Assembly (NCBI RefSeq): GCF_021391495.1
Contig: NZ_CP090063.1
Coordinates: 5,456,001 to 5,520,000 of the forward strand
Reading direction: 5' to 3'
Source of the DNA: Amycolatopsis acidiphila
Lineage (GTDB): Bacteria; Actinomycetota; Actinomycetes; Mycobacteriales; Pseudonocardiaceae
DNA: 64,000 bases
Shown: piece by piece, positions 1 through 64,000 of the stretch
How the letters are laid out: each line of letters starts with the position of its first letter
How positions within the stretch are numbered: position 1 is the first letter of the stretch
Translations under genes and position numbers: made by a program
The notes under the pieces: model-generated
The model's database searches: none
The model's input: the letters and a program-made list of their open reading frames with translations, nothing else
What the model was told of the DNA's origin: nothing

Positions 1-483
1 GACAAGGTAGGGCAGGCTGCGGATGCCCATGACCTCGAGGGCGTCGACCTCCTCGGTGATCCGCATGGACCCGATCTCCGCCACGAGCCCGCAGCCGACC
101 TTGGCCGCGAGGATCCAGCCCCACATCTCCGGCCCCGCGGTACGGAGCCCGCCCAGCGCCGGAAAGATCCCCACGTAGCCACCGGCGCCGAACTGGGTGG
201 TGATGTAGTGCCCCTCGACCGCGAAGGCGGCGCCGATGACGAACTCCATCATCCAGATGACCAGGCCGCTGGAGAAGATCAGGATACCGGTCTGCCGGAA
301 CGCCTCCGACACGTAGAGCCGGACCTGGGGAAGTGCCGCCACGGCCCGGCCCCCGAAGGAGACCATGTCCGCGGCGTTCTCCAGCATCGTCCGGAGCTTC
401 GCCCGGCCGCGCCGGAAAAGCTCCTCCGATCCCGCATTTCGTGGCTCGGCGCGGTGCGCCGGGCCGGTGCTGGCAACAGTCAC
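1..483 (-). CDS. yrbE4B: YrbE/MlaE-family ABC permease, second subunit (YrbE4B-like), partial
   Basis: Membrane permease of an MCE-type lipid/sterol import system; it would pair with the YrbE-type gene just upstream and with an Mla-type ATPase and mce proteins beyond the window. The reading frame is open from a GTG at 483 to the window edge, giving 161 codons, and the C-terminal part is missing. Visible family features are an amphipathic N-terminus, the hydrophobic segment around LIFSSGLVIWMMEF, and the loop motif EEVDALEVMGI that MlaE permeases use to contact the ATPase. The start is 12 bases after the stop of the upstream gene, so the two are co-transcribed. The function is known for the family; the substrate is not determined by the sequence. 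Confidence 0.88.
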   Translation of the reverse strand, partial: MTVASTGPAHRAEPRNAGSEELFRRGRAKLRTMLENAADMVSFGGRAVAALPQVRLYVSEAFRQTGILIFSSGLVIWMMEFVIGAAFAVEGHYITTQFGAGGYVGIFPALGGLRTAGPEMWGWILAAKVGCGLVAEIGSMRITEEVDALEVMGIRSLPYLV

Positions 484-494
484 TCCGGGTCCCC

Positions 495-1352
495 CTATCG
501 AACCGTCTGCATTTGGGGAAAGAGACCGAGTGAGATCATGTTCAGGGCGAGGTCCACCAGGAAGACCAGCGCGAACGCGATCACGACGGCCTGGTTGACC
601 GCCCGGCCGACGCCCATGGCCCCGCCGCTCGAGTTGATGCCCTTGTAGGAGCACACGATTCCGATGACGAAGCCGATGATCGTGCTCTTCAGCAGCGCCA
701 CCGCGAGCTCCACAGTGGTCACGTTCGCGAACAGCGCCGTGAAGTAGTCTCCGGCGGGCACGCTGCCGAAGGACATGACTCCCAGCACGCCGGTGACGAT
801 TCCGATGATCACCGAAACCAGCATCAGCAGCGGTGTCATGATCGTCGCCGCGAGTACGCGAGGCAGGACCAGCTCGCGCACCGGGTCCATGCCGAGCACC
901 TCCAGCGCGTCCAGCTCCTCGCGCACCTTCCTGGCCCCGAGGTCGGAACAGATCGCCGCGCCGACGATCCCCGCGACCACCATGGAGTTGATCCAGGGGG
1001 TGAACTCGCGAAGGTTGAAGATGAAGAAGTACTGGCCGTAACGACTGGCCGCGCCGAGCAGGCCGATGAAGTTGATGCCCAGGATCGCGATCATCATGCC
1101 GAAGGCGAACACGGCGAGGATCATCGGGAACCAGCAGAGCTTGAGGATCCGGTACAGCTCGTCCCGCACGATGCCCCAGTAGCCGACCGGCCGCCGGATG
1201 GCGGTCCACAGGACCCGGCCTCCCAGCTGTGCCAGTGCCCCGACCTCGGCGAGCGGAGCGAAGAGCGGTCGCGGAACGCGAGCCGCCCACTGCGAGTGCG
1301 GCCCCTTGGTGGCCTTACCGCCCGTGCGGCCGCCTGCGTCGACGGTGGTCAT
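495..1352 (-). CDS. yrbE4A: YrbE/MlaE-family ABC permease, first subunit (YrbE4A-like)
   Basis: First of the two permeases of an MCE import system. About 285 residues from the ATG at 1352. The frame stays open to a GTG at 1401-1403 with a strong AAGGAGG inside the extension, but that site is about 29 bases from the ATG, so the start is uncertain. There are five or six hydrophobic segments, and the cytoplasmic loop EELDALEVLGMDP is the conserved MlaE ATPase-contact motif. It lies directly upstream of the second permease, which fits the yrbEA-yrbEB order of actinobacterial mce operons. It diverges from the reductase gene at 1649, with the intergenic region holding a candidate regulatory element. 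Confidence 0.88.
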   Translation of the reverse strand: MTTVDAGGRTGGKATKGPHSQWAARVPRPLFAPLAEVGALAQLGGRVLWTAIRRPVGYWGIVRDELYRILKLCWFPMILAVFAFGMMIAILGINFIGLLGAASRYGQYFFIFNLREFTPWINSMVVAGIVGAAICSDLGARKVREELDALEVLGMDPVRELVLPRVLAATIMTPLLMLVSVIIGIVTGVLGVMSFGSVPAGDYFTALFANVTTVELAVALLKSTIIGFVIGIVCSYKGINSSGGAMGVGRAVNQAVVIAFALVFLVDLALNMISLGLFPQMQTVR

Positions 1353-1565
1353 CGCCGCACCGGAGAGGACGAGACGAGTGCCCTCCTTTTCGTGCCGCAG
1401 CACTGATATCCGGGCAGGTGACGAGCATCCATGGCTTCCTCACACATCGTTGTCGAGTAAGTCATATTTTCTACATGTACGTTGATAACTGGTCAAGGCC
1501 CGATCGATGCCAGGGTGAGGATCGCGGGGGCGGCCTTGACAGAGATCTTACCATCTTGTAGAAGA

Positions 1566-1581
1566 ATTTACGATCTAGTCC
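1566..1581 (+). promoter_or_regulatory. Candidate operator/promoter element ATTTACGATCTAGTCC
   Basis: Sixteen bases in the divergent intergenic region 1353-1648, matching 15 of 16 bases of the element at 18972-18987 upstream of the extradiol dioxygenase gene. A looser version occurs at 23025-23039. Recurrence only in promoter regions of this catabolic locus suggests a shared regulator or promoter class. The rest of this intergenic region shows no gene. Confidence 0.45.
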
Positions 1582-1648
1582 AGGTCGGTCGGCACCTGCA
1601 GTACCCCGACGCAGACATCCAGTCCCAGACAGGGAGGTGCGGTCGGCA

Positions 1649-2677
1649 ATGTCGCCAGAAACGTCCGCCACGCTCAGCCGTCGCCCCGTGGAGATGGCCA
1701 TGCCCCAGGAACCCTCGCGCCCCGCGAACGGCGGCGCGGACACCGTCGAACTACTGGTCCGCAGGGTCGACCGGGTGGGCGACGACACGATCGCGCTCGT
1801 GCTCGCCGACGCCGCCGGGCGGGAGCTTCCCGCCTGGAAACCCGGGGCTCACATCGACCTCGTCCTGAACGAAACTCTGACCCGCCAGTATTCGCTGTGC
1901 GGAGACCCGGACGACCGGTCCGCGTGGCGACTCGGGATCCTCCGGGAGCCCAAGAGCCGCGGCGGCTCGGAGTATCTACACGATCGGGTGGAGCCAGGAT
2001 CGAGACTCCTCGCCCGCGGCCCCCGCAATCATTTCGAGCTCCGCGACAGCGAACGGTACGAGTTCGTCGCCGGGGGGATCGGCATCACGCCGATCCTGCC
2101 CATGATCCGTCAGGTCGCCGCGACCGGCGCCGAGTGGCGGCTGCTCTACGGAGGCCGGCGCCGGACGTCGATGGCGTTCCTGGACGAACTGGAGACCTAC
2201 GGCGATCGCGTGCTCGTGCGCCCCCAGGACGAATTCGGCCTGCTGGACCTCACGGGGTTCCTCGCCGACGCCCCGGCGGGCAGCGCCGTCTACTGCTGCG
2301 GCCCGGAACCGCTCATCGCTGCCACCGAAACGGTCTGCGCGGCACGGCCCGCGCTGCGCCTGCACGTCGAAAGGTTCACTCCGGTCGCACTGCCGGACGA
2401 TGCCTCGGACACCGAATTCGAGGTGGAATGCGCGGAGTCCGGCCTCACCGTCTCGGTTCCTCCCGGCACCTCCATCCTGCAGGCCGTGCGGGAAGCGGGT
2501 ATCGAGGTCCTGAGCTCCTGCTCCGAAGGCACCTGCGGCACCTGCGAGACCGACGTCCTGGAAGGCACGCCCGAGCACCGGGACTCCGTGCTCACGCCGG
2601 AGGAACGCAAGGCCGGCGAATCCATGATGATCTGCGTTTCCCGCTGCCGGGGCCGGCGGCTCGTCCTGGACCTCTGA
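1649..2677 (+). CDS. Phthalate-dioxygenase-reductase/VanB-type oxidoreductase (FMN, NADH, 2Fe-2S)
   Basis: Electron-transfer reductase that passes electrons from NAD(P)H through FMN to a plant-type 2Fe-2S centre, usually for a Rieske oxygenase or demethylase. About 342 residues from the ATG at 1649; a GTG at 1637 overlaps the likely GGGAGG ribosome site, so the ATG is preferred. Domains in order are a flavin-binding barrel with RQYSLC at 79-84, an NAD-binding fold with GGIGITP at 142-148, and a C-terminal ferredoxin with Cys291, Cys296, Cys299 and Cys329 in the C-X4-C-X2-C-X29-C spacing. No oxygenase partner lies next to it, so the partner is unknown; it may serve another hydroxylase in this locus or one elsewhere. 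Confidence 0.9.
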   Translation: MSPETSATLSRRPVEMAMPQEPSRPANGGADTVELLVRRVDRVGDDTIALVLADAAGRELPAWKPGAHIDLVLNETLTRQYSLCGDPDDRSAWRLGILREPKSRGGSEYLHDRVEPGSRLLARGPRNHFELRDSERYEFVAGGIGITPILPMIRQVAATGAEWRLLYGGRRRTSMAFLDELETYGDRVLVRPQDEFGLLDLTGFLADAPAGSAVYCCGPEPLIAATETVCAARPALRLHVERFTPVALPDDASDTEFEVECAESGLTVSVPPGTSILQAVREAGIEVLSSCSEGTCGTCETDVLEGTPEHRDSVLTPEERKAGESMMICVSRCRGRRLVLDL

Positions 2678-2689
2678 CGAGCGGAGCGA

Positions 2690-2727
2690 CGAAACGGCGG
2701 ACGGAGAGCTCTCCGTCCGCCGTTTCG
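2690..2727. terminator. Bidirectional terminator hairpin between convergent genes
   Basis: A perfect palindrome with 19-base arms (left arm beginning CGAAACGGCGGACGG) sits between the reductase stop at 2677 and the end of the convergent small gene at 2762. Its position and perfection fit a shared factor-independent terminator, though the U-tract is weak, as is usual in actinomycetes. Confidence 0.85.
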
Positions 2728-2761
2728 CTTGTGCGGAGCCAAAAGCGGGAATCCTCTGTGG

Positions 2762-2986
2762 TCAGCTCCCGCCTTCCAGAACAGCGCCCAGCCGCGGAGC
2801 CAGACCCGGCTCCCCCGTGATCATGTACCCCGCGAACTGATCGAGCAGCATGACCATGTGCCGTTCGGCCCGCCGCGCCGAGAGAACGTCGTGCTCGGTC
2901 GTGGCCTTGCGAATCTCCCACAACTTCTCCGAGATCAAGCGTTGCAGGAGAGCGGGATCGACAATGCCTTCGGGGTCGGTGACCAT
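2762..2986 (-). CDS. Small uncharacterised protein, last gene of the catabolic locus
   Basis: A 74-residue protein that I do not recognise. It is charged, predicted mostly helical, with no cysteine cluster, signal peptide or membrane segment; the centre is rich in Arg, Glu and His (HDVLSARRAERHMVML). The ATG at 2986 has a good GAGGT ribosome site about 8 bases upstream. It is the last gene on the minus strand, 166 bases after the E2 acyltransferase gene, and ends at a strong shared terminator. Codon use fits the host. Its position suggests an accessory role in the pathway, but no function can be assigned. Confidence 0.65.
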   Translation of the reverse strand: MVTDPEGIVDPALLQRLISEKLWEIRKATTEHDVLSARRAERHMVMLLDQFAGYMITGEPGLAPRLGAVLEGGS

Positions 2987-3122
2987 GCTTGCCTACCTCA
3001 AGGTGAGAGGACTGCTGTGCGTCATCCTCCCGGCGCCCGGTCACGGCGCTTTCCACGGGCGACGGTGCCGGTGTGGATGTGCCCTGACTCTGACACAATC
3101 GTGGCCCCTGTCACATGGTCGA

Positions 3123-3146
3123 GACTACTGACTTGACTACTGACTT
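3123..3146. repeat. Exact tandem duplication of a 12-bp unit (GACTACTGACTT x2)
   Basis: Two perfect copies at 3123-3134 and 3135-3146, immediately after the E2 stop at 3153 and about 140 bases upstream of the small gene start at 2986. It may be a regulator-binding direct repeat or simple slippage; nothing else in the gap decides between them. Confidence 0.6.
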
Positions 3147-3152
3147 CCTGCG

Positions 3153-4211
3153 TCAGCAGCCGCCGACCTTGAAGTCGGCTCGCTCGATCCGGCGCTTGAC
3201 GCTGCCGAGGAACCGAGCGGCGTCCGCCCCGTCGACGAGACGGTGGTCGTAGCTGACGGACAGATAGACCATCGCACGAACCGCGATGGTGTTACCACCG
3301 GCTTCGTCAGGCAGGGGAACCACCCGTTCGACGACGGCCCCGGTTCCCAGGATGCCGGTCTGCGGCTGGTTGATGATCGGGGTGTCGAACAGGGCGCCCC
3401 GGCTGCCGGTGTTGGTCAGGGTGAACGTCCCGCCCGCGAGCTCGTCAGGGCTGATCTTCCCGTCGCGGGTCCGCTCGGCGACATCGGCGATCGCCAGGGC
3501 GAGCCCCTCGATGTCGAGCTCCCCGGCGTTCCGGACGACCGGCACGAGCAGGCCGCGCGGAGTGTCGACGGCGATGCCGAGGTGACAGTCCCGATAGTAG
3601 GTCGCCTCGGTGTTGTCCTCTCTGACAGAGGCGTTGAGCATCGGATGCTCGGCCAGCGCTTCGATCGCGGCCTTCGCGAAGAACGGCAGGAACGACAACC
3701 GGGTTCCAGTACGCGCCCGAAAGGCGTCCTTGGTCTCCGCCCGCAGGCGGGCGAGCCTGGTGACGTCGGCTTCCAGCACGGTCGTCAGTTGTGCGGAGAC
3801 CTGGAGCGAGGACACCATGCGCTTCGCGATGGTCTGGCGGAGCCTCGACATCTTCTCCGTGCGCACACCCTCCGCCACGGGTTCGCGTGGCGGAGCCGCC
3901 GGAGCGGGTGGGGGTGGCGCGGGAGCGGGAGCCGGAGCGGGCGGAGCATCCGCGTACGGACCTTCGCCCGCCCCGGCGGGGTCGACGACGGCGAGGGGAT
4001 CGCCCACCGCCACCGTGTCGTTCTCGTGGGCCAGCAGTTCGCGGATCGTGCCCGCGAAGGGTGCCGGTACTTCCGTGTCGACCTTGTCGGTCGCCACCTC
4101 GAGGAGGGGTTCGTCCTCGAGGACGGTGTCGCCGGCTTGCTTGAGCCAGCGAGTGATGAGTCCCTCGGTCACGTTCTCGCCGAGGGCGGGCATGGTCACC
4201 TGCGTGGTCAT
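3153..4211 (-). CDS. Dihydrolipoamide acyltransferase (2-oxoacid dehydrogenase E2), lacking the subunit-binding domain
   Basis: E2 component that accepts an acyl group on a swinging lipoyl arm and transfers it to CoA. 352 residues from the ATG at 4211, preceded by AAGGACGA. Residues 1-80 form a lipoyl domain with the modified lysine at K43 (EVATDKVD), followed by a Pro/Ala-rich linker. The catalytic domain follows directly and carries the active-site motif HRLVDGAD with His323. The roughly 35-residue peripheral subunit-binding domain normally found between linker and catalytic core is not visible, and the protein is about 50 residues shorter than usual. It lies 30 bases after the E1 gene; no E3 gene is present. 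It probably makes an acyl-CoA from a ring-cleavage oxoacid. Confidence 0.9.
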   Translation of the reverse strand: MTTQVTMPALGENVTEGLITRWLKQAGDTVLEDEPLLEVATDKVDTEVPAPFAGTIRELLAHENDTVAVGDPLAVVDPAGAGEGPYADAPPAPAPAPAPPPPAPAAPPREPVAEGVRTEKMSRLRQTIAKRMVSSLQVSAQLTTVLEADVTRLARLRAETKDAFRARTGTRLSFLPFFAKAAIEALAEHPMLNASVREDNTEATYYRDCHLGIAVDTPRGLLVPVVRNAGELDIEGLALAIADVAERTRDGKISPDELAGGTFTLTNTGSRGALFDTPIINQPQTGILGTGAVVERVVPLPDEAGGNTIAVRAMVYLSVSYDHRLVDGADAARFLGSVKRRIERADFKVGGC

Positions 4212-4240
4212 CGTTCGTCCTTGTCGGGTGTTCGGTGCGG

Positions 4241-6565
4241 TCAGCCGGCGAGGTCGAGGGCGGCCCGGACGATGCTGTCGGCGTCCAGTCCGTGGTAGCG
4301 GTACACGTCCTCGATCGAGCCGGACTGCCCGAAGCGCGTCACGCCGAGCGCGCTGGCCGCCACCCCGTTGATCGTGGCCAGGAACGACAGGGTGTGGGGG
4401 TGTCCGTCCAGGACGGTGACGAGTGGCGTGGCCCGGTCGGCCGGGAACACCTGGTCGAGGATCCACGACTCGGCCTGTTCATGCCCCTGGCGCGCGCGCA
4501 CCGCGCGGTAGAGCAGGTCAGGGCTGGTCACGCAGATGATGTCCGCCGGGATAGCGGCGGCCTCGAGCCGTTCCGCGGCGGCCACTGCCTCGGGCAGCAC
4601 GGCGCCCATCGCCGCGATCGTCACCTTGGCCCCGTCCCGCCGCCGCAACGGATAGGCGCCCCCCACCGCCTGACGGCGGCGACGCTCGCGCGCGGCGGGG
4701 TCGGCGGGCACCGCGGCCAGTGACTGGTCGACCGGCCTGGTCGAGAGCCGGAGGTACGCCGAACTGCCGTCCGGCCTGCCGAGGCGAGCGAGGCTGGCCA
4801 GCAACGTCCATTCGGTGTCGATCGCGAACGCGGGCTCGTAGCTGACACAGCCCGGCTGCTCCAGCCCGATGGAGGGCGTGGTGACGGACTGGTGGGCGCC
4901 CCCTTCCGGTGCCAGCGAAACCCCGGACGGGGTGCCGATGAGGATGGACTGTCCCCCGGCGTAGATGCCGTAGGACCACGGTTCCAGCGCCCGCCCGACG
5001 AACGGGTCGTAGAGCACCCCGATCGGCAGCAGCGGTTCGCCCCACCTGCTCCAGGTGGCGCCCAGCTCCCCCAGCAGGCTCACCAGGTTGACCTCGGCGA
5101 TCCCGAGCTCGATGTGCTGCCCGGTCGGTTTCTCCCGCCAGTGCAGGATGGTCTCGGCGTCGTCGGCGAACCAGTCCTGGCGCTCGGCGGAGGACCACAC
5201 GCCCACCTTGTTCACCCAGCCGCCGAGGTTGGTCGTCGAGCTGACGTCGGGGCTGACCGTCACGACCCGGCGGGCGGCGTCCGGTGCTTCGCGGGTGAGG
5301 TCCAGCAACACGCGCCCGAGGGCGGCCTGGGTCGTGGCCGTGCCGGACGGTGTGCGCCCGATGTCCACCGGCACCGCCGGCGGTGCCTGCAGTCTCGTTT
5401 CCGGCCGGCGCAGCCGCTCCGCGGTCCGCGTGCAGAGCAACTGGGCGTCGGTACCTTCGTCGAACCCGCGCCACGGATCGTCCAGGTCGGTCCCGGCCCG
5501 GGTCGCGAGCTCACGCATCTGTTCCTCGGTCAGCAGCGCCGAGTGGTTCTGGGGGTGTCCCCTGGTCGCCAGTCCGTATCCCTTGACGGTGTAGGCGAAG
5601 ATGACCGTCGGGCGGGTGTCGTCGATGGCCGTGAAGGCCTCGTCGAGAGCACCGAGGTCGTGGCCGCCGAGGTTGGCGACCGCGCCGACGAGGGTCGCGT
5701 CGTCCACCTGATCGATCAGCTCCGCGATCCGGGCCGCGCCGGTACCGATCCCGGGCAGGCGCCGGCGCAGCTCGGGGGCACCACAGCGCAGGAGCCGCTG
5801 GTACTCGGGATTGGGCATGTCGTCGATCCGCTGCCGCAGCTCGGCCCCGCCGGGGCGGGTGAACAACTCCTCGATGAGCTGCCCGTACTTCAGTGTGATG
5901 ACCTGCCAGCCTGCGGCCGCGAACATGCCCTGCAGCTTGTCCGCGGCGATGTTCGGCACGACCCTGTCCAGGGACTGGCGGTTGAGGTCCACGACCCAGA
6001 CGAGCTCGCCCAGCTCCGCGACGGCCGGATCCAGCACGGCCTCCCACACCGCGCCCTCGTCCAGCTCCGCGTCACCCACCAGCGAGTACTGGCGCCCGGC
6101 GCCCGCCCCGCCGGCGAGGGCGTCGACGTAGCGCCGGGACACGGTCCCCCAGATCGGGGCGGTGGCACCGATGCCGACGGAGCCGGTCGAATAGTCCACG
6201 GGGTCCGGGTCCTTGATCCGGCTCGGGTAGCTCTGCAGGCCGCCGAACTCGCGCAGCCGCGGAAGGTACGACGCGTCCAGGCTGCCGAGCAGGTAGTTGA
6301 TCGCGTGCAGCACGGGCGAGGCGTGCGGCTTGACAGATACCCGGTCCTGCGGCCGCAGATGCCGGAACCACAGCGAGGTCATGATCGACACCATCGACGC
6401 GGACGACGCCTGGTGACCGCCGACCTTCAGCCCCGACGGGTTGGGCCGGACCCGGTTGGCATGGTGGATGATCGCCGACGAGAGCCACAGCACTCGGCTC
6501 TCGACCTCACGCAGAACATCGAGCTCAGCGCCGGCGGACCGAGGGCTGATCACTGGGCTGGCCAT
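4241..6565 (-). CDS. Thiamine-dependent 2-oxoacid dehydrogenase E1, AceE/transketolase-like single-chain type
   Basis: Decarboxylates a 2-oxoacid with thiamine diphosphate and acylates the lipoyl arm of E2. 774 residues, shorter than the roughly 890-920 of housekeeping AceE. The diphosphate/metal-binding motif is GDAELDE at 164-170 with Asn195; conserved histidines lie at His51 (GGHQAS) and His81 (KPHASP). The middle and C-terminal thirds look like the pyrimidine-binding and transketolase C-terminal domains. Its location inside an aromatic catabolic operon and the single-chain E1 architecture suggest a dedicated enzyme for a specific oxoacid rather than pyruvate metabolism. Co-transcribed with the E2 gene downstream. 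Confidence 0.88.
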   Translation of the reverse strand: MASPVISPRSAGAELDVLREVESRVLWLSSAIIHHANRVRPNPSGLKVGGHQASSASMVSIMTSLWFRHLRPQDRVSVKPHASPVLHAINYLLGSLDASYLPRLREFGGLQSYPSRIKDPDPVDYSTGSVGIGATAPIWGTVSRRYVDALAGGAGAGRQYSLVGDAELDEGAVWEAVLDPAVAELGELVWVVDLNRQSLDRVVPNIAADKLQGMFAAAGWQVITLKYGQLIEELFTRPGGAELRQRIDDMPNPEYQRLLRCGAPELRRRLPGIGTGAARIAELIDQVDDATLVGAVANLGGHDLGALDEAFTAIDDTRPTVIFAYTVKGYGLATRGHPQNHSALLTEEQMRELATRAGTDLDDPWRGFDEGTDAQLLCTRTAERLRRPETRLQAPPAVPVDIGRTPSGTATTQAALGRVLLDLTREAPDAARRVVTVSPDVSSTTNLGGWVNKVGVWSSAERQDWFADDAETILHWREKPTGQHIELGIAEVNLVSLLGELGATWSRWGEPLLPIGVLYDPFVGRALEPWSYGIYAGGQSILIGTPSGVSLAPEGGAHQSVTTPSIGLEQPGCVSYEPAFAIDTEWTLLASLARLGRPDGSSAYLRLSTRPVDQSLAAVPADPAARERRRRQAVGGAYPLRRRDGAKVTIAAMGAVLPEAVAAAERLEAAAIPADIICVTSPDLLYRAVRARQGHEQAESWILDQVFPADRATPLVTVLDGHPHTLSFLATINGVAASALGVTRFGQSGSIEDVYRYHGLDADSIVRAALDLAG

Positions 6566-6595
6566 GACGAAACTCTCCTAACGCGATCGGGGAAA

Positions 6596-7441
6596 TCAGC
6601 GCAGGTCCCGGGCGGCGACCTGGTCGAAGGTGGCCGGCTCGCGCCCGAGCAGCAGGGTCAGCACCCTCGGGTTGCCGGGGAAACCGTGCGTGTCGTAGTG
6701 GGCGAACGTCGAGATCATGTCGGCGCCCGCCATCGGGTGGTGCCGGGCCGCGGGCGGCAGCGGGGCGGCCAGGGGCGACCCGCTTTCGGCGCGCAGCCGG
6801 ACACCGCGCCGCGCGCCGACGGCCGCCACCATCTGCGCCATCGTCGTCAGTGGACCGGCGAGCTCGTACGTGGCGTACTCGTGACCGTCCTCTGTGGCGA
6901 CCCGGGCGCCGACCTCGGCGAGGTCCGCGAGATCGAGGACCGCGAGCTTGGCGTCCCGGTCGAACGGCACCCGCGCGGCGCCCGGGGCCGCGTCGGCGAA
7001 CATCGCGAGGACCACCTGGGCGTACAGGGAAGGCTGCAGGATCGTCCACGCCGGCGAGCTCTCCCGCACGGCCGCCTCGGCGCGGGCCTTCCGCAGGTGA
7101 TTGCGCAGCGTCGGCGTGCAAGGGTGCAGCACCGAGTGGTAGACGAACCGCCGGGCACCGGCCTCGGCCGCGGCGCGCACCGCGTTGACGATGAGCTCGT
7201 CCTCCCGCGGGTGCAGAGCGGGTGGTATCGCGTAGACGGCGTGCGCGCCGGAAAATGCCGACCGCAGAGCGGAGATGTCGTCGAGGCCGGCGCGCACCAC
7301 CGGCACGCCGGCTGTTTGCAAAGCCGCTTCGCCCTCCACGCTGTGACTGATCGCGACGACCTCGACGTCCCTGGTGCACAGCTCCCGGAGCAGGTGCCGC
7401 CCGGCGATGCCCGAGGCGCCGACCACCACGATGTGCTTCAC
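6596..7441 (-). CDS. NmrA/atypical SDR-family NAD(P)-binding protein
   Basis: 281 residues starting at a GTG at 7441 whose GTGA overlaps the stop of the upstream FMN reductase gene, so the two are translationally coupled. The N-terminus HIVVVGASGIAGRHLL is the NmrA-type nucleotide-binding GxxGxxG. There is no classical YxxxK in the expected context, as in many NmrA-like proteins, so it could be a reductase or a redox sensor. Reduction or isomerisation of a pathway intermediate is possible, but the substrate is unknown. It lies between the FMN reductase and E1 genes of the same operon. Confidence 0.8.
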   Translation of the reverse strand: MKHIVVVGASGIAGRHLLRELCTRDVEVVAISHSVEGEAALQTAGVPVVRAGLDDISALRSAFSGAHAVYAIPPALHPREDELIVNAVRAAAEAGARRFVYHSVLHPCTPTLRNHLRKARAEAAVRESSPAWTILQPSLYAQVVLAMFADAAPGAARVPFDRDAKLAVLDLADLAEVGARVATEDGHEYATYELAGPLTTMAQMVAAVGARRGVRLRAESGSPLAAPLPPAARHHPMAGADMISTFAHYDTHGFPGNPRVLTLLLGREPATFDQVAARDLR

Positions 7442-8049
7442 CGCGGCTGCAGCGCTCCGGCCCCGTGCCACGCCCGGGCGAACTCCACGACCTGCCGCGC
7501 CACTGTCTCCAGCTGCATCCGCGCGGCACCGTCGACGCACTGACCGTCGGTGTCGAACACCGGCCCGGAGGCGTTGACGGCCGCGCCCAGCGGGGTCGGC
7601 CAGCCGCGCAGCGCGTGGACGGTCTGGCGCAGGCTCTGCAAGGTGGTCACGGTGGCCTGCCAGCCGTACGCCACCGCGATGCAGCCGACGGGGAGCCCGT
7701 CGAGGTAGGGCCGGTCGTCGGCGCGCAGGTCTTCGACGTAGTCGAGCACGTTCTTCATCAAGCCCGAGAGTGTGCCGTGGTACCCGGGCGAGGACAGGAT
7801 CACGCCGTCGCACCGGCGCAGGGCCGCGACCAGTGCCTCGGCGTTCTCCGTACGCTCGGGGTTCTCCGGCGCGTAGATCGGCAGCACCAACTCCGGGCCG
7901 GCCAGGACCTCGACCTCCGCGCCGGCCTCCACGACGGACGCTGCGGCGGCGCGCAAGGCCTTCTCCGAGCTCGAGTCCGCTCGTGTGGAACCGCCGAGGC
8001 AGAGGACGCGGATCGGCACCGCCTCGTCGCCGGTGATCTCCTGGGTCAT
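7438..8049 (-). CDS. NAD(P)H-dependent FMN reductase
   Basis: 203 residues, flavodoxin-like fold of the FMN_red family. The phosphate-binding loop is LCLGGSTRADSSSEKAL near residue 20, and the second conserved element is SSPGYHGTLSGLMKN. It probably supplies reduced FMN to flavin-dependent oxygenases of the locus, such as the two-component monooxygenase at 23502-24686. The ATG at 8049 overlaps the ribBA stop by 4 bases (ATGA) and the gene overlaps its downstream neighbour by 4 bases, so the three are coupled. Confidence 0.88.
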   Translation of the reverse strand: MTQEITGDEAVPIRVLCLGGSTRADSSSEKALRAAAASVVEAGAEVEVLAGPELVLPIYAPENPERTENAEALVAALRRCDGVILSSPGYHGTLSGLMKNVLDYVEDLRADDRPYLDGLPVGCIAVAYGWQATVTTLQSLRQTVHALRGWPTPLGAAVNASGPVFDTDGQCVDGAARMQLETVARQVVEFARAWHGAGALQPR

Positions 8050-9269
8050 GCCGTGGTCTCCCTTGTCAGGTCCAGCAGGTGCCCCATCCGGTCGCGCTTG
8101 GTCACCAGGTACCGGATGTTGTGCCGGGTCGGTTCGGTCTGCAGGGGCACTCGGCCGGTGACCCGGACACCGTGACCGTCCAGGCCGCCGTACTTGTGCG
8201 GGTTGTTCGTCATCAGCAGCACTTCCCGGACACCGAGATCGGCCAGGATCTCGGCGCCGATGCCGTACTCGCGGGTGTCGACCGGCAGCCCGAGCGCGGT
8301 GTTGGCATCGACGGTGTCGAGGCCCTGTTCCTGCAGCTGATAGGCGCGCAGCTTGTGGCCGATCCCGATGCCCCTCCCCTCGTGCCCCCGCAGGTACACG
8401 ATGACGCCGCGTCCCTCCTGTGCGATCCGTTGCACGGCGAGTCGTAGCTGCGGGCCGCAGTCGCACCGCAGCGAACCGAACAGGTCGCCGGTCAGGCATT
8501 CGCTGTGCACCCGCGCCAGGACCGGCTCCCCGTCGGCGACATCGCCGAGCACCAGGGCGAGATGCTCCACGTCGTCGAGCACCGATCGGTAGGCGACGAC
8601 CTGGAACTCCGCGTCCGGGGTGGCCACCCTGGCCTCGCCGGAACGCTCTGCGAGGCGGGTGCTCGCCCGGCGGTGCCGGACCAGGTCGGCGATCGTGATG
8701 ACCGGAAGGTTCTGCCGCCGCGCGAAGGCCACCGCGTCCCGGCCCCGCAGCATGCCGAGCCGGTCGGAGGTGACCATCTCGCACAGGAGCGCTGCCGGCG
8801 CCAGTCCGGCCAGCGAACACAGGTCGACGCCCGCTTCGGTGTGCCCGGCCCGTTTGAGCACACCGCCGGGCCGGGCCCGCAGCGGGAGCACATGCCCCGG
8901 GCGAGCCAGGTCCTCGGGGCGGGTGCGCACGTCGGCCAGTGCCCGGCAGGTCGCCGCGCGATCGCCGGCACTGATCCCCGTGGTCGTCCCGGTGCGAGCG
9001 TCGACGCTGACGAGAAAGGCCGTGCCCTGGGCCTCGGTGTTGTCCTCGGTCATCAGGTCGAGCCCGAGTTCATCCGCGCGCTCCGGCGAGACCGAAACGC
9101 ACAGGAAGCCCGAGGTGTGCTCCAGGAAGAACGCCACCGTCCGCGGCGTCGCGTGTTCCGCCGCCATGATCAGGTCGGCTTCGTTCTCCCGGTCCTCGTC
9201 GTCGAGAACCACCACCGCACCGCCCGCCGCGAACACGGCGACAGCCTCCTCGACAGTCGACATCTCCAT
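8046..9269 (-). CDS. ribBA: Bifunctional DHBP synthase / GTP cyclohydrolase II (riboflavin synthesis)
   Basis: Makes both precursors of riboflavin: 3,4-dihydroxy-2-butanone 4-phosphate from ribulose 5-phosphate, and the pyrimidine intermediate from GTP. 407 residues from the ATG at 9269 (an alternative ATG is at 9263). The N-terminal RibB half carries DDEDRENEAD at 23-32 and the conserved H126/H143 region; the C-terminal RibA half has the zinc cysteines Cys258, Cys269 and Cys271 (HSECLTGD, RCDCG). It sits between a covalent-flavin oxidase gene and an FMN reductase gene with near-zero spacing. This is therefore a pathway-embedded copy, presumably boosting flavin supply, rather than a housekeeping rib operon. 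No FMN riboswitch is visible upstream. Confidence 0.92.
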   Translation of the reverse strand: MEMSTVEEAVAVFAAGGAVVVLDDEDRENEADLIMAAEHATPRTVAFFLEHTSGFLCVSVSPERADELGLDLMTEDNTEAQGTAFLVSVDARTGTTTGISAGDRAATCRALADVRTRPEDLARPGHVLPLRARPGGVLKRAGHTEAGVDLCSLAGLAPAALLCEMVTSDRLGMLRGRDAVAFARRQNLPVITIADLVRHRRASTRLAERSGEARVATPDAEFQVVAYRSVLDDVEHLALVLGDVADGEPVLARVHSECLTGDLFGSLRCDCGPQLRLAVQRIAQEGRGVIVYLRGHEGRGIGIGHKLRAYQLQEQGLDTVDANTALGLPVDTREYGIGAEILADLGVREVLLMTNNPHKYGGLDGHGVRVTGRVPLQTEPTRHNIRYLVTKRDRMGHLLDLTRETTA

Positions 9270-9274
9270 CGCGC

Positions 9275-10702
9275 TCAGCCCGCGGCCGTACCTGGCTCGA
9301 TGTTCTTGTTGAACCGGAACATGTTCGCCGGGTCCCACCTGGTCTTGGCGTCGACGAGCTTCCGGTACTTCTCCGGTGAGCCCCAAGCGCCCTTGCGCCA
9401 TTCGGGGCCCATGTCCGTGGTGAGGTTGATGTAGCAGTTGGCGAGGAAGTGGGGCGCCAGGTCGGCGTGCAGCCGGTCCGCCCACGTCATGAACTTCTCG
9501 TCGTCGGCGGCGTCGTCGCACTGGGTGGCGACCTCCCAGAACCACTGTGCACCCTCGCGCGAGAAAGCAGCCGAGGACTCGTCGGCGTCCTCACTGATCG
9601 CACCGCCCATCGCCCAGAAGTTCTGCACCGAGCTCGGCGCGGGCGGGTTGGTCCGCGGGGGCGCGACCTCCGCGTGCTTCATGGCGATGGCGACGACCTC
9701 GTCGGTCAGCTCAGCCAGGTACGCGCCCTTGGTGTAGGCGCGGCGGCCCTGGGGCGCGATCACGTCGAGCATCCGGTTGGCCACCGGCCACGGAGTCGGC
9801 ATCACCGCCACGACCGCCGCCTCACCGAGCCCGGCGAGATCGGCCAGGATCTTCTCCGCGCCCTCCGGCGCACCGGTGTAGACCACGATCAGCATCAGCG
9901 AGTTCGCGCCGTGCATGTCCGCGGGCACCGGTGGCAGCGGCGGGCACTGGGTCATCGCCCCGATCACAGCGAGCTCGCGCGGAGCCGTGCGCATGTACGA
10001 GCGCAGTCCGGTCATCACCGCCGGCGCCTGATCCAGCGTGAACGGGATGAACCCGGCGAACACGGTTTCCGGCAGAGGCCTGGCCTGGAACTCGAAATGT
10101 GTGACCACACCGAAATTGCCGCCCCCGCCCCGCAACGCCCAGAACAGATCCGGGTTCTCCTCGTGTGATGCCCGGACCTTTCGCCCGTCCGCTGTGACCA
10201 CCTCACACGCGAGCAGGTTGTCGACGGTGGCCCCGTACCGGCGCATGTTGTAGCCGACGCCACCGCCCAGGGTCAGGCCCGCGACCCCGGTCGTGCTCAC
10301 CGTGCCCGCGGGCACCACCAGGCCGCGCTCGGCCAGCGCGGGATCCATCTCGCCGAGCAGCACGCCCGAGCCCAGCCGGACGCGGCCGGTGTCCGTGTCG
10401 ACCCGGATCTCCTTGAGGTTGCTCAGATCCAGCACGAGCGCTCCGTCCGGCATCGCGGAACCGTCGACGCCGTGACCGCCCGATTTGACGGCCAGCGGGA
10501 TACCGGCGTCGGCCGCGTACCGGACCACGGTCACCACGTCGTCGGCGTCGGCGGCCCGCGCGATCAGCCCGGGCGTCCAGTGCGCCATCCGGGCGTTGAA
10601 GATCGCCCGCACATCCGGATAGCCGAGATCACTCTGCCGATACAGTTGACCACGGAAAGTAGCGGGAAAATCGTCGAAAGAAGGCCGGGACAGTGCCGAC
10701 AT
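9275..10702 (-). CDS. FAD-linked oxidase, berberine-bridge-enzyme (BBE) family
   Basis: 475 residues from the ATG at 10702, which has a good AGGAGT site; the frame remains open upstream to 10762 but that part looks non-coding. FAD-binding PCMH domain at about 40-215 with the FAD-linking His77 (SGGHG). The region where bicovalent enzymes have the second cysteine reads YGATVDN, so FAD is probably attached only through His77. The C-terminal BBE motif (NCYINLTTD, then YRKLVDAKTRWDPANMFRFN) is present. It oxidises an alcohol, amine or C-H bond of a cyclic substrate. The stop lies 5 bases before ribBA. No secretion signal is visible. Confidence 0.9.
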   Translation of the reverse strand: MSALSRPSFDDFPATFRGQLYRQSDLGYPDVRAIFNARMAHWTPGLIARAADADDVVTVVRYAADAGIPLAVKSGGHGVDGSAMPDGALVLDLSNLKEIRVDTDTGRVRLGSGVLLGEMDPALAERGLVVPAGTVSTTGVAGLTLGGGVGYNMRRYGATVDNLLACEVVTADGRKVRASHEENPDLFWALRGGGGNFGVVTHFEFQARPLPETVFAGFIPFTLDQAPAVMTGLRSYMRTAPRELAVIGAMTQCPPLPPVPADMHGANSLMLIVVYTGAPEGAEKILADLAGLGEAAVVAVMPTPWPVANRMLDVIAPQGRRAYTKGAYLAELTDEVVAIAMKHAEVAPPRTNPPAPSSVQNFWAMGGAISEDADESSAAFSREGAQWFWEVATQCDDAADDEKFMTWADRLHADLAPHFLANCYINLTTDMGPEWRKGAWGSPEKYRKLVDAKTRWDPANMFRFNKNIEPGTAAG

Positions 10703-10810
10703 GGGGACTCCTAGCGATGAACGATCATCATTGATCCACAAAGGACATGCCGGGTACGCCACCGGGGCGAAACCACCCGGCGGCGAAAGCCCGAACAGTC
10801 AACGAAAGAG

Positions 10811-10830
10811 GGCGCCGGAAAAGCCGGCGC
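10811..10830 (-). other. Short GC-rich stem-loop in the 136-base gap before the BBE oxidase gene
   Basis: GCGCCGG at 10812-10818 pairs with CCGGCGC at 10824-10830 around an AAAAG loop. It lies between the end of the small gene at 10839 and the start of the oxidase at 10702. It could attenuate transcription or stabilise mRNA within the operon; there is no U-tract. Confidence 0.4.
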
Positions 10831-10838
10831 GCCTCGGC

Positions 10839-11081
10839 TCACTCAGGTTCGACGCGCAGCGCGTCCTTGTCGAACTGCGCGACCTTGCCGTGCCGGAGCG
10901 CACCGACGGCGCTGTACCAGACGGCCTGGCGGACTCCCGCCTGACGCCGGTCGATCACCAGCGTGTCGTTCGAACACAGCAGCACGTAGTTGCCGATCGT
11001 GCGGCACTGGTCCGCCACCTTGGCACCTTCGTCGATGAACGCTCGGAACTCCGGTACGTCGAGCACGTAGAGTTCGATCAC
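10839..11081 (-). CDS. Small conserved-looking protein of unknown function
   Basis: 80 residues from a GTG at 11081 whose GTGA overlaps the stop of the upstream VOC-protein gene. It begins IELYVLDVPEFRAFIDEG and has a single cysteine pair region (DQCRTIGNYVLLCSNDT). The length, alternating strands and coupling to a VOC gene suggest a small alpha/beta accessory protein or subunit. I do not recognise a family and assign no function. Confidence 0.7.
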   Translation of the reverse strand: MIELYVLDVPEFRAFIDEGAKVADQCRTIGNYVLLCSNDTLVIDRRQAGVRQAVWYSAVGALRHGKVAQFDKDALRVEPE

Positions 11082-11710
11082 CGACCCTGCTGCCCTTCCA
11101 GCGCCGTCGCGGCGTTGGCGACGATCAGCTCCGCCTTCCGCGCCCACAGCTTCGACAGCGTCGGCTGCTCGTCCCCGGAGACCACGTCGAGCAGCGCCCG
11201 GACCGTCAGCTCCGCGTCCTCGTCGTCGACCTTGGTGGTCTCCCGGGTCGGGTAGGTGAACTCGACGAGGAAGCCGTTCGGGTCGTGGGTGTAGATCGAC
11301 TCGATGGTCTCGTGCTTGACCTGCATCTCGACCGTCCAGTCGTTGTCCTCCAGGCGCCGCCGGTACTCGGCCAGGGCGTCCTCGGAGTCGACGTGGATGG
11401 CGAGGTGGCGGGAGTCCCGGAAGAAGCCCGGCACCTCGGGACCGTGCGTGGCGTACGCGTCCTGCCCCGGCTCGCTGAACTGCCCGAGCCCGAAGTAGTA
11501 GAAGAACGCGAGCCGGTCACCCTTCCCGATGTCGAAGAAGAAGTGGACGAAATCAGGGTGATCGGACGGGCCCCAGCCGACCGCGCACACCGAGTGCACG
11601 ATGGGGAACCCGAGGATGTCGTGGTAGAAGCGCACGGTACCGGCCGGGTCGAAGGTCGGGAACGCCGCGTGATCCACGCCTCGGGCAAGGTGGCCGAGTT
11701 CTTCCGTCAT
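11078..11710 (-). CDS. VOC-family (glyoxalase/extradiol-type) metalloprotein
   Basis: 210 residues. N-terminal His14 (VDHAAFPTF), a central histidine pair in SRHLAIHVDS, and a glutamate in GFLVEFTYP are in the order of VOC metal ligands, so it probably binds a divalent metal. A single VOC module plus a helical C-terminal tail is too small for a type I extradiol dioxygenase with two modules, so it may be a lyase, isomerase or small dioxygenase. The ATG at 11710 has an AAGGAGAGGGAGG site, and a good promoter lies at 11753-11781, so this gene probably heads the downstream half of the operon. Confidence 0.82.
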   Translation of the reverse strand: MTEELGHLARGVDHAAFPTFDPAGTVRFYHDILGFPIVHSVCAVGWGPSDHPDFVHFFFDIGKGDRLAFFYYFGLGQFSEPGQDAYATHGPEVPGFFRDSRHLAIHVDSEDALAEYRRRLEDNDWTVEMQVKHETIESIYTHDPNGFLVEFTYPTRETTKVDDEDAELTVRALLDVVSGDEQPTLSKLWARKAELIVANAATALEGQQGR

Positions 11711-11752
11711 CGCCTGAACCTCCCTCTCCTTGGCTGCTTCCTCCCACTGTCA

Positions 11753-11781
11753 ACGATAACGAGGACACAGCCGCGGGTCAA
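11753..11781 (-). promoter_or_regulatory. Predicted sigma-70-like promoter for the 11710-2762 operon half
   Basis: On the minus strand TTGACC (11776-11781) is followed after exactly 17 bases by TATCGT (11753-11758), about 43 bases upstream of the VOC gene ATG. This is close to the actinomycete housekeeping consensus and explains why the gap between 11802 and 11710 is the largest between 11.0 and 12.2 kb. Confidence 0.6.
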
Positions 11782-11801
11782 CATCTCCGTCAAATTTCAT
11801 T

Positions 11802-12224
11802 CTAGGTCGTCAAAGTCGCGATGTCGACCGCGGCGAGGCCCGCCTGGGCGATCGCGACGTCGTTCTCCGCCGACATCCCGCCCGCGGCGATACCGCCCAC
11901 GACGACCCCGTCCACGACGATCGGCAGACCGCCGGGAAGGTCGACGAAATCGGCCGCGGCCGAGGCGAGCTTCGCCGCCAGCTCCGCGGGCATGCCGCCG
12001 GTGGGCGCACCGGTGAACGCAGCGGTGCGCGCCTTTTTCGGGACGATCTCGTTCGCCAGCGGCACGGCGCCGTCCATGAGGACCGACACGCGCAGCAGGC
12101 CGCTGACGTCGACGATGGCGATTCCGGAAGGCGCCTCCCGCCTTCGCGCCTCCGTGACCGCCGCCTTCAGCATCTTGAGCATCGCCGGCTCGGCCAGCCT
12201 GGCCTCGGACACCACATCGGACAT
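11802..12224 (-). CDS. GlcG/HbpS-like protein (DUF336 family)
   Basis: 140 residues from the second ATG (12224), which is 6 bases from AAAGGA; the first ATG at 12230 abuts the ribosome site. Typical family pattern: an N-terminal helix, the strand IAIVDVSG, and the glycine-rich GVVVGGIAAGGMS near residue 110. Family members include haem-binding HbpS of Streptomyces and GlcG of glycolate operons, and many occur as helpers in aromatic and diol catabolism. Its exact role here is unknown. It is downstream of the FAD monooxygenase in the same transcription unit. Confidence 0.85.
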   Translation of the reverse strand: MSDVVSEARLAEPAMLKMLKAAVTEARRREAPSGIAIVDVSGLLRVSVLMDGAVPLANEIVPKKARTAAFTGAPTGGMPAELAAKLASAAADFVDLPGGLPIVVDGVVVGGIAAGGMSAENDVAIAQAGLAAVDIATLTT

Positions 12225-12254
12225 GGTCATTCCTTTCTGGACCTGGGGCCCGGC

Positions 12255-13805
12255 TCAGCCGGCCGCCCACACGAGATCGGTACGCCCGGCGACGAGCCCC
12301 GAGGCAGCGAGATCGACATGCTGCTCGTCGATCGAAACCCCGACCGCGACCGCGAGTTCGCGGCGCAACCGCTCGGCGATCGCGAGCCGGTCCAGCACCG
12401 CCTGCCGGCTGTCACCACCGTCGAGCCGGATGAGGCGGGCACCCGAGCGCACGTATCCGCGCGCCCGCTCGAGGTACTCGTCCGCCTCCTCGCCCCAGGC
12501 ATCACCGCAGGCGATCTCGATCGTCGCCACCCCGCTGACCTCCGCAGGCCCCTTGAGGAGGCGCCCCGGAAACCGCATCCCGTGCGCCTCGATCGGATGG
12601 GCGAGCAGCCACGTGTTGATGTCGTCGAGGGCCACGTCGGCGGGGGCTACCCCGGCGTAGTCCGCGGAAGCCCGACTGGCCAGTTCGGGCATGTCGGTGA
12701 CCAAGTCGGTCATCGACACCACCCCCGCCCGGCTGAGGTAGGCGACCGCGAGCCGCGACGGCGAGAGGTCGCCGCGCGCGGTGAACGACTCCCACCAGAG
12801 CTGGCTGCGCCGGGCGGTGTCCTGCAGCCGCTCGACCTTCGGGCGCCGGTTGCGCTCGAAGACCGGCAAGGCGGCCGGCAACGGCCGGTCGCCGTTCTCG
12901 TCGATCGCGTCGGCGAGGGCGATCGCGCTCTCCAGGGCGACCTTGGTGCCCGACCCGAGCGACGGATGCACGGTGGCGACGGCGTCGCCGAGGAGCACCA
13001 CGTTGCCGCTGTGCCATCGAGCGCATGTCAGCGTCGTGAAGTGTGACCACCGGGACCGGTTTCCGAAGAGCTTGCCGCCATCGAGCAGCCCGGCGAACGC
13101 GGCGGAGAGGTACGCGAGGGCCTCGTCGTCCGATTCGCCGTCGGAACCCCAGGTGCGGCCGACGAAACCAGCTCGCTCGACGGTCTGCCGGCTCGCTTCG
13201 ATGACGAAGGTGGACAGGCCTCGGTCGTACGGGTAGGAGTGCGCGACGAAGGTGCCCGCGTCGGTCTCCACCGGCATGAACACCGTGCCGTCCAGCTCCA
13301 CCTCGGCGCCGCACCAGATGAAGGCGCCGCGGCCGAGGTTCGTGACAGCGCCGAGTTCCGCGAGCTTCCCCCTGGTAGGACTCGACAACCCATCAGCGGC
13401 CACGACCAGGTCCGCGTCCGCGGACACCTCGTCGACCGTGACGGCACGGCCGATCTCGACCTCGGCACCCGCCTCCGCCGCGCTGTCCAGCAGGATCCTC
13501 AGGAGCTTGGCCCGCCGGATGGCCCCGCTGTGGAACTGTCCGAACCGGACGGTCCCCTGCGGAACCTCGAAGCGAGCCGAACTGAACGGGTGCACCGCCG
13601 CCAGCAGCCGTCGTGTCACCTCCGGATCGGCCTTCTCCACCGCGCGGAGCAGCCCGTGGGTCAGGCCGACACCGAAACCGAACGTGTCGTCCGGTGGCAG
13701 CCGCTCGAAGAGCCGGACCTGCCAGTCCGGGTGTCGCAAGGCCAGCAGCCTGGCGGTGAACGCACCGGCCGGACCACCGCCGATGATCGTCACACGTCGA
13801 GTCAT
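12255..13805 (-). CDS. FAD-dependent aryl-CoA monooxygenase, salicylyl-CoA 5-hydroxylase-like, with a degenerate C-terminal extension
   Basis: 516 residues. The N-terminal about 375 residues form a PHBH-type flavoprotein hydroxylase with the dinucleotide motif GGGPAG at 9-14 and the second FAD motif GDAVATVHPSLGSG. Family resemblance is to salicylyl-CoA 5-hydroxylase (SdgC) and to the N-terminal half of anthraniloyl-CoA monooxygenase. The last about 120 residues look like remnants of the old-yellow-enzyme barrel that anthraniloyl-CoA monooxygenase carries: an FPGRLLKGP beginning and an LVAGRTDLVW ending, with the middle of the barrel missing. ATGA overlap with the upstream lyase gene. It probably hydroxylates the CoA thioester made by the ligase at 19503-21191. 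Confidence 0.85.
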   Translation of the reverse strand: MTRRVTIIGGGPAGAFTARLLALRHPDWQVRLFERLPPDDTFGFGVGLTHGLLRAVEKADPEVTRRLLAAVHPFSSARFEVPQGTVRFGQFHSGAIRRAKLLRILLDSAAEAGAEVEIGRAVTVDEVSADADLVVAADGLSSPTRGKLAELGAVTNLGRGAFIWCGAEVELDGTVFMPVETDAGTFVAHSYPYDRGLSTFVIEASRQTVERAGFVGRTWGSDGESDDEALAYLSAAFAGLLDGGKLFGNRSRWSHFTTLTCARWHSGNVVLLGDAVATVHPSLGSGTKVALESAIALADAIDENGDRPLPAALPVFERNRRPKVERLQDTARRSQLWWESFTARGDLSPSRLAVAYLSRAGVVSMTDLVTDMPELASRASADYAGVAPADVALDDINTWLLAHPIEAHGMRFPGRLLKGPAEVSGVATIEIACGDAWGEEADEYLERARGYVRSGARLIRLDGGDSRQAVLDRLAIAERLRRELAVAVGVSIDEQHVDLAASGLVAGRTDLVWAAG

Positions 13806-14746
13806 GGTCTCCCTACTTTCGTCACGCCCGGGCCGCTGTTCGACGGCCCTCGCGGCCGGTCGCCCGCCCTCAGCACACCGCTGTCGAGCGGGCGGCCCAC
13901 CAGACGCTGGGCCAGCCGCGCGGCCTCGATGAGGCCGCCGAGGTCGGTACCGGTTTCGATACCGGAGTCATGGCAGAGATAGGCGGTTTCCTCGGTCGCC
14001 ACGTTCCCGCTCGCGCCGGGCGCGAAGGGGCAGCCACCGAGGCCGCCGATCGACGCGTCGATGTCGACCACGCCGAACTGCAGGGCCGCGAGGACGCCCG
14101 CGATCCCCATCCCGCGTGTGTTGTGCATGTGCAGTCCCAGCGGCACATCGGGATGCCGGTCACGGACCTGCTCCAGCAGGCTCACCACGCGCGCGGGCGT
14201 CGCGGTGCCGATCGTGTCGGCCAGGCACACGGCGTCGGCCCCCATGCCGATCGCCTCGGAAACGACACGCACCACCCGGTCTGCCGACGTCGGCCCGTCG
14301 AACGGGCAGTCCCATGCGGTGGCCACGATGACTTCGCAGAAACCGCCCGCGGCGTGGACCGTCGCGGCGATCGGCGCCACGTCGCCAAGGGCCGTCGCCG
14401 TGTCACGCCGGACATTCGCCCAGCTGTGCCCGTCCGCGGCCGACACGACGTACTCGAGCTCGGTGACGCCGGCAGCGAGGGCACGTCGCGCCCCGTTCCG
14501 GCTCGCCACCAGGGCGGACCACCGGACGTCCGGCCACCGGTGCAGCTCGGCGGCCACCTCGGCCGCGTCGGCCATCGCCGGCACGGCCCGTGGTGAGACG
14601 AAGGCCGTCGCCTCGATGCGTCTGAGGCCGGCGGCGACCAGCGCCTCGAGCAACTCCAGCTTGGCCGCCAGTGGAACGGGCCGCTCGTTCTGCAGCCCGT
14701 CGCGCGGGCCGACCTCACGCAGGCTGATCTGAGAGGGTAAGGACAT
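13802..14746 (-). CDS. HMG-CoA lyase-family enzyme
   Basis: About 314 residues from ATG 14746 (GTG 14752 is an alternative). TIM-barrel aldolase/lyase with the N-terminal RDGLQNE motif, the metal-binding HMHNTRG, and the signature GLGGCPFAPGASGNVATE carrying the catalytic cysteine. These are diagnostic of the HMG-CoA lyase family, which cleaves a 3-hydroxy-3-methylacyl-CoA into acetyl-CoA or another CoA ester plus an oxoacid. In this operon it probably splits a ring-derived branched hydroxyacyl-CoA. The CoA-transferase gene lies immediately upstream and the FAD monooxygenase overlaps downstream. Confidence 0.9.
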   Translation of the reverse strand: MSLPSQISLREVGPRDGLQNERPVPLAAKLELLEALVAAGLRRIEATAFVSPRAVPAMADAAEVAAELHRWPDVRWSALVASRNGARRALAAGVTELEYVVSAADGHSWANVRRDTATALGDVAPIAATVHAAGGFCEVIVATAWDCPFDGPTSADRVVRVVSEAIGMGADAVCLADTIGTATPARVVSLLEQVRDRHPDVPLGLHMHNTRGMGIAGVLAALQFGVVDIDASIGGLGGCPFAPGASGNVATEETAYLCHDSGIETGTDLGGLIEAARLAQRLVGRPLDSGVLRAGDRPRGPSNSGPGVTKVGRP

Positions 14747-14776
14747 CGCCACCGGTCTTTCCGTTCACGCAACCAG

Positions 14777-16003
14777 TCAGAGGACAGCTCGGCGGCCCAG
14801 CTCGGCGATCTCCGCCGCGGGCAGGCCGAGCAGGCCGCCGAAGACGTCGTCGTTGTGGGTGCCGGGCGCCGGAGGCCCCGCCCACCGCACCGAACCGGGG
14901 GTTTCGGAGAACTTCGGAACCACGCCCGGGCCCAGGACGTCCTCGCCGACGCGCTCGTCGTAATGCGGCACGAGCATCTCGCGGAACCGGAACTGGGGAT
15001 CGGCGACGATGTCGGGTGCGGTGTACACAGGTCCGCAGACCACACCGGCCTCCTCGAGGACGGTGCCGACCTCGGCCGCAGTGCGTTCGGCGACCCACTC
15101 GGCCACGATCGCCTCGATCTCGTCCTGGTGCGCACCCCGGGCGACGTGCGTCGCGAATCGTTCGTCCCCGGCGAGCTCCGGCCTGCCGATGGCCTGGCAC
15201 AACCGCCCGAAGACCGTGTCCTGGTTCGCCGCCACGATCACCCACTTCTCGTCCTTGGTGACGAAGAGGTTGGACGGGGCGATCCCGTCGAGCCGCGTGC
15301 CCGAGGGGCGGCGGACCGCTCCCGTGCGGTCGTACTCGGGGATCACGGACTCGAGCAGAGCGAGTGCCGCCTCGGTCAGCGCGACGTCCACCACCTGCCC
15401 ACGACCGGTGACGTTCCGGTGCTGGAGCGCTGCGAGCACCCCGTGCACGGCGAACAATGCGCCGAGTGAGTCGCCCAGCGAGATCGCCATCCGCGGTGGT
15501 GCTTGGCCAGGGTAGCCGTTGATGGCGCGCAGGCCGCCCATGGCCTCGGTCACCGAGGCGTACCCGGGGCGGTGCCGGTAGGGGCCGGTCTGCCCGAATC
15601 CCGAAACCCTGGCGAGGATGATCCCCTCGTTGACCTGCCGCAGCCGGTCGTAGCCCAGCTGCCACTTCTCCAGGGTGCCGGGGCGGAAGTTCTCGATGAT
15701 CACGTCCGACCGCTCGACCAGCCGCAGGAACAGCTCCTGCCCCGCGGGGGAACGCAGATCCAGGGTGATACACCGCTTGTTGCGCGCGTGCACGGTCCAC
15801 CACAACCGGTGCCCGCGGTACTCGCGCTGGCCCCAGTCGCGCAGCGGATCCGGGTGGCCGGGAGCTTCGATCTTGATGACGTCGGCGCCGTAGTCCGCGA
15901 GCAGCCGGCCCGCGAACGGGCCCGCGACGATCGAACCGAGTTCGAGCACCCGGATCTCCGCCAGCGGGCCACGCCCGGCGCCGTGGGCGGAACGATCGGT
16001 CAC
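14777..16003 (-). CDS. Class III CoA-transferase (CaiB/BaiF family)
   Basis: 408 residues from the GTG at 16003, seven bases after a GGGGAG site; a second GTG at 16009 is too close to it. Family features are RVLELGSIVAGPFAGRLLAD near the N-terminus, KIEAPGHPDPLR, and the catalytic aspartate in SLGDSLGALFAVHG. Transfers CoA between organic acids, here probably activating an aliphatic product of ring cleavage for the adjacent lyase. The FAH-family gene ends 20 bases upstream. Confidence 0.92.
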   Translation of the reverse strand: MTDRSAHGAGRGPLAEIRVLELGSIVAGPFAGRLLADYGADVIKIEAPGHPDPLRDWGQREYRGHRLWWTVHARNKRCITLDLRSPAGQELFLRLVERSDVIIENFRPGTLEKWQLGYDRLRQVNEGIILARVSGFGQTGPYRHRPGYASVTEAMGGLRAINGYPGQAPPRMAISLGDSLGALFAVHGVLAALQHRNVTGRGQVVDVALTEAALALLESVIPEYDRTGAVRRPSGTRLDGIAPSNLFVTKDEKWVIVAANQDTVFGRLCQAIGRPELAGDERFATHVARGAHQDEIEAIVAEWVAERTAAEVGTVLEEAGVVCGPVYTAPDIVADPQFRFREMLVPHYDERVGEDVLGPGVVPKFSETPGSVRWAGPPAPGTHNDDVFGGLLGLPAAEIAELGRRAVL

Positions 16004-16023
16004 AGACACTCTCCCCACCCCGC

Positions 16024-17022
16024 TCAGGCGCTCATCTTGACGGAGTTGCGCAGCGGGGCGACCCCGTCCACCACGACCTCGACCTCGTCGCCGTCCATCA
16101 GGAACGGACCCGTCAGCCCACCTTCCATCGCGGTTCCGCCGGGAGTCCCGGAGAGGATCATGTCCCCGGCGCCGAGCGGGGCGTACCGCGAGACGTGCGC
16201 GGCGATGGCGCCGAAGGAGTACCGCATGTCCGCGGTGGTGCCGTCCTGCCTCAGCTCCTCGTTCACCCGGCAGCGGATGCCCAGGTCGTCGACGTCCATC
16301 GGCTCGTCGACGACCAGCCAGGGACCGCAGGTGTTGCCGGTCCGGAAGTTCTTCGTCAGCGACCAGGTGAGCGGCCCGTGGTCGATCCGGGCCAGCCCGA
16401 GCGCCTCGTCGCGGATGCTGAAGTCGTTCCACGCGGTATAGCCCCACACGGACACGTGATCGCTTCCCGGCGGGTGCTCGCCCGCCCCGAGCACAATGCC
16501 GACCTCGGCCTCGTAGTCCAGTTTCGCCGTACCCTCAGGCGGCGTCACCGTGGCCCCGGCGCCGGCCACTGTCCCCGGTATGACGAAGAAGCCCCAGGGC
16601 GGTGTGCTGTCGACGGTGCCCGAGACGACCGAGTCGGGCAGGTCCATCGTGCCCGCCATCTTGGCGGTGTGCAACGGGAAGTTGCCCCCCATGGCGAAGA
16701 TCCGCGAAGCCGGATCCGGCAGCGGCGGCTCCAGCGGGACTTCGCCGAGCTCGCGGATGCCCAGCCGGTCGCGGCCCCGGGCCAGATCCTCGTGGGCCAC
16801 CTCCAGGAGTTCGAGCAGCGTGCCCTTGACCGACGACCAGCCGTCGATCAACGGCAGCCAGCTCTGGGCCCGGTCGGTGAGCAGCGACCCGAGCGCCTCG
16901 GCGAGCGCGCCGTGCCCGGGCGCAAGCGCCTCCGCGGCTCCGGCCAGCTCGACCACACCGGGCGACGCGGCCGACTCCACGACGAGGCCGGTGCCCGAAC
17001 CCGCGATACGGACGAGCTTCAC
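16024..17022 (-). CDS. Fumarylacetoacetate hydrolase (FAH)-family protein
   Basis: 332 residues. The C-terminal catalytic domain shows the metal-binding pattern DYEAEVGIV, then GYTAWNDFS and the loop SGTPGGTAM. Members hydrolyse or decarboxylate acylpyruvates and 2-oxo-alkenoates from extradiol ring cleavage. The long N-terminal part of about 105 residues resembles fumarylacetoacetase rather than short hydratase members. The GTG start at 17022 overlaps the stop of the upstream dehydrogenase gene (GTGA). Directly follows the dioxygenase/dehydrogenase pair, consistent with action on the ring-fission product. Confidence 0.9.
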   Translation of the reverse strand: MKLVRIAGSGTGLVVESAASPGVVELAGAAEALAPGHGALAEALGSLLTDRAQSWLPLIDGWSSVKGTLLELLEVAHEDLARGRDRLGIRELGEVPLEPPLPDPASRIFAMGGNFPLHTAKMAGTMDLPDSVVSGTVDSTPPWGFFVIPGTVAGAGATVTPPEGTAKLDYEAEVGIVLGAGEHPPGSDHVSVWGYTAWNDFSIRDEALGLARIDHGPLTWSLTKNFRTGNTCGPWLVVDEPMDVDDLGIRCRVNEELRQDGTTADMRYSFGAIAAHVSRYAPLGAGDMILSGTPGGTAMEGGLTGPFLMDGDEVEVVVDGVAPLRNSVKMSA

Positions 17023-17912
17023 TGCGCGCGCACCAGCCGTTCACCGAGCAGGGCGTCGAACAGCTTGCCGGGATCGGCCTCGCCGAACCCGTCCTCGGCC
17101 AGCTTGCGGTAGTGCTCGTTGGCGATGTGCACCAGATCGAGTGGGGCGTCCAGCTCCTCGCCGTAGGCGATGATCTCTTCGAGATCCTTCAGCGCCATGT
17201 TGACGGTCACGAGACGGCCCTCGAACCGGCCCGCGGCGATGAGCGGCGCGCGGACCTTGAACTGACCCGACATGGCGCCCGGACTGGCCGAGATCAGCTC
17301 GGCGACCTGACCCAGGTCGAGCCCGGCCAGTTTGGCGTAGGCCATCGCCTCGACCGCGGCGGTCACGTGGACCATGCCGAGGAACTGCGCGACCAGCTTC
17401 ATCTTGGTTCCGGTGCCGAAATCCCCGACATAGGTGTAGTTCGGCGACATCGCCTTGAACACATCGGCGAACCGGTCGTGCACACCCTGGTCGCCGCTCG
17501 CGTAGATGACCGCCATCCTCGCCTCGACCATCGCCGGCGTCCCGCTGACCGGAGCATCGAACAGCTCGGCCCCGCGAGCGGTGAACTCCGCGCGGATCCG
17601 GGCCTTGTCCGTCAGGGAGAAGGTGCTCGCCTCGATGAGCGGCGGCACCTGTCCCGCGGACAGCACCCCGCCCGGCCCGGTGGTGACCTCCTCCAGCGAC
17701 GCCACCGACGGCAGGCAGGACACGACGACGTCCGCCGCCTCCGCGACCGCACGAGCGGTGCCGTCTCCCGGAATCGTGGCGCCACGCGCGACGATCTCCT
17801 CCGCCCTGCCGCGGTTGGTGCACACCACCGGGAAGCCGGCGTCGGCCAGCGCCGCCGCCAGGGGGAAGCCGAGGCGGCCCACACCGATGAAACCGACCGT
17901 GGTCTTACTCAT
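17019..17912 (-). CDS. 3-hydroxyisobutyrate dehydrogenase-family NAD(P)-dependent oxidoreductase
   Basis: 297 residues. N-terminal Rossmann motif GFIGVGRLGFPLA, substrate-binding DAPVSGTPAMVEARM, and catalytic lysine in GTGTKMKLVAQFL define the beta-hydroxyacid dehydrogenase family. Oxidises a beta-hydroxyacid or reduces a semialdehyde. Located between the extradiol dioxygenase and FAH-family genes, so it may act on a short-chain intermediate after ring cleavage. Coupled to the downstream gene by a 4-base overlap. Confidence 0.9.
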   Translation of the reverse strand: MSKTTVGFIGVGRLGFPLAAALADAGFPVVCTNRGRAEEIVARGATIPGDGTARAVAEAADVVVSCLPSVASLEEVTTGPGGVLSAGQVPPLIEASTFSLTDKARIRAEFTARGAELFDAPVSGTPAMVEARMAVIYASGDQGVHDRFADVFKAMSPNYTYVGDFGTGTKMKLVAQFLGMVHVTAAVEAMAYAKLAGLDLGQVAELISASPGAMSGQFKVRAPLIAAGRFEGRLVTVNMALKDLEEIIAYGEELDAPLDLVHIANEHYRKLAEDGFGEADPGKLFDALLGERLVRAQ

Positions 17913-17943
17913 GACTCGAACTCCTGTCCACAGTGGATGGTGA

Positions 17944-18918
17944 TCAGCTCTGGGCGGCCTTGGTGCCGAACGTCTCGTCCAAGTCGGTGCCGAGCAGCGC
18001 GTCGGCGGGCGGCGGACCCATCAGCTCGGCGGGCGGCTGTCCGGAGTTCCACTCGTCGACCACGTGCGGGTCGGCGACTGTCCAGGTACGCGGCACGTAG
18101 GTCGGATCGTGCAGGATGATCTCCTCCTCCACCGAGTACTCGAACCAGTACCCCTCCGCGTCCCGGAAGTACAGCGCGATGTTGTGGCCCGGTCCGTGCC
18201 GCAGTGGTCCCCACTCGATCTTGACCCCGTTGGCTTGCAACGCCTCCGCCGTCTCGTAGAACTGGTCGACGTTCTTGAGGCTGAACTGGATGTGGTGCAG
18301 TGCGGGTCCGGGTGTCCGAACGAGCACGATGTCGTGGTAGAGGTACCGGCCGGGTGATCGCATGAAGGACATGATCTGCGCGCCGTCCGGGCCGAGGATC
18401 CGGCTCGAGTGCAGCTGACCCAGCACGTCGGTCATGAACTTCTCTTCGGCGTCGAAGTCGGCGGTGCCGACGCCGACGTGGTCGGGAACCACCGGCTTCG
18501 CGCCACCCGACTTCGGGGCCTCGACGAGATGCGCGACCGGGATCGCGGTGTGCACGCCCGTCGTGAACTCGATGAGATGACCACCTGGGGTGGAAAACCG
18601 CAGCGCCGGCTTGGCCTCCCATTCGTGGTCGAGGTGGCGGGACACCTCGACCCCGGCGCGCTCCAGCCGTGCCCCGGCCTGGTCGAGTACCTGGTCGTCA
18701 CCGACGAGGTAACTCACGTGATGCAGACCGTGGGCGTCGCCCGGCTTGTACACCAGGGAATACCGGTCCACACCGTGCGCGCTCAGGTAGTGCGTGCCGT
18801 CCGGGGCCGCATGCTGGATGGTGAAGCCGAGCCGTTCGGCCGCGTACTTCGCCGCCGCCTCGGGATCCTTCGCGTTGAGCGCGATGTAGTTCACTCGTTC
18901 GATGCCGATTGGGGACAC
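17944..18918 (-). CDS. Type I extradiol ring-cleavage dioxygenase (BphC-like, two VOC modules)
   Basis: 324 residues with two VOC modules, the catalytic one at about 143-270. Iron ligands His147 (PDHVGVG), His209 (ALHHIQF) and Glu260 (GYWFEYS) fall almost exactly where His146, His210 and Glu260 lie in the 2,3-dihydroxybiphenyl dioxygenase BphC. It cleaves a catechol next to its hydroxyls using Fe(II) and O2. The long C-terminal tail of about 55 residues beyond the module is unusual. GTG start at 18918 has a strong GAGGAGGT site. It heads a transcription unit with a candidate operator 33 bases upstream. Confidence 0.92.
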   Translation of the reverse strand: MSPIGIERVNYIALNAKDPEAAAKYAAERLGFTIQHAAPDGTHYLSAHGVDRYSLVYKPGDAHGLHHVSYLVGDDQVLDQAGARLERAGVEVSRHLDHEWEAKPALRFSTPGGHLIEFTTGVHTAIPVAHLVEAPKSGGAKPVVPDHVGVGTADFDAEEKFMTDVLGQLHSSRILGPDGAQIMSFMRSPGRYLYHDIVLVRTPGPALHHIQFSLKNVDQFYETAEALQANGVKIEWGPLRHGPGHNIALYFRDAEGYWFEYSVEEEIILHDPTYVPRTWTVADPHVVDEWNSGQPPAELMGPPPADALLGTDLDETFGTKAAQS

Positions 18919-18950
18919 CGTTGACCTCCTCGGGCGACCGCTGGATTGCG

Positions 18951-18988
18951 TTTCAACGTTTACGTTAAACTATTTACGCTCTAGTCCG
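18951..18988. promoter_or_regulatory. Candidate operator upstream of the extradiol dioxygenase
   Basis: Contains the inverted repeat AACGT-TT-ACGTT (18955-18966) and a second TTTACG at 18973. The 38-base block matches 26 of 38 bases, without gaps, to 23003-23040, and its right end (18972-18987) matches 1566-1581 at 15 of 16 positions. It also covers the last codons of the gene ending at 18970. Probably the binding site of a locus regulator; the TetR gene at 27512-28321 is the obvious candidate. Confidence 0.5.
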
Positions 18989-19503
18989 CAAGGGAAGGAT
19001 GGACAGGATTCCCGCAGGGCCGCCATCCTTTCCCAGAAGCTCGCCGGGCCAACCCGGGGATCGTGTCTGCGGCCCCAGAAGTAGGCGTAGAGGGCGTCGT
19101 AGACGACCGTCGAGGCAGCGACGTTCCGGTGGTCACCTGGCGCCACCACCATGACCCCCTCCGACAGGGCGAGCAGGGCGACACCGAGCCCGACCGTCTC
19201 CGCCGAGGCTCCCGCCTGGTCCTCCCCGAACAGGTGCCGGATACCGGCCCTGACCACGCCCGCGATATCGGCGACGACAGGGTCGTCGATGCGGTAGTGC
19301 GCCATCAGTTTGTCGAAGGTGGACCCGTTCTCGTCGTGCATTCCGAGCTCCGCCCCGGGCAGCGCGAACGGGATCGCGTCGTCCGGCCAAGGCCGTTCCG
19401 GATCGATGAAGAGGAACTCCGCCTCCGGGTCGATGAACCGCCGGATGAGCCACGGTGACGCGACCCGGTCAAGATGCACGTTCTCGCGCGTGACCCACCG
19501 CAT
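18970..19503 (-). CDS. ChrB-like (chromate-resistance C-terminal domain) protein
   Basis: 177 residues from the ATG at 19503, which overlaps the upstream stop by one base (TGATG). The pattern WVTRENVHLDRVASPWLIRR followed by a FIDP element and HDENGSTFD is that of the stand-alone ChrB C-terminal domain (Chrome_Resist family). The regulatory N-terminal half of ChrB is absent. In this aromatic operon, with no chromate transporter gene in view, chromate detoxification is unlikely; members are often found as unexplained companions of catabolic genes. Function here is unknown. Confidence 0.8.
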   Translation of the reverse strand: MRWVTRENVHLDRVASPWLIRRFIDPEAEFLFIDPERPWPDDAIPFALPGAELGMHDENGSTFDKLMAHYRIDDPVVADIAGVVRAGIRHLFGEDQAGASAETVGLGVALLALSEGVMVVAPGDHRNVAASTVVYDALYAYFWGRRHDPRVGPASFWERMAALRESCPSFPCGLERK

Positions 19504-21191
19504 CAGATCCTCGACCCCGCCCGCTCGGCGTCGAGGATCTCCCTGATCTCCTGCCGCAGGACGGCTTTGTTGACCTTGTGAATGTTGGTCAGCGGCAGCT
19601 GTGTGCGGTGCTCGACCCGTTCGGGCCACTTGAACTTCGCCACCCCCTGCTCGTCGAAGTACCGCTTGGTCTCCGCCAGGCCGGGCAGTGTCATGCCCTC
19701 ACGGGCGACCAGGAACGCGCAGCTGCGCTCCCCCAGCCGCTCGTCCGGCATCGCCACGACCGCCGCGCGCTCCACCGCGGGATGGCGGAGCAGCACCAGT
19801 TCCACCTCTTCGGCGTTGATCTTCTCACCGCCCCGGTTGATCAGATCCTTGATCCTGTCTTCGAGCCGGTAGTACGACCTGCCCTCGTGCCGCACCTCGC
19901 AGACGATGTCGCCGGTCCGGTACAGCCCGTCCGACGTGAACGCCTCGGCGTTGCGTTCCGGCGCCCGGAAGTAGCCCCGGATCGTGTAAGGGCCGCGTAC
20001 GCACAACTCACCCCGCTCGCCGGGCGGGACCGGCTCCTCCGAGCCGGACTCGAGCACCCGTACCTCGTCGTACTCGGTGATCGGTGTGCCCTGTGTGGTG
20101 TGGGCCAGCTCCGGCGGAGCGCCGGCCGGCGCGATCATGCACAGACCCTCGCCCATCCCGAACATGCCGACGACCCGGCATGAATCCGACTCGTACTCCT
20201 CGATCACCGAGTCGGGGATCGCGCGGTCCGCCCACGCTATGACACGCAATGAGCGCAGTAGCTCCCGTAGCTCGGGATCCGACTCGACCAACCGCACGAT
20301 CGGACGCGTCAGGAGCATATGCGTGATCGGCTGAGACCGGGCGATGGACTTGAACTGGGCGGCGTCAGGCAAGCACGTCGCGAAGCAGCCGCCGACGGAG
20401 TGGGCCGCGTGCAGGGCGCACACGATTCCGGCATTGTGCACGACCGGCAGGAGATGGGCGGTACAGCTGTCCGCACCGATCTCCATCGCGTCGGCCCAGG
20501 CGCGCGAGTTGTACCAGTACTCGGTGTGCAGCCGTGGAATCAGCTTGGGAACGCTGGTGGTCCCGCCGGACAGTTGCAGGACCCCGATGTCCTCGGCCGA
20601 GAGCCCGGCCTGGATCTCGTCCACGATCACGCGCGCGCTGGCGTCGTCAACTTCACTGTCCACGAGGGATTCCATGGTGGTCTCCCCCGCGTCCGGCGCT
20701 GGGCATCCGAGCGTGACCAGCAGTCGCATCGAGGGCACCTCGAGCTGCACCTCCGCGGCCAGCTTCCGCAGGTCATGGCCGGGGAACGCGGGCTCGATCA
20801 CGTGCGCCACCGGCTCGCACTGCCGCGCGATGGACACGATCTCGTGTCTGCGGTGCAGTGCCAGCGTCGCCACCGGCACCGCGCCGGCTTTCATCAGCCC
20901 GTACCACACCAGCACGGTGGCCGTCTGGTTCGTGAGCTGCAGCAGCACGCGGTCGCCCGGTCGTACGCCCAGGTTGCGCAGCCCCACCGCGATCCGGTCG
21001 GCCTGCCGGTCCAGTTCGGCGTACGTCAGCACGCCCTCGGGACCGGTTACAGCGGGCCGGCCGGGAAACCGGTCGGCCACCGCACGGAACTCCTGTGCGA
21101 TCGTCCGGCCGCGCCACAGCCCGGCCGCCCGGTAGCGGTCGGCGAGCTCCTGGGGGTACCTGACGATGTCACCGTCCGTCTGCTGCATCAT
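19503..21191 (-). CDS. Aryl-acid AMP/CoA ligase (EntE/DhbE- and SdgA-like)
   Basis: 562 residues from the ATGATG at 21191/21188, overlapping the upstream stop. Adenylation domain with P-loop-like LSGGTTSVPKLIPR, A5-like MFGMGEGL, A7-like YRTGDIV, and A10 lysine region NIHKVNKAVLR. The motif LIPRLHTEYWYNSRAWAD is close to that of 2,3-dihydroxybenzoate-AMP ligases and salicylyl-CoA ligase SdgA. Activates a hydroxylated aromatic acid to its CoA ester as the entry step of the pathway, which the salicylyl-CoA-hydroxylase-like enzyme would then oxidise. Substrate is inferred, not shown. Confidence 0.9.
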   Translation of the reverse strand: MMQQTDGDIVRYPQELADRYRAAGLWRGRTIAQEFRAVADRFPGRPAVTGPEGVLTYAELDRQADRIAVGLRNLGVRPGDRVLLQLTNQTATVLVWYGLMKAGAVPVATLALHRRHEIVSIARQCEPVAHVIEPAFPGHDLRKLAAEVQLEVPSMRLLVTLGCPAPDAGETTMESLVDSEVDDASARVIVDEIQAGLSAEDIGVLQLSGGTTSVPKLIPRLHTEYWYNSRAWADAMEIGADSCTAHLLPVVHNAGIVCALHAAHSVGGCFATCLPDAAQFKSIARSQPITHMLLTRPIVRLVESDPELRELLRSLRVIAWADRAIPDSVIEEYESDSCRVVGMFGMGEGLCMIAPAGAPPELAHTTQGTPITEYDEVRVLESGSEEPVPPGERGELCVRGPYTIRGYFRAPERNAEAFTSDGLYRTGDIVCEVRHEGRSYYRLEDRIKDLINRGGEKINAEEVELVLLRHPAVERAAVVAMPDERLGERSCAFLVAREGMTLPGLAETKRYFDEQGVAKFKWPERVEHRTQLPLTNIHKVNKAVLRQEIREILDAERAGSRI

Positions 21192-22474
21192 TTCGCACGC
21201 TCCTGCGACCACGTGACGATCTCGCCGACCGCGGGTGCGATCCCCGATTCCCCGCCCTTGTCCAGCGGCCTGCCGAAGTGGTCCGCCCGGATCGCCACCC
21301 GGCGCACGTCGGCCGCCGCGAGCGTTTTCAGCGCGGCCTCGATGTCACCGGGAAACACCGAGCAGTCGCCGGTGAACTCGATGAGCAGGGTGGGGACGGT
21401 GACCCCGGCGAGCGCTCGTTCCAGGGAAGCGTTCGAGGACAGGCCCGACCAGGTGGACAACCAGGCTTCGGGGGTGGTCAGGCGCCCGAACCCGTTGACG
21501 CCGAAGTTGGAGACGGCCGGCCGGGCGCTGATCACCGAGCCGTACGGTCGCTCCGACGGGTCGAGGCCCAGGTCCATGCACCGCAGGTCCGCGTCGGTCC
21601 GGTAGGTCGTGATCACCGGGGTCAGGATGCTGCGCCGCCGCTCGGTCTCGGTCGCGGTGCCGCTCTTGACCTTCTTCCGGACCGCCAGCTGGTCCGCGAT
21701 CAGCTCGTGGGCGCGGGAGTCGATCCGGGCGACCCGGTCACGCTGGGCCTGCCGGTATCGCGCGACGAACTCGGGCGAGTAGTGCGATCCCTCCGGCGGG
21801 TCCCCGAAGCCGTTGTCCCGGGCGAACGGATCCAGTTCCGGGATGAGCGAGAACGGGTCGTTCTCGTCGGCGACCGACGGGTCGATCGCGGCGAGCAACA
21901 GCCTGCCCTGCCCAGGATGCGGAGCCACGAGGACCAGTCCGTCGGGCTCCGGCATGGGCGCTTCCGGCAGCTTCGTCGGCGCACCCCCGGGGGTACGCGC
22001 GATCCGCCGCGCTGGTTCTGTCAACGCCTGCTCGGTGTAGAACGAATAGAGGCCACTCCCACCAGAGTGTCCGATGAGGATGATCTGGCCGAATCCGGCG
22101 TCCCGCAACGACTCGACGCCTGCCGCCACATCGAGTAATGCACTCTCGTGCACCAACTGCATGTCGTTGCCGACACTGCGGCCGACCTGCGCCCAGACCG
22201 CGTGGCCGGCCGCCAGCAAACCGGGAACGAAGGGATGCTGCCGCAGGTCCTGGCGCGGATGCATGAGACAGAACACGGTCTCGGTAGCCCGGCGCGGCCG
22301 GTACAGCGTGCCTCGGGTGACCTCCCCGTCGGCCGTGATCAACGTGCGTTGACTGATCGTGACGTCCTCGGGCAGCTGGCTGGGCCACCAGTCCACCGCC
22401 AGTGCCGCTCGCCCCCTCCCGGACGGTGTCCGGACCACATCCGGCGCGGGTACCGGAACGCGGGTATCAACCAT
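21188..22474 (-). CDS. Alpha/beta-hydrolase
   Basis: 428 residues with the nucleophile elbow GHSGGS (Ser137) and a C-terminal ADHFGRPL holding the likely catalytic histidine. A long inserted cap (about 165-330) separates the two halves. No signal peptide. It sits between the thioesterase and ligase genes, overlapping the latter by 4 bases. It could free the aromatic acid from an ester or act on a ring-fission product; the sequence does not decide. Confidence 0.85.
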   Translation of the reverse strand: MVDTRVPVPAPDVVRTPSGRGRAALAVDWWPSQLPEDVTISQRTLITADGEVTRGTLYRPRRATETVFCLMHPRQDLRQHPFVPGLLAAGHAVWAQVGRSVGNDMQLVHESALLDVAAGVESLRDAGFGQIILIGHSGGSGLYSFYTEQALTEPARRIARTPGGAPTKLPEAPMPEPDGLVLVAPHPGQGRLLLAAIDPSVADENDPFSLIPELDPFARDNGFGDPPEGSHYSPEFVARYRQAQRDRVARIDSRAHELIADQLAVRKKVKSGTATETERRRSILTPVITTYRTDADLRCMDLGLDPSERPYGSVISARPAVSNFGVNGFGRLTTPEAWLSTWSGLSSNASLERALAGVTVPTLLIEFTGDCSVFPGDIEAALKTLAAADVRRVAIRADHFGRPLDKGGESGIAPAVGEIVTWSQERAK

Positions 22475-22518
22475 GAGGAGCCTTTCTGACTCGGAGCTTG
22501 ATCAACAGTGCTGCGGGC

Positions 22519-22962
22519 TCACCCGGCTGCTGCGACGAGCGCATCGAGCAGCGGACCTGCCAGCGGCACCGCCTCGGCTCCGTCCGGTCCGAACCGGACG
22601 TGCACCTTGGTGAGGCGGACCTCGACCGCCGTAGCAGGACCGGAGCCCAGCCCGAACCCGCAGTGGAAGGTCAGCGACCGCTCGGTGCGCCGGATGAGCG
22701 ACAACGTCGCGTTCACCTCGTCGTCCAGCCGCAGCGGGGAGTGGTAGGTCATCTCGGCATGCACCACGGGGTCGCCGAACCCGCTGTCGAGCGACTTCGA
22801 CAGGGGACACCCCACGTCCGCCAGCCAGGTGGTCAGCAAGCGCTCCGCCCAACGGGCAGGAGCACCGAAATAGATCAGCCGGGCCGCGTCGGTGTCGCAC
22901 ATGGTGACCCTGAACCGATCGCGCACCACCACGATCGGGGTGGACGCATCGCCGGACGTCAT
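22519..22962 (-). CDS. Hotdog-fold acyl/aryl-CoA thioesterase (4-hydroxybenzoyl-CoA thioesterase family)
   Basis: 147 residues. The N-terminal MCDTDAARLIYFGAPARWAE has the catalytic aspartate and tyrosine spacing of the 4HBT/YbgC family (D-x-D-x5-Y-x3). Releases CoA from an aromatic or short acyl-CoA, here probably after ring hydroxylation at the CoA-ester level. It is the first gene of the long minus-strand run and diverges from doxX across a 97-base region with a candidate operator. Confidence 0.88.
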   Translation of the reverse strand: MTSGDASTPIVVVRDRFRVTMCDTDAARLIYFGAPARWAERLLTTWLADVGCPLSKSLDSGFGDPVVHAEMTYHSPLRLDDEVNATLSLIRRTERSLTFHCGFGLGSGPATAVEVRLTKVHVRFGPDGAEAVPLAGPLLDALVAAAG

Positions 22963-23002
22963 ACCGCCTCCTCACCGAGCCGAGCCAGGCCATCGTCACA
23001 CG

Positions 23003-23040
23003 TCTCTACGTAAACGTCAATAATTCTTCGCTCTGGTCCG
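23003..23040. promoter_or_regulatory. Candidate operator in the thioesterase/doxX divergent promoter
   Basis: Aligns without gaps to 18951-18988 (26 of 38 identical), including TACGTAAACGT (23007-23017) and CGCTCTGGTCCG at the right end. It sits 20 bases before the doxX ATG and 41 bases before the divergent thioesterase start, a typical repressor position for both. Confidence 0.5.
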
Positions 23041-23059
23041 TTTCGGTTAGAGTTCCGCC

Positions 23060-23416
23060 ATGCACACCTTCATTCACGTACTTTCCCTTGTACTGGCAGC
23101 GGTTTTCCTTGTCTCCGGACTCGTCAAGCTCATCGGGGTCGAAGCGATCGAAGTGGCCGCTGAGGCGATCGGCGTGCCACGTCGCCTGCACAAGACGGCG
23201 GGAGTGCTCGAGATCGCGGCCGCGGCCGCGCTTGTCGCCGACCTGTGGTGGCCACCGCTGGGTATCGCGGCAGCGATCGGTCTGACGATCATGATGGTGC
23301 TCGCGACCAGCTATCACCTGCGCGGCAAGGACAAGCCGGCGAATACCGCCGTGCCCGCACTACTGGGCCTGTTCACGCTGACCATGACCATACTATCGCT
23401 AACGACAAACATTTGA
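23060..23416 (+). CDS. DoxX-family small membrane protein
   Basis: 118 residues with four hydrophobic helices. The first is FIHVLSLVLAAVFLVSGLVKL; the third starts at AAAIGLTIMMVLA. This is the usual DoxX/DoxD-like size and topology. Such proteins are frequent in redox and catabolic loci, but their biochemical role is not settled. It heads a plus-strand unit followed by the flavin monooxygenase and SnoaL-like genes. Confidence 0.85.
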   Translation: MHTFIHVLSLVLAAVFLVSGLVKLIGVEAIEVAAEAIGVPRRLHKTAGVLEIAAAAALVADLWWPPLGIAAAIGLTIMMVLATSYHLRGKDKPANTAVPALLGLFTLTMTILSLTTNI

Positions 23417-23501
23417 CACAAGAGTTGAAGTGCGGATACCGTCTCCCGCAAGCTTGCGGGAACCGTCCCGCCTTCGCGTAGCCGACAAAGGGGTCAACAA
23501 C

Positions 23502-24686
23502 ATGGCAGAGACAGTGGCCGTGACCGCGCCCGCCAGCGAGAGCTCACTGGTCGAGGCAGCCGCGGCAGTGGCGCCGGAAGTGCGTGCGCTGGCCGCCGAA
23601 GCGCAGCGTCTCGGACGCCTTCCGGATGAGACGATCCGCCTCCTGGACGAAGCCGGGCTCCACAAGGTGCTGGCGCCGCGGTCCCGCGGGGGCCATCAGG
23701 CATCGATCGAGACCTTCAACGGGGTCATGGAAGAGCTCGGGAAGGCCTGCGGATCGACGGCCTGGGTCGCGAGCATCTACAACGGCAACATGTACATGCT
23801 GACCGCGTTTTCCGAGGCAGCCAACGACGAGGTTTACGCCAACGAGTACCCGAAGCTCGCGCAGTCGTTCACGCCGAACGGCCAGGCGATTCCGGCCGAC
23901 GGCGGCTACCGCCTGTCCGGAACGTGGCGGTTCTGCTCCGGCCAGCACCACGCCCAATGGGCGATCTTCTTGTCCTTGATCCTCGACGGGGACAAGGCGC
24001 CGGAGCCGGCGATGTTCCTCGTGCCCAAGCAGGACTGCACCGTCGCCGACGACTGGCAGGTCTCCGGCCTCACCGGCACCGGCTCGAACACGATCAGCGT
24101 CAACGACAAGTTCGTGCCCGCGCACCGGGTGGTCCGGCCGGCGGCTCCCGAGCTCGGCCAGCCCCCGTCAGCCGACTTCGCCGACCCGTTCTTCCAGATC
24201 CCGACGATTCCCCTGTTCATCGCGGGCAGTGTCGGCGCACCCCTCGGGCTCGCCGGCGAGGCGCTGAGCCTGTTCCGGGAGCGGATCCACAAGCGAGGTA
24301 TCACCTACACCAGCTACACGCGCGCGGCCGACGCTCCCATCACGCATTTCCAGCTCAGCGAAGCCTGCATGAAGTTCGACGAGGCGCGCTTCCACGCCCA
24401 GCGCGCGGCGCAGACGGCTATGAAGCTGACCGACGGACCGCTCGACCTGGAGGAGCGGGTCCGGATCCGGGGTGATCTCGCGTGGACGGTGAACCTCTGC
24501 CGCGAGGTCGTCGACATCGCGCAGCGGGCGTCCGGTGCCAGCGCGATCCACCTGAAGGATCCGTTGCAGCGCATCGTCCGGGACATCCAGGCCCTGTCGG
24601 TGCACGCCTTCCTGGTGCACTCGACGAGCGCCGAGCTGTACGGCCGCGTACTGGCCGGGCTCGAGCCTGGCACCGACCTGCTCTGA
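23502..24686 (+). CDS. Flavin-dependent monooxygenase, acyl-CoA dehydrogenase fold (HsaA/group D-like)
   Basis: 394 residues from the ATG at 23502, 8 bases after AAAGGGG; the frame extends to 23430 but the upstream part looks non-coding. Acyl-CoA-dehydrogenase fold: LGKACGSTAWVASIYNGNMY near 80-100, then GTWRFCSGQHHAQW. The segment GSWxxxSG/H typical of HsaA- and HpaB-type oxygenases replaces the dehydrogenase catalytic base context. These two-component enzymes use free reduced FMN/FAD to ortho-hydroxylate phenols, preparing a catechol for the extradiol dioxygenase. The FMN reductase at 7438-8049 is a possible partner. Confidence 0.85.
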   Translation: MAETVAVTAPASESSLVEAAAAVAPEVRALAAEAQRLGRLPDETIRLLDEAGLHKVLAPRSRGGHQASIETFNGVMEELGKACGSTAWVASIYNGNMYMLTAFSEAANDEVYANEYPKLAQSFTPNGQAIPADGGYRLSGTWRFCSGQHHAQWAIFLSLILDGDKAPEPAMFLVPKQDCTVADDWQVSGLTGTGSNTISVNDKFVPAHRVVRPAAPELGQPPSADFADPFFQIPTIPLFIAGSVGAPLGLAGEALSLFRERIHKRGITYTSYTRAADAPITHFQLSEACMKFDEARFHAQRAAQTAMKLTDGPLDLEERVRIRGDLAWTVNLCREVVDIAQRASGASAIHLKDPLQRIVRDIQALSVHAFLVHSTSAELYGRVLAGLEPGTDLL

Positions 24687-24727
24687 GTAGCAAAAGGACA
24701 GTCAGCCGCAACAGACAGGAGCGAGTG

Positions 24728-25120
24728 GTGAGTGCCGAGCAGAACAAGGCCACGGTGGCCGAGATGTTGAAGGCGTTCGAAGCCGGCGACGCGGACGCAG
24801 TCCTGGCCCGCCTGACCGACGACGCGACGTGGTGGGTGGCGGGCGATCTGCCGATCTCGGGCGACCACGACAAGGCGGGTATCAGCCAGATGGTCACCGG
24901 GATAGCCGCGATGGCGGCCGGGCCGATCAAGTTCACGCCGGTCGGTTTCACCGCCGAAGGCGACCGCGTGTCCGTGGAGACCGAGTCCGAGGCCGACCTG
25001 AAGAACGGGAAGCACTACAGCAACAAGTACCACCTGGTGTTCGAGTTCGAGGGCGACCGCATTTCCCGGATCCGCGAGTACACCGACACCAAGCGGGTGC
25101 ACGAGATCATGTTCGCCTGA
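24728..25120 (+). CDS. SnoaL-like/NTF2-fold protein
   Basis: 130 residues from the second of two adjacent GTG codons (24728), which is 6 bases from GGAG. Alpha+beta-barrel pattern: helix MLKAFEAGDADAVLARLTDD, then the strand-rich half ending IREYTDTKRVHEIMF. Members are hydrolases, isomerases or binding proteins for cyclic substrates. The last 14 bases overlap the convergent LuxR gene. Confidence 0.82.
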   Translation: MSAEQNKATVAEMLKAFEAGDADAVLARLTDDATWWVAGDLPISGDHDKAGISQMVTGIAAMAAGPIKFTPVGFTAEGDRVSVETESEADLKNGKHYSNKYHLVFEFEGDRISRIREYTDTKRVHEIMFA

Positions 25121-27488
25121 GCGTAGGCGGGAACCGGGCGACCGTGGCCGGTTCCCGCCGTACCTCCGGCCAGCCGGCCGCCTCGACCCTGCTGACCAGG
25201 GAGGCGATCTGGGTCCGGGAATGGAAGTCCAGCTTCGTCAGAATGTGCTGGACGTGCGATTCCACCGTCCGGTGGGAAAGCACGAGCTCGGCCGCGATCT
25301 CCCGGTTGCTCATCCCTTTCGCCAGCAGCTCGGCGACCCGGCGCTCCCGCTTCGTCAGCGCGCCGAGCCGATCCTGCGTCGTCACGGGGGACCCCGCTGT
25401 GGGACCTGGTGACGGCAGACCCGTGATCTCGCCGACGAGTTCCTCCGGAGATCGCGATGTCCCCCGGGAAAAGGCCTCCGCGAAGGCCGCATCGCCAACA
25501 CCTGCGCGGACCAGGGTCTCCACCTCGCCCTTGACCGCGAGCTGACTGAAAAGATACGGCATCATGTGGTGGGGACCAGTCTCCCAAATGGGGTGAGCCG
25601 CCCCGAGCAACGCTGCCGCTCGCGCCAGTTCACCGGCGCTCGCCGCGACCCAGGCCAGCCCGTCGAGGCACAGGGCCACGCCCAGCCCGTAGTTGAGCCG
25701 CCGGAAGATCTCGAACGCGTCGAGGAAACATGTCGTCGCCTCGTCACGACTGTCGGCCCGGCAGCGTACGAGGCCGTTGATCCACAGCGCGGAAGCGCGC
25801 CACAACTGGGCGCCCTTGCGTTCGAGGAACTCCAACGCCTCGTCGGCCAGCCGTTCGGCCCCCGGGTCCCGGGACGCGAACGCCATGGACGCCGCGTAGA
25901 ACAGCGCTTCCCCGGTCACCGTGGGCTCGTCGACCTTGCGTCCACAAGCGACAGCCTCCCTGGCGTGCGCCAAGGCGGCTGTCACGTCACCAAGCAGGAA
26001 ATCGGCCAGGATCGGGCACAGAGTCAGGGCAGCGTCCACCCTGTGTAGCGAGAACCTGCCCGCGAGCTCTCGGCACTCGGCCATCGTTCGCGCCGCGCTG
26101 TCCACCTCTGCGAGCAGCACTTCGATATAGGCGCAGGCCCACAACGCCTCGGCTCGATCTTCCGTCGGCTCCGGGTTGGCGGCGAGGGCCTTTCGTAACC
26201 ACTGGTAGCCCTCCAGCACCACGCCGGGGGTCGCCCAGTACATCCGCAGACGAGCGGCGACACGAAGGGCGATCCGAGGCTCGTGCAGGTCGAAAAGGGA
26301 CGCCTGCAGCGCGAGCCGGATGTTCGCGTGATTGAAGCTGATCTCCTGGAACCAACCGATCTCGCGCTCGCTGAAATAGTCCGTGCGCTCGCGCTCGGCC
26401 AGCGCGGCGAAATGCCGGATGTGGCGAAGCCGCACCTCCTTGTCCTCGCCCAGCCCGGCGAGACGTGACCTGCCGTACTCGCGGACGGTTTCGAGCATCG
26501 AGAACCGGGCGCCACCCCCGCTCTGCCTGTGCAGGATGGACTTGTCCACGAGGCTGCCGAGGAGATCGAACACATCCGCGCGCGGCAGCCGGTCGTCCGA
26601 GCAGATGCCCTCGGCCGCGGCGAGGTCGAAACCGCCGGCGAACACGGACAGTCGCGCCCACATGAGCTGTTCACTGGGCGAGCACAGGTCGAAGCTCCAC
26701 CCGATGGCGGCCTTCAGGCCACGGTGGCGAGGCGGCGCCGAGGCGGGCCCGGTGGTCAGCATGTCCAGTGCGCTTTCCACCCTGGCTAGGATCTCCTCGA
26801 CGGGGTAGGCGCGCATGCGTGCCGCGGCCAGTTCGATGGCCAGCGGGATCCCGTCCAGGCGCCGACAGAGCTCGATCACCGCACGCCGGAATTCGGGTCC
26901 CTCGGGCAGCTCGGGGACCACGGCCGCGGCACGGTCCAGGAAGAGGTCCACGGCCTCCGAGATCACCCCGGCCGGGCCGGGGCCGAAGGTATCGGTCTCG
27001 GGCAGGGACAGGGCAGGAACCTCGAACAGACGTTCGCCTTCACTGCCCAGCACATGCCGGCTGGTAGCGAGTACCCGCAGTGCCGGAGCGCGCGCCAGCA
27101 GCTTGCTGAGCAGCTTCACGACCGGCCGGCTCAGATGCTCGCAGTTGTCCAGGACCAGCAGGAGGTTCTTGTCGCTGAGATACTCGGCCAGGCTCTCGGT
27201 CGGTTCCCTGGAGCTGTCCGTGAGCCCGAGGGTCTTCGCCACCTCGACCGCGAGCAGGTCGCCCTCACCCAACTCGGCGAGTTCGACCAGCCACACGCCG
27301 TCGGGGAAGGCACGGTGCACTTCGCAGGCGACGCGGCGCGCGAGCCGTGTCTTGCCGACGCCCCCCGGTCCGGTAAGGGTGACCAGGCGGCCGGCGGAGA
27401 GCAACCGCCGCACCTGGCCCAGCTCACGCTCCCGCCCGACGAAGTTCGTCACTTCAGCCGGCAGGTTTCCCACCAACCGTGCAACCAT
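25107..27488 (-). CDS. LuxR-family transcriptional regulator with N-terminal NTPase domain
   Basis: 793 residues. N-terminal AAA/NB-ARC-like ATPase with Walker A GPGGVGKTRLARR starting near residue 40 and a Walker B-like NLLLVLDNCEHL. The middle is helical repeats. The C-terminal LuxR HTH (LTKRERRVAELLAKGMSNRE, then VLSHRTVESHVQHILTKL) binds DNA. Such proteins are usually activators that sense a ligand through the helical region. Placed at the edge of the aromatic locus, next to a TetR gene reading the same way, it is a likely pathway regulator. Confidence 0.9.
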   Translation of the reverse strand: MVARLVGNLPAEVTNFVGRERELGQVRRLLSAGRLVTLTGPGGVGKTRLARRVACEVHRAFPDGVWLVELAELGEGDLLAVEVAKTLGLTDSSREPTESLAEYLSDKNLLLVLDNCEHLSRPVVKLLSKLLARAPALRVLATSRHVLGSEGERLFEVPALSLPETDTFGPGPAGVISEAVDLFLDRAAAVVPELPEGPEFRRAVIELCRRLDGIPLAIELAAARMRAYPVEEILARVESALDMLTTGPASAPPRHRGLKAAIGWSFDLCSPSEQLMWARLSVFAGGFDLAAAEGICSDDRLPRADVFDLLGSLVDKSILHRQSGGGARFSMLETVREYGRSRLAGLGEDKEVRLRHIRHFAALAERERTDYFSEREIGWFQEISFNHANIRLALQASLFDLHEPRIALRVAARLRMYWATPGVVLEGYQWLRKALAANPEPTEDRAEALWACAYIEVLLAEVDSAARTMAECRELAGRFSLHRVDAALTLCPILADFLLGDVTAALAHAREAVACGRKVDEPTVTGEALFYAASMAFASRDPGAERLADEALEFLERKGAQLWRASALWINGLVRCRADSRDEATTCFLDAFEIFRRLNYGLGVALCLDGLAWVAASAGELARAAALLGAAHPIWETGPHHMMPYLFSQLAVKGEVETLVRAGVGDAAFAEAFSRGTSRSPEELVGEITGLPSPGPTAGSPVTTQDRLGALTKRERRVAELLAKGMSNREIAAELVLSHRTVESHVQHILTKLDFHSRTQIASLVSRVEAAGWPEVRREPATVARFPPTLRRT

Positions 27489-27511
27489 GGCCCGACGTTA
27501 CACCGAGGACC

Positions 27512-28321
27512 TCAGCTTGATCGCCGCCGTGCCTGCGGTTTCTCGGCGCCCTTGGCCTGACTCTGCTGGTCAAGCGCACGCTCGAGATAGTCGAGGTCCG
27601 CGCGCAGCTGCGCGATCACCCCGCGGGGGCCCGCCCCACCCGGGACGTGGCCGTCGGGCTGGCGGACCATCACCAGGGCGAGATCGGCGATCTGCTCCGC
27701 GACCTCGTTGGGGGTCTGCTCGCCGAGCGAGTGCTGCCACCAAGAGATCCAGTTGCACATGCCGATCACGGCCAGTGCCGTGGTCCGGGGGTCGACCGGT
27801 CGGAACTGACCGCTTTCGATGCCCTCTTCGATGAGGAGGATGAGCTCCCGCAGCGTCGCACGCTGGGCGGCCCGGTGCGAGCGAGCCAGCTCCGGCGGCA
27901 GCTCCGCTTCGGAACGGATCAGCATCTGGAAGCGGTTGGGATCCGTCGCCCGGCGCAGGGCCATCGCGCGCGCGACACCGCGCAGCCGGACGGCTGGGTC
28001 GGCGTCGGGATGCTTCGCCAGCCGCCTGATCTCGGCAGCGGGGGCCTCGGTGGTCTCGGTGATCAGCCGAGCGAGCAGCTCGTCCTTGTTCCGCACGTAG
28101 TAGTAGAGGGCGGGGCGCGTCATGCCCATCGCATCGGCTATGTCCTGGAGGCTGGTCCCGGCGAAGCCACGCTCCGCGAACAGCCGGGCCGCCTCTGCGA
28201 AGATCTGGTCCTCGACCAGCCCGCGACGCGCCGTGCCGCGCGAGGCCTGCTCGCCGGCGTTGCCCGCCTTCGCCGCCCGCCCGGTCTTCGCCCCGGTCGC
28301 CTTCTTGCTATCGTCAGCCAC
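27512..28321 (-). CDS. TetR/AcrR-family transcriptional regulator
   Basis: 269 residues with an Ala/Lys-rich, probably disordered N-terminus of about 30 residues. The HTH follows at about 40-85 (FAGTSLQDIADAMGMTRPAL, then YYYVRNKDELLARL), with a C-terminal ligand-binding part. Its own upstream region contains CTACGTAAA (28338-28346), which recurs at 23006-23014, making it the best candidate for the regulator of the shared elements at 18951 and 23003. It lies 23 bases upstream of the LuxR gene and reads with it. Confidence 0.9.
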   Translation of the reverse strand: MADDSKKATGAKTGRAAKAGNAGEQASRGTARRGLVEDQIFAEAARLFAERGFAGTSLQDIADAMGMTRPALYYYVRNKDELLARLITETTEAPAAEIRRLAKHPDADPAVRLRGVARAMALRRATDPNRFQMLIRSEAELPPELARSHRAAQRATLRELILLIEEGIESGQFRPVDPRTTALAVIGMCNWISWWQHSLGEQTPNEVAEQIADLALVMVRQPDGHVPGGAGPRGVIAQLRADLDYLERALDQQSQAKGAEKPQARRRSS

Positions 28322-28333
28322 CCGCCAATGCTA

Positions 28334-28348
28334 ACGCCTACGTAAAAT
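28334..28348. promoter_or_regulatory. Possible autoregulatory site of the TetR gene
   Basis: ACGCCTACGTAAAAT lies 13 bases upstream of the tetR start and shares CTACGTAAA with the doxX/thioesterase site. A half-site only, so the assignment is tentative. Confidence 0.35.
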
Positions 28349-28544
28349 CACCGTCTCGACCGTCGTCCGGGCGGACACTCGAGGATCTCCTGGAATTGTC
28401 GCCACGAACTCCGGAGTCGAATGGGGTCGACGTCGGACGCGCGGCGGTCTCCGCGCGTCACTGCTTCCCGGCGGGATCGTCAGGGCGCCGACAGGGAATG
28501 GGCGCAATCCCAGCGTCGCCCGGGCGATGCACTGACACGTGCGA

Positions 28545-28700
28545 TCAGAGAAAACGCGTGGCCAGCAGATCGACGGTGTCGAGACCGAGGGCGTCGACGA
28601 ACGCCTCGGTGTCGCGGGCGGTCTGCTCGATCGTGTCGGGGTGGCGGCAGGCGTGGTCGCCCTTGGGCGGGTAGCAATCCACACCGGCGACGAGCGGCAA
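28545..28700 (-). pseudogene. Alpha/beta-hydrolase fragment
   Basis: About 50 codons on the minus strand reading VDCYPPKGDHACRHPDT, then TARDTEAFVDALGLDTVDLL, before a stop. This matches the segment just ahead of the nucleophile elbow in small alpha/beta-hydrolases (HPDTxEQxARDxxAFxDALGL). Start, elbow and C-terminal half are missing, so it is a relic. Confidence 0.6.
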
Positions 28701-29127
28701 AGACGCAAGACGACCGCACTGGCACGCAGGATGCTGGCAGACGGCACGCCTGCCAACCGGGCGCACGGCGGCCGGCTGCTCGCGCTCGGGGCGATGGCGG
28801 ACGGCAAGCCGGCGGATGCGCGCGCGGTGCTCGATGCCGCCGGGCCGGGTTCAGGCGGGCGCATCACCCCGCTCTACCCGATGGACGTCACCGACGACCC
28901 GCAGCTCGTCCGGATCGCGCTCGCCGCCGGCGATTCGCGACTCGCCGCCGACACGGTCGCCGCCGCCGAAGACAGGGCGCGGCCCAACCCGGGGATCAGC
29001 TCGGTGCGCGCGGCGGCAGCTCAAGCCCGCGGCCTGCTCGACGCCGACGTCGCGCTGCTCGCCGAGGCCTGCCACCGCGCTGATGGTGATCACCCTGCTC
29101 GCGTTCGCCGCCTACCTGATCGATTGA
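28700..29127 (+). pseudogene. Fused relics: LuxR-regulator C-terminal repeat region and a membrane-protein tail
   Basis: Plus-strand codons from about 28716 to 29070 read ARRMLADGTPANRAHGGRLL, then DPQLVRIALAAGDSRLAADT, then LLDADVALLAEA. This is the style of the helical region that precedes the HTH in large LuxR ATPase regulators, but the HTH is absent. The frame then changes and 29077-29127 reads ALMVITLLAFAAYLID and stops, like the last helix of a membrane protein. Two unrelated gene ends have been joined by deletion. In 29128-29400, the minus frame has one hydrophobic stretch (FASAFALLAGLAAFLVGW) and no complete gene. Confidence 0.55.
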
Positions 29128-29367
29128 CCCGCTGCGCGGAGCAGGGCGGGAACGAGGAACGAACCTGAACTCATCCAGCCGACGAGGAACGCCGCGAGCC
29201 CGGCGAGCAGCGCGAAAGCAGACGCGAAGGCGGGGAACACCCCGCAGGTACGTCAGCTTGCGGCCCGCGCTTCCGGCAGCAGGAAAGTCAGCCTGAACTC
29301 GCGAACGTCTGCAGCAGAACAGTAAGCGAACAGATCAGCAGCACCCGATGCCAATCTTGGCGTGATA

Positions 29368-29386
29368 TAGTTCTGTGTCAGAATTA
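29368..29386. promoter_or_regulatory. Palindromic operator TAGTTCTGTGTCAGAATTA for the MFS/MarR operon
   Basis: Inverted repeat TTCTG-TGT-CAGAA with TA at both outer ends (one mismatch per arm), 29 bases upstream of the MFS transporter ATG. It is locally AT-rich in a GC-rich genome and sits where a MarR repressor would block the promoter. The marR gene is the second gene of the operon. Confidence 0.65.
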
Positions 29387-29414
29387 ATAGGATAGAGCTG
29401 CGCAGGGGGGGCAG

Positions 29415-30800
29415 ATGGCGATGCTGGTGGAGCAGCCGCGGCCCAGGGTGATCCGGGACCATCCGCACGCCGGCTGGTTCGCGGTGGCCACGGTGTGCTT
29501 CGGCGCGTTCATGGGGCAACTGGACGCCAGCATCGTCACGCTGACCTTCCCCGCGCTGCAGCACGAGTTCGGCCAGCCGCTGGCGGCGGTGGAATGGGTG
29601 TCGCTGGCCTATCTGCTCGGGTTGGTCGGCCTGCTGGCCGCAGCCGGGCGGCTCGCCGACGCGGCCGGGCGCAAACTCATGTACATCTGGGGGTTCGGCG
29701 TCTTCACCGCGGCCTCGGTGGCCTGTGGGCTCGCACCCGGGCTCGGCTGGCTGATCGGCTTCCGCGTGGTGCAGGCCGTGGGCGCGGCGATGCTGCAGGC
29801 GAACAGCGTCGCGCTGGTCGTCAACAGCGTGCCCGCCGCCAGGAGGCGCTCGGCTCTCGGGGTGCAGGCCGCGGCGCAGGCGCTCGGGCTGGCGCTCGGC
29901 CCGGCCCTGGGCGGGCTGCTGGTCAGCTCGGTCGGCTGGCGGTGGGTGTTCCTGGTCAACCTCCCGGTCGGGGTGCTGGGCCTGGTCGCCGGGCGATTTC
30001 TGCTGCCGAGGACACGGCAACGTACCGCGCTCGGGCGGTTCGACACCGCCGGCCTCGTTCTGCTGGCGGTCGGGTCCACCGCGCTGTTGCTGGCCCTGTC
30101 CGGCGTGTCCGGCCTGCGCCTGCCTGGCTGGGTCGCCGCGCTGCTCGTCCTGATCGCCGTCGCCTCGGTCGTGGCGTTTCGCCGGCGGGAACGCCGCGCG
30201 GCGAGTCCGCTGGTGGATCTGGATGTGCTGCGGCCTGCCGCGGTCTCGCTGGGTCTGCTCGGCGCGTTGTGCGGTTACCTCGTGCTGTTCGGCCCGCTGG
30301 CACTGTTTCCCCAGACACTCGGCACCCACGGCGCGGCGGGGCTCGTGCTGACCTGCCTGCCCGCCGGGTTCGGGGTGGCCGCCGTCGGCGCAAGCTGGCT
30401 GCTGCCCCGCCGTCTCGGCTCCCGCGGGCGCGCGGTACTCGGCTCGGCCCTGTGCGTCGTGGGCTGCGGGGTCCTTCCGGTGGCTCCCGGCGTGCCGGGG
30501 CTGGTTGGTCCGCTACTGTTGCTGGTCGGCTTCGGGCTGGGCGTGTTCATCCCGGCGAACAACTCGTCGATCATGGGCGCCATCCCCGAGCGGATGTCGG
30601 CGACGGGAGGCGGACTGGTGAACATGGCACGCGGACTCGGCACCGCGCTCGGTGTCGCGCTGGTAACCCTGTCCCTGCACGTCTGCGGCGGAGTCACCGG
30701 CCGCAGCGTCGACCTCGCTCTGTTCGGGATGGCTCTGGTGGCACTGATCGCGGGTGTCACCGGCTTGGCGGTCACGACCCCCCGGAGCGGCCAGGAATGA
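29415..30800 (+). CDS. MFS efflux transporter, DHA2/EmrB-like
   Basis: 461 residues, strongly hydrophobic with 12-14 helices. The DHA signature is seen in FMGQLDASIVTLTFP (motif D1-like), in GRLADAAGRKLMY (motif A), and in the central helix ALGLALGPALGGLL (motif C, the antiporter motif). Proton-driven export of drugs or other hydrophobic compounds. ATG after a GGGGGG site. ATGA overlap with the following marR, which probably represses the unit through the palindrome at 29368-29386. Confidence 0.9.
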   Translation: MAMLVEQPRPRVIRDHPHAGWFAVATVCFGAFMGQLDASIVTLTFPALQHEFGQPLAAVEWVSLAYLLGLVGLLAAAGRLADAAGRKLMYIWGFGVFTAASVACGLAPGLGWLIGFRVVQAVGAAMLQANSVALVVNSVPAARRRSALGVQAAAQALGLALGPALGGLLVSSVGWRWVFLVNLPVGVLGLVAGRFLLPRTRQRTALGRFDTAGLVLLAVGSTALLLALSGVSGLRLPGWVAALLVLIAVASVVAFRRRERRAASPLVDLDVLRPAAVSLGLLGALCGYLVLFGPLALFPQTLGTHGAAGLVLTCLPAGFGVAAVGASWLLPRRLGSRGRAVLGSALCVVGCGVLPVAPGVPGLVGPLLLLVGFGLGVFIPANNSSIMGAIPERMSATGGGLVNMARGLGTALGVALVTLSLHVCGGVTGRSVDLALFGMALVALIAGVTGLAVTTPRSGQE

Positions 30801-31270
30801 CCGGCACCGAGGCGGAGCTGGCCGACGTCGTCGCGCGCCTGCGCCGGGCGATGCGCCGCGCGGCCCGCAGCGCCGACCCCGGCAACCCCCTCTCGGTGGC
30901 GCAACTCGAGTTGCTCTCCAGCCTCGCCGAAAACCCCGGCGCCCAGCCCGGCCAGCTCGCGCGCGCCCTGCGCCTGGCCCCCAACTCGGTGACCACGCTC
31001 GTGAAGGGGCTGCGCGCCCGCGACCTGGTCACCAGGGTCAGCGGCGTCGGCGACCGCCGCACGGCACAGCTCGCCCTCACCGAAGCCGGCGAAGAGGCCG
31101 TGCGGCGCTGGCAGCGCACCAACGCCGGCATCCTGCGCAGCGCACTCGCGGACCTGCACCCCGGGTGGCAGCATGTCCTCACCGCCGCGCTCCCCGCGCT
31201 GGGTGAACTGGTCGGCGCGATTGACGCGCTCGCCAACCCGCGACCAGACGAGGAGGCGGACCACGGATGA
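30797..31270 (+). CDS. MarR-family transcriptional regulator
   Basis: 157 residues with a winged helix: GQLARALRLAPNSVTTLVKG as the helix-turn-helix and VGDRRTAQLALTEAGEEAV as the wing. Starts inside the stop of the MFS gene (ATGA) and its own end overlaps the next gene. Likely a ligand-released repressor of the transporter, the usual pairing. Confidence 0.92.
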   Translation: MTGTEAELADVVARLRRAMRRAARSADPGNPLSVAQLELLSSLAENPGAQPGQLARALRLAPNSVTTLVKGLRARDLVTRVSGVGDRRTAQLALTEAGEEAVRRWQRTNAGILRSALADLHPGWQHVLTAALPALGELVGAIDALANPRPDEEADHG

Positions 31271-31575
31271 CCGGCACCCGCCGCGATCAGGCCGTTGTCC
31301 TGCGCAACGCATGGTGGAGTACCGGCCTGGGGGCGGCGATCGTCGGTGTTCTGATGATCGTCACGGCGCGCGTCGGCGCTGCCGACCTGTTCATCGTCGT
31401 GGGTGCCCTGTCCCTCGCCGCCGCCGTCACCGCGACCGTCAGCGGGTACCGGCGCGCAGGGCGGGTGGCCGACGGCGACGCCGCACCCGCGGCCGGTCGT
31501 CTCGACGGCCTCGCGCTCACCGTGCTGATCGCCGCAGCGGGCGTCCTTGCCGTGACCGGTATTGCCGTGCGCTGA
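31267..31575 (+). CDS. Small membrane protein with two or three hydrophobic helices
   Basis: 102 residues: helices at about 20-36 (TGLGAAIVGVLMIVTARV), 38-58 and 82-100 (LALTVLIAAAGVLAVTGI). Not a recognised family. The ATGA overlap with marR puts it in the efflux operon; it may assist the transporter or be an unrelated membrane passenger. Confidence 0.75.
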   Translation: MTGTRRDQAVVLRNAWWSTGLGAAIVGVLMIVTARVGAADLFIVVGALSLAAAVTATVSGYRRAGRVADGDAAPAAGRLDGLALTVLIAAAGVLAVTGIAVR

Positions 31576-31639
31576 TCCGCTGCACCCGGCCCATCGCCGT
31601 CCGGCGGGGCGTTCACTGCGCGTCGTCTGCGGAGACGGC

Positions 31640-31830
31640 AGCCTTGCCCGCGGCCGCGGCCGGCGTTGTTCGACCCCAGCACGCGGTCCTCGTCGACGGG
31701 AGTGGTGTAGCCGCCGGTGGCCTTCTTGGTCCAGGTGTGCTTGGCGCCGGTGGCGTCGCTGAGGACGATGTTCTCGTCGGTGACCTTTGGCACGATCTGC
31801 GGGGGCACGGTGGTTCGACCTTGATGGGCA
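31640..31830 (-). pseudogene. Fragment resembling RHS/DNRLRE wall-associated proteins
   Basis: A minus-strand frame reads PPQIVPKVTDENIVLSDAT, then GAKHTWTKKATGGYTTPVDED, then RVLGSN. This pattern of D-x-G/A-x-x-H-T-W/F-T-K followed by GGYxxP is typical of a beta-rich module in actinomycete RHS-repeat and wall-associated proteins. No start, no long frame and no continuation, so a relic. The rest of 31576-31976 shows no gene. Confidence 0.4.
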
Positions 31831-31976
31831 CGCACTGGCTGATGGCGGAAAACGCGCCCCCAAGATTCGGTGCCGGAATTGCGGCTTCTTCCCGTGAGGG
31901 AAAAGGGTGGCGGTACCCCGTCCCGGGGTCCACGCTGTTCGGTTTGTAGGCAGCGAACCGGAACTTGGGGGTCAGA

Positions 31977-33857
31977 ATGCCGATGCGCAGAGCCCGCATG
32001 CGGGCAGCGTTGTCGATAGTCGCCGCAGTACTAGTCATGGCAGGGGTGTCGCTTGTCGCGCCGGGCGCGGCCCTGGCGGTCCCGCAGCAGTGTGACCGCC
32101 AGGGCCAGATCGATCGTTTCTACTGCGCCCAGGTAACCGCCGTGCCAGCCGGGCAGACGTTGCCATTGCTGCAAAGCGCCGCGGCCGACGCGCCGGCCGT
32201 GGCCGGCACCGCGTACAACAACGGGGACCAGCTCGTGCTCGACTGCTGGGCGACGAGCCCGCTGCAGGAGGCACTGGACGGTGACGCCTACTGGTTCTCG
32301 GTGTTCGACATTCACGACAACTCCGTCGAGGGGTACGTCAGCGACCACAACCTCACCACCGGGCGGCCGTCGGACTGGTTGGACACGGTGGGCGAATGCT
32401 CGGGTGACAACAACCCGCCGGTGACGACGGGCGTGTACCAGTGCGACCGCCAGGGCGGCGAATACCGCGCGCAATGCGCGAACGTGACCACGGTGAGCGA
32501 CGATTCGTACCTGCACTTGCTGACACAGCCGGACCTCACCGCCGCGCACATCATCACCAAGACCTACAACGACGGTGCCGCGCTAGCGGTGTACTGCTGG
32601 ACGGAAGTGGCCGGGGCGCGCGTGGACGGAGATCCTTACTGGTTCGAAGTTTTCGACCCCCAGGACAATGCGATCGAGGGGTACGTCAACGACTACTACC
32701 TGTCGACTGGCAGCGTCACCGACTGGCAGCCGAAGGTCCAGGGGTGCACGTCGACCCCGGCGCCACCCCCGACCGTCACGAAGACCGGCGACGGCAAGGA
32801 CCCACACGACGCCGAGGAGTCCTGCCCGGATACCACACCCAAAAGGCAGCCGCTGAACCTGCGCGTGCGGTCGGTGAGTGTCAGCACCGGCAACGAGATC
32901 ACCACCACGGACCAGGGGGTGAAGCAGGTCGGCACCGTGCAGAACTGCCTGGCCCGCCAGACCACCGGGCCGGAGCAGGGGATCATGTTCTCGAGCACCC
33001 ACGTGCGCCTGTACTCCGGCTGGGGGCTCACTTCCCGCGTGCTGGGGCTGAGCACAGTGCTTCGCGGCCCGCGGTACGGCGACGTCCGGGTGGGCCAGTT
33101 CACCACGGTCTACCCACCGGGACAGGCCGGGTGCTCGCCGCAGCCGTGCCGGTCGGAGACCTACTTCCTCACCCGCGCGCAAGGGCAGCCGGTGAGCGCG
33201 AGCATCAACCAGCCGCCCGTGGCCAACGACTACGACTTCGAATCGCGTCCCGTCACCACTCCGGTCTGCAACGGCCAGTACGGGATGGCGACGGCCAGGT
33301 TGAGTTCCGATCCGGGCGGGGACAACCTGGAGACGCAGCGGGTCATCAGCCTGCCGGACGGGCCCGCGGTGTACAAGCAGGCGGGCTGGCTGCCGAAACC
33401 GGGCACGTTCGACTTCGAGGGCGTGACGTTCGCCTGGTCCAGCCAGAAGACGTTCGACCAGTCGATGTGGGCCGCGGAGGCCAGGGACCGAGTGGCGCTC
33501 CGCCCGGAGAACAGCGGTTCCCGCGTCGAAGTCCCCTTCGAGATCGACAACGGCGGCACCGAGTCCGAGCGGATCGTCGACGTGCTCACCCCGGACGGAA
33601 CCGCGATCGAGGTCAAGACCGGGGGCGACAACAGGGCACTCGACAAGGTCGAACAGCAGATCAACAACGATGTGGCGCTGCTGAGCAGTCCGGCTTCGGG
33701 TGTGCACAAGGTAGTTTGGCTGTTCCTGCCGGGCGCTACGGACCCCACCAATCAGGGCCCGACCGCCGAGGTCGAGCAACTGCTCAAGGCCGCGGGGAAG
33801 AAAGTTCCGCTCACCTGGCAGAAGGATTCCGTCGGCCAGCTCTGTCAAGTGAGGTAA
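31977..33857 (+). CDS. Secreted modular protein with duplicated N-terminal domain and predicted PD-(D/E)XK nuclease-like C-terminus
   Basis: 626 residues from the ATG at 31977. Signal peptide at 1-34: basic start, hydrophobic core LSIVAAVLVMAGVSLVAPG, cleavage near ALA-VP. Two tandem copies of a roughly 100-residue, SH3-like module follow, each with C-D-R-Q-G near the start, then CW and the pattern DGDxYWFxVFDxxDNxxEGYV. After a Pro/Thr linker comes a large uncharacterised middle and a C-terminal part with Asp535, Glu545 and Lys547 (RIVDVLTPDGTAIEVKTG). This spacing is that of restriction-endonuclease-like folds found in many toxin tips. Could be a secreted nuclease toxin; no immunity gene is evident beside it. 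Function is inferred. Confidence 0.8.
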   Translation: MPMRRARMRAALSIVAAVLVMAGVSLVAPGAALAVPQQCDRQGQIDRFYCAQVTAVPAGQTLPLLQSAAADAPAVAGTAYNNGDQLVLDCWATSPLQEALDGDAYWFSVFDIHDNSVEGYVSDHNLTTGRPSDWLDTVGECSGDNNPPVTTGVYQCDRQGGEYRAQCANVTTVSDDSYLHLLTQPDLTAAHIITKTYNDGAALAVYCWTEVAGARVDGDPYWFEVFDPQDNAIEGYVNDYYLSTGSVTDWQPKVQGCTSTPAPPPTVTKTGDGKDPHDAEESCPDTTPKRQPLNLRVRSVSVSTGNEITTTDQGVKQVGTVQNCLARQTTGPEQGIMFSSTHVRLYSGWGLTSRVLGLSTVLRGPRYGDVRVGQFTTVYPPGQAGCSPQPCRSETYFLTRAQGQPVSASINQPPVANDYDFESRPVTTPVCNGQYGMATARLSSDPGGDNLETQRVISLPDGPAVYKQAGWLPKPGTFDFEGVTFAWSSQKTFDQSMWAAEARDRVALRPENSGSRVEVPFEIDNGGTESERIVDVLTPDGTAIEVKTGGDNRALDKVEQQINNDVALLSSPASGVHKVVWLFLPGATDPTNQGPTAEVEQLLKAAGKKVPLTWQKDSVGQLCQVR

Positions 33858-33861
33858 AGGG

Positions 33862-34881
33862 TCATTCCGGCTCGGCACCGGCCAGCAGGGCCGCGCCGAG
33901 CCGGGTGAGCTGGTGCAGTACCGCGCCGCCCCGGCGGGTGGAGGCGATCAAGCCGTTCTGACGGAGTACGGCCGCGTGTTTGCTCGCCGCGCCGACAGTG
34001 ATGTCGAGGCGCTGGGCGAGTTCGCTGGTGGTCATGCGGGTGCGCAGCGCGTCCAGGCAGCAGGCCCGGGTTTCGCCGAGCAGCCGGGCCAAACCGGCGG
34101 ACACCGGCGGCGAGTCCACCAGCCCGGCGGCGTCCGCGAGCGGGCACACCAGCACCGGGGGCAGGTCCGGGTCGATAAACGTGACCGGGTCGCCGGAGCA
34201 GAAGTAGGTCGGCACCACGGTGATGCCCCGCCCGCCCAGGACCACGGTCCGGTCGACCGGATAGCCGGTGGTGAGGACTTCGCCGTCCCACAACAGCGAA
34301 CCCGGCAGCCCCGCCAGGAATTCTCCCGCACCGCTCGCGGTCAGGGCGCGCGCCCGGCGTGCCCGTTCCGCTGCCACTGCATCACAGATACTGCTCCAGT
34401 ACGGCGCCAGCAGCGCGCCATGGGCATAACGCACGACCTCGATCAGCTCGCCGAGGCTTGTTCCCGCGTCGGTGGTCAGGGACCGGACCGACGGTGGGGC
34501 GGTCCTGTTCGTGAACACAGCCGCGATCTCGATCCGCAGCCGCGTACGGGGCGTACCAGCGATGACCTCGCACCCCACGTCAAAGTCCTTTGTGGACGGC
34601 GGCGTCAGGAAGTCGGGAAAATCTCCGTGCGGCGGCACCAGCTCCCGCAAAGCCCCGATCGCTGCCGGCACGCCTGCCCGCCTGGCCGTCACCAGCCGGC
34701 GGTGCACGTCCCGGCGCCAGGCCACGTAGCGGTGGTCGCGGGTCTGGGCCTGGATCAGCGCGAGCACGAGCTCCCACAGCGGATCGGGCCCGTCGGCGAG
34801 GCGGACCCCGGCCAGGTCCGAGCTGCCGAACACCAGTCGCAACGACACGAACACCACCCCCAGCATCCATGGGAACTCCAT
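33862..34881 (-). CDS. ArsR-like winged-helix regulator with long N-terminal domain
   Basis: 339 residues from the ATG at 34881; the frame extends 57 codons further but that part is low-complexity and not protein-like. The first two-thirds follow the pattern of actinomycete DUF-type ArsR regulators (LRLVFGSSDLAGVRLADGPD, LWELVLALIQAQ near the start). The C-terminal wHTH is MTTSELAQRLDITVGAASKH with the wing GGAVLHQLTRLG. It converges on the secreted protein gene with only 4 bases between stops. Probably a repressor; its target is not evident. The 646 bases upstream (34882-35528) hold no gene I can support. Confidence 0.85.
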   Translation of the reverse strand: MEFPWMLGVVFVSLRLVFGSSDLAGVRLADGPDPLWELVLALIQAQTRDHRYVAWRRDVHRRLVTARRAGVPAAIGALRELVPPHGDFPDFLTPPSTKDFDVGCEVIAGTPRTRLRIEIAAVFTNRTAPPSVRSLTTDAGTSLGELIEVVRYAHGALLAPYWSSICDAVAAERARRARALTASGAGEFLAGLPGSLLWDGEVLTTGYPVDRTVVLGGRGITVVPTYFCSGDPVTFIDPDLPPVLVCPLADAAGLVDSPPVSAGLARLLGETRACCLDALRTRMTTSELAQRLDITVGAASKHAAVLRQNGLIASTRRGGAVLHQLTRLGAALLAGAEPE

Positions 34882-35528
34882 TGTCCCCGTCGTGGTGGGA
34901 CTGCGCCGGAAGATGCACGAGTTCGGCCGTCGGCGGGTTGCCTTGCTCGCCGGTGTTCGTCTCCTGGGCGGCAGCCGGTCCGTGCACCTTCGCTCGGACG
35001 GCCGCCTGAAGGATCCCGGCTCACCGCACGCCATCAGTCCCGGCGGCAGCACGGAAGCAGCCGCCGGTCACCCACATCGCAAATGACTCGCTGCTCAGCC
35101 GGAGGACGGCCCGGCGCAATGCGACGGCCCGTTGACACCCGCACCGGTGACTCAACGCGAACCTCCCTGCGTCCAGCCTTCTCGGTTCAACGGAAGACGA
35201 ACACGAAAGACCAGGTCGCCCACCCCTTCGTCGAGTCTGGAACCCGGTGTGAATGCAGTGTCTGCCGCCCCGGGGGCACGAACTCACGCTGCGTATCCGA
35301 GGCGGGGGAAACAAAGCGATGCGCCTGCCCGTCCTCGGGGCGATCATCTGGGTCGGCGGCCGCACGCCGGTCCGCGATGGGCATCTCGGCGCCGGAGTCG
35401 ATCTCGACGAGGAGGCATCACGCCTACAACGCCATGCCCTCCCGGCTCCACGCCCGCGACCGGCCCTGACGTCCGTCGCCTTGCGCGGAAGCCGGGCCGC
35501 GCGACGCTGTGCCGGCCGGGCTCTTCCC

Positions 35529-36038
35529 CTACCCTGCCGCAGTGTCCACCCGAAGCAGGGCCTGTCGGGACGCCAGAACACTCACGACACCCAGCAGCGC
35601 GCGTCCCGAGGCGGTGGGTACCGGCACGTCGAACGCCTGGAAGAACTCGGCGAAGTGATAGGCGTTGCGAGCCAGCCGTCGCGCGTCGTCGTCGTGCGGC
35701 AGCATCTTGACCAGCTCGTCCTTGAACACCGCCAGACAGCTCGGTTCCATGCCCACCACCGGGATGTCCTCGCGCACGTAGTCACGCAACTGCTCCAGCA
35801 CCCGGTACAGGTAGCGCTCGGCCACAGCGAGAAAACCGTAGTCGTACAGCGGGCGGCCGCAACAGACGTGCACGTCCGGCATGATGACACGCCAGCCCGC
35901 CGCCTCGATCGCCTCGACGTAGGCGACACCCACGTCGGTGTGCAGGTGGTTGTTGAAGGTGTCCGGAAACAGCACGACCCGGCCGCCCGTGTGGGTCGGC
36001 GGTGCCGCCATGGCGGGCGAACCATGCTGACCGGTCAC
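35529..36038 (-). pseudogene. Truncated Fe-S/CCG-domain part of a GlcD/GlcF-type FAD oxidase
   Basis: 169 residues from a GTG at 36038 whose GTGA overlaps the aldolase stop. The segment VVLFPDTFNNHLHTDVGVAY and then VCCGRPLYDYGFL and GMEPSCLAVFKDE are the Cys-rich CCG module found near residue 700 of the roughly 1000-residue FAD-plus-Fe-S D-lactate/glycolate-dehydrogenase-like proteins. Everything before it (the FAD domain and 4Fe-4S ferredoxin motifs) and the second half after it are missing. Either a fragment captured by the aldolase operon or a reduced protein still translated; coupling to the aldolase stop argues that it may be expressed. Confidence 0.7.
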
Positions 36039-36877
36039 TGGCGGGGGTCGAGGACGCCCAGCAGGTGCGTGATCGTTTCCGCCATGGCATCGCGTGCGGG
36101 CCCGAGGTACTTGCGCGGATCGATCGGGGCGTCCGGCTGCGACAGGATTTCGCGTACCGTGCCGGTATAGGCCACGTTCAGCGCCGTCCCGATGTTGATC
36201 TTCACCATGCCGTGGTGGACGGCCGACCGGAGCTGGTCGTGCGGCACACCGGACGATCCGTGTAGTACCAGCGGAACCGGAACACGGTCCCGAAGTCGCA
36301 CCAGCAGATCGAGATCGAGATCGGCGGTCTGCACTGCCATCGCGTGTGAGCTGCCGATGGCGACGGCGAGGCTGTCCACCCCGGTCTCCGCCACGTAGGC
36401 CGCCGCCTCGTCGGGATCGGTTCGGGCGCCCGGTGCGTGCGCTCCGTTCTTTCCGCCGATCTCACCGAGCTCTGCCTCCAGCCACAGCCCGTGATCACGG
36501 GCCCACCGCGCCGCGTCTCGGGTATCGGCGACATTGTCGGCATATGCCTTCTTCGATGCGTCATACATGACGGAGCTGAAGCCGGCATCCGCAGCCTGGT
36601 GTAGTAGCTCCTGGTCCTCGACGTGATCCAGGTGGAGCGACACCGGTACGCGCGCCCTCGTGGCGATCTCGGTGACACCCATGGTGATCGGTCGCAGGAG
36701 TCCGAAGTGGAACTTGACCGCGTTCTCGCTGATCTGGAGGATCACCGGGCGGCCGGCGGATTCCGCTGCCATCACGATCGCCTCGGCATGTTCGAGGGTA
36801 ATGACGTTGAACGCGCCGACTCCGGCGCCGTCGCGGCGCGCTGAGTCGATGATCTCCCGAGTGGTCACCAGTGGCAT
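36035..36877 (-). CDS. Class II (zinc) ketose-bisphosphate aldolase, GatY/KbaY/FbaA-like
   Basis: 280 residues. Zinc and substrate motifs: HLDHVEDQ near 81-88, EAELGEIGG near 135, LHGSSGVP near 207, and MVKINIGTAL near 230. Cleaves a ketose 1,6-bisphosphate into DHAP and an aldehyde; members act on fructose, tagatose or rarer sugars. Abuts the kinase gene upstream with no spacer, so the kinase product is probably its substrate. Confidence 0.92.
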   Translation of the reverse strand: MPLVTTREIIDSARRDGAGVGAFNVITLEHAEAIVMAAESAGRPVILQISENAVKFHFGLLRPITMGVTEIATRARVPVSLHLDHVEDQELLHQAADAGFSSVMYDASKKAYADNVADTRDAARWARDHGLWLEAELGEIGGKNGAHAPGARTDPDEAAAYVAETGVDSLAVAIGSSHAMAVQTADLDLDLLVRLRDRVPVPLVLHGSSGVPHDQLRSAVHHGMVKINIGTALNVAYTGTVREILSQPDAPIDPRKYLGPARDAMAETITHLLGVLDPRQ

Positions 36878-37795
36878 TCAGATCTCCTCGAGTTCAACGG
36901 AGTCGACGAAGCGGTGATAGCTGGCCAGATCGACGTCGCCGGCGAGCGGGCGAAGCACCGCCGAGGCGGACAGGGCCACCATCTCGCGCAGACGCTCTGG
37001 CCAGCTGTTTCCGGTTACCAGACCACGTGCCAGCGCCGCGACTCCCGCGTCACCTGCCCCGGTGGGGTTGCCCGACAGTGCCGTGGGCAGCCGGGCCGCC
37101 CAACGCCCCGCCGCAGTGGAGGCCACGATGCCGCCCACGCCGAGTGAGACGACCACCGCGCCCGCGCCCCGCTCGCGGAGCAGTGCGGCGCCCACCAGCG
37201 GGTCGTCCAGGCCGGTGGCGGCGTACAACTCGTCGGTGTTGGGCTTGACGATGTCGGGTGCGGCCGCCACCCCGTTGACCAGTGCGACACCGTCCGCGTC
37301 CAGCACCACCGGTACCCCGGCCTCGCGGGCGATGGCGACCAGTTGTGCGTACGCGTCGTCCGGCACCGCGACGGGCATGCTTCCGGACAGGACGACCGCT
37401 CGCGCGCCTGTGAGCAAACCGGAGAAACGATCGCGGAATTGGCTCCAGGCCTGGGTTTCGATTCGCGGACCGCCTTCCCAGAAACCGGTCGTCTCGCCGG
37501 TGGCACCGTCCACGATGGCCAGCGTTCGGCGTGACTCGCCGCCCTCCACCGGCAGGAAGTCATGCACGAGGCCGGCGGCGGTGAGTTCGTCGCTGATCCG
37601 CGCGCCCCTGTCGCCGGCGAGCAGCCCGGTCAGCACCACCTCGTGGCCCAGCATGGCCAGTACGCGGCCGACGTTGACGCCCTTACCGCCGGCACGCTCG
37701 GCGACCGAAGCGACCCGGTTCGTCGAGTTCCACCGCACCGTGTCGACCAGGTAGGTGACATCGAGCGCGGCATTCAGCGTGACGCAGAGGATCAT
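36878..37795 (-). CDS. 1-Phosphofructokinase/tagatose-6-phosphate kinase-like sugar kinase (PfkB family)
   Basis: 305 residues. PfkB signatures are AGGKGVNVGRVLAMLG near 35-50 and the catalytic NPTGAGDAGVAAL near 250. The N-terminal ILCVTLNAALDVTYLV is typical of the FruK/LacC subgroup, which phosphorylates ketose 1- or 6-phosphates to bisphosphates. Feeds the adjoining class II aldolase. Downstream of the DeoR gene in the same minus-strand unit. Confidence 0.92.
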   Translation of the reverse strand: MILCVTLNAALDVTYLVDTVRWNSTNRVASVAERAGGKGVNVGRVLAMLGHEVVLTGLLAGDRGARISDELTAAGLVHDFLPVEGGESRRTLAIVDGATGETTGFWEGGPRIETQAWSQFRDRFSGLLTGARAVVLSGSMPVAVPDDAYAQLVAIAREAGVPVVLDADGVALVNGVAAAPDIVKPNTDELYAATGLDDPLVGAALLRERGAGAVVVSLGVGGIVASTAAGRWAARLPTALSGNPTGAGDAGVAALARGLVTGNSWPERLREMVALSASAVLRPLAGDVDLASYHRFVDSVELEEI

Positions 37796-37860
37796 GCCTT
37801 TCCTTCTCGCGCGGCCTACTCTCCGCCGGTGGTGGACCGGCGGCCGGCTGCGCGAATGCT

Positions 37861-38619
37861 CTAGACGACGGTGATCTTGAGTCCGGCCGCGCCCAGACTT
37901 TCCAACTGGGCGGGATCGGCGGTGGAGTCCGTGATCAGTTCGTCGACCGACGACAGTGGGCAGATGGACGCGAAGACGACACGGCCGACCTTGCTGGCAT
38001 CGGCGACCACGATGACGCGACGGCTCCGTTTGATCAGTGCACGGTTGGTCGCGGCCTCGGTCTCGTTCTGGGTGGTCAACCCGGCGTCCCGATCAATCCC
38101 GTCGACGCCGACGAACGCGGTGTCGATGTTGATCTGCCGGAGGGCCGCGTCTGCGAGTGGGCCGACCAGCTCGTACGACGCGCTGCGAGCCACACCGCCG
38201 GTGACGATGAGCTTGAGGTTCGGTCGAACGGCCAGCTCGGAGGCGATGTTGAGCGCGTTGGTGACCACGGAAAGTTCGGCGTGGTTCACCAACTGCCGAC
38301 CGATCTCGGTGGTGGTGGTGCCGCCCGTCAGGGCCACCACCTCACCGTTGGCGACCCGCTCGGCCGCTACCCGCGCGATCCGCTGCTTCTCCGTCTTGGC
38401 GTGTCCCGTGCGGTAGCGGACCGGCAGTTCGAGGGCGGCGCCCTGCGAGATCGCGCCGCCGTGCGATCGCTCGAGCAGGCGTTGCTCGGCAAGAATCTGC
38501 AGATCGCGGCGCACCGTTGCTTCGCTGACCCCGAGCTGATGGGCGAGGTCGGCGACGGCGACGCTCCCGTCCTGGGAAAGGATCTCCAGGATGCGTCCGA
38601 ACCGGTCAGCCTTGCGCAC
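37861..38619 (-). CDS. DeoR-family sugar-phosphate-responsive repressor
   Basis: 252 residues from the GTG at 38619, the usual DeoR length; the frame is open 19 codons further upstream. N-terminal HTH RILEILSQDGSVAVADLAHQ followed by LGVSEATVRRDLQIL; the C-terminal sensor has DeoR landmarks VALTGGTTTTEIGRQL, TGGVARSASYELVG and FVGVDGIDRDAGLT. It probably responds to a sugar phosphate made by the neighbouring kinases. It lies between the two kinase genes. Candidate binding sites are the tandem direct repeats at 39897-40031 in the divergent promoter. Confidence 0.92.
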   Translation of the reverse strand: MRKADRFGRILEILSQDGSVAVADLAHQLGVSEATVRRDLQILAEQRLLERSHGGAISQGAALELPVRYRTGHAKTEKQRIARVAAERVANGEVVALTGGTTTTEIGRQLVNHAELSVVTNALNIASELAVRPNLKLIVTGGVARSASYELVGPLADAALRQINIDTAFVGVDGIDRDAGLTTQNETEAATNRALIKRSRRVIVVADASKVGRVVFASICPLSSVDELITDSTADPAQLESLGAAGLKITVV

Positions 38620-38737
38620 GCCGTGAATCCTAGTTGCCGGGACGGGCGGACCAGTGGCGGAGGGTGATGGCGTCATGGTGCCTCCGAACCGTTCGCGCGA
38701 AGGTCAGTCCTGGTCGCCCCGGCGGCGAATGACCCAC

Positions 38738-39757
38738 TCATGCGGTCACCGCCCCGGCCATCTTCTCCGCTTCGCCGCGGGTGGGTTGGCCCGCGGTGCC
38801 ACCCGCGCTCCGGGTTGACAGGGCGCCGCAGGCACATCCGAGCGCCAGGGAGTGTGCGAGGTCGGCGCCACCGAGCCACCCGAGGAGGAAGCCGGCGTCG
38901 AAGGAGTCACCCGCGCCCGTGGCGTCGACCGTGTGCACCTTCGGCGCGTCGACGTGCACGACGACGCCGTCTCGGACGGCGACAGCACCGTGGGCGCCGA
39001 GCTTCACCGCGACGAGCGGACCGCCAGCAGCCAGTCGCAGGGCCGCTTCGCGTGATTCATCGGGCGTTACCGGGCCCGCCGAGCCGCTGCTCGGCGAGGC
39101 CGAGCCCGGTCCGTCGACCACCCGGGCGAGGCGGACGGATTCCTGGGCATTCGGCAGCAGGAGATCGACGAGGCTGAGCGCCTCGGCTACGGAGGCCCAC
39201 CGGTCCTCCGGGTCCCAACCGGTGTCCAGGGACACGGTGGCACCGGCGGCGTGAGCCCGGTTCACGAGTGCGGCCAAGCCGTCGCCCAACTGTGGCTGGA
39301 GGAACGGCGAAGCGATGTGGACGTGCCGGGTGCGATGCAGCAACGTGTCCGGGACGGCGCACTCGCTCATCGCTCCAAGCGTGCCCAGCGCGGTCAGTAC
39401 CGCGCGGTCATGCGGCCGGGCGAGCGCCACACTGACCGCGGTGGGCAACTCGTCGAGCACGCGGACCGCGCCGGTGCCGACTCCGCGGGCGGCGAGCTGG
39501 TCCAGCGTGAACCGCCCGAAGGTGTCATCGCCGACGCAGGACACGATCGCGGTGCGAAGCCCGAGCCTGGCCGCCCCCGCTGCCGTGATGGAGCCGGAAC
39601 CGCCCAGCACGAGCGCTGCTTCCCCGACGATGCGTTCGCGCTGTCCGAACGCGGGCTCGATCTCGCCGCCGTACAGGATCAGGTCGGGGTTGGCGTCACC
39701 GACGACGAGCAGATCCAGTTCCCGCTCGGTTGTGTCCGAGCTGTTCACTTTCGTCAT
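38738..39757 (-). CDS. PfkB/ribokinase-family carbohydrate kinase
   Basis: 339 residues from the ATG at 39757. Ribokinase-like: VVGDANPDLILYGG at the start, GGSGSITAAGAARLG near 53-67, and the catalytic VDATGAGDSFDAGFLLG near 290. Phosphorylates a sugar, nucleoside or polyol hydroxymethyl group; likely the first kinase of the pathway, with the FruK-like kinase acting second. It heads the minus-strand arm of the divergent locus. Confidence 0.92.
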   Translation of the reverse strand: MTKVNSSDTTERELDLLVVGDANPDLILYGGEIEPAFGQRERIVGEAALVLGGSGSITAAGAARLGLRTAIVSCVGDDTFGRFTLDQLAARGVGTGAVRVLDELPTAVSVALARPHDRAVLTALGTLGAMSECAVPDTLLHRTRHVHIASPFLQPQLGDGLAALVNRAHAAGATVSLDTGWDPEDRWASVAEALSLVDLLLPNAQESVRLARVVDGPGSASPSSGSAGPVTPDESREAALRLAAGGPLVAVKLGAHGAVAVRDGVVVHVDAPKVHTVDATGAGDSFDAGFLLGWLGGADLAHSLALGCACGALSTRSAGGTAGQPTRGEAEKMAGAVTA

Positions 39758-39896
39758 CCGCGCACGCTCTCGGATGCTCGGTTGTGGAGCCTCTCGTCGA
39801 CCGGTGTGATCCCGCAACGAGGCCTTACCTTGCCGTAGAGCACGGTCATCAGGGCGAAATCAGGCACGGTCGGGAGTATGTCAGCGCGACGGAGAC

Positions 39897-39913
39897 TGCG
39901 CAACTATGCGCAC
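39897..39913. promoter_or_regulatory. Direct repeat TGCGCAnnnnTGCGCA, candidate DeoR site 1
   Basis: TGCGCA at 39897 and again at 39907, a spacing of one helical turn. It lies 140 bases upstream of the ribokinase-type gene start. The same core recurs at 40011 and 40022. Confidence 0.5.
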
Positions 39914-40009
39914 TATGCCGTTCATATAGTCATCTTCGTGCAGTCGAGCAGGACCGCTGTCGATCTTCCTTCGCGTGAGAGGAAATTCTGGCTGGTGAGG
40001 GATCTGTAC

Positions 40010-40031
40010 TTGCGCGAAAGTTGCGCAATAG
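40010..40031. promoter_or_regulatory. Tandem 11-bp repeat TTGCGCRAWAG x2, candidate DeoR site 2
   Basis: TTGCGCGAAAG (40010-40020) followed at once by TTGCGCAATAG (40021-40031), 9 of 11 identical, 41 bases upstream of the SIS gene start. DeoR-family repressors typically bind direct repeats with 10-11 bp period. With site 1, both arms of the divergent locus would be controlled. The 315-base region 39758-40071 holds no gene. Confidence 0.55.
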
Positions 40032-40071
40032 ATGCTTGACTACGTTCAGTTGGCGCTCATATGGTGCACGA

Positions 40072-40968
40072 GTGAGCATCACGGCAGATGAGATAGCAAC
40101 ACAGCCCGAGTTGTGGCGCCGAGCGATCGAACAGGCTGGCGAGGTCGCCGACCTGCTGCCGGCGCGCGGCAAGGAGGTGTGCGTCGTCGGTTGTGGCACT
40201 TCCCTCTACATGGCGCAGGCGTGGGCGCGGCTTCGTGAGCAAGCGGGACATGGCCGAACGGACGCCTATCCGGCGTCCGAGTTGCCGGCCGGGCGCCGGT
40301 ACGACGTCCTGGTCGCGATCTCCCGATCCGGCACGACCTCCGAGGTCACCCGCGTCCTGGAGCGGCGACCCGCCGACCGCTCCGTCGCGATCACGGCGGT
40401 TGCCGACGGGCCGGTCGGTGCGGCGGCGAACGAGGTCATCGCGTTGCCGTACGCGGACGAGCGATCCGTCGTCCAGACCAGGTTCGCGACGACCGCGTTG
40501 ACCCTGTTGCGCGCTCATGCCGGAGACGGTGGCAACGCGGTGGCCGATGCGGAACGAGCACTCACCATGGATTTGCCGATCGACCCGGCCCAGGTCACCC
40601 AGTGGACCTTCGTCGGTCGCGGTTGGACGGTGGGTCTGGCGCACGAGGCCGCGCTGAAGTTGCGGGAAGCGGCCCAGGCGTGGACCGAGGCCTACCCGGC
40701 GCTGGAGTACCGGCACGGACCGATCAGTGTGTCGGGACCGGGCGGTGTGGTGTGGTCGTTCGGCCCGACCGACCCGGCATTGGCCGAGGAAATGAGGGCC
40801 ACCGGCGCGACTGTGGTGGATCTTCGGCAGGATCCGCTGAGCTCTCTCGTCGTCGCGCAGCGCACCGCGGTCGCGTTGGCGCGGGCCAAGGGGCTGGACC
40901 CGGACCTTCCGCGCCACCTCTCGCGGTCGGTGGTACTCGCCGGCCAGGCATTGAACACGCTGTCCTGA
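40072..40968 (+). CDS. SIS-domain sugar isomerase/deaminase (AgaS/GlmS-isomerase-like)
   Basis: 298 residues from the GTG at 40072. Two SIS domains: CVVGCGTSLYMAQAWARLRE near 40 with the phosphosugar loop ISRSGTTSEVTRVL near 85, and a second domain with KLREAAQAWTEAYPALEYRH near 200, the GlmS/AgaS signature. Acts on amino-sugar phosphates as an isomerase or deaminase. First gene of the plus-strand arm. A frameshifted second copy lies at 52981-53470. Confidence 0.9.
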   Translation: MSITADEIATQPELWRRAIEQAGEVADLLPARGKEVCVVGCGTSLYMAQAWARLREQAGHGRTDAYPASELPAGRRYDVLVAISRSGTTSEVTRVLERRPADRSVAITAVADGPVGAAANEVIALPYADERSVVQTRFATTALTLLRAHAGDGGNAVADAERALTMDLPIDPAQVTQWTFVGRGWTVGLAHEAALKLREAAQAWTEAYPALEYRHGPISVSGPGGVVWSFGPTDPALAEEMRATGATVVDLRQDPLSSLVVAQRTAVALARAKGLDPDLPRHLSRSVVLAGQALNTLS

Positions 40969-41052
40969 CCGGGCGCACCGCGTCGAAACGGAGCGTCGCG
41001 ACAGGGCGAGGCCCAATCCTCGGAAGTCGAGTCAACTGACAGGAGGCGCTCG

Positions 41053-42351
41053 GTGTTTCTCGATCTGACCGCACGCCGCAACTCGCCGCTGATCCGCGCC
41101 GCAGCCCAGCTGCACCAGTCGGGCGTCATTCCGGCGAACACGTATGTGATCGATCTGGACACGGTTAGGGACAACGCGGCCGCGATGGCGGCCGAAGCGC
41201 GTCGGGTCGGCATCAGGACGTACCTGATGACCAAGCACTACAACCGCAACCCGCTGGTCACGCACGCCGCGCTGGCGGCCGGTCTCGACTCGACGGTCGC
41301 TGTCGACGTCCAATGTGCACAGGCGTTGCGGCGGTTCGGCCTCCCGCTCGGTCACGTCGGGCATCTCGTCCAGATACCCAGGCACGACCTGCCGGCGGTG
41401 TTGGCGCAACGGCCCGAGGTGATGACCGTTTTCTCGGTCGACAACGCTCGGCTCGTCTCGGCCGCCGCGCAGCCCCTGGGGGTTGTCCAGGACATCTTGA
41501 TCCGGGTGCGCGGGCGCGACGACATCATCTATCCCAACGAGGAAGGCGGTGTCTGGGAGGCAGACCTGGCGGCCGCCGCCACGGACATCGCGGCGCTGCC
41601 GGGTGTCAGGATCGCCGGCGTGGTCACGTTCCCGGGTACCTTGTTCAACCCGACGAGCCGGAAGATCGAGCCGACCACCAATTTCGCCACCGTACTACGC
41701 GCCAAGGACCTGCTGACCTCGCTCGGATTCGAGATCGAGCAGGTCAACACACCCGGCGCCGGGTCCACCCAGGGATTCGAGGTGGTGGCCCGCAACGGTG
41801 GCACCGTGGCCGAGCCGGGACATGGCCTGACCGGCACCACGCCGACGCATCTGTACGACGATACCGCGCCGGAAAGGCCAGCGATCACCTACGTCAGCGA
41901 GGTGTCCCACGTCTTCGACGGCCGTGCCTACGTGGTCGGCGGTGGCTTCTACGCCTGCGACACGCCGGCGCTGATCGGCGACGACCGGGCGTTCCACACC
42001 GAGGCCTGGCGGTGCATGGCCTTCGTCGGCAGGGAACCCGATCGCATTCTGGACACCAAGGTGCCCGTCGACATCGGGTCCTTCTTCGGCCGTACGAACA
42101 ACGCGACCGACTACTACGGTGGGACTCTGGTGCCGGACACGCCCGCGGACATCCGGCCGGGCGACTCCGCCGTCTACGGATTCCGTCCCCAGGTGTTCAC
42201 CACACGCGCGCACGTCGCCGTGGTCGACGGGTTGTCGACCGAGGCGAGACTCCTGGGCCTGTTCGATCGGGCCAACAATCTGATCGACCGCGACGGTCTG
42301 CCGATGGACAACTCGACGAGCCGCGTGCGCGAAATGATCGGCACCACTTAG
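41053..42351 (+). CDS. YhfX-like PLP enzyme (alanine racemase N-terminal fold)
   Basis: 432 residues. Fold-type III PLP barrel: YVIDLDTVRDNAAAM followed by the PLP-lysine motif TYLMTKHYNRNP with Lys61, then a C-terminal beta domain. It resembles YhfX of Enterobacteria and D-amino-acid deaminase/racemase relatives; the true reaction of this group is not established. The GTG start lies after an AGGAGG site. A homologue of similar length (50008-51273) lies on the other side of the amidohydrolase genes. Confidence 0.85.
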   Translation: MFLDLTARRNSPLIRAAAQLHQSGVIPANTYVIDLDTVRDNAAAMAAEARRVGIRTYLMTKHYNRNPLVTHAALAAGLDSTVAVDVQCAQALRRFGLPLGHVGHLVQIPRHDLPAVLAQRPEVMTVFSVDNARLVSAAAQPLGVVQDILIRVRGRDDIIYPNEEGGVWEADLAAAATDIAALPGVRIAGVVTFPGTLFNPTSRKIEPTTNFATVLRAKDLLTSLGFEIEQVNTPGAGSTQGFEVVARNGGTVAEPGHGLTGTTPTHLYDDTAPERPAITYVSEVSHVFDGRAYVVGGGFYACDTPALIGDDRAFHTEAWRCMAFVGREPDRILDTKVPVDIGSFFGRTNNATDYYGGTLVPDTPADIRPGDSAVYGFRPQVFTTRAHVAVVDGLSTEARLLGLFDRANNLIDRDGLPMDNSTSRVREMIGTT

Positions 42352-42469
42352 CCACGGCACCGGGCGCCGCACGTTGTGCATCTGATGACCGGTCCGCGTT
42401 TCGCGGCCGACGACAGCCGTAACGGCATCCGCCGCCATGAACATGACCACGAGAGGGTGTGCGGCACGA

Positions 42470-43813
42470 ATGGTAGCTGACGATCAGAACCGCCGGCGGA
42501 TCACCCGCCGTGGTTTTGTCAGGGCGACGACGGTCGCCGGAGCGGGTGGCCTCGTACTCGGCGGCATCGGGGGTGCGCTCGGCGGCCACGCGTCGGCCGG
42601 CGGGCAGACCATTTCCGGCGGTCCCGCACGCGGCCAGGAACTCCGGGTCGTGCTCGCGGCGCCGATGACGGGCGATGCGGCCTCATGGGGCCGGGAGTCG
42701 AAGAACGGCGCGTTGATGGCGATCGACGAGATCAACGCCAACGGCGGCGTACTCGGTGGCACGCTGAAGTACGTCGAGGTCGATCTCGGCGACTGGAACG
42801 ACCCGGCCAATGTGCGGCAGGTCTTCAGCCGGATCGTCGACACCGAGAGCCCGGACGTGATCGTGTGCCCCGCGGTCAACGCCATGGGCCCCGACCTCGA
42901 CGTCGTGGCGGACGCAGGAGTCCTCTATTTCCACGCGTCGACACGCGAGGACTGGCGCACGATCTACCACAAGAACCCACAGCGGTACTGGGGCGTCTTC
43001 CAGTGCGATCCGGCCGAAACCGCCTACGGCACCGGCGTGGGCCAGTTCTTCGATCAACTGGTCAACAGCGGCGAATTCCGGCCACCCAACGGGAAGACCG
43101 TCGCCATCGCGGCCGGATACGACCCGACCGGGTCCCAGATCGCCAAGACGTTCCAGGCCAAGATCAAGGAGCTGGGCTGGGAGGTCGTGTCCTTCGACAC
43201 CGTCCAGAGCGGTCAGATCACCGATTGGGGGCCCGTCCTGTCGAAGGTTCGGCAGAACTCGCCAAGTGTCTTCTTCACCTCTGACTACTTCCCGCCCGAC
43301 AACGCGGCATTGGCCAAGCAATGGGCTGCGGCGCCAATCCCGGCACTGGTCTACCAGCACTACGCGCCCTCGGATCCGGACTACGCGAAGCTCGCCGGAT
43401 CGGCCGGCAACGGAATCATCTGGTCCTCGGTGCTGGCGTTGCTCGTCGACCCGATCGGCAACGACTTCCGGGACCGCTACCGCAAGCGGTATCACACCGC
43501 GGCCGGTTGGTCCTACGCCGGTGGCGTCTACGACCAGGTCAAGCTGTGGGCGCACTGCGCGGCCCTGTCGGGCGACCCCAAGGACTACCGTCGGGTCGCC
43601 AGGACCGTCGAGCAGACCCCCGTTCGGGGCGTGACCGGCTGCCTGTACCTGGACAAGCACATCAACGCCGCCTACCCCGTCGAGCAGCCCGATCCGACGC
43701 TCGCCCAACCGCAGATCATCGCGCAGGTCCGGGACGGTGGCCACACCGTCTTCTACCCCGAGCCCTATACGAACGGGAAGTTCCAGCTTCCTCCGTGGAT
43801 GCCGAAGGGCTGA
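42470..43813 (+). CDS. ABC transporter substrate-binding protein, branched-chain amino acid/amide type
   Basis: 447 residues from the ATG at 42470 (ATG 42437 also possible). Tat-type signal RRRITRRGFVRATT followed by a hydrophobic GLVLGGIGGAL. Mature part follows the LivJ/UrtA pattern: VVLAAPMTGDAASWGRESKN, the hinge ANGGVLGGTLKYV. Binds the imported substrate outside the membrane. The Tat route is unusual for this family and implies folding or cofactor loading before export. It heads the importer genes. Confidence 0.9.
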   Translation: MVADDQNRRRITRRGFVRATTVAGAGGLVLGGIGGALGGHASAGGQTISGGPARGQELRVVLAAPMTGDAASWGRESKNGALMAIDEINANGGVLGGTLKYVEVDLGDWNDPANVRQVFSRIVDTESPDVIVCPAVNAMGPDLDVVADAGVLYFHASTREDWRTIYHKNPQRYWGVFQCDPAETAYGTGVGQFFDQLVNSGEFRPPNGKTVAIAAGYDPTGSQIAKTFQAKIKELGWEVVSFDTVQSGQITDWGPVLSKVRQNSPSVFFTSDYFPPDNAALAKQWAAAPIPALVYQHYAPSDPDYAKLAGSAGNGIIWSSVLALLVDPIGNDFRDRYRKRYHTAAGWSYAGGVYDQVKLWAHCAALSGDPKDYRRVARTVEQTPVRGVTGCLYLDKHINAAYPVEQPDPTLAQPQIIAQVRDGGHTVFYPEPYTNGKFQLPPWMPKG

Positions 43814-43816
43814 GCG

Positions 43817-44623
43817 ATGCTGCACTGTGCTGCGGTAACCAAGGTCTACGGCGGGCTCTCCGCGCTCGACGGGGTGGACTTCTCCGTCGAGCGGGGTGAG
43901 GTGTTCGCCATCGTCGGCCCGAACGGTGCCGGCAAGACAACGCTTTTCGACACCATCTCCGGCATCGCTCCCGCTACCGGCGGGACGATCACCCTCGACC
44001 AGGTCGAGATCCAGCGGATGCGTCCCCATCGCATCTGCCAACTCGGGCTGGCACGGCTGTTCCAGACCTCCGTCGCTTTCGGCTCGCAGACCGTGTTCAC
44101 CAACGTCCTGATCGGCAGCATGTTCGGCCGCGCCAAGGGACCCCGTTTCACCTTCCGGTTCTCTCGGGACGCGGTGCGCGCGGCCTTGGCGGCGCTGGAG
44201 GATTGCGACCTGCTCGACAAGCAGCACCTGCCCGCCGCGCAACTGCCAGTGATCGATCTCAAACGGCTCATGTTTGCCAGCGCCCTCGCCACCCAGGCGA
44301 GGATCCTCCTGCTCGACGAGCCTTTCGCGGGACTCAACCGGGAGGAACGCGACGAGTTGATCGAACTGGTGCGGCGGATCAACCGCGCCGGCGTCACCAT
44401 CGTGATGATCGAACACATCATGCCCGCCGTGCAGGCGCTGGCCGACCGCGTGCTGGTACTGCACCACGGCAAACCCATCATCGTCGGCCGGCCCGGTGAC
44501 GTGCTGAGGGACCCCCGTGTCGCAGAGGTCTACCTCGGCAGGGCCGTAGCCGGGAAGGACGCGCAGACCGAAGCGAGTGCGGCGAACCCCGCGCAAGGGA
44601 GGCCAGATGCTCACCGTCTCTGA
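43817..44623 (+). CDS. ABC importer ATPase, LivG-like, with a non-canonical signature motif
   Basis: 268 residues. Walker A GPNGAGKTT at 34-42, Walker B ILLLDEPFAGLN, H-loop VMIEHIMP. The position of the LSGGQ signature reads AAQLPVIDLKRLMFASALA, so the glycines that contact ATP are missing although the rest is intact. The partner LivF has LSGGERR. In a heterodimer one composite ATP site could be degenerate. Starts 3 bases after the binding-protein stop and overlaps LivF by 17 bases. Confidence 0.9.
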   Translation: MLHCAAVTKVYGGLSALDGVDFSVERGEVFAIVGPNGAGKTTLFDTISGIAPATGGTITLDQVEIQRMRPHRICQLGLARLFQTSVAFGSQTVFTNVLIGSMFGRAKGPRFTFRFSRDAVRAALAALEDCDLLDKQHLPAAQLPVIDLKRLMFASALATQARILLLDEPFAGLNREERDELIELVRRINRAGVTIVMIEHIMPAVQALADRVLVLHHGKPIIVGRPGDVLRDPRVAEVYLGRAVAGKDAQTEASAANPAQGRPDAHRL

Positions 44624-45308
44624 CGTCGACGCCAGCTACGGCGCCGCCCGGATCCTTCACTCGGTGTCGATATCCGTCGCAGCTGGGGAGAGCGTCGTCA
44701 TCCTCGGTCCGAACGGGCACGGCAAGACCACGCTGCTGCGGGTCATCTCCGGGCTGGTGCGGCCGTCTGCCGGACGGGTCGAGTTCGACGGGCGTGAGCT
44801 CACCGGGCTACGGCCGGAGGAGGTGGTAGCCGCCGGAATCGTGCAGATCCCGCAGGGCGACCTGGTTTTCCCGCTTATGACCGTGAAAGAGAACCTGTTG
44901 ATGGGTGCGTACCGGACCAGCGCCTGGCGACAACGCAAGGACAATCTCGAACGGGTCTACGCGATCTTCCCGCGCCTGCGGGAACGGGAGCGGCAACTGG
45001 CACGCAGCCTGTCCGGCGGTGAGCGCCGGATGCTCGCCATCGGGCGCGGACTGATGAGCGACGTTCGCCTGCTGATCGTCGACGAACCCTCGCTGGGACT
45101 GGCGCCGCAGGTGATCGAAGACGTGTACAACGCGATCAGACGCATTACCGAGGACGGCCTCTCGCTGTTGCTCGTCGACGAGAGTGCCAACCACATCGAC
45201 GGACTCGCCGACCGGGTCTATCTGATGCAGACCGGGGAAATCGGTTACGAAGGGAATGCCGCCGAGCTGCTACGCGACGACGCCCTGTTGTCGACCTATC
45301 TCGGGTGA
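44607..45308 (+). CDS. ABC importer ATPase, LivF-like
   Basis: 233 residues from the ATG at 44607 (GGGAGG site). Walker A GPNGHGKTT, signature LSGGERRMLAIGR, Walker B LLIVDEPSLGL, and a modified H-loop-region element VDESANHIDG where EQN is usual. Forms the ATPase pair with the LivG-like protein. The start lies inside the LivG gene, so translation is coupled. Confidence 0.92.
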   Translation: MLTVSDVDASYGAARILHSVSISVAAGESVVILGPNGHGKTTLLRVISGLVRPSAGRVEFDGRELTGLRPEEVVAAGIVQIPQGDLVFPLMTVKENLLMGAYRTSAWRQRKDNLERVYAIFPRLRERERQLARSLSGGERRMLAIGRGLMSDVRLLIVDEPSLGLAPQVIEDVYNAIRRITEDGLSLLLVDESANHIDGLADRVYLMQTGEIGYEGNAAELLRDDALLSTYLG

Positions 45309-45320
45309 ACGGGGAAAGAA

Positions 45321-46199
45321 GTGGAACAACTCGTACAGGCCATCTGGGGTGGGCTCGTCTTCGGATCGGTCTACGGTCTGATGGCCGTGGGCCTCACGCT
45401 GGTCTGGGGCTCGCTGAACCTGCTCAACCTGGCGCACGGCGCGATCTACGTCGTCGGCGGCTATGTCGGCTACACCTTCATGGTCGGACTGGGCGTCAAC
45501 TGGATTCTCGCCTTCGGAGCCGCGATCGTGGTGTCCGGCCTGCTCGGCGTCCTGCTGCACCTGGTCGTTGTGGTTCCCATGCTGGGCAAACCGGGATGGG
45601 ACAACGCTTCGTGGATCGCCACCGTCGCGGTGGGAACCTTGCTCGGTGCCGTCGTACTGCTCGTCTACGGGCCGGGCATACAGGCGATGCCGGCGGCCAT
45701 CCGCGGCAACTTCGTGCTCGGCCACATCGTCTTTCAGTATCAGGAGATTCTGGTCTGCGGGGTCGCGGTGGTGTTGCTCATCCTGCTGAACGGCTTCCTG
45801 AGGAAATCCCGGCACGGCCTGGCCATCCGGGCCGTCTCCCAGCAGCGGGATGCCGCCCAGCTGATGGGCATCCCGGTCGCGATGGTGTTCCTCACCGTCA
45901 TGGGCGTCAGCGCGGCGCTCGCCGGACTGGCCGGGGCGATGCTCTCCTCGGTGCTGGTGCTGAACCCGACCGCAGGTTTCGTCCCGATGCTCAAGGCGTT
46001 GATCGTGACCATCTTCGGTGGGCTCGGCAGTGTCAAGGGAACGATTGTCGCGGCCTACATCATCGGCCTCGTGGAGGCGTTCGTGCAGACATTCCTCGGC
46101 GCGACCTGGTCGCTGCCGGTGCTGTTCCTCGTCATTATCGTCGTGTTGCTCGTCCGGCCACAGGGCCTGTACGGGACCCCGGAGTTGCAACGGCTATGA
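45321..46199 (+). CDS. ABC importer permease, LivH-like
   Basis: 292 residues with about eight hydrophobic helices. The family motifs are GLVFGSVYGLMAVGLTLVWG at the N-terminus and the EAA-like loop KSRHGLAIRAVSQQRDAAQL near 165. Imports a branched-chain amino acid, urea, short amide or aromatic substrate. Overlaps LivM by 4 bases (ATGA). Confidence 0.92.
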   Translation: MEQLVQAIWGGLVFGSVYGLMAVGLTLVWGSLNLLNLAHGAIYVVGGYVGYTFMVGLGVNWILAFGAAIVVSGLLGVLLHLVVVVPMLGKPGWDNASWIATVAVGTLLGAVVLLVYGPGIQAMPAAIRGNFVLGHIVFQYQEILVCGVAVVLLILLNGFLRKSRHGLAIRAVSQQRDAAQLMGIPVAMVFLTVMGVSAALAGLAGAMLSSVLVLNPTAGFVPMLKALIVTIFGGLGSVKGTIVAAYIIGLVEAFVQTFLGATWSLPVLFLVIIVVLLVRPQGLYGTPELQRL

Positions 46200-47236
46200 G
46201 TGTCTCCAAACAGATCGCGCGGCCTGTTCGGGTCGCGCCGGGTGCCGGCCCCTGGCGCCGGTTCAACGGCGGTCCGGCCATCCTCGGCCTGGTGCTCGCC
46301 GCCGGCGTGCCGTGGCTGCTGATGGCGACCGGCCAGCGCTATGTCGTGACACTGCTGGTGACCGTTCTGGTCTACGGAATGGTCGCGCAGAGCTGGAACC
46401 TGGTGCTCGGGGTGTCCGGCATCTTCTCGCTCGGCCAGCTGGTGTTCTATGCGACCGGCGGATACGTCAGCAGCCTGGTCACCATCCACACCGGACTGAG
46501 CCCGTTCCTGGCCATCTGGCTGGGTGGGCTGGCGGCCGCGCTCGTCGGCCTGGTGGTCGGCGTACCGATCCTGCGGCTGCGCGGCATCTACATCGCGCTG
46601 CTCACGCTCGGCTTCGTCATGCTGCTGCAGAACTACCTCGGTACCGGCCCGAGCTTCTTCGGCGGCTTCTACGGCCTCCAGCCGCCGGGGTTCTCATCCG
46701 GCGGCGCCGGCAGCGTGCTGGTTATCTGCTACATCGGTCTGGCGCTGTTCGCCATCACGATGTTCGCGGTGTGGCGAATCATGCATTCCCCCGTCGGGGT
46801 CGCCTTCCTCGCGCTGCGCGACTCCGAGGTGTACGCGATCAGCCGTGGCATCGACCCGTTCCGGTTCAAGCTGCTGCTGTTCGCCTACAGTGCATTCTTC
46901 GCGGGGCTGGCCGGCGCGTTCATGGCTCACTACCAGCAGTCCGTGACGCCCTCGACGCTGGATTTCACACTGTTGACCAACCTGATCATGATGATCGTGA
47001 TCGGCGGCTGGGGCACGTTCTGGGGCCCCATCGTCGGTGCGGCCATCCTGGTCTTCCTGGACAGCTACGTGCTACGCAACCTCGCCGCCGGCTGGCACGA
47101 ACTGGTCCTCGGCGCGTTGCTGGTGGTGGTCGTCGTCGTCGCACCGGCCGGAGTCGTGCCGACGGTCGCTCGCTGGGTCAACCGTCTCGGAGCCCGCGTG
47201 CTGCCCGAATTCGACGAGGAGGAGGAGTTGGTATGA
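46196..47236 (+). CDS. ABC importer permease, LivM-like
   Basis: 346 residues. Long N-terminus before the first helix, then LivM motifs SWNLVLGVSGIFSLGQLVFY and the ATPase-contact loop SPVGVAFLALRDSEVYAISR. The C-terminus is acidic (EFDEEEELV). Overlaps the small amidohydrolase subunit gene by 4 bases, so import and hydrolysis are translationally linked. Confidence 0.92.
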   Translation: MSVSKQIARPVRVAPGAGPWRRFNGGPAILGLVLAAGVPWLLMATGQRYVVTLLVTVLVYGMVAQSWNLVLGVSGIFSLGQLVFYATGGYVSSLVTIHTGLSPFLAIWLGGLAAALVGLVVGVPILRLRGIYIALLTLGFVMLLQNYLGTGPSFFGGFYGLQPPGFSSGGAGSVLVICYIGLALFAITMFAVWRIMHSPVGVAFLALRDSEVYAISRGIDPFRFKLLLFAYSAFFAGLAGAFMAHYQQSVTPSTLDFTLLTNLIMMIVIGGWGTFWGPIVGAAILVFLDSYVLRNLAAGWHELVLGALLVVVVVVAPAGVVPTVARWVNRLGARVLPEFDEEEELV

Positions 47237-47628
47237 CGAACGACGCTCTGTCCAAGGTCGCGGACGCTGAGCGAGATGTCGACCGGTACATCTTCGAACA
47301 TCGGGTACGGCCCACGATCACCGTGGACACGATCGCCGAGCACAGGTCGAATCCGTTCGGTGCGGGACACAGCCCCGAACTGGAGGTCCTGCTGCGGTAC
47401 CTGCGGCGTAACCCGGTCCGCTCGCGGCCGCGCTACATGCTGGTCGAAACGAAGCCGTATCAGGAGTGGTGCATCGCGCTGCACTCACGGCAGCGAGGTG
47501 AGCCGCTCGTCCTGACCGGTGAGCGGTTCGGATCGCAGGCTGAGGCTCAGCACGAGATCTTCCTCAAGCGCCTGCTCGACCTCGGCGACCCCGTCATCAC
47601 CCGCATCGTGGAAACCGCACGGGACTGA
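47233..47628 (+). CDS. N,N-dimethylformamidase-like small (alpha) subunit
   Basis: 131 residues, the length of the DMFase small subunit (about 132). Charged, helical N-terminus and the segment RRNPVRSRPRYMLVETKP, which fits that family; it has no catalytic motif of its own. In known DMFase it binds the large subunit in an alpha2-beta2 complex. The pairing with the gene directly downstream (14 bases) makes the assignment firm as a subunit, though the natural substrate may differ. Confidence 0.85.
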   Translation: MTNDALSKVADAERDVDRYIFEHRVRPTITVDTIAEHRSNPFGAGHSPELEVLLRYLRRNPVRSRPRYMLVETKPYQEWCIALHSRQRGEPLVLTGERFGSQAEAQHEIFLKRLLDLGDPVITRIVETARD

Positions 47629-47642
47629 AGGAGCAAGCGAGC

Positions 47643-49943
47643 ATGCCAGACACCATGGTGAGTGGCCCGATGCGGATACTCGGCTACTGCGACCGGCCGA
47701 ACGTCCGACCGGGTGAGACGCTGAACTTCTACGTCAGCTGCGCCGAGGAACTGTCGACGTACGAGGCGGACATCGTCCGGCTGGTACACGGAGACCTCGA
47801 CCTGCGTGGCCCCGGTTTCAAGGAAGAGGTGATCGAGACGGGGGTGACCGGCCAGTACCCGGCCCGAACCCAGGCCAGCTACCCCGGTTCCCACGCGATC
47901 ATCCCGGACCGGCCGGAACTCGTGCCCGGTGCCGCCGGCTTCACCATCCAGGCGTTCGTGTGGCCCACCACCCCGGGCAACGGCCGGCAGGGCATCGTGA
48001 CCAAGTGGTCGGCAGCGGACCAGGCCGGCTATGGACTGTTCATCGACGACCGCGGTCATCTCGAGCTCGTGCTCGGAGACGGTAACGGCGGGACCGTCGC
48101 GGTGAGCACGGACCAGCCGCTGGTGGAACGGTGCTGGTATCTGGTATCGGGTTCGTACGACGCGCGGGCCGGAATTGTGCGGCTGAGGCAGGAAGCCGTG
48201 GTGGGGATGGCGAACGCGCCGGTGTCCCGCGCAGCCACGTTCGCCGGGCAGAGCCTGAGCGTCGAACAGTCGGTGGGCATCACCCCCGCAACCACCGGCG
48301 TACCCCTGGTGATGGCGGGATGGACCGACCACCTGGAGGGCGAGCAGGCGATCGTCGCGGGCCACTACAACGGCAAGCTCGACCGCCCCCGGCTGGCCGC
48401 TCGTCCGCTCAGCCGCGAGGAGGTGTGGGCGTGGGTCGCCGAGCCCGCCGGGCCGGACCTGGTGGGTGCCTGGGATTTCTCCGACCAGATCACACCGAAC
48501 GGCATCGTGGCCTTCACCACGATCACCGACAGCTCCCCCCACGGTTTGCACGGGCAGACTGTGAACGCGCCCGTCCGGGCGGTCACCGGATACAACTGGA
48601 CCGGCGAGCAGCATGTCTACACGCACGCACCCGACCAGTACGGCGCCATCCAGTTTCACGACGACTCCGTGGACGACCTGCGGTGGGACGTCGACTTCCA
48701 GCTGACAGTACCGGACGGGCTGCGCAGCGGCGTCTATGGCGCCCGGCTTCGCTCCGGCGAGCACGAGGACTACGTGCCGTTCTACGTGCTCCCGCCCCGG
48801 GGAGTGGCCACCGCGCGGATCGCGTTCCTCGCGCCCACCAACAGCTACCTCGCCTACGCCAATGATCACATGGGCGTGGACGCCGAGCTCATCCAGCTGG
48901 CGATCGGCCGGACCGCGGTGCTCGCGGCGCAGGACATCCATCGCCATATCCACCGAGAGCTCGGCAACTCGCTCTACGACCTGCACACGGACGGAAGCGG
49001 CGTGTGCTACTCGTCCTGGCGGCGTCCGCTGTTGACGGTCCGGCCGAAATACCGCCATTCCTTCGGTAACGTCTGGCAGTTCAATGCTGACCTGCATCTG
49101 GTGGACTGGTTCACCGAGAAGGGCTTCGAGGTCGACATCATCACCGACCGCGATCTGCACGACGAGGGTGTCGAGCTGTTGAAGCGCTACCGGGCGGTGG
49201 TGACCGGCTCGCACCCGGAGTACACCACCGGTCCCATGCTCGACGCCATCGAGGCGTACCTACAGGACGGTGGCCGTTTCATGTACATGGGCGGCAACGG
49301 GTTCTACTGGGTGACCAACTATCACCCGGAAAACCCGCACCTGATCGAGATCCGTCGTCACGGCGGTACGCAGATGTGGACCGCGGCCCCTGGCGAGCAC
49401 TACCTCAGCTTCACCGGCGAGATGGGTGGCCTGTGGCGCAACCGGGGCCGAGCGCCGCAGAAGATCGTCGGCGTCGGTTTCATCGCGCAGGGCCTGGACA
49501 TCTCCAGCTACTACCGTCGCAAGCCTGACAGCTTCGCCGAAGGTGCGTCCTGGATCTTCGAGGGCATCGGCGACGACGAGCTGATCGGCAACTTCGGACT
49601 GTGCGGCGACGGCGCTGCCGGGCTCGAACTCGACTGGTACGAGCCCAGCCTCGGATCACCGGCGCACGCGTACCTGCTCGCCTCTTCTGAGGGCCACACG
49701 AACGTCATGCTCGAAGTACGGGAGAACTTCGGCACCACGATGCCGGCGCACGGTGGCGACGAGCAGCCCAATGTCCGAGCGGACCTGGTCTACTTCATGA
49801 CCCCGAACGACGGCGCGGTCTTCTCCACCGGTTCGATCGCCTGGTGCGGGAGCCTGTCGCACAACGGCTACGACAACAACGTCTCTCGCATCACGGAGAA
49901 CGTGCTGCGGCAGTTCGCCTCGGATGATCCGCTCCCCCGATAG
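47643..49943 (+). CDS. N,N-dimethylformamidase-like large (beta) subunit, iron amidohydrolase
   Basis: 766 residues (known large subunit 762). N-terminal beta-sandwich, then a LamG-like module at about 100-250 (TIQAFVWPTTPGNGRQGIVT), then the catalytic half. His524 and Glu526 (GSHPEYTT) and Tyr445 (NSLYDLH) have the spacing of the Tyr440-His519-Glu521 mononuclear iron site reported for Paracoccus DMFase, as I recall it. It should hydrolyse a tertiary or secondary formamide, or another small amide, into acid and amine. Embedded in a sugar-kinase/aldolase locus, so a sugar-linked or formylated amine substrate is plausible. Confidence 0.88.
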   Translation: MPDTMVSGPMRILGYCDRPNVRPGETLNFYVSCAEELSTYEADIVRLVHGDLDLRGPGFKEEVIETGVTGQYPARTQASYPGSHAIIPDRPELVPGAAGFTIQAFVWPTTPGNGRQGIVTKWSAADQAGYGLFIDDRGHLELVLGDGNGGTVAVSTDQPLVERCWYLVSGSYDARAGIVRLRQEAVVGMANAPVSRAATFAGQSLSVEQSVGITPATTGVPLVMAGWTDHLEGEQAIVAGHYNGKLDRPRLAARPLSREEVWAWVAEPAGPDLVGAWDFSDQITPNGIVAFTTITDSSPHGLHGQTVNAPVRAVTGYNWTGEQHVYTHAPDQYGAIQFHDDSVDDLRWDVDFQLTVPDGLRSGVYGARLRSGEHEDYVPFYVLPPRGVATARIAFLAPTNSYLAYANDHMGVDAELIQLAIGRTAVLAAQDIHRHIHRELGNSLYDLHTDGSGVCYSSWRRPLLTVRPKYRHSFGNVWQFNADLHLVDWFTEKGFEVDIITDRDLHDEGVELLKRYRAVVTGSHPEYTTGPMLDAIEAYLQDGGRFMYMGGNGFYWVTNYHPENPHLIEIRRHGGTQMWTAAPGEHYLSFTGEMGGLWRNRGRAPQKIVGVGFIAQGLDISSYYRRKPDSFAEGASWIFEGIGDDELIGNFGLCGDGAAGLELDWYEPSLGSPAHAYLLASSEGHTNVMLEVRENFGTTMPAHGGDEQPNVRADLVYFMTPNDGAVFSTGSIAWCGSLSHNGYDNNVSRITENVLRQFASDDPLPR

Positions 49944-50007
49944 GTGCGCTCCACACCGTGTCGAGGTGTCCGGTCGGTCGGCGCCCACAACCACAGAAAG
50001 GTCAGAC

Positions 50008-51273
50008 ATGTTTCTCCGCCATCTCGCCGACCGGAATCCGGATCTGGCGTCCGTCGCGTTCGACCTGCATCGGTCCGGAGCCATCCCGCCCAACACCTGG
50101 GTCATCGACCTCGACACGGTCGCGGACAACGCGCGGGTGCTGGGCGAGCGAGCTCGGGAACTCGGACTGTCCACCTACCTGATGACCAAGCAGTTCGGCC
50201 GCAACCCCTACGTGACGGCGGTGGGCCTGGCCCGCGGGCTGGACAGCACGGTCTGCGTGGACATCACCTGTGCTTTGCAGTTGACCCGGTACGGCCTGCC
50301 GATCGGTCATCTCGGCCATCTCAACCAGGTGCCGCGTGTGTTCGTGGACCGGGCCGTCAGCTGGCGTCCACAGGTCATCACCGTCTTCAACGCCGAGCAC
50401 GCGGAGTGGATCAGTGCTGCGGCCGCCCGGCAGGGTGTCACCCAGGACCTGCTGCTGAAGGTCTACAGCGATGGGGACGTCTTCTTCCAGGGCCAGGAGG
50501 GTGGCACGGCCGAGTCCGAGGTACCGGCGGTGGCGAAGCGGATCGCGGCGTTGTCGAATGTCCGGGTCGTCGGCGTCACCGCGTTTCCCTGCGTCCGTTA
50601 CGACCCCGAAGGCACCGGCGCGCCCGAACTGACGCCGAACTTCGACACGGTGGTCCGCTGCGCGAAGGAACTCACCGCGCTCGGCTTCGAGATCAACCAG
50701 GTCAACACACCGGGGAACACCTCGTCGGCCACCATGAAGCTGCTGGCCGACCACGGCGCCACGCACGTCGAGCCCGGCCACGGGCTCACCGGTACGACTC
50801 CCAGTCATGCCGCCGACGCCACACTTCCGGAGCGCCCGGCGTTCGTCTACGTCAGCGAGATCTCCCACCACTTCCGGAACTACGCGTACGCGTTCGGCGG
50901 CGGGTTGTTCCAGGACATCTACCCAGCAGGCTATACGGCGAAAGCGTTGGTCGGGCCGACCTGGGAAGCCGCACGGAACAACACGCTGTCGTACCGGCAC
51001 GACATTCCGCAGATCATCGACTACCACGCCGTGCTCGAGCCCGGCGACCGGTGCGCGGTCGGCGACACCGCGCTGTTCGGCTTCCGCACGCAGATGCAGA
51101 TGACCCGGTCGTACGTGGCACCGGTGAGTGGTATCCGCACCGGCGAGCCGCGGCTGCGCTTCCTGTTCGACAACGCGGCCACCGCGTTGGATCCGGACAC
51201 TGTCCAGCCGGTCGCCGCGGAGCGGGTAGTCGCCGATCTGCGCGTCGTACGCGACCTGTACGGGAACAGCTGA
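50008..51273 (+). CDS. Second YhfX-like PLP enzyme
   Basis: 421 residues from the ATG at 50008. Same fold-type III barrel as the copy at 41053, with TYLMTKQFGRNP and Lys61 in the same position; the two N-termini align closely (NTxVIDLDTVxDN). Either a heteromer partner or an enzyme for a second amino intermediate. It follows the amidohydrolase genes and ends at the permease start. Confidence 0.85.
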   Translation: MFLRHLADRNPDLASVAFDLHRSGAIPPNTWVIDLDTVADNARVLGERARELGLSTYLMTKQFGRNPYVTAVGLARGLDSTVCVDITCALQLTRYGLPIGHLGHLNQVPRVFVDRAVSWRPQVITVFNAEHAEWISAAAARQGVTQDLLLKVYSDGDVFFQGQEGGTAESEVPAVAKRIAALSNVRVVGVTAFPCVRYDPEGTGAPELTPNFDTVVRCAKELTALGFEINQVNTPGNTSSATMKLLADHGATHVEPGHGLTGTTPSHAADATLPERPAFVYVSEISHHFRNYAYAFGGGLFQDIYPAGYTAKALVGPTWEAARNNTLSYRHDIPQIIDYHAVLEPGDRCAVGDTALFGFRTQMQMTRSYVAPVSGIRTGEPRLRFLFDNAATALDPDTVQPVAAERVVADLRVVRDLYGNS

Positions 51274-52808
51274 TGGAGTCGGGTAGAAGGATACGACGCG
51301 CGAAGGGTACGGCCGTGAGTCGCGAAACCCGTTCGGCCACGCCGGTCGAGGGCGAGCTCCCGCAGGGCCGGCTACGTGGCGGCGCGATCGGAGCACTGGG
51401 CGCCGCGGTGGTCTCGATGGCGTTCATGGGCCCGGCCACCAGCGTGGCGTTCAACACCGCGCCCGGCGCGGCGAAGACCGGGTTCGCGCTGCCCGTGGGG
51501 ATTGTGCTCGCCTTGTTGGTCTGCCTCATCACGGCCTCGACGGTCAGCGCGTTCTCCGGCAAACTTCCCTCAGCCGGGTTCGCGTTCACGTTCAACAGCC
51601 ATGCCTACGGCAAGGGAACCGGTTTCGTCTCCGGCTGGCTGCTGGCGCTCGCGTACGGCGCGGTCGGCCCGATGCTGTTCTCAGCCATGGGCAGCTTCGG
51701 CAGCCAGTTCCTGTCCGACCAGTTCCACTGGCGTGTGCCGTGGTGGGTCATCAGCGCCCTCGTGCTGCTGATCATCTGGTTCGTCGGCTCACGCGGCATC
51801 ACCAGTTCGGTCAAGACCGCGCTGATCTTTCTCGTGCTCGAGCTGGGCGTCTTGCTCGCGTTGTTCGGAACCGTCATCGGCCGAGGGGGTGACAGTGGCA
51901 ACAGCCTGGGGCCGTTCGACCCTGCCAACTCGCTGACCGGTACCAGCGGCATCGGCTTCGGCATGCTGTGGGGCGTCCTGATGTTCGTCGGCTTCGAATC
52001 GGCCGGCACACTCGGCGAGGAAACACGCAACCCGCGGCGCAATGTGCCGAGGGCGCTGTTCACTGCGGTGATCACGGTCGGCGTGCTGTACGTCCTGTCC
52101 GGTTACGTGGCGGCGATCGGGTTCGGTGCCGGCCACGCCGACGCCCTCGCCGCCGACACCAGCCCGTGGAGCACGCTGTCCGATCGCTACTGGGGGCGAG
52201 GAGTGGCCTGGCTGTTCACCCTGACGGTACTGAACAGCCAGTTCGCGAACGCGCTGTCCGGCTCGACGGGCGCGGTGCGCATCATCTTCTCGCTGGGCCG
52301 GGAAGGGCTGCTCAGCCGGCGGCTGGGCAGGACGAACGATCGAGACAGCCCGGTGCGCGCCTGGATGACCTACATCGGGCTGTCCGCCGTCGTCACCTTC
52401 GTGGTCGGCTGGCTGATCGGCCCGTTGGGCACCTACAACCTGCTGGGCAGCCTGCTCGGACTCGGCATCGTGGTGCTCTACATCCTGATGAACATTGGCG
52501 TCATCCGGTACTTCTGGCGGCACCACCGCGCCGAGTTCTCCGTCCTGCGGCACGGAGTGCTACCGGCCGCCGGGAGCGTACTCATGCTGCTGCCGATCTA
52601 CGGTCTACTGTGGCCGGTTCCGTCGTGGCCCTACAACCTGGTGCCCTACATCCTGCTGGTGTGGGTGCTGATCGGCATCGGCTATTTCGTCCACGTTCGT
52701 CGCCACAAGCCGGCCGTCGTGGAGGCGATGGGCCGGGTCTGGGAAGCCGACTCCACGCCCCCACCCTCAGAGGCGACCGGTGCTGACCAGGGCCTGTCCT
52801 GCGATTGA
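51273..52808 (+). CDS. APC-superfamily amino acid/amine permease, C-terminus altered by an IS end
   Basis: 511 residues, about 12 hydrophobic helices, starting within the stop of the YhfX-like gene. The N-terminal helix GALGAAVVSMAFMGPATSVAF and the loop GFESAGTLGEETRNPRRNVP are typical of APC permeases; it takes up amino acids or amines by proton or cation coupling. The last residues (QGLSCD and the stop) are encoded by an IS5-like terminal sequence beginning at 52789, so the native tail has been cut off, though all helices seem intact. Confidence 0.9.
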   Translation: MESGRRIRRAKGTAVSRETRSATPVEGELPQGRLRGGAIGALGAAVVSMAFMGPATSVAFNTAPGAAKTGFALPVGIVLALLVCLITASTVSAFSGKLPSAGFAFTFNSHAYGKGTGFVSGWLLALAYGAVGPMLFSAMGSFGSQFLSDQFHWRVPWWVISALVLLIIWFVGSRGITSSVKTALIFLVLELGVLLALFGTVIGRGGDSGNSLGPFDPANSLTGTSGIGFGMLWGVLMFVGFESAGTLGEETRNPRRNVPRALFTAVITVGVLYVLSGYVAAIGFGAGHADALAADTSPWSTLSDRYWGRGVAWLFTLTVLNSQFANALSGSTGAVRIIFSLGREGLLSRRLGRTNDRDSPVRAWMTYIGLSAVVTFVVGWLIGPLGTYNLLGSLLGLGIVVLYILMNIGVIRYFWRHHRAEFSVLRHGVLPAAGSVLMLLPIYGLLWPVPSWPYNLVPYILLVWVLIGIGYFVHVRRHKPAVVEAMGRVWEADSTPPPSEATGADQGLSCD

Positions 52809-52985
52809 TCCAGCTCCTGGTTCGGTTGGAGCTTGGTCATGGGGCTGGAGAGATCTTGGTCCGCGTGGTCAGGCGGCGAAACCTGCCCTCCCGTCTCATT
52901 GTCGGGGTCGATGCCTCGGTTGTTGCCCAGCACCAACGTGGACCGGACCGTCGTTTCGTCGGCGCGGTACAGGCAGACGATCACG
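52789..52985 (+). mobile_element. Internally deleted IS5-type element relic
   Basis: AGGGCCTGTCCTGCGATTGATC at 52789 matches the outer end of the IS at 58867 (AGGGAGTGTCCTGTAATTGAT on the minus strand), and similarity continues to the transposase start. A short plus-strand frame then reads VGVDASVVAQHQ, the counterpart of the transposase segment SVDSSVVRAHQH. The part between is missing, so this is a deleted copy. Its left end interrupts the APC gene. Confidence 0.65.
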
Positions 52986-53470
52986 GGCCGCCTGGGCGGA
53001 GCACCACCGAGCGAGTCAGCGAGCGCGGCCAGTCCGGGTCCGGCCCGGCGGCCTCGGCGCGGCCGACGGCCGGGAACTGGACCCGGACAAGGTCGGCGAT
53101 CGGGTCGAGATCGTCGGCGACCACCACCGCGCCGGTGGCAGCCGCGTCAGCGACGATGCCGGGGGCGGGCTCACCGAACACCCATACGATGCGGCCGGAG
53201 TGCGCGATGGGGATCGGGCCGTGCCGATACTCCAGGTGCGGGTAAGACTCGGTCCACAACTGCGCCGCCTCGCGCATCTTCAGACCCGACTCCAGGGCCA
53301 CCCCGTACACCCAGTCGCTACCCAGGACAGGCGAACTGCCCGGCGTTCTCGACCTCGGCGCCCAAGGCCGGCGGGCCGTCCAGCACCGCAGCAACCTGCT
53401 CGATGACCCCCGTGAGCGGTTCGCTCAGCAGCATCAGCGCTGTGGCCGCGAACAGGGTCTGGACCACCGA
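52981..53470 (-). pseudogene. Frameshifted SIS-domain (AgaS-like) gene remnant
   Basis: Two minus-strand frames join around 53325. The first reads SRSVVQTLFAATALMLLSEP; the second reads GLKMREAAQLWTESYPHLEY. These correspond to consecutive parts of the intact SIS protein at 40072 (SVVQTRFATTALTLLRAH, KLREAAQAWTEAYPALEY). The first about 150 codons are missing. It ends with TRSVVL where the intact copy ends SRSVVLAG. A decayed paralogue. Confidence 0.75.
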
Positions 53471-53617
53471 CCTGGAGCGTCCAGAGGTTTGTCCTGCCGT
53501 TAACCGCGCAGGTGCGAGCTACGGGTGGGCCGCCCGGACGCAGGTGCCGTTGCGTCGTGGTCGGCGAGCCGTGTCTTGTGCCTCGATCTATTGCGACCTT
53601 TCTCGATGAACAATGAC

Positions 53618-53980
53618 TCACAGTCTCAATGTGCGGTCTGCGCGGCTACGCCGCGGATACCCCGCTGGTTCCCTTCGGTAGATGTCGGCCGCGTCGGGCA
53701 CCGTGGACACGCCCAGTTCCTCTGCCACGCTCGACACCGCCCGGGCCGCGACGGACGGCTCATGGCGGCCGTCGGCAGTGAAGCACGGTGCGACATAACG
53801 CTCGTAGTGCCGACGAGCCTGGTTCTCGCTGAGGCTCGGGATCAGCGCATTGATGTACCGGACGGCAGGATCCGGCTCGTCGTGAATGGTGCGCAGGGCA
53901 CGCGACTGCTGGGCGACTCGCGTCTCGTTCCGGGCCTTCCTCAGCCTCAGCCAGCCTGCACCGTCGGTATCAAGATGGTT
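53618..53980 (-). pseudogene. C-terminal fragment, possibly of an NMT1/THI5-like substrate-binding protein
   Basis: About 115 codons of protein-like sequence (TIHDEPDPAVRYINALIPSL, HYERYVAPCFTADGRHEP, EELGVSTVPDAADIY) in a longer frame whose upstream half looks non-coding. The helical pattern with a final ...DAADIY resembles the end of nitrate/taurine/thiamine-precursor binding proteins. The assignment is weak. The region from there to 54255 has nothing else supported. Confidence 0.35.
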
Positions 53981-54255
53981 ACGGCTGCTAACACTCCCAC
54001 TGGCCGATTCGATCTTTATCGCGAGACATCGTCCACACTTCGGTGCTAGCTGGAGCGGAAAACTTCCGAACACCGAGAGCGCAATTTTTGCGCTCGAAGG
54101 TGGTGTTTCCCGTTGTTGAGCACACAGCGCTCCGGTTGCCTTTCCCGAGGCTTCTGCAGCCGCAGGGTTGTCAACGAGACATCGGTATCGACGTGCGAAT
54201 GCCCGTGATCGGGCTCGCCTACGCAATTGAGCTTCCGCCGGAGTGTGCAATCGTC

Positions 54256-55206
54256 ATGGCCGCAGGTTTATACCTCGTTTTCACCGTGCTGGCTGCGATC
54301 ATCGCGGTACTCGTCCCTGCCGTGCGCCGCTGGTTCCGCAGTCGGCGCCGGCCACTGCGCGTGGGCGGCATGATCGCCCTTACCTGGTTCGTCGTCTTCG
54401 TTGTGCTCGCCGTCGCGGGCGGAACCCCGCCAGAGCAAGGCACCAACGCGGCGGCACGTACAGTGCCCAGCACCACCACAGCCGCGGCAGCAGCACCGAC
54501 TTCGACGACGAGCGCGCCGGCGCCCGCTCCGAGCTGCCATGCCGGAAGCAACAACGGGCAGCCGGTGCCCGACCCGACGTGTACGCCGGGCGCGACCGAT
54601 GCCAACGTCACGGCGGACAACATCGATAGCACTATTTGCCTGCCTGGCTGGGCCGACAAGGTTCGGCCACCCGCGTCGTACACCGACCAGCTGAGGGCCC
54701 AGCAGATCGCCGTCTACGACTACGCAGACGCTCAACTGGCTGACTACACCGAAGACCACCTCATTCCGCTCGAGTTGGGCGGCAATCCCACGGACCCCAA
54801 GAACCTGTGGCCCGAACCCGGCAACGCGGCCAACGGCAAAGACGCGGTGGAGACTGCGCTCAGCCGCGCTGTCTGCAGCCGTCAGGTCACGTTGACGGCC
54901 GCCCAGCGCGCCATCGCAGCAGACTGGACTACCGCCGAAACCGTGTTGGGCCTCAACACGCCGACCAGCACCCGGACGACACCGCCTCCCGCCGCCCCCG
55001 CGCCACGACCTGCGCCCACCAAAGCACATGCGCCCTCGCCGGCCCCGGTGCAGCACGACACCCCGGCGCCCGCCGACCCTCTCGCAGGTCGGTACCACGC
55101 CGGCGAGTTCTGCAGTAAAGCGAACCTCGGCGTCACGACCATCGCCACCAACGGGGCGACGATCACCTGCCGGCGCGACGGCAACTACAACCGCTGGGAA
55201 GACTAG
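54256..55206 (+). CDS. Membrane-anchored exported protein with HNH-like DHLIPLELGG domain
   Basis: 316 residues from the ATG at 54256 (the frame is open further up). Two N-terminal hydrophobic helices (LYLVFTVLAAIIAVLVPAV, then ALTWFVVFVVLAVAGG), a Ser/Thr/Pro/Ala linker, then a compact domain with paired cysteines and EDHLIPLELGGNPTDPKNLW, which resembles the metal-finger core of HNH nucleases. A second Pro-rich linker leads to a C-terminal excalibur-like CRRDGNYNRWE tail. Common in actinomycetes and their phages; nuclease activity is possible but unproven. Confidence 0.75.
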   Translation: MAAGLYLVFTVLAAIIAVLVPAVRRWFRSRRRPLRVGGMIALTWFVVFVVLAVAGGTPPEQGTNAAARTVPSTTTAAAAAPTSTTSAPAPAPSCHAGSNNGQPVPDPTCTPGATDANVTADNIDSTICLPGWADKVRPPASYTDQLRAQQIAVYDYADAQLADYTEDHLIPLELGGNPTDPKNLWPEPGNAANGKDAVETALSRAVCSRQVTLTAAQRAIAADWTTAETVLGLNTPTSTRTTPPPAAPAPRPAPTKAHAPSPAPVQHDTPAPADPLAGRYHAGEFCSKANLGVTTIATNGATITCRRDGNYNRWED

Positions 55207-55208
55207 CC

Positions 55209-55400
55209 GTGGCACGACGACGCTCCGACGCTTCCGGCTGCGTCATGGTGTTCGTGTAGATCCTGGCGTTCGAAGTCATCTGCGCCGTTGTCGCCGTGCT
55301 GGCCTGTTACGCGCTCTGCGTCGGGATCGTCGGCGGTGTGGGCAGGCGTCGAGGCGCGCAGGCGCGCCAAGGGCCGCCCCTATGTCGACCCGAAGCGGCG
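55209..55400 (+). pseudogene. Small membrane protein interrupted by an in-frame amber codon
   Basis: From the GTG at 55209, two bases after the previous stop: ARRRSDASGCVMVFV, then TAG, then ILAFEVICAVVAVLACYALC and GIVGGVGRRRG. The TAG falls where a Trp (TGG) would complete a single hydrophobic helix, so one base change explains the break. Native end uncertain. Confidence 0.5.
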
Positions 55401-55425
55401 GTTCCTGGCCGTGTGATCACGCGCC

Positions 55426-55929
55426 GTGTCCCCTGTCGACCCCAAAAGCTGGGTCACCCCAGAACGCCAACCGGCGACCGACCCGCAGCTGCTGCCGGGA
55501 CAGCTCACCGGCTGGCTGCGAGTCGAGGACCTAGGAGTCCGGCGCGTCGACGAACCCGGCCCGTTCGGACAGTTCGTCATCCAGCTGCGACTGTCGAACC
55601 ACGGACCCCGGCCCGTTGACTTCGCGGGCGGAGACGAGGTCGACGTGCAGCTGTGGGACATCAACGGCAACGTCGTTGGCTCCGAGACCACCTGGGACCA
55701 CCCGTGTCTCCTACCGCCGAACTCACACATCGTTACTGCAATCCGGATATGCCTGATCGACAACCACTGTCCTGATCAATGTCGCTCAGAGGCGACCGCA
55801 CCGGAACCGTCCTCCCATGAACCACTTGGAGAGTCCCGTCAGGGCGCCGGCGCGGTGACGAGTAGTCCGGTCGGTGGCATGACGGCGCTGTTGGCCTGTT
55901 CCAGGGCGCTCAGGGGCGCACGCGAATGA
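55426..55929 (+). CDS. Hypothetical soluble beta-sandwich-like protein, possibly truncated
   Basis: 167 residues. The first about 110 are protein-like: GWLRVEDLGVRRVDEPGP, QLRLSNHGPRPVDFAGGDEV, then DVQLWDINGNVVG, an immunoglobulin-like/DUF4352-style strand pattern. The rest (after ICLIDNH) is low-complexity and probably not native. No family assigned with confidence. Confidence 0.5.
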   Translation: MSPVDPKSWVTPERQPATDPQLLPGQLTGWLRVEDLGVRRVDEPGPFGQFVIQLRLSNHGPRPVDFAGGDEVDVQLWDINGNVVGSETTWDHPCLLPPNSHIVTAIRICLIDNHCPDQCRSEATAPEPSSHEPLGESRQGAGAVTSSPVGGMTALLACSRALRGARE

Positions 55930-56827
55930 CGGTCTTGCCCTTGCGCCGCTCGGTCGGGTTAAGCGCAGGGACGGCGTCGTCGAGGGGCGCGACGGTTCCG
56001 ATGTGCGTGCGAAGGCGCCCGTCCCGCACCCGGTCGACGATCTCCATCAGCTGACTCGGAACGGACTCGACGACGAAGTCAATCGCGAGGCCGTCGACAG
56101 GGCGAGTTTCGACAGGACCGACCACCGATACCAGTGTCCCGCCAGGCCGGATGATGCTCGCCGAGCGCCTTTGGATGTCACCGCCGATGACATCGAAGAC
56201 CAGGTCGACCCCGCCGATGTCGTCGAGATCGTCGTGGTCGAGGTCGAGGAACTCGTTCGCGCCGAAGTCGAGCGCCGCCTGGCGGTCCGCTGTCCGCCCG
56301 GTCCCGATGACGTAGGCGCCGAACTCCCGGGCGAGTTGCGTCACCACGGACCCGACCGCGCCGGCGGCGCCGTGGGCGAGGACGCTCCGTCCCGCCTGAA
56401 GCCGACCGTGCTGGAACAGGCCCTGCCATGCGGTCAGCCCGGAGATCGGCAGGCTCGCACCCACCGTGAAGCCGACGTTCCCCGGCAGCGGCGCGAGGTT
56501 GCGTGCCTCCACGGCCGCGTACTCGGCCAGGGTTCCATCGCGGTGCCAGTCGGTGATCCCGAACACCCGCTGTCCCGGCGAGAGTCCCGTCGTGCCGTAG
56601 CCGAGGGAGGAGACCACTCCGGCGAACTCGTGGCCGATGATCGCCTGGACTCGATCGTGACCGGAGCGATCGACCCACGTCGAGGGCCACTCCCACTCTG
56701 CAGGGACGAAGCCCGACGCATGGACTTCAACGACGACGTCGTTGATCGCCGGCGTCGGCTCAGGCCGCTCCGCGAGTGTGATCCCGGCTGCTTCCGCCGC
56801 CTGTTCCGTCGCGACGATTGCCTTCAT
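55910..56827 (-). CDS. Zinc-independent medium-chain alcohol dehydrogenase/quinone oxidoreductase
   Basis: 305 residues of the MDR superfamily. GroES-like N-terminus with IIGHEFAGVVSSLG, cofactor motif AHGAAGAVGSVVTQLAREFG near 150 (A-x-G-A-A-G-x-V-G). The cysteines of zinc ADHs are missing, as in quinone reductases. NADPH-dependent reduction of a quinone or enone. Divergent from a TetR gene with two palindromic sites between them, which probably controls it. Confidence 0.9.
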   Translation of the reverse strand: MKAIVATEQAAEAAGITLAERPEPTPAINDVVVEVHASGFVPAEWEWPSTWVDRSGHDRVQAIIGHEFAGVVSSLGYGTTGLSPGQRVFGITDWHRDGTLAEYAAVEARNLAPLPGNVGFTVGASLPISGLTAWQGLFQHGRLQAGRSVLAHGAAGAVGSVVTQLAREFGAYVIGTGRTADRQAALDFGANEFLDLDHDDLDDIGGVDLVFDVIGGDIQRRSASIIRPGGTLVSVVGPVETRPVDGLAIDFVVESVPSQLMEIVDRVRDGRLRTHIGTVAPLDDAVPALNPTERRKGKTVIRVRP

Positions 56828-56877
56828 CGGTGCCTCCGTATATCTCGTGCCCGCCGGCTCTGTGGGCCGTGATTTTT

Positions 56878-56893
56878 TGGGCCTACTAGCCCA
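56878..56893. promoter_or_regulatory. TetR operator candidate 1 (TGGGCCTACTAGCCCA)
   Basis: Inverted repeat TGGGC...GCCCA in the 130-base divergent region between the oxidoreductase (start 56827) and tetR (start 56958). Confidence 0.6.
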
Positions 56894-56920
56894 CTACCGG
56901 AAGTCAACACCAAACGAATG

Positions 56921-56936
56921 TGGGCTGTCAAGCCCA
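56921..56936. promoter_or_regulatory. TetR operator candidate 2 (TGGGCTGTCAAGCCCA)
   Basis: Six-base arms TGGGCT/AGCCCA; same arms as site 1, centre-to-centre 43 bases, about four helical turns. Two matching palindromes in one divergent promoter strongly suggest the local TetR protein binds here. Confidence 0.65.
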
Positions 56937-56957
56937 ATCTGGGATATCGTGTGAAGT

Positions 56958-57611
56958 ATGGAAGCCACAACGGAAGCTCGGGTGCCGCAGAAGCTCACGG
57001 ACAAGGGACAGGCGACCCGAGCCCGCATCCTCGAGCACGCCGCGGAGCTCATCTACACCAAGGGCGTCCACGCGACGAACAACGAGCAGCTCCGTCGCGC
57101 AGCAGGCATCAGCGGGTCACAGCTCAACCACTACTTCCCGACCAAGGAGAGCCTTGTCCTCGCGGTCATCGAGTGGCAGGCCGAGCGCGTCCTCACGTTC
57201 CATCGCAGTGAGCGGTTCGGCCACTTTGAAAGCCTCGACTCGCTTCGGGAATGGGCGGGCTTCTACGTCGCCTACGAACACTCCTACCAGGAAGGCTGCA
57301 GCCTCGGCTCGCTCGCCGGCGAGATCATCAAGACCGACCTTGACGTTCGCGCGGAACTCACGAGCGCGTTCGAGCAGTGGAGAGACATCTTCCGAGATGG
57401 ACTCGAACGGATGCAGAGGCTGGGCCGCATCAGCGCTGAGGCGGATCCCACCCGACTGGCCTACCTCCTGCTCTCCGCTTTTCAGGGCGGCATGCTCCTC
57501 GCCCAGGTCGCCCGCGACATCGCCCCGCTGAAAGACGCCCTGCAGGCAGCCATCGACTACGTACAGACATTCGCGGTGCTCCCCGCTGTCGGCGTACTCG
57601 AAGATCGGTAG
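56958..57611 (+). CDS. TetR/AcrR-family repressor
   Basis: 217 residues. HTH near 30-65 (NNEQLRRAAGISGSQLNHYF), preceded by RARILEHAAELIYTKGVHAT. The C-terminal domain has the TetR_C pattern EGCSLGSLAGEI near 110 seen in repressors of quinone/aldehyde reductase genes. Probably represses itself and the divergent oxidoreductase through the two TGGGC palindromes. The region downstream to 57920 shows no gene I can support. Confidence 0.9.
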   Translation: MEATTEARVPQKLTDKGQATRARILEHAAELIYTKGVHATNNEQLRRAAGISGSQLNHYFPTKESLVLAVIEWQAERVLTFHRSERFGHFESLDSLREWAGFYVAYEHSYQEGCSLGSLAGEIIKTDLDVRAELTSAFEQWRDIFRDGLERMQRLGRISAEADPTRLAYLLLSAFQGGMLLAQVARDIAPLKDALQAAIDYVQTFAVLPAVGVLEDR

Positions 57612-57920
57612 CCGCCAGCGCGGCCCCCAACCTCTTAATGAGTGCTACGAACCGTCGAGATGTGATGAGCTCGAAGCGGATGCACAGGACGTCGGACATC
57701 CGTCTCGCTTCGCTGCGCGCGCTCTACCTGGACCTGCAACGTCGCTCCGGCCGAAGCCGTCATGGTCGAGGAAGGCCGGTCTGTGCCCCGTGGACCCAGG
57801 TGCGGTCATCGTTCGCGAACACGAGCGTCCCAGCCGAGCGGAGTGCGGTCGGTTCCCACAGAGAAACGCGGTCGAAACTCGCGGACAGAACCATTCGTGT
57901 GGCGTTACCGTCGGCTTGGG

Positions 57921-58816
57921 CTAGCTTCGGGGTTGTCGGACGGCACGGGGTCGAGAGGAACGAGGCGGCTGCCAGTCCAGTAATAGCGCGGCTTGGTAGT
58001 AGGCGGCGCGTTTGGCGTAGCGGGTGGCCAGGCCGCGGAACTGTTTGAGCCTGTTGAAGCAGCGTTCGACCACGTTTCGCCGTTTGTAGGCCTCGGCATC
58101 GAAAGCGGGAGGACGCCCGCCGCGGGAACCTTTCGCCGCGCGGCGGGCGATCTGGTCCTCCCGTTCCGGGCTGGTGAACCGGACTCGCCGATCCCGCATC
58201 GCCTGCCGGGTCGAGGGATGCGAATAGGCCTTGTCCGCGATGACCATCTCGGGCCGACACCGCGGGTGGCCCGGCCCGATCCGGGCCACCTGAACGCCAT
58301 CCAGCAGCGGCAGCAGTTGCGGGTTGTCCCCAGCCTGACCGGCGGTGAGCAGCACCCGCATCGGCAGCCCGCGCCCATCGACCGCAAGATGGATTTTCGT
58401 GCTCAGTCCGCCCCGGGACCGGCCGAGTCCTTCCCCGTCGACCGCGAGCGCCTCGATGGCGGGCGTGCAGCCCCCTTTTTCCGAGCCCCAGCAGCATGCT
58501 GATGTGCTCGCACCACACTGGAGTCGACCGAGATCACCCACTCGACCTCGCCGATCGAGTCGTCCTTGACGATCACCTCGTCCAGGATCTTCTGCCAGGT
58601 CCCATCCGCAGTCCACAACCGCAACCGTTCATGCGCGGTCTTCCAAGGACCGTAACGTTCGGGCAGGTCACGCCACGGCGCCCCGGTGCGCAGCTTCCAC
58701 AGAATCGCGTTGATCACCTGCCGGTGATCCCGCCACCGCCGCCCCCGACCCGACACCGGCAGCAACGGCTCAATTCGCGCCCACGCCCGATCCGTCAACT
58801 CACCCCGACCCACCAT
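57921..58816 (-). pseudogene. IS5-family transposase, two frames joined by a slippery site
   Basis: OrfA (58403-58816) reads VGRGELTDRAWARIEPLLPV, RTGAPWRDLPERYGPWKTAH and VISVDSSVVRAHQH (first Asp of the DDE set). OrfB in the -1 frame (57921 to about 58480) carries GLSTKIHLAVDGRGLPMR, VIADKAYSHP (second Asp) and RRNVVERCFNRLKQFRG (Glu). The frames meet at A5G5 on the minus strand (58471-58480), the usual programmed -1 frameshift site of this group. The C-terminus looks cut short, so activity is doubtful. Confidence 0.82.
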
Positions 58817-58867
58817 GGCCCAAGATCAAACCAGACCCACAGCTAGATCAATTACAGGACACTCCCT
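57921..58867 (-). mobile_element. IS5-type (IS427-like) insertion sequence, left end not found
   Basis: Right end at 58867 with tip AGGGAGTGTCCTGTAATTGAT on the minus strand. A matching inverted end is not visible near 57880-57960, and the transposase loses family resemblance after ATRYAKRAAYYQAALLL, so the left end appears truncated. A deleted relative lies at 52789. Confidence 0.8.
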
Positions 58868-60244
58868 AGTACTCCAGCCGCACTTCGTGATCTTGCTCTG
58901 ATAGGTTCTCGATCTTGTGTGGGTGGATGAGGACGTCTCGACGTGGGCGGCGGGCCTTGAGGAGTTGTTCGGGCGGGTCGCGGGCCGGTTCTTCCGGGCC
59001 GAGCCTCGCCGACGTGCCCGCGCCTACGTGCGAGGCTTGTTAGCGCCGTTGGCGGACAAGAACGGCTGGACCCTGGCCGAGATCGCCGGAGACACTACCC
59101 CGGATGGCATGCAGCGGCTGCTGAACGCCGCCGCCTGGGATGCCGACGGTGTCCGCGACGAGGTGCGGGCCTTTGCCGTGGAACACCTCGGCGACCCGGG
59201 CGGTGTCCTGGTCGTGGACGAGACCGGGTTCCTCAAGAAAGGCACCAAATCCGCCGGGGTGCAGCGCCAGTACTCCGGGACCGCGGGCCGGATCGAGAAC
59301 TGCCAACTCGGCGTGTTCCTCGCCTACACCACAACGAGAGGGCGCACTCTCGTCGATCGCGAGCTATATCTGCCGAAATCCTGGATCGCCGACCGCGAGC
59401 GTTGTCGAGACGCGGCGGTGCCAGACGAGGTCGAGTTCGCGACGAAGACCACCCTGGCCAAGGCGATGCTCGCCCGCGCGTTCGCGGCCGGTGTCCCCGC
59501 ACGATGGGTGAGCGCTGACGAAGCCTACGGCCAAGACAACAAGTTCCGATCCTGGCTGGAACAGCACAACATCGGCTACGTCGTGGCCGTCCCCCGCAGC
59601 CAGCCCTTACCCGCCGGCGGGTTCGCCACCGCACGAGCGGATCACCTCCTTGCGCAGGCGCCACCCGAGATCTGGAAGCGCCGCGCAGCGGGTGACGGAG
59701 CCAAAGGACCACGCCTCTATGACTGGGCCACCGCCACGATCCCCACGATCGGCGAGCACACCCCCGACGGGTGGACTCGACGCCTGCTCGTCCGCCGCCA
59801 GATCACTCCCACCAGAGCGGAACCCGAACTCGCCTACTACCTGTGCTGCGCCCCCGCGACCACACCGGACGAGGAGTTGGTCCGGGTCGCGGGTGCCCGA
59901 TGGGCCATCGAGGAATGCTTCCAGACCGCCAAGAACGAAGTCGGCCTTGACCACTACCAAGTCCGACGTTACGACGCCTGGTACCGCCACATCACCCTGG
60001 CGATGCTCGCGCACACCTATCTCGCGGTCACGGCAGCGGTGTCCCCAAAAGTCCTGGCCGCGGCCTCATCCCGCTCACCCTCGGCGAAGTCCGCCGTCTG
60101 CTGGCACATCTGATCCACGCCGCACCGCGATGGTGCCGCATCCAGGCCTGGTCATACTGGCGGCGACGCCACCAGCATCGCGCGAAAACCAGCCACTACC
60201 AGCGAAGACAGCACCAACATAACGAAGTGCGGCTGGAGTACTAG
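58866..60244. mobile_element. IS701-family insertion sequence with CTAG target duplication
   Basis: Element 58870-60240 (1371 bp) with perfect terminal inverted repeats TACTCCAGCCGCACTTCGT (58870-58888) and its complement (60222-60240). CTAG at 58866-58869 and 60241-60244 is the 4-bp target duplication expected for IS701. Inserted at the junction between the IS5-type right end and the hydratase remnant. Confidence 0.95.
58917..60113 (+). CDS. IS701-family transposase, C-terminus frameshifted
   Basis: 398 residues. DDE-type: VLVVDETGFLKKGTKSAGVQ near 100 (first Asp), RWVSADEAYGQDNKF near 200, and RWAIEECFQTAKNEVGLDHY (Glu). After about residue 380 the frame no longer fits. The family-like end (LIPLTLGEVRRLLAHLIHAA and further Arg/Gln-rich residues) is read in another frame to a stop at 60243. 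A one-base indel near 60060-60075 has therefore removed the last about 60 residues, unless a frameshift is used. Confidence 0.85.
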   Translation: MWVDEDVSTWAAGLEELFGRVAGRFFRAEPRRRARAYVRGLLAPLADKNGWTLAEIAGDTTPDGMQRLLNAAAWDADGVRDEVRAFAVEHLGDPGGVLVVDETGFLKKGTKSAGVQRQYSGTAGRIENCQLGVFLAYTTTRGRTLVDRELYLPKSWIADRERCRDAAVPDEVEFATKTTLAKAMLARAFAAGVPARWVSADEAYGQDNKFRSWLEQHNIGYVVAVPRSQPLPAGGFATARADHLLAQAPPEIWKRRAAGDGAKGPRLYDWATATIPTIGEHTPDGWTRRLLVRRQITPTRAEPELAYYLCCAPATTPDEELVRVAGARWAIEECFQTAKNEVGLDHYQVRRYDAWYRHITLAMLAHTYLAVTAAVSPKVLAAASSRSPSAKSAVCWHI

Positions 60245-60841
60245 GCAGTCGGCACCGCTGCCCTCCGACACCACGGTGCCGTGGCGGGACAACGTCATCC
60301 GCACCGTCCGCAGGTCCACGCGGTCGGGCGGCACCCGGGTGCCGCCCAGCACGAACAGGCCGGACGGCGCATTGTCCGCGACCGTGTCGACGATGGAGAT
60401 GTCCCAGTCAGTGATCCGGCTGTCCACGATCTCCAACGCGGCCGCCGTGAAGCCGGTGGCGCGCACCAAATCCGTCGCGGTGCAGTCCGGATCTGGCAGG
60501 TCGTCGGTCAGCACGAGCGCGACCTCGGCCTCAACTTTCGGCTACAGCAGCCGGCCGGCGGGCACGGTCCCGCCCTCGGCCACGGCCATGTCGGCGAACA
60601 GCGCACCAAAATCGGGCTGTGCGACACCCAGCTGGCGCTGGACGGCCGGCGAGGTCAGGCCGATCTTGCGGCCCGCCAACCGCCGTCCTGCGGCCAGCGC
60701 GCGCTCGGTGTTCAGCCGTTGCACCGCGTAGGCGGCCCTGATGTCGCCGAAAGTGAACAGATCGCGGATCGGTAGGCACGGCTTGCCCGTGTCGACGGCG
60801 TTCTGCAGCAGATCCGCGGCGTCGCGGACGGCGGTGCTCAC
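60245..60841 (-). pseudogene. 2-Keto-4-pentenoate hydratase, broken by amber codon and IS insertion
   Basis: From a GTG at 60841: LLQNAVDTGKPCLPIRDLF, GRKIGLTSPAVQRQLGVAQP (MhpD/BphH family), then an in-frame TAG at 60542-60544 where relatives have Gln (LL[Q]PKVEAEVALVL). The same frame then continues with EIVDSRITDWDISIVDTVAD to 60245, where the CTAG duplication of the IS701 element begins. The C-terminal about 60 residues are lost. It hydrated the dienoate from extradiol ring cleavage; now inactive. Confidence 0.85.
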
Positions 60842-60885
60842 GGTAGTGACCGGATCAGGCGGGCGGGCATCCGTTACCTCCGAAT

Positions 60886-61449
60886 TCAGGCGGCGGAAGG
60901 GGGACCGAACGGATCCAGGCAGAAGCCGGACCAGGCGTCGGAGTACTCCGAGTCCGCCGCGGGGCTGAGCAGGTGGCGGTAGCGACCGGCGTGGAACACC
61001 AGCGGCTCGCCCACGCCGTCGGCGAGGTGGCGCACCTGACCGAGGAACAACGTGTGGTCGCCGGCGGGGTGGGCGTCGACGATCTCCGCACCCACCTGCG
61101 CCAGCGCCCCGGCCACGAGGGGGACCCCGGACTGGTCGTCAAACCGTGGTCGCAGGTTCGGGTCCGGCCGGCCGCTGAAGTGCTTGCTGACGGGTTCTTG
61201 GTCCGCGGCGAGCACGCTGACCCCGTAGACGCCGCTGGCCAGGAGGAAGTCGTGCATCTTGGCGCGTTTGGCGATGGACACCACGACGAGGGCGGGAGCG
61301 AGTGACACCGACATGAAGCCGTTCGCGGTCATGCAGTGCGGTCCCGCCGGGGTCGGCGTGCTGACGATCGTGATGCCGGTGGCGAACCGACCCATGGCGT
61401 CACGGAACCGCCGAGGGTCGACGCTCGCCACCGACGCGGCGGTGTCCAT
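60886..61449 (-). CDS. Flavin reductase of a two-component monooxygenase (HpaC/PheA2-like)
   Basis: 187 residues. FMN-binding split barrel: FRDAMGRFATGITIVSTPTP and TANGFMSVSLAPALVVVSIA at the N-terminus are typical of the flavin_reduct family, with GEPLVFHAGRYRHL near the end. Supplies reduced flavin to a phenol hydroxylase that must lie outside the window. Directly upstream of the hydratase pseudogene in the second aromatic cluster. Confidence 0.9.
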   Translation of the reverse strand: MDTAASVASVDPRRFRDAMGRFATGITIVSTPTPAGPHCMTANGFMSVSLAPALVVVSIAKRAKMHDFLLASGVYGVSVLAADQEPVSKHFSGRPDPNLRPRFDDQSGVPLVAGALAQVGAEIVDAHPAGDHTLFLGQVRHLADGVGEPLVFHAGRYRHLLSPAADSEYSDAWSGFCLDPFGPPSAA

Positions 61450-61506
61450 TGATCCTCCTAGGATTCTAGAGCTAATTGTGGTATCAGAAGCCAGTGATCA
61501 TGGCGC

Positions 61507-63294
61507 TCAACTCGCGACCGGGCGAGAGGCCGCCAGTAACAAGTCCAGCAGTACCCCCTCCACGTTCGCGGTCACGACGGCGTCCACGAGACCGGTGAAC
61601 GCGTCGAGCCAGGCGCCCGGGTCGACGACGACGACCCGGCGGGCGGCCTTGACCGCCTGGAGCGTGCCGAGGTCGTGCCTCCCGAGCCCGAGGTAAACCG
61701 CGGGAGCGATGCTGCGTGCCAGCGGCCCGATCTCGAGCTGTGGCGGCGCCTCCCCGGCGGCCACCGCGGCCGATGTCGCGACGAGCGCGATCCCCGGGGT
61801 CGTTGCGACGCGCTCGGCGACCCGGCGAGCACCAGTGCCGAGGCCCGGACCGAGCCCGATGACCAGCCGGGCCGCGGCGAGCCTCGGGGCATCCGGAATC
61901 TCGACCCGGCGCTCGACCGCGTTGCACAGGTCGTCGCCCGCCCCGCTACGGCCGGCGAACTCGACGTCGGGTTCTCGCTGGTCGCGAACGGCTCGCACCG
62001 CGAACGAACCAGGCCGTAGCGTGCCCATCGACGGCGTGGAGTGCGCGATCACCGGCGCGACCACATCCGCCGACAGTGCTGGTTTGAGCCACAGCAAATC
62101 CGGCTCATCGGTGTCCGCGTCACGCACTTCCAGCGCGGTGAAGTCGCCCGTAAGGCCGAGGCCGAGGCGGGCCGCGACACGCGGGGCGTAGTCGCGGCCG
62201 CGGGCGGTAAACGGGGCGATCACCGCGAACGGCGAATGCGCGGCGATCGCCGTGCTCAGCGCATCGGTGACCAGATCCGTACGGTACTCCGCCGGCTCGG
62301 TGCCACGCAGCACCAGCACCCGGTCCGCCCCGTGCGCGTAGAGCACGCGCGGGAACTCCTGCGGCCGGTCGCACGGCAGCACCGCGACGACACTGGCCCG
62401 CAGCTCACCTGCGACCGAGCGGGCACAGGCGAGTGCTTCCAGACTCGCCGGGTGCAGGCCGCCGGCGGGCAATGGCTCGGCGACCGCCCAGATCTGGCGC
62501 GACGGCGCGGGGACGACGACCTCGGCCTCGGGCGCGGCCGGCGCGAAAGCGACCTCCAACAGTTCCGCGGCATCGAACCCGACACTGACGTACTCCGTCG
62601 ATCGCTTCCGCGCTTCGTGCCGGATCTCGGCGACGAAGGTCGGCGAACCCCGGGTGCCGAAGTCGCGCGGTCCTCCCCCGAGGTCCTCGGCGGTGAGGGT
62701 CTCGACTGCCGAGGGATCGGCCTCGGTCACCCACGGCGGTTCGGTGCCCCGCCCGATCGAGATCACCGCGGGCATCGCGACGGTCCAGACTTCGCGGCCG
62801 ACGTCGGTTTCGACGTCGGCCGCGAGGACACCGTCGCCGATCCGCAGGTTCGTGGCCTGGGTCAGCTGCGGCAGCGCGGCCAGCTCCGCGATCTGCGGGC
62901 CGACCTGTGCGGTACCACCGTCGAGCGTCGCTCGCCCAGTGAGCACCAGGTCCGGGCGCTCCCGTTCGACGAGCCGGGCGAGCGCGCGGGCCGTCGCCAG
63001 GGTGTCGGCACCGGCGAAGCGGCGGTCGACGAGGTGCACGGCACGGTCGGCGCCCCGGCGCAGCGCGTCGAGCAGTGTCTCCGCGGCCGCAGGCGGCCCC
63101 ATCGTCACAGCCACCACCTCCCACCCGGTCTGCGCCCGCAGGGCCATCCCCTGCGCCAGCGCGTGCAGGTCCAGCGGGTTGGTGACGGCCTGGTCGTCGT
63201 CCCGGCGGATCCGTTTCGTACGTTCGTCGAAGACCCCCCGGCCCGGCACCGGGACCTGCTTGAGGCAGACGAGGATGCGGCCCGGCGTGCTCAC
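61507..63294 (-). CDS. EtfB-EtfA fusion (electron-transfer flavoprotein), FAD site degenerate
   Basis: 595 residues from the GTG at 63294 (GTGA overlap with rubredoxin). N-terminal about 250 residues are ETF beta ([40 protein letters not shown]). The C-terminal part follows ETF alpha ([50 protein letters not shown]). The FAD-binding end deviates: QTGKxV reads PLARSI and SGAIQH reads HDLGTLQ. Probably carries electrons for the cluster oxidoreductases, linked to rubredoxin. The altered site may use AMP or another flavin state. Confidence 0.85.
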
Positions 63295-63548
63295 CCCTGC
63301 GCTCCCGCATACGCGTCGTCCTCGACGTCGTACTCGTCGCCCGGCGCGAGCATCCGGAACTCCTTCTTGCGTGCCCCGCACACCGGGCAGACCCAGTCGT
63401 CGGGGATGTCGCCGAACGGCGTGCCGGGCTCGATCCCGCCTTCGGGGTCGCCGAGGCGGGGGTCGTACACGTCCTGGCAGACATCGCAGATCCATAGCGC
63501 GGTGGCCGGGTCGGCCTGGGTTTCTTCGGTAGCCACCAGCGTCTTCAT
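63291..63548 (-). CDS. Rubredoxin
   Basis: 85 residues. Fe(Cys)4 site Cys21-x2-Cys24 ([12 protein letters not shown]) and Cys54-x2-Cys57 ([12 protein letters not shown]), with the [10 protein letters not shown] loop. It has a 15-residue lead and an acidic tail ([11 protein letters not shown]). Small one-electron carrier, here likely passing electrons between the ETF fusion and an oxygenase or dehydrogenase. Confidence 0.95.
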
Positions 63549-63572
63549 CGACGCCTCCTTTCGAGGGTGGAA

Positions 63573-63614
63573 GGGAGACGGCCCCGCAACGAGGGGTTTC
63601 CGAGGCCGTCTCCC
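63573..63614 (-). terminator. Stem-loop between the dihydrodiol dehydrogenase and rubredoxin genes
   Basis: GGGAGACGGCC (63573-63583) pairs perfectly with GGCCGTCTCCC (63604-63614). It is downstream of the SDR stop at 63634 on the minus strand. Intergenic terminator or mRNA-processing hairpin; no U-tract. Confidence 0.7.
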
Positions 63615-63633
63615 CGCTTTGTGCAGTGTCGGA

Positions 63634-64000
63634 TCAGGGCTCGAGCCCCGCCATGCGCGTCATCCCGCGCACACCCAACCCGCCGTCGCTGTGGATGATC
63701 GTGCCGGTGACCGCGGGTGCGCGTTCTTTGGCGGCGAGGAACGCGTAGGCCCAGGAGTGGTCATCCGGCTGGGCGACGACGCCCAGGGGGTTGATTCCCT
63801 TGATCAGGCCTTCGATGTCCGGGACGTCCTTCAGCGACTGACCTTCGTTGGCGAGCGCGGGAATCCCCCGCAGGTCGGTGATCGTGCCACCGGGCGCCAC
63901 TCCGTTGACCCGCACGTGTGGAGAAAGTTCGTACGCCAACTCGGTAACCAGACCGCGGACGGCGAACTTCGACGACACGTAGAGCGGACCGCCGCCCCCG
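63634..64000 (-). CDS. SDR dehydrogenase, BphB/HcaB-like cis-dihydrodiol dehydrogenase, partial
   Basis: C-terminal 122 residues; the N-terminus is beyond the right edge. Catalytic Tyr and Lys in [15 protein letters not shown] (YxxxK). The following [20 protein letters not shown] is characteristic of 2,3-dihydro-2,3-diol dehydrogenases, and it ends with the SDR motif [14 protein letters not shown]. It would oxidise a cis-dihydrodiol from a Rieske dioxygenase to a catechol. Fits with the hydratase and flavin reductase nearby as an aromatic meta-cleavage cluster. Confidence 0.88.

Follow-up and report, generated by a model that had tools for sequence, protein, structure and literature searches.

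Fifteen genes in two divergent arms

Pfam and NCBIfam profile scans, combined with comparisons to solved structures, resolved positions 36035–52808 of the window (the whole stretch of DNA analysed, 64,000 nucleotides of Amycolatopsis acidiphila, within one 8.18-Mb contig) into 15 genes arranged in two divergent arms, and found all the gene families that a previous, sequence-only reading had named there. The minus arm contains, in this order, a PfkB/ribokinase-like kinase (PFKB, 38738–39817, with its start at TTG 39817 or ATG 39757; PF00294, E 1.4e-45), a DeoR-family regulator of 271 aa (DEOR, 37861–38676; PF00455, E 3.8e-52, and PF08220; 205 bits with the AgaR model, cut-off 260), a FruK/LacC-type (1-PFK/LacC-like) kinase of 305 aa (FRUK, 36878–37795; TIGR03168, 249 bits, cut-off 216.4) and a class II ketose-bisphosphate aldolase of 280 aa (ALDO, 36035–36877; PF01116, E 5.8e-85; TIGR00167, 226 bits, cut-off 215.6). 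FRUK falls below the cut-offs of the FruK and LacC equivalogs, and its best solved relative is a tagatose-6-phosphate kinase (E 2.8e-42). With TIGR03168 and TIGR00167 both above cut-off, a ketose-phosphate kinase and a class II ketose-bisphosphate aldolase, two steps expected of an Aga-type pathway, are present.

The plus arm starts with an aminosugar-phosphate isomerase/deaminase-like protein of 298 aa (SIS, about 40072–40968; PF01380), followed by a YhfX-like PLP enzyme of fold type III (YHFX1, 432 aa, 41053–42351; E. coli YhfX 4kbx, E 7.7e-74). A complete Liv-type importer comes next, consisting of a substrate-binding protein (SBP, 42437–43813; PF13458, E 2.2e-36), two ATPases (LIVG, 43817–44623; PF00005, PF12399; and LIVF, 44577–45308, with a possible ATG start at 44607; PF00005) and two permeases (LIVH, 45321–46199, and LIVM, 46196–47236; PF02653, E 5e-33 and 7.2e-37, respectively). 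The arm ends with the small and large subunits of a dimethylformamidase (DMFase)-type amidase (DMFA1, 131 aa, 47233–47628; DMFA2, 766 aa, 47643–49943), a second YhfX-like PLP enzyme, 45% identical to the first (YHFX2, 50008–51273), and an amino-acid/polyamine-type permease (APC, 51273–52808; PF13520, E 1.5e-35).

As previously noted, several genes abut or overlap by 1–17 bases: the coordinates give overlaps of 4 bases for both LivH/LivM and LivM/DMFA1, 1 base for YhfX2/APC and 17 bases for LivG/LivF (using the ATG start), and the aldolase and FRUK genes abut. However, 49924 is probably not the true start of YhfX2, whose alignment with YhfX1 begins at the MFL of window position 50008; a start there leaves no overlap with DMFA2, but a gap of about 64 bases instead.

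A single promoter-like match was found 5' of SIS (40036–40065), in a scan whose total was 2 matches against 1.2 expected. Words common to at least three of the eight intergenic gaps of the window and its relative L025 (see below) numbered eight at length 7 (6.1 in simple letter shuffles), two at length 8 (0.6) and none at length 9; from these counts, we do not claim a shared DeoR operator.

Conservation of the gene set and the common sugar module

Scanning a GTDB-based genome collection with DMFA2 yielded 18 loci, among which only L025, from the MAG Actinomycetota bacterium BP_184 (genome G545), carries the cluster. Its gene order, FruK-like, DeoR and PfkB followed by SIS, YhfX1, SBP, LivG, LivF, LivH, LivM, DMFA1 and DMFA2, matches that of the window with 63–80% identity (69% for DMFA1), and that contig also has an aldolase gene (73–74%) directly after the FruK-like one, so that 13 of the 15 genes are syntenic. 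The 15-gene set is therefore one unit, on the evidence of this one genome besides the window's own in which the whole order was read. The neighbourhood is thus more than chance, and amide hydrolase, YhfX and sugar genes form one conserved locus, which supports the earlier reading on this point. Indirect support comes from the matches listed for individual genes, where contigs of equal length (18531, 221421 and 51017 bases) recur for relatives of YhfX1 and DMFA2, the first of these lengths also for SIS.

YhfX2 and the APC permease are absent after DMFA2 in L025. On another contig of G545, a homologous APC permease (66–67%) adjoins a YhfX gene (45–46%), together with a SIS and a ROK gene; in Embleya, an APC permease (55%), a YhfX (44%) and a SIS gene also lie close together. 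Among the matches listed for each, YhfX1 relatives of more than 50% identity outnumber DMFA2 relatives of more than 60%, suggesting that YhfX1 may often occur without DMFA2.

The SIS-DeoR-FruK-aldolase half is a standard actinobacterial module. Within the family, 71 of 150 genomes contain a SIS relative (E ≤ 1e-50), and within the phylum 29 of 396 do, the window's genome being counted in both. We read 40 SIS loci wide, mostly the best-scoring matches in family and phylum; because several are cut by contig ends, the gene counts are lower bounds, with DeoR in at least 33, the aldolase in at least 27, the FruK-like kinase in at least 20 and PfkB in at least 3 (100 bits or more). At least 14 of the 40 also have a ROK-family gene (43% identity or more; L148, the query's own locus, included), checked with Pfam in L142, L147, L148 and L154, suggesting that the PfkB of the window may stand in for a ROK kinase. 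At 55 bits or more, neither YhfX nor DMFA was found in any of these 40 loci, several of them cut by contig ends, indicating that the lower half has no need of either. The description of the locus as an undescribed pathway was thus too broad for this common, Aga-like half; the upper part is new.

This absence favours the view that the locus merely combines two unrelated modules, one the common sugar-phosphate set and the other a Liv-DMFase set that handles a simple amide, with no shared substrate. Likewise, Liv genes accompany DMFA2 without sugar-module genes, an arrangement that the sequence-only reading had counted against itself, in the distant relatives L029, L038 and L188 (35–42% identity), whereas the closest readable relative, L025 (80%), has the sugar genes. 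Additionally, a single strand carries SIS and YHFX1 ahead of the Liv and DMFA genes, small overlaps run from LivG to DMFA1, and the mixed order is kept in G545, all of which make separate modules quite unlikely.

The nearest families of the lower-half enzymes, namely aminosugar-phosphate isomerases/deaminases, ketose-phosphate kinases and ketose-bisphosphate aldolases, fit the previously suggested succession of phosphorylation, deamination or isomerization, second phosphorylation and cleavage, although SIS, PFKB and FRUK all stay below the NCBIfam equivalog cut-offs. The label AgaS-like is loose, the protein scoring 26 bits with the NCBIfam AgaS model, whose cut-off is 529; we set aside an identification as AgaS because of this score and because its fold comes closest to that of glucosamine-6-P deaminases. 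The same fold ranking, and the lack of a FrlB model among the NCBIfam matches listed, led us to set aside FrlB, the name that JGI gives to SIS relatives.

That name is nonetheless consistent with a route for a sugar-amino-acid conjugate of the Amadori or Heyns type, as in frl/fra, in which PFKB would phosphorylate the conjugate, SIS would act as deglycase, the amidase would trim an amide side chain, and YhfX and the APC permease would serve the released amino acid. The window does hold an APC permease and amino-acid racemase-like enzymes, and the fra pathway, in the portion of PMC12755824 available, comprises a kinase and a SIS deglycase. We consider a conjugate substrate unlikely.

The amidase, its importer and the YhfX enzymes

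DMFA2 (PF20254, E 1.6e-96) is similar over its full length to the Paracoccus dimethylformamidase (PDB 6lvb_A, E 8.7e-216) and less so to the N-acetyl-(R)-beta-phenylalanine acylase 8huy (E 8.5e-130), and the small subunit encoded beside it matches 6lvb_B (E 1.7e-7). Passages of PMC7686228 name the Tyr-Tyr-Glu iron ligands and the essential His of dimethylformamidase, and put its small-amide preference down to Phe693 of the neighbouring subunit. DMFA2 residues Y405, Y445, E526 and H524 align with Y399, Y440, E521 and H519 of the DMFase, and the three ligands and the His are kept in 23 of 23 aligned sequences. Conversely, in an ungapped stretch of the 6lvb_A alignment, the residue corresponding to Phe693 is T698, in a loop that is the same in L025. 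The constricting Phe was found in none of the 12 members of the window's clade (68% identity or more; Thr in ten, Met in one, Ile in one), as compared with 8 of 11 other relatives that we picked from the DMFA2 match list (Gly, Cys and Ser in one each). Its replacement across the clade suggests that DMFA1/DMFA2 acts on a substrate different from, and probably larger than, DMF. It is thus most improbable that the enzyme simply supplies nitrogen or carbon from DMF, methylformamide or some other small amide, despite the match of both subunits and of the iron-site residues to DMFase, as this Phe is replaced, a family member in the PDB bears the name of an acylase, and P. aminophilus has a second dmfA1-dmfA2 locus without a link to DMF use (PMC4543880).

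Relatives of DMFA2 occur in 17 of 150 family genomes, the window included, the others showing at most 58% identity over the matched part. Elsewhere, they lie near amine oxidase genes (Rhodococcus and Halalkalicoccus), an AmiS/UreI-type gene (Rhodococcus and Paracoccus), a sugar-type importer (Agrobacterium vitis) or a Liv importer (Agrobacterium sp. 13-2099-1-2), and in an aromatic-catabolism region of Mycobacterium. DMFA2 also matched 82 plasmid records, of which six were fetched and kept outside the set of DMFA2 control loci used below.

A Liv permease with the DMFase small subunit as a fused part occurs on plasmids of Agrobacterium/Rhizobium. The fusion protein that we read, an annotated Liv permease of 552 aa from Agrobacterium sp. 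13-2099-1-2, ends in a DMFA1-like stretch (34% over 90 residues, E 1.2e-9); this tail matches 32 plasmid records, and in 24 of them the annotation assigns the matched stretch to the permease, mostly on near-identical Agrobacterium plasmids. Together with the 4-base overlap of LivM and DMFA1 in the window, these fusions suggest that Liv importer and DMFase-type amidase probably work as a pair. The locus further suggests a role in natural amide catabolism for the unusual DMFase iron site of two Tyr and one Glu.

Both YhfX copies of the window contain an Ala_racemase_N domain (PF01168) and a YhfX-like C-terminal domain (PF21279) above cut-off, and the PLP lysine, K61, is invariant in 43 of 43 aligned YhfX sequences. 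The nearest characterized relatives are D-threonine-aldolase-type enzymes and alanine racemases; the sequence alignment used to compare the metal ligands of D-threonine aldolase ended within the barrel domain. YhfX is rarer than SIS in the phylum, occurring in 5 of 396 genomes (E ≤ 1e-15, the window's genome counted), and in 6 of 249 genomes of the order of G545 (E ≤ 1e-60, G545 counted); it also matched 19 plasmid records, six of which were fetched.

SIS deaminase-like genes lie near YhfX in 8 of 16 other loci, as compared with 1 of 22 DMFA2 control loci, a comparison that includes several close relatives and is favoured by some queries having come from YhfX loci themselves. L054, its YhfX cut by a contig end, was left out of the former set, and L025 (holding YhfX) and L035, L040 and L041 (short or cut) out of the latter. 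In the YhfX loci read wide, the cluster itself gave the sole DMFA2 match. Judging by title and the start of the abstract, YhfX, despite its solved structure and E. coli gene, has no paper dedicated to its function among those listed from the mostly open-access literature that names it. Since the locus and the comparison set connect YhfX with hydrolases and with SIS deaminase-like genes, its substrate can be sought among 2-amino sugars, which gives this orphan enzyme a first testable role.

A candidate amino sugar route and known systems

Weighing this evidence, we lean, with slightly better than even confidence, towards breakdown of an amino sugar in amide (N-acyl) linkage, or of a closely related 2-amino-polyol, as the task of this locus. 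Formyl, the example given earlier, is one candidate for the acyl group. Uptake of the N-acyl compound would fall to the Liv importer, perhaps with the APC permease, and DMFA1/DMFA2 would receive it and cut the amide at its iron site. The amine so freed would be the target of the PLP enzyme YhfX, which would most likely epimerize the carbon bearing it, yielding a product usable downstream. PFKB would add a 6-phosphate to the sugar, SIS would deaminate and isomerize the aminosugar phosphate to a ketose phosphate, FRUK would add the second phosphate, and ALDO would split the bisphosphate into two C3 units feeding central metabolism, with DEOR predicted to repress the gene set until an inducer is present. 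Counting against this route are the absence of YHFX2 and APC after DMFA2 in L025, the single further genome in which the whole order was read, the sub-cut-off equivalog scores of SIS, PFKB and FRUK, the query bias and close relatives in the YhfX comparison, and the 40 SIS loci devoid of YhfX and DMFA.

A broader proposal, on balance unlikely, is that YhfX serves amino-sugar catabolism as a PLP enzyme acting on the 2-amino-3-hydroxy unit of an open-chain sugar, a unit similar to the beta-hydroxy amino acids on which the nearest characterized fold relatives of YhfX act, that the DMFase family is a broad, importer-coupled amidase class, and that the window joins both in one N-acyl amino sugar route. 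If so, the DMFase family would not be a solvent-degrading oddity. By title and abstract start, no paper in the mostly open-access literature naming dimethylformamidase describes a sugar pathway containing it.

Among known systems, the frl/fra deglycase pathways share with the window a PfkB-type kinase and a SIS enzyme, and fra includes an amidase (asparaginase). Unlike them, the window has an extra kinase and an aldolase, besides its deaminase-like SIS fold. The yhf locus (E. coli YhfX 4kbx; Cetobacterium plasmid locus L068) has in common the YhfX family and its PLP lysine, but the YhfS, YhfT, phosphotriesterase-like and phosphopentomutase genes of L068 are absent from the 15 genes. Paracoccus DmfA1/DmfA2 (PDB 6lvb), as far as the passages of PMC7686228 go, agrees with the window in its two subunits, its iron ligands and the essential His, whereas the window has Thr for the pocket Phe693 and keeps these genes among sugar genes and a DeoR regulator. 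The common actinobacterial module contains the same four families as the window, but often with a ROK-family protein, and YhfX and DMFA are absent in the 40 loci read.

Another likeness is to the Aga route for galactosamine and N-acetylgalactosamine, in which, according to the part of PMC4694137 available, AgaS deaminates and isomerizes GalN-6-P to Tag-6-P, AgaZ phosphorylates it, AgaY splits the product and the DeoR-type AgaR represses. With a SIS enzyme, a kinase of the ketose-6-phosphate type, a class II aldolase and a DeoR regulator, the lower half of the locus would work alike. However, its SIS misses the AgaS model, and Pfam scans of the 15 genes (for DMFA1, a PDB search) turned up neither an AgaA deacetylase nor a PTS gene; a PfkB kinase, a Liv importer, a DMFase-type amidase and YhfX are there instead. 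What is new here is that a DMFase-family amidase lacking the size-limiting Phe, YhfX and a Liv importer are grafted on a known, Aga-like lower route.

Flanks of the locus

Downstream of the APC permease gene that ends the plus arm of the locus (51273-52808), the minus strand carries a fragment resembling the C-terminal portion of a SIS protein (window 52999-53325). Its translation matched the SIS product of the window (40072-40968, +) at 53% and, over 109 residues, that of L148, one of 40 SIS-module loci, at 61%; the fragment appears to be what is left of a second SIS module. No Pfam match was obtained, in either of two scans, for six ORFs lying between 52.8 and 55.3 kb of the window. On the left flank (window 495-28321), the 10 ORFs scanned included MlaE, FAA-hydrolase, glyoxalase-family, AMP-ligase, acyl-CoA dehydrogenase and TetR genes, and no connection with the locus was seen among them.

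DMFase subunits and Liv-type genes in other genomes

In L025, the corresponding locus of the MAG Actinomycetota bacterium BP_184, the region 3' of the DMFase-type large subunit gene (12337-20464) contains a TetR-like gene as well as another importer of Liv type, after which come genes resembling those for amidohydrolases and nitrilases; these types were assigned by reading translations, and the matches to window queries were LivM, LivG and LivF only. On a plasmid of Agrobacterium sp. 13-2099-1-2, the DMFase small subunit forms the C-terminal end of an annotated Liv permease (L188, 7278-8936), and the stretch matched by this permease tail is a permease by annotation in 24 of the 32 plasmid records matched.

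YhfX genes in other settings

The genome of the window contains a third YhfX gene, at approximately 2.83 Mb, whose neighbours (L050, 3417-13771) are an ABC importer, a ROK gene, a BadF-type kinase-like gene, an amidohydrolase and a SIS gene. A recurring neighbourhood combines YhfX with a ROK regulator, an M20 hydrolase and a ribose-type ABC importer; of its five occurrences (L052, L063, L064, L065 and L066), four lie on plasmids of Alphaproteobacteria and one lies in the genome of an actinobacterium.
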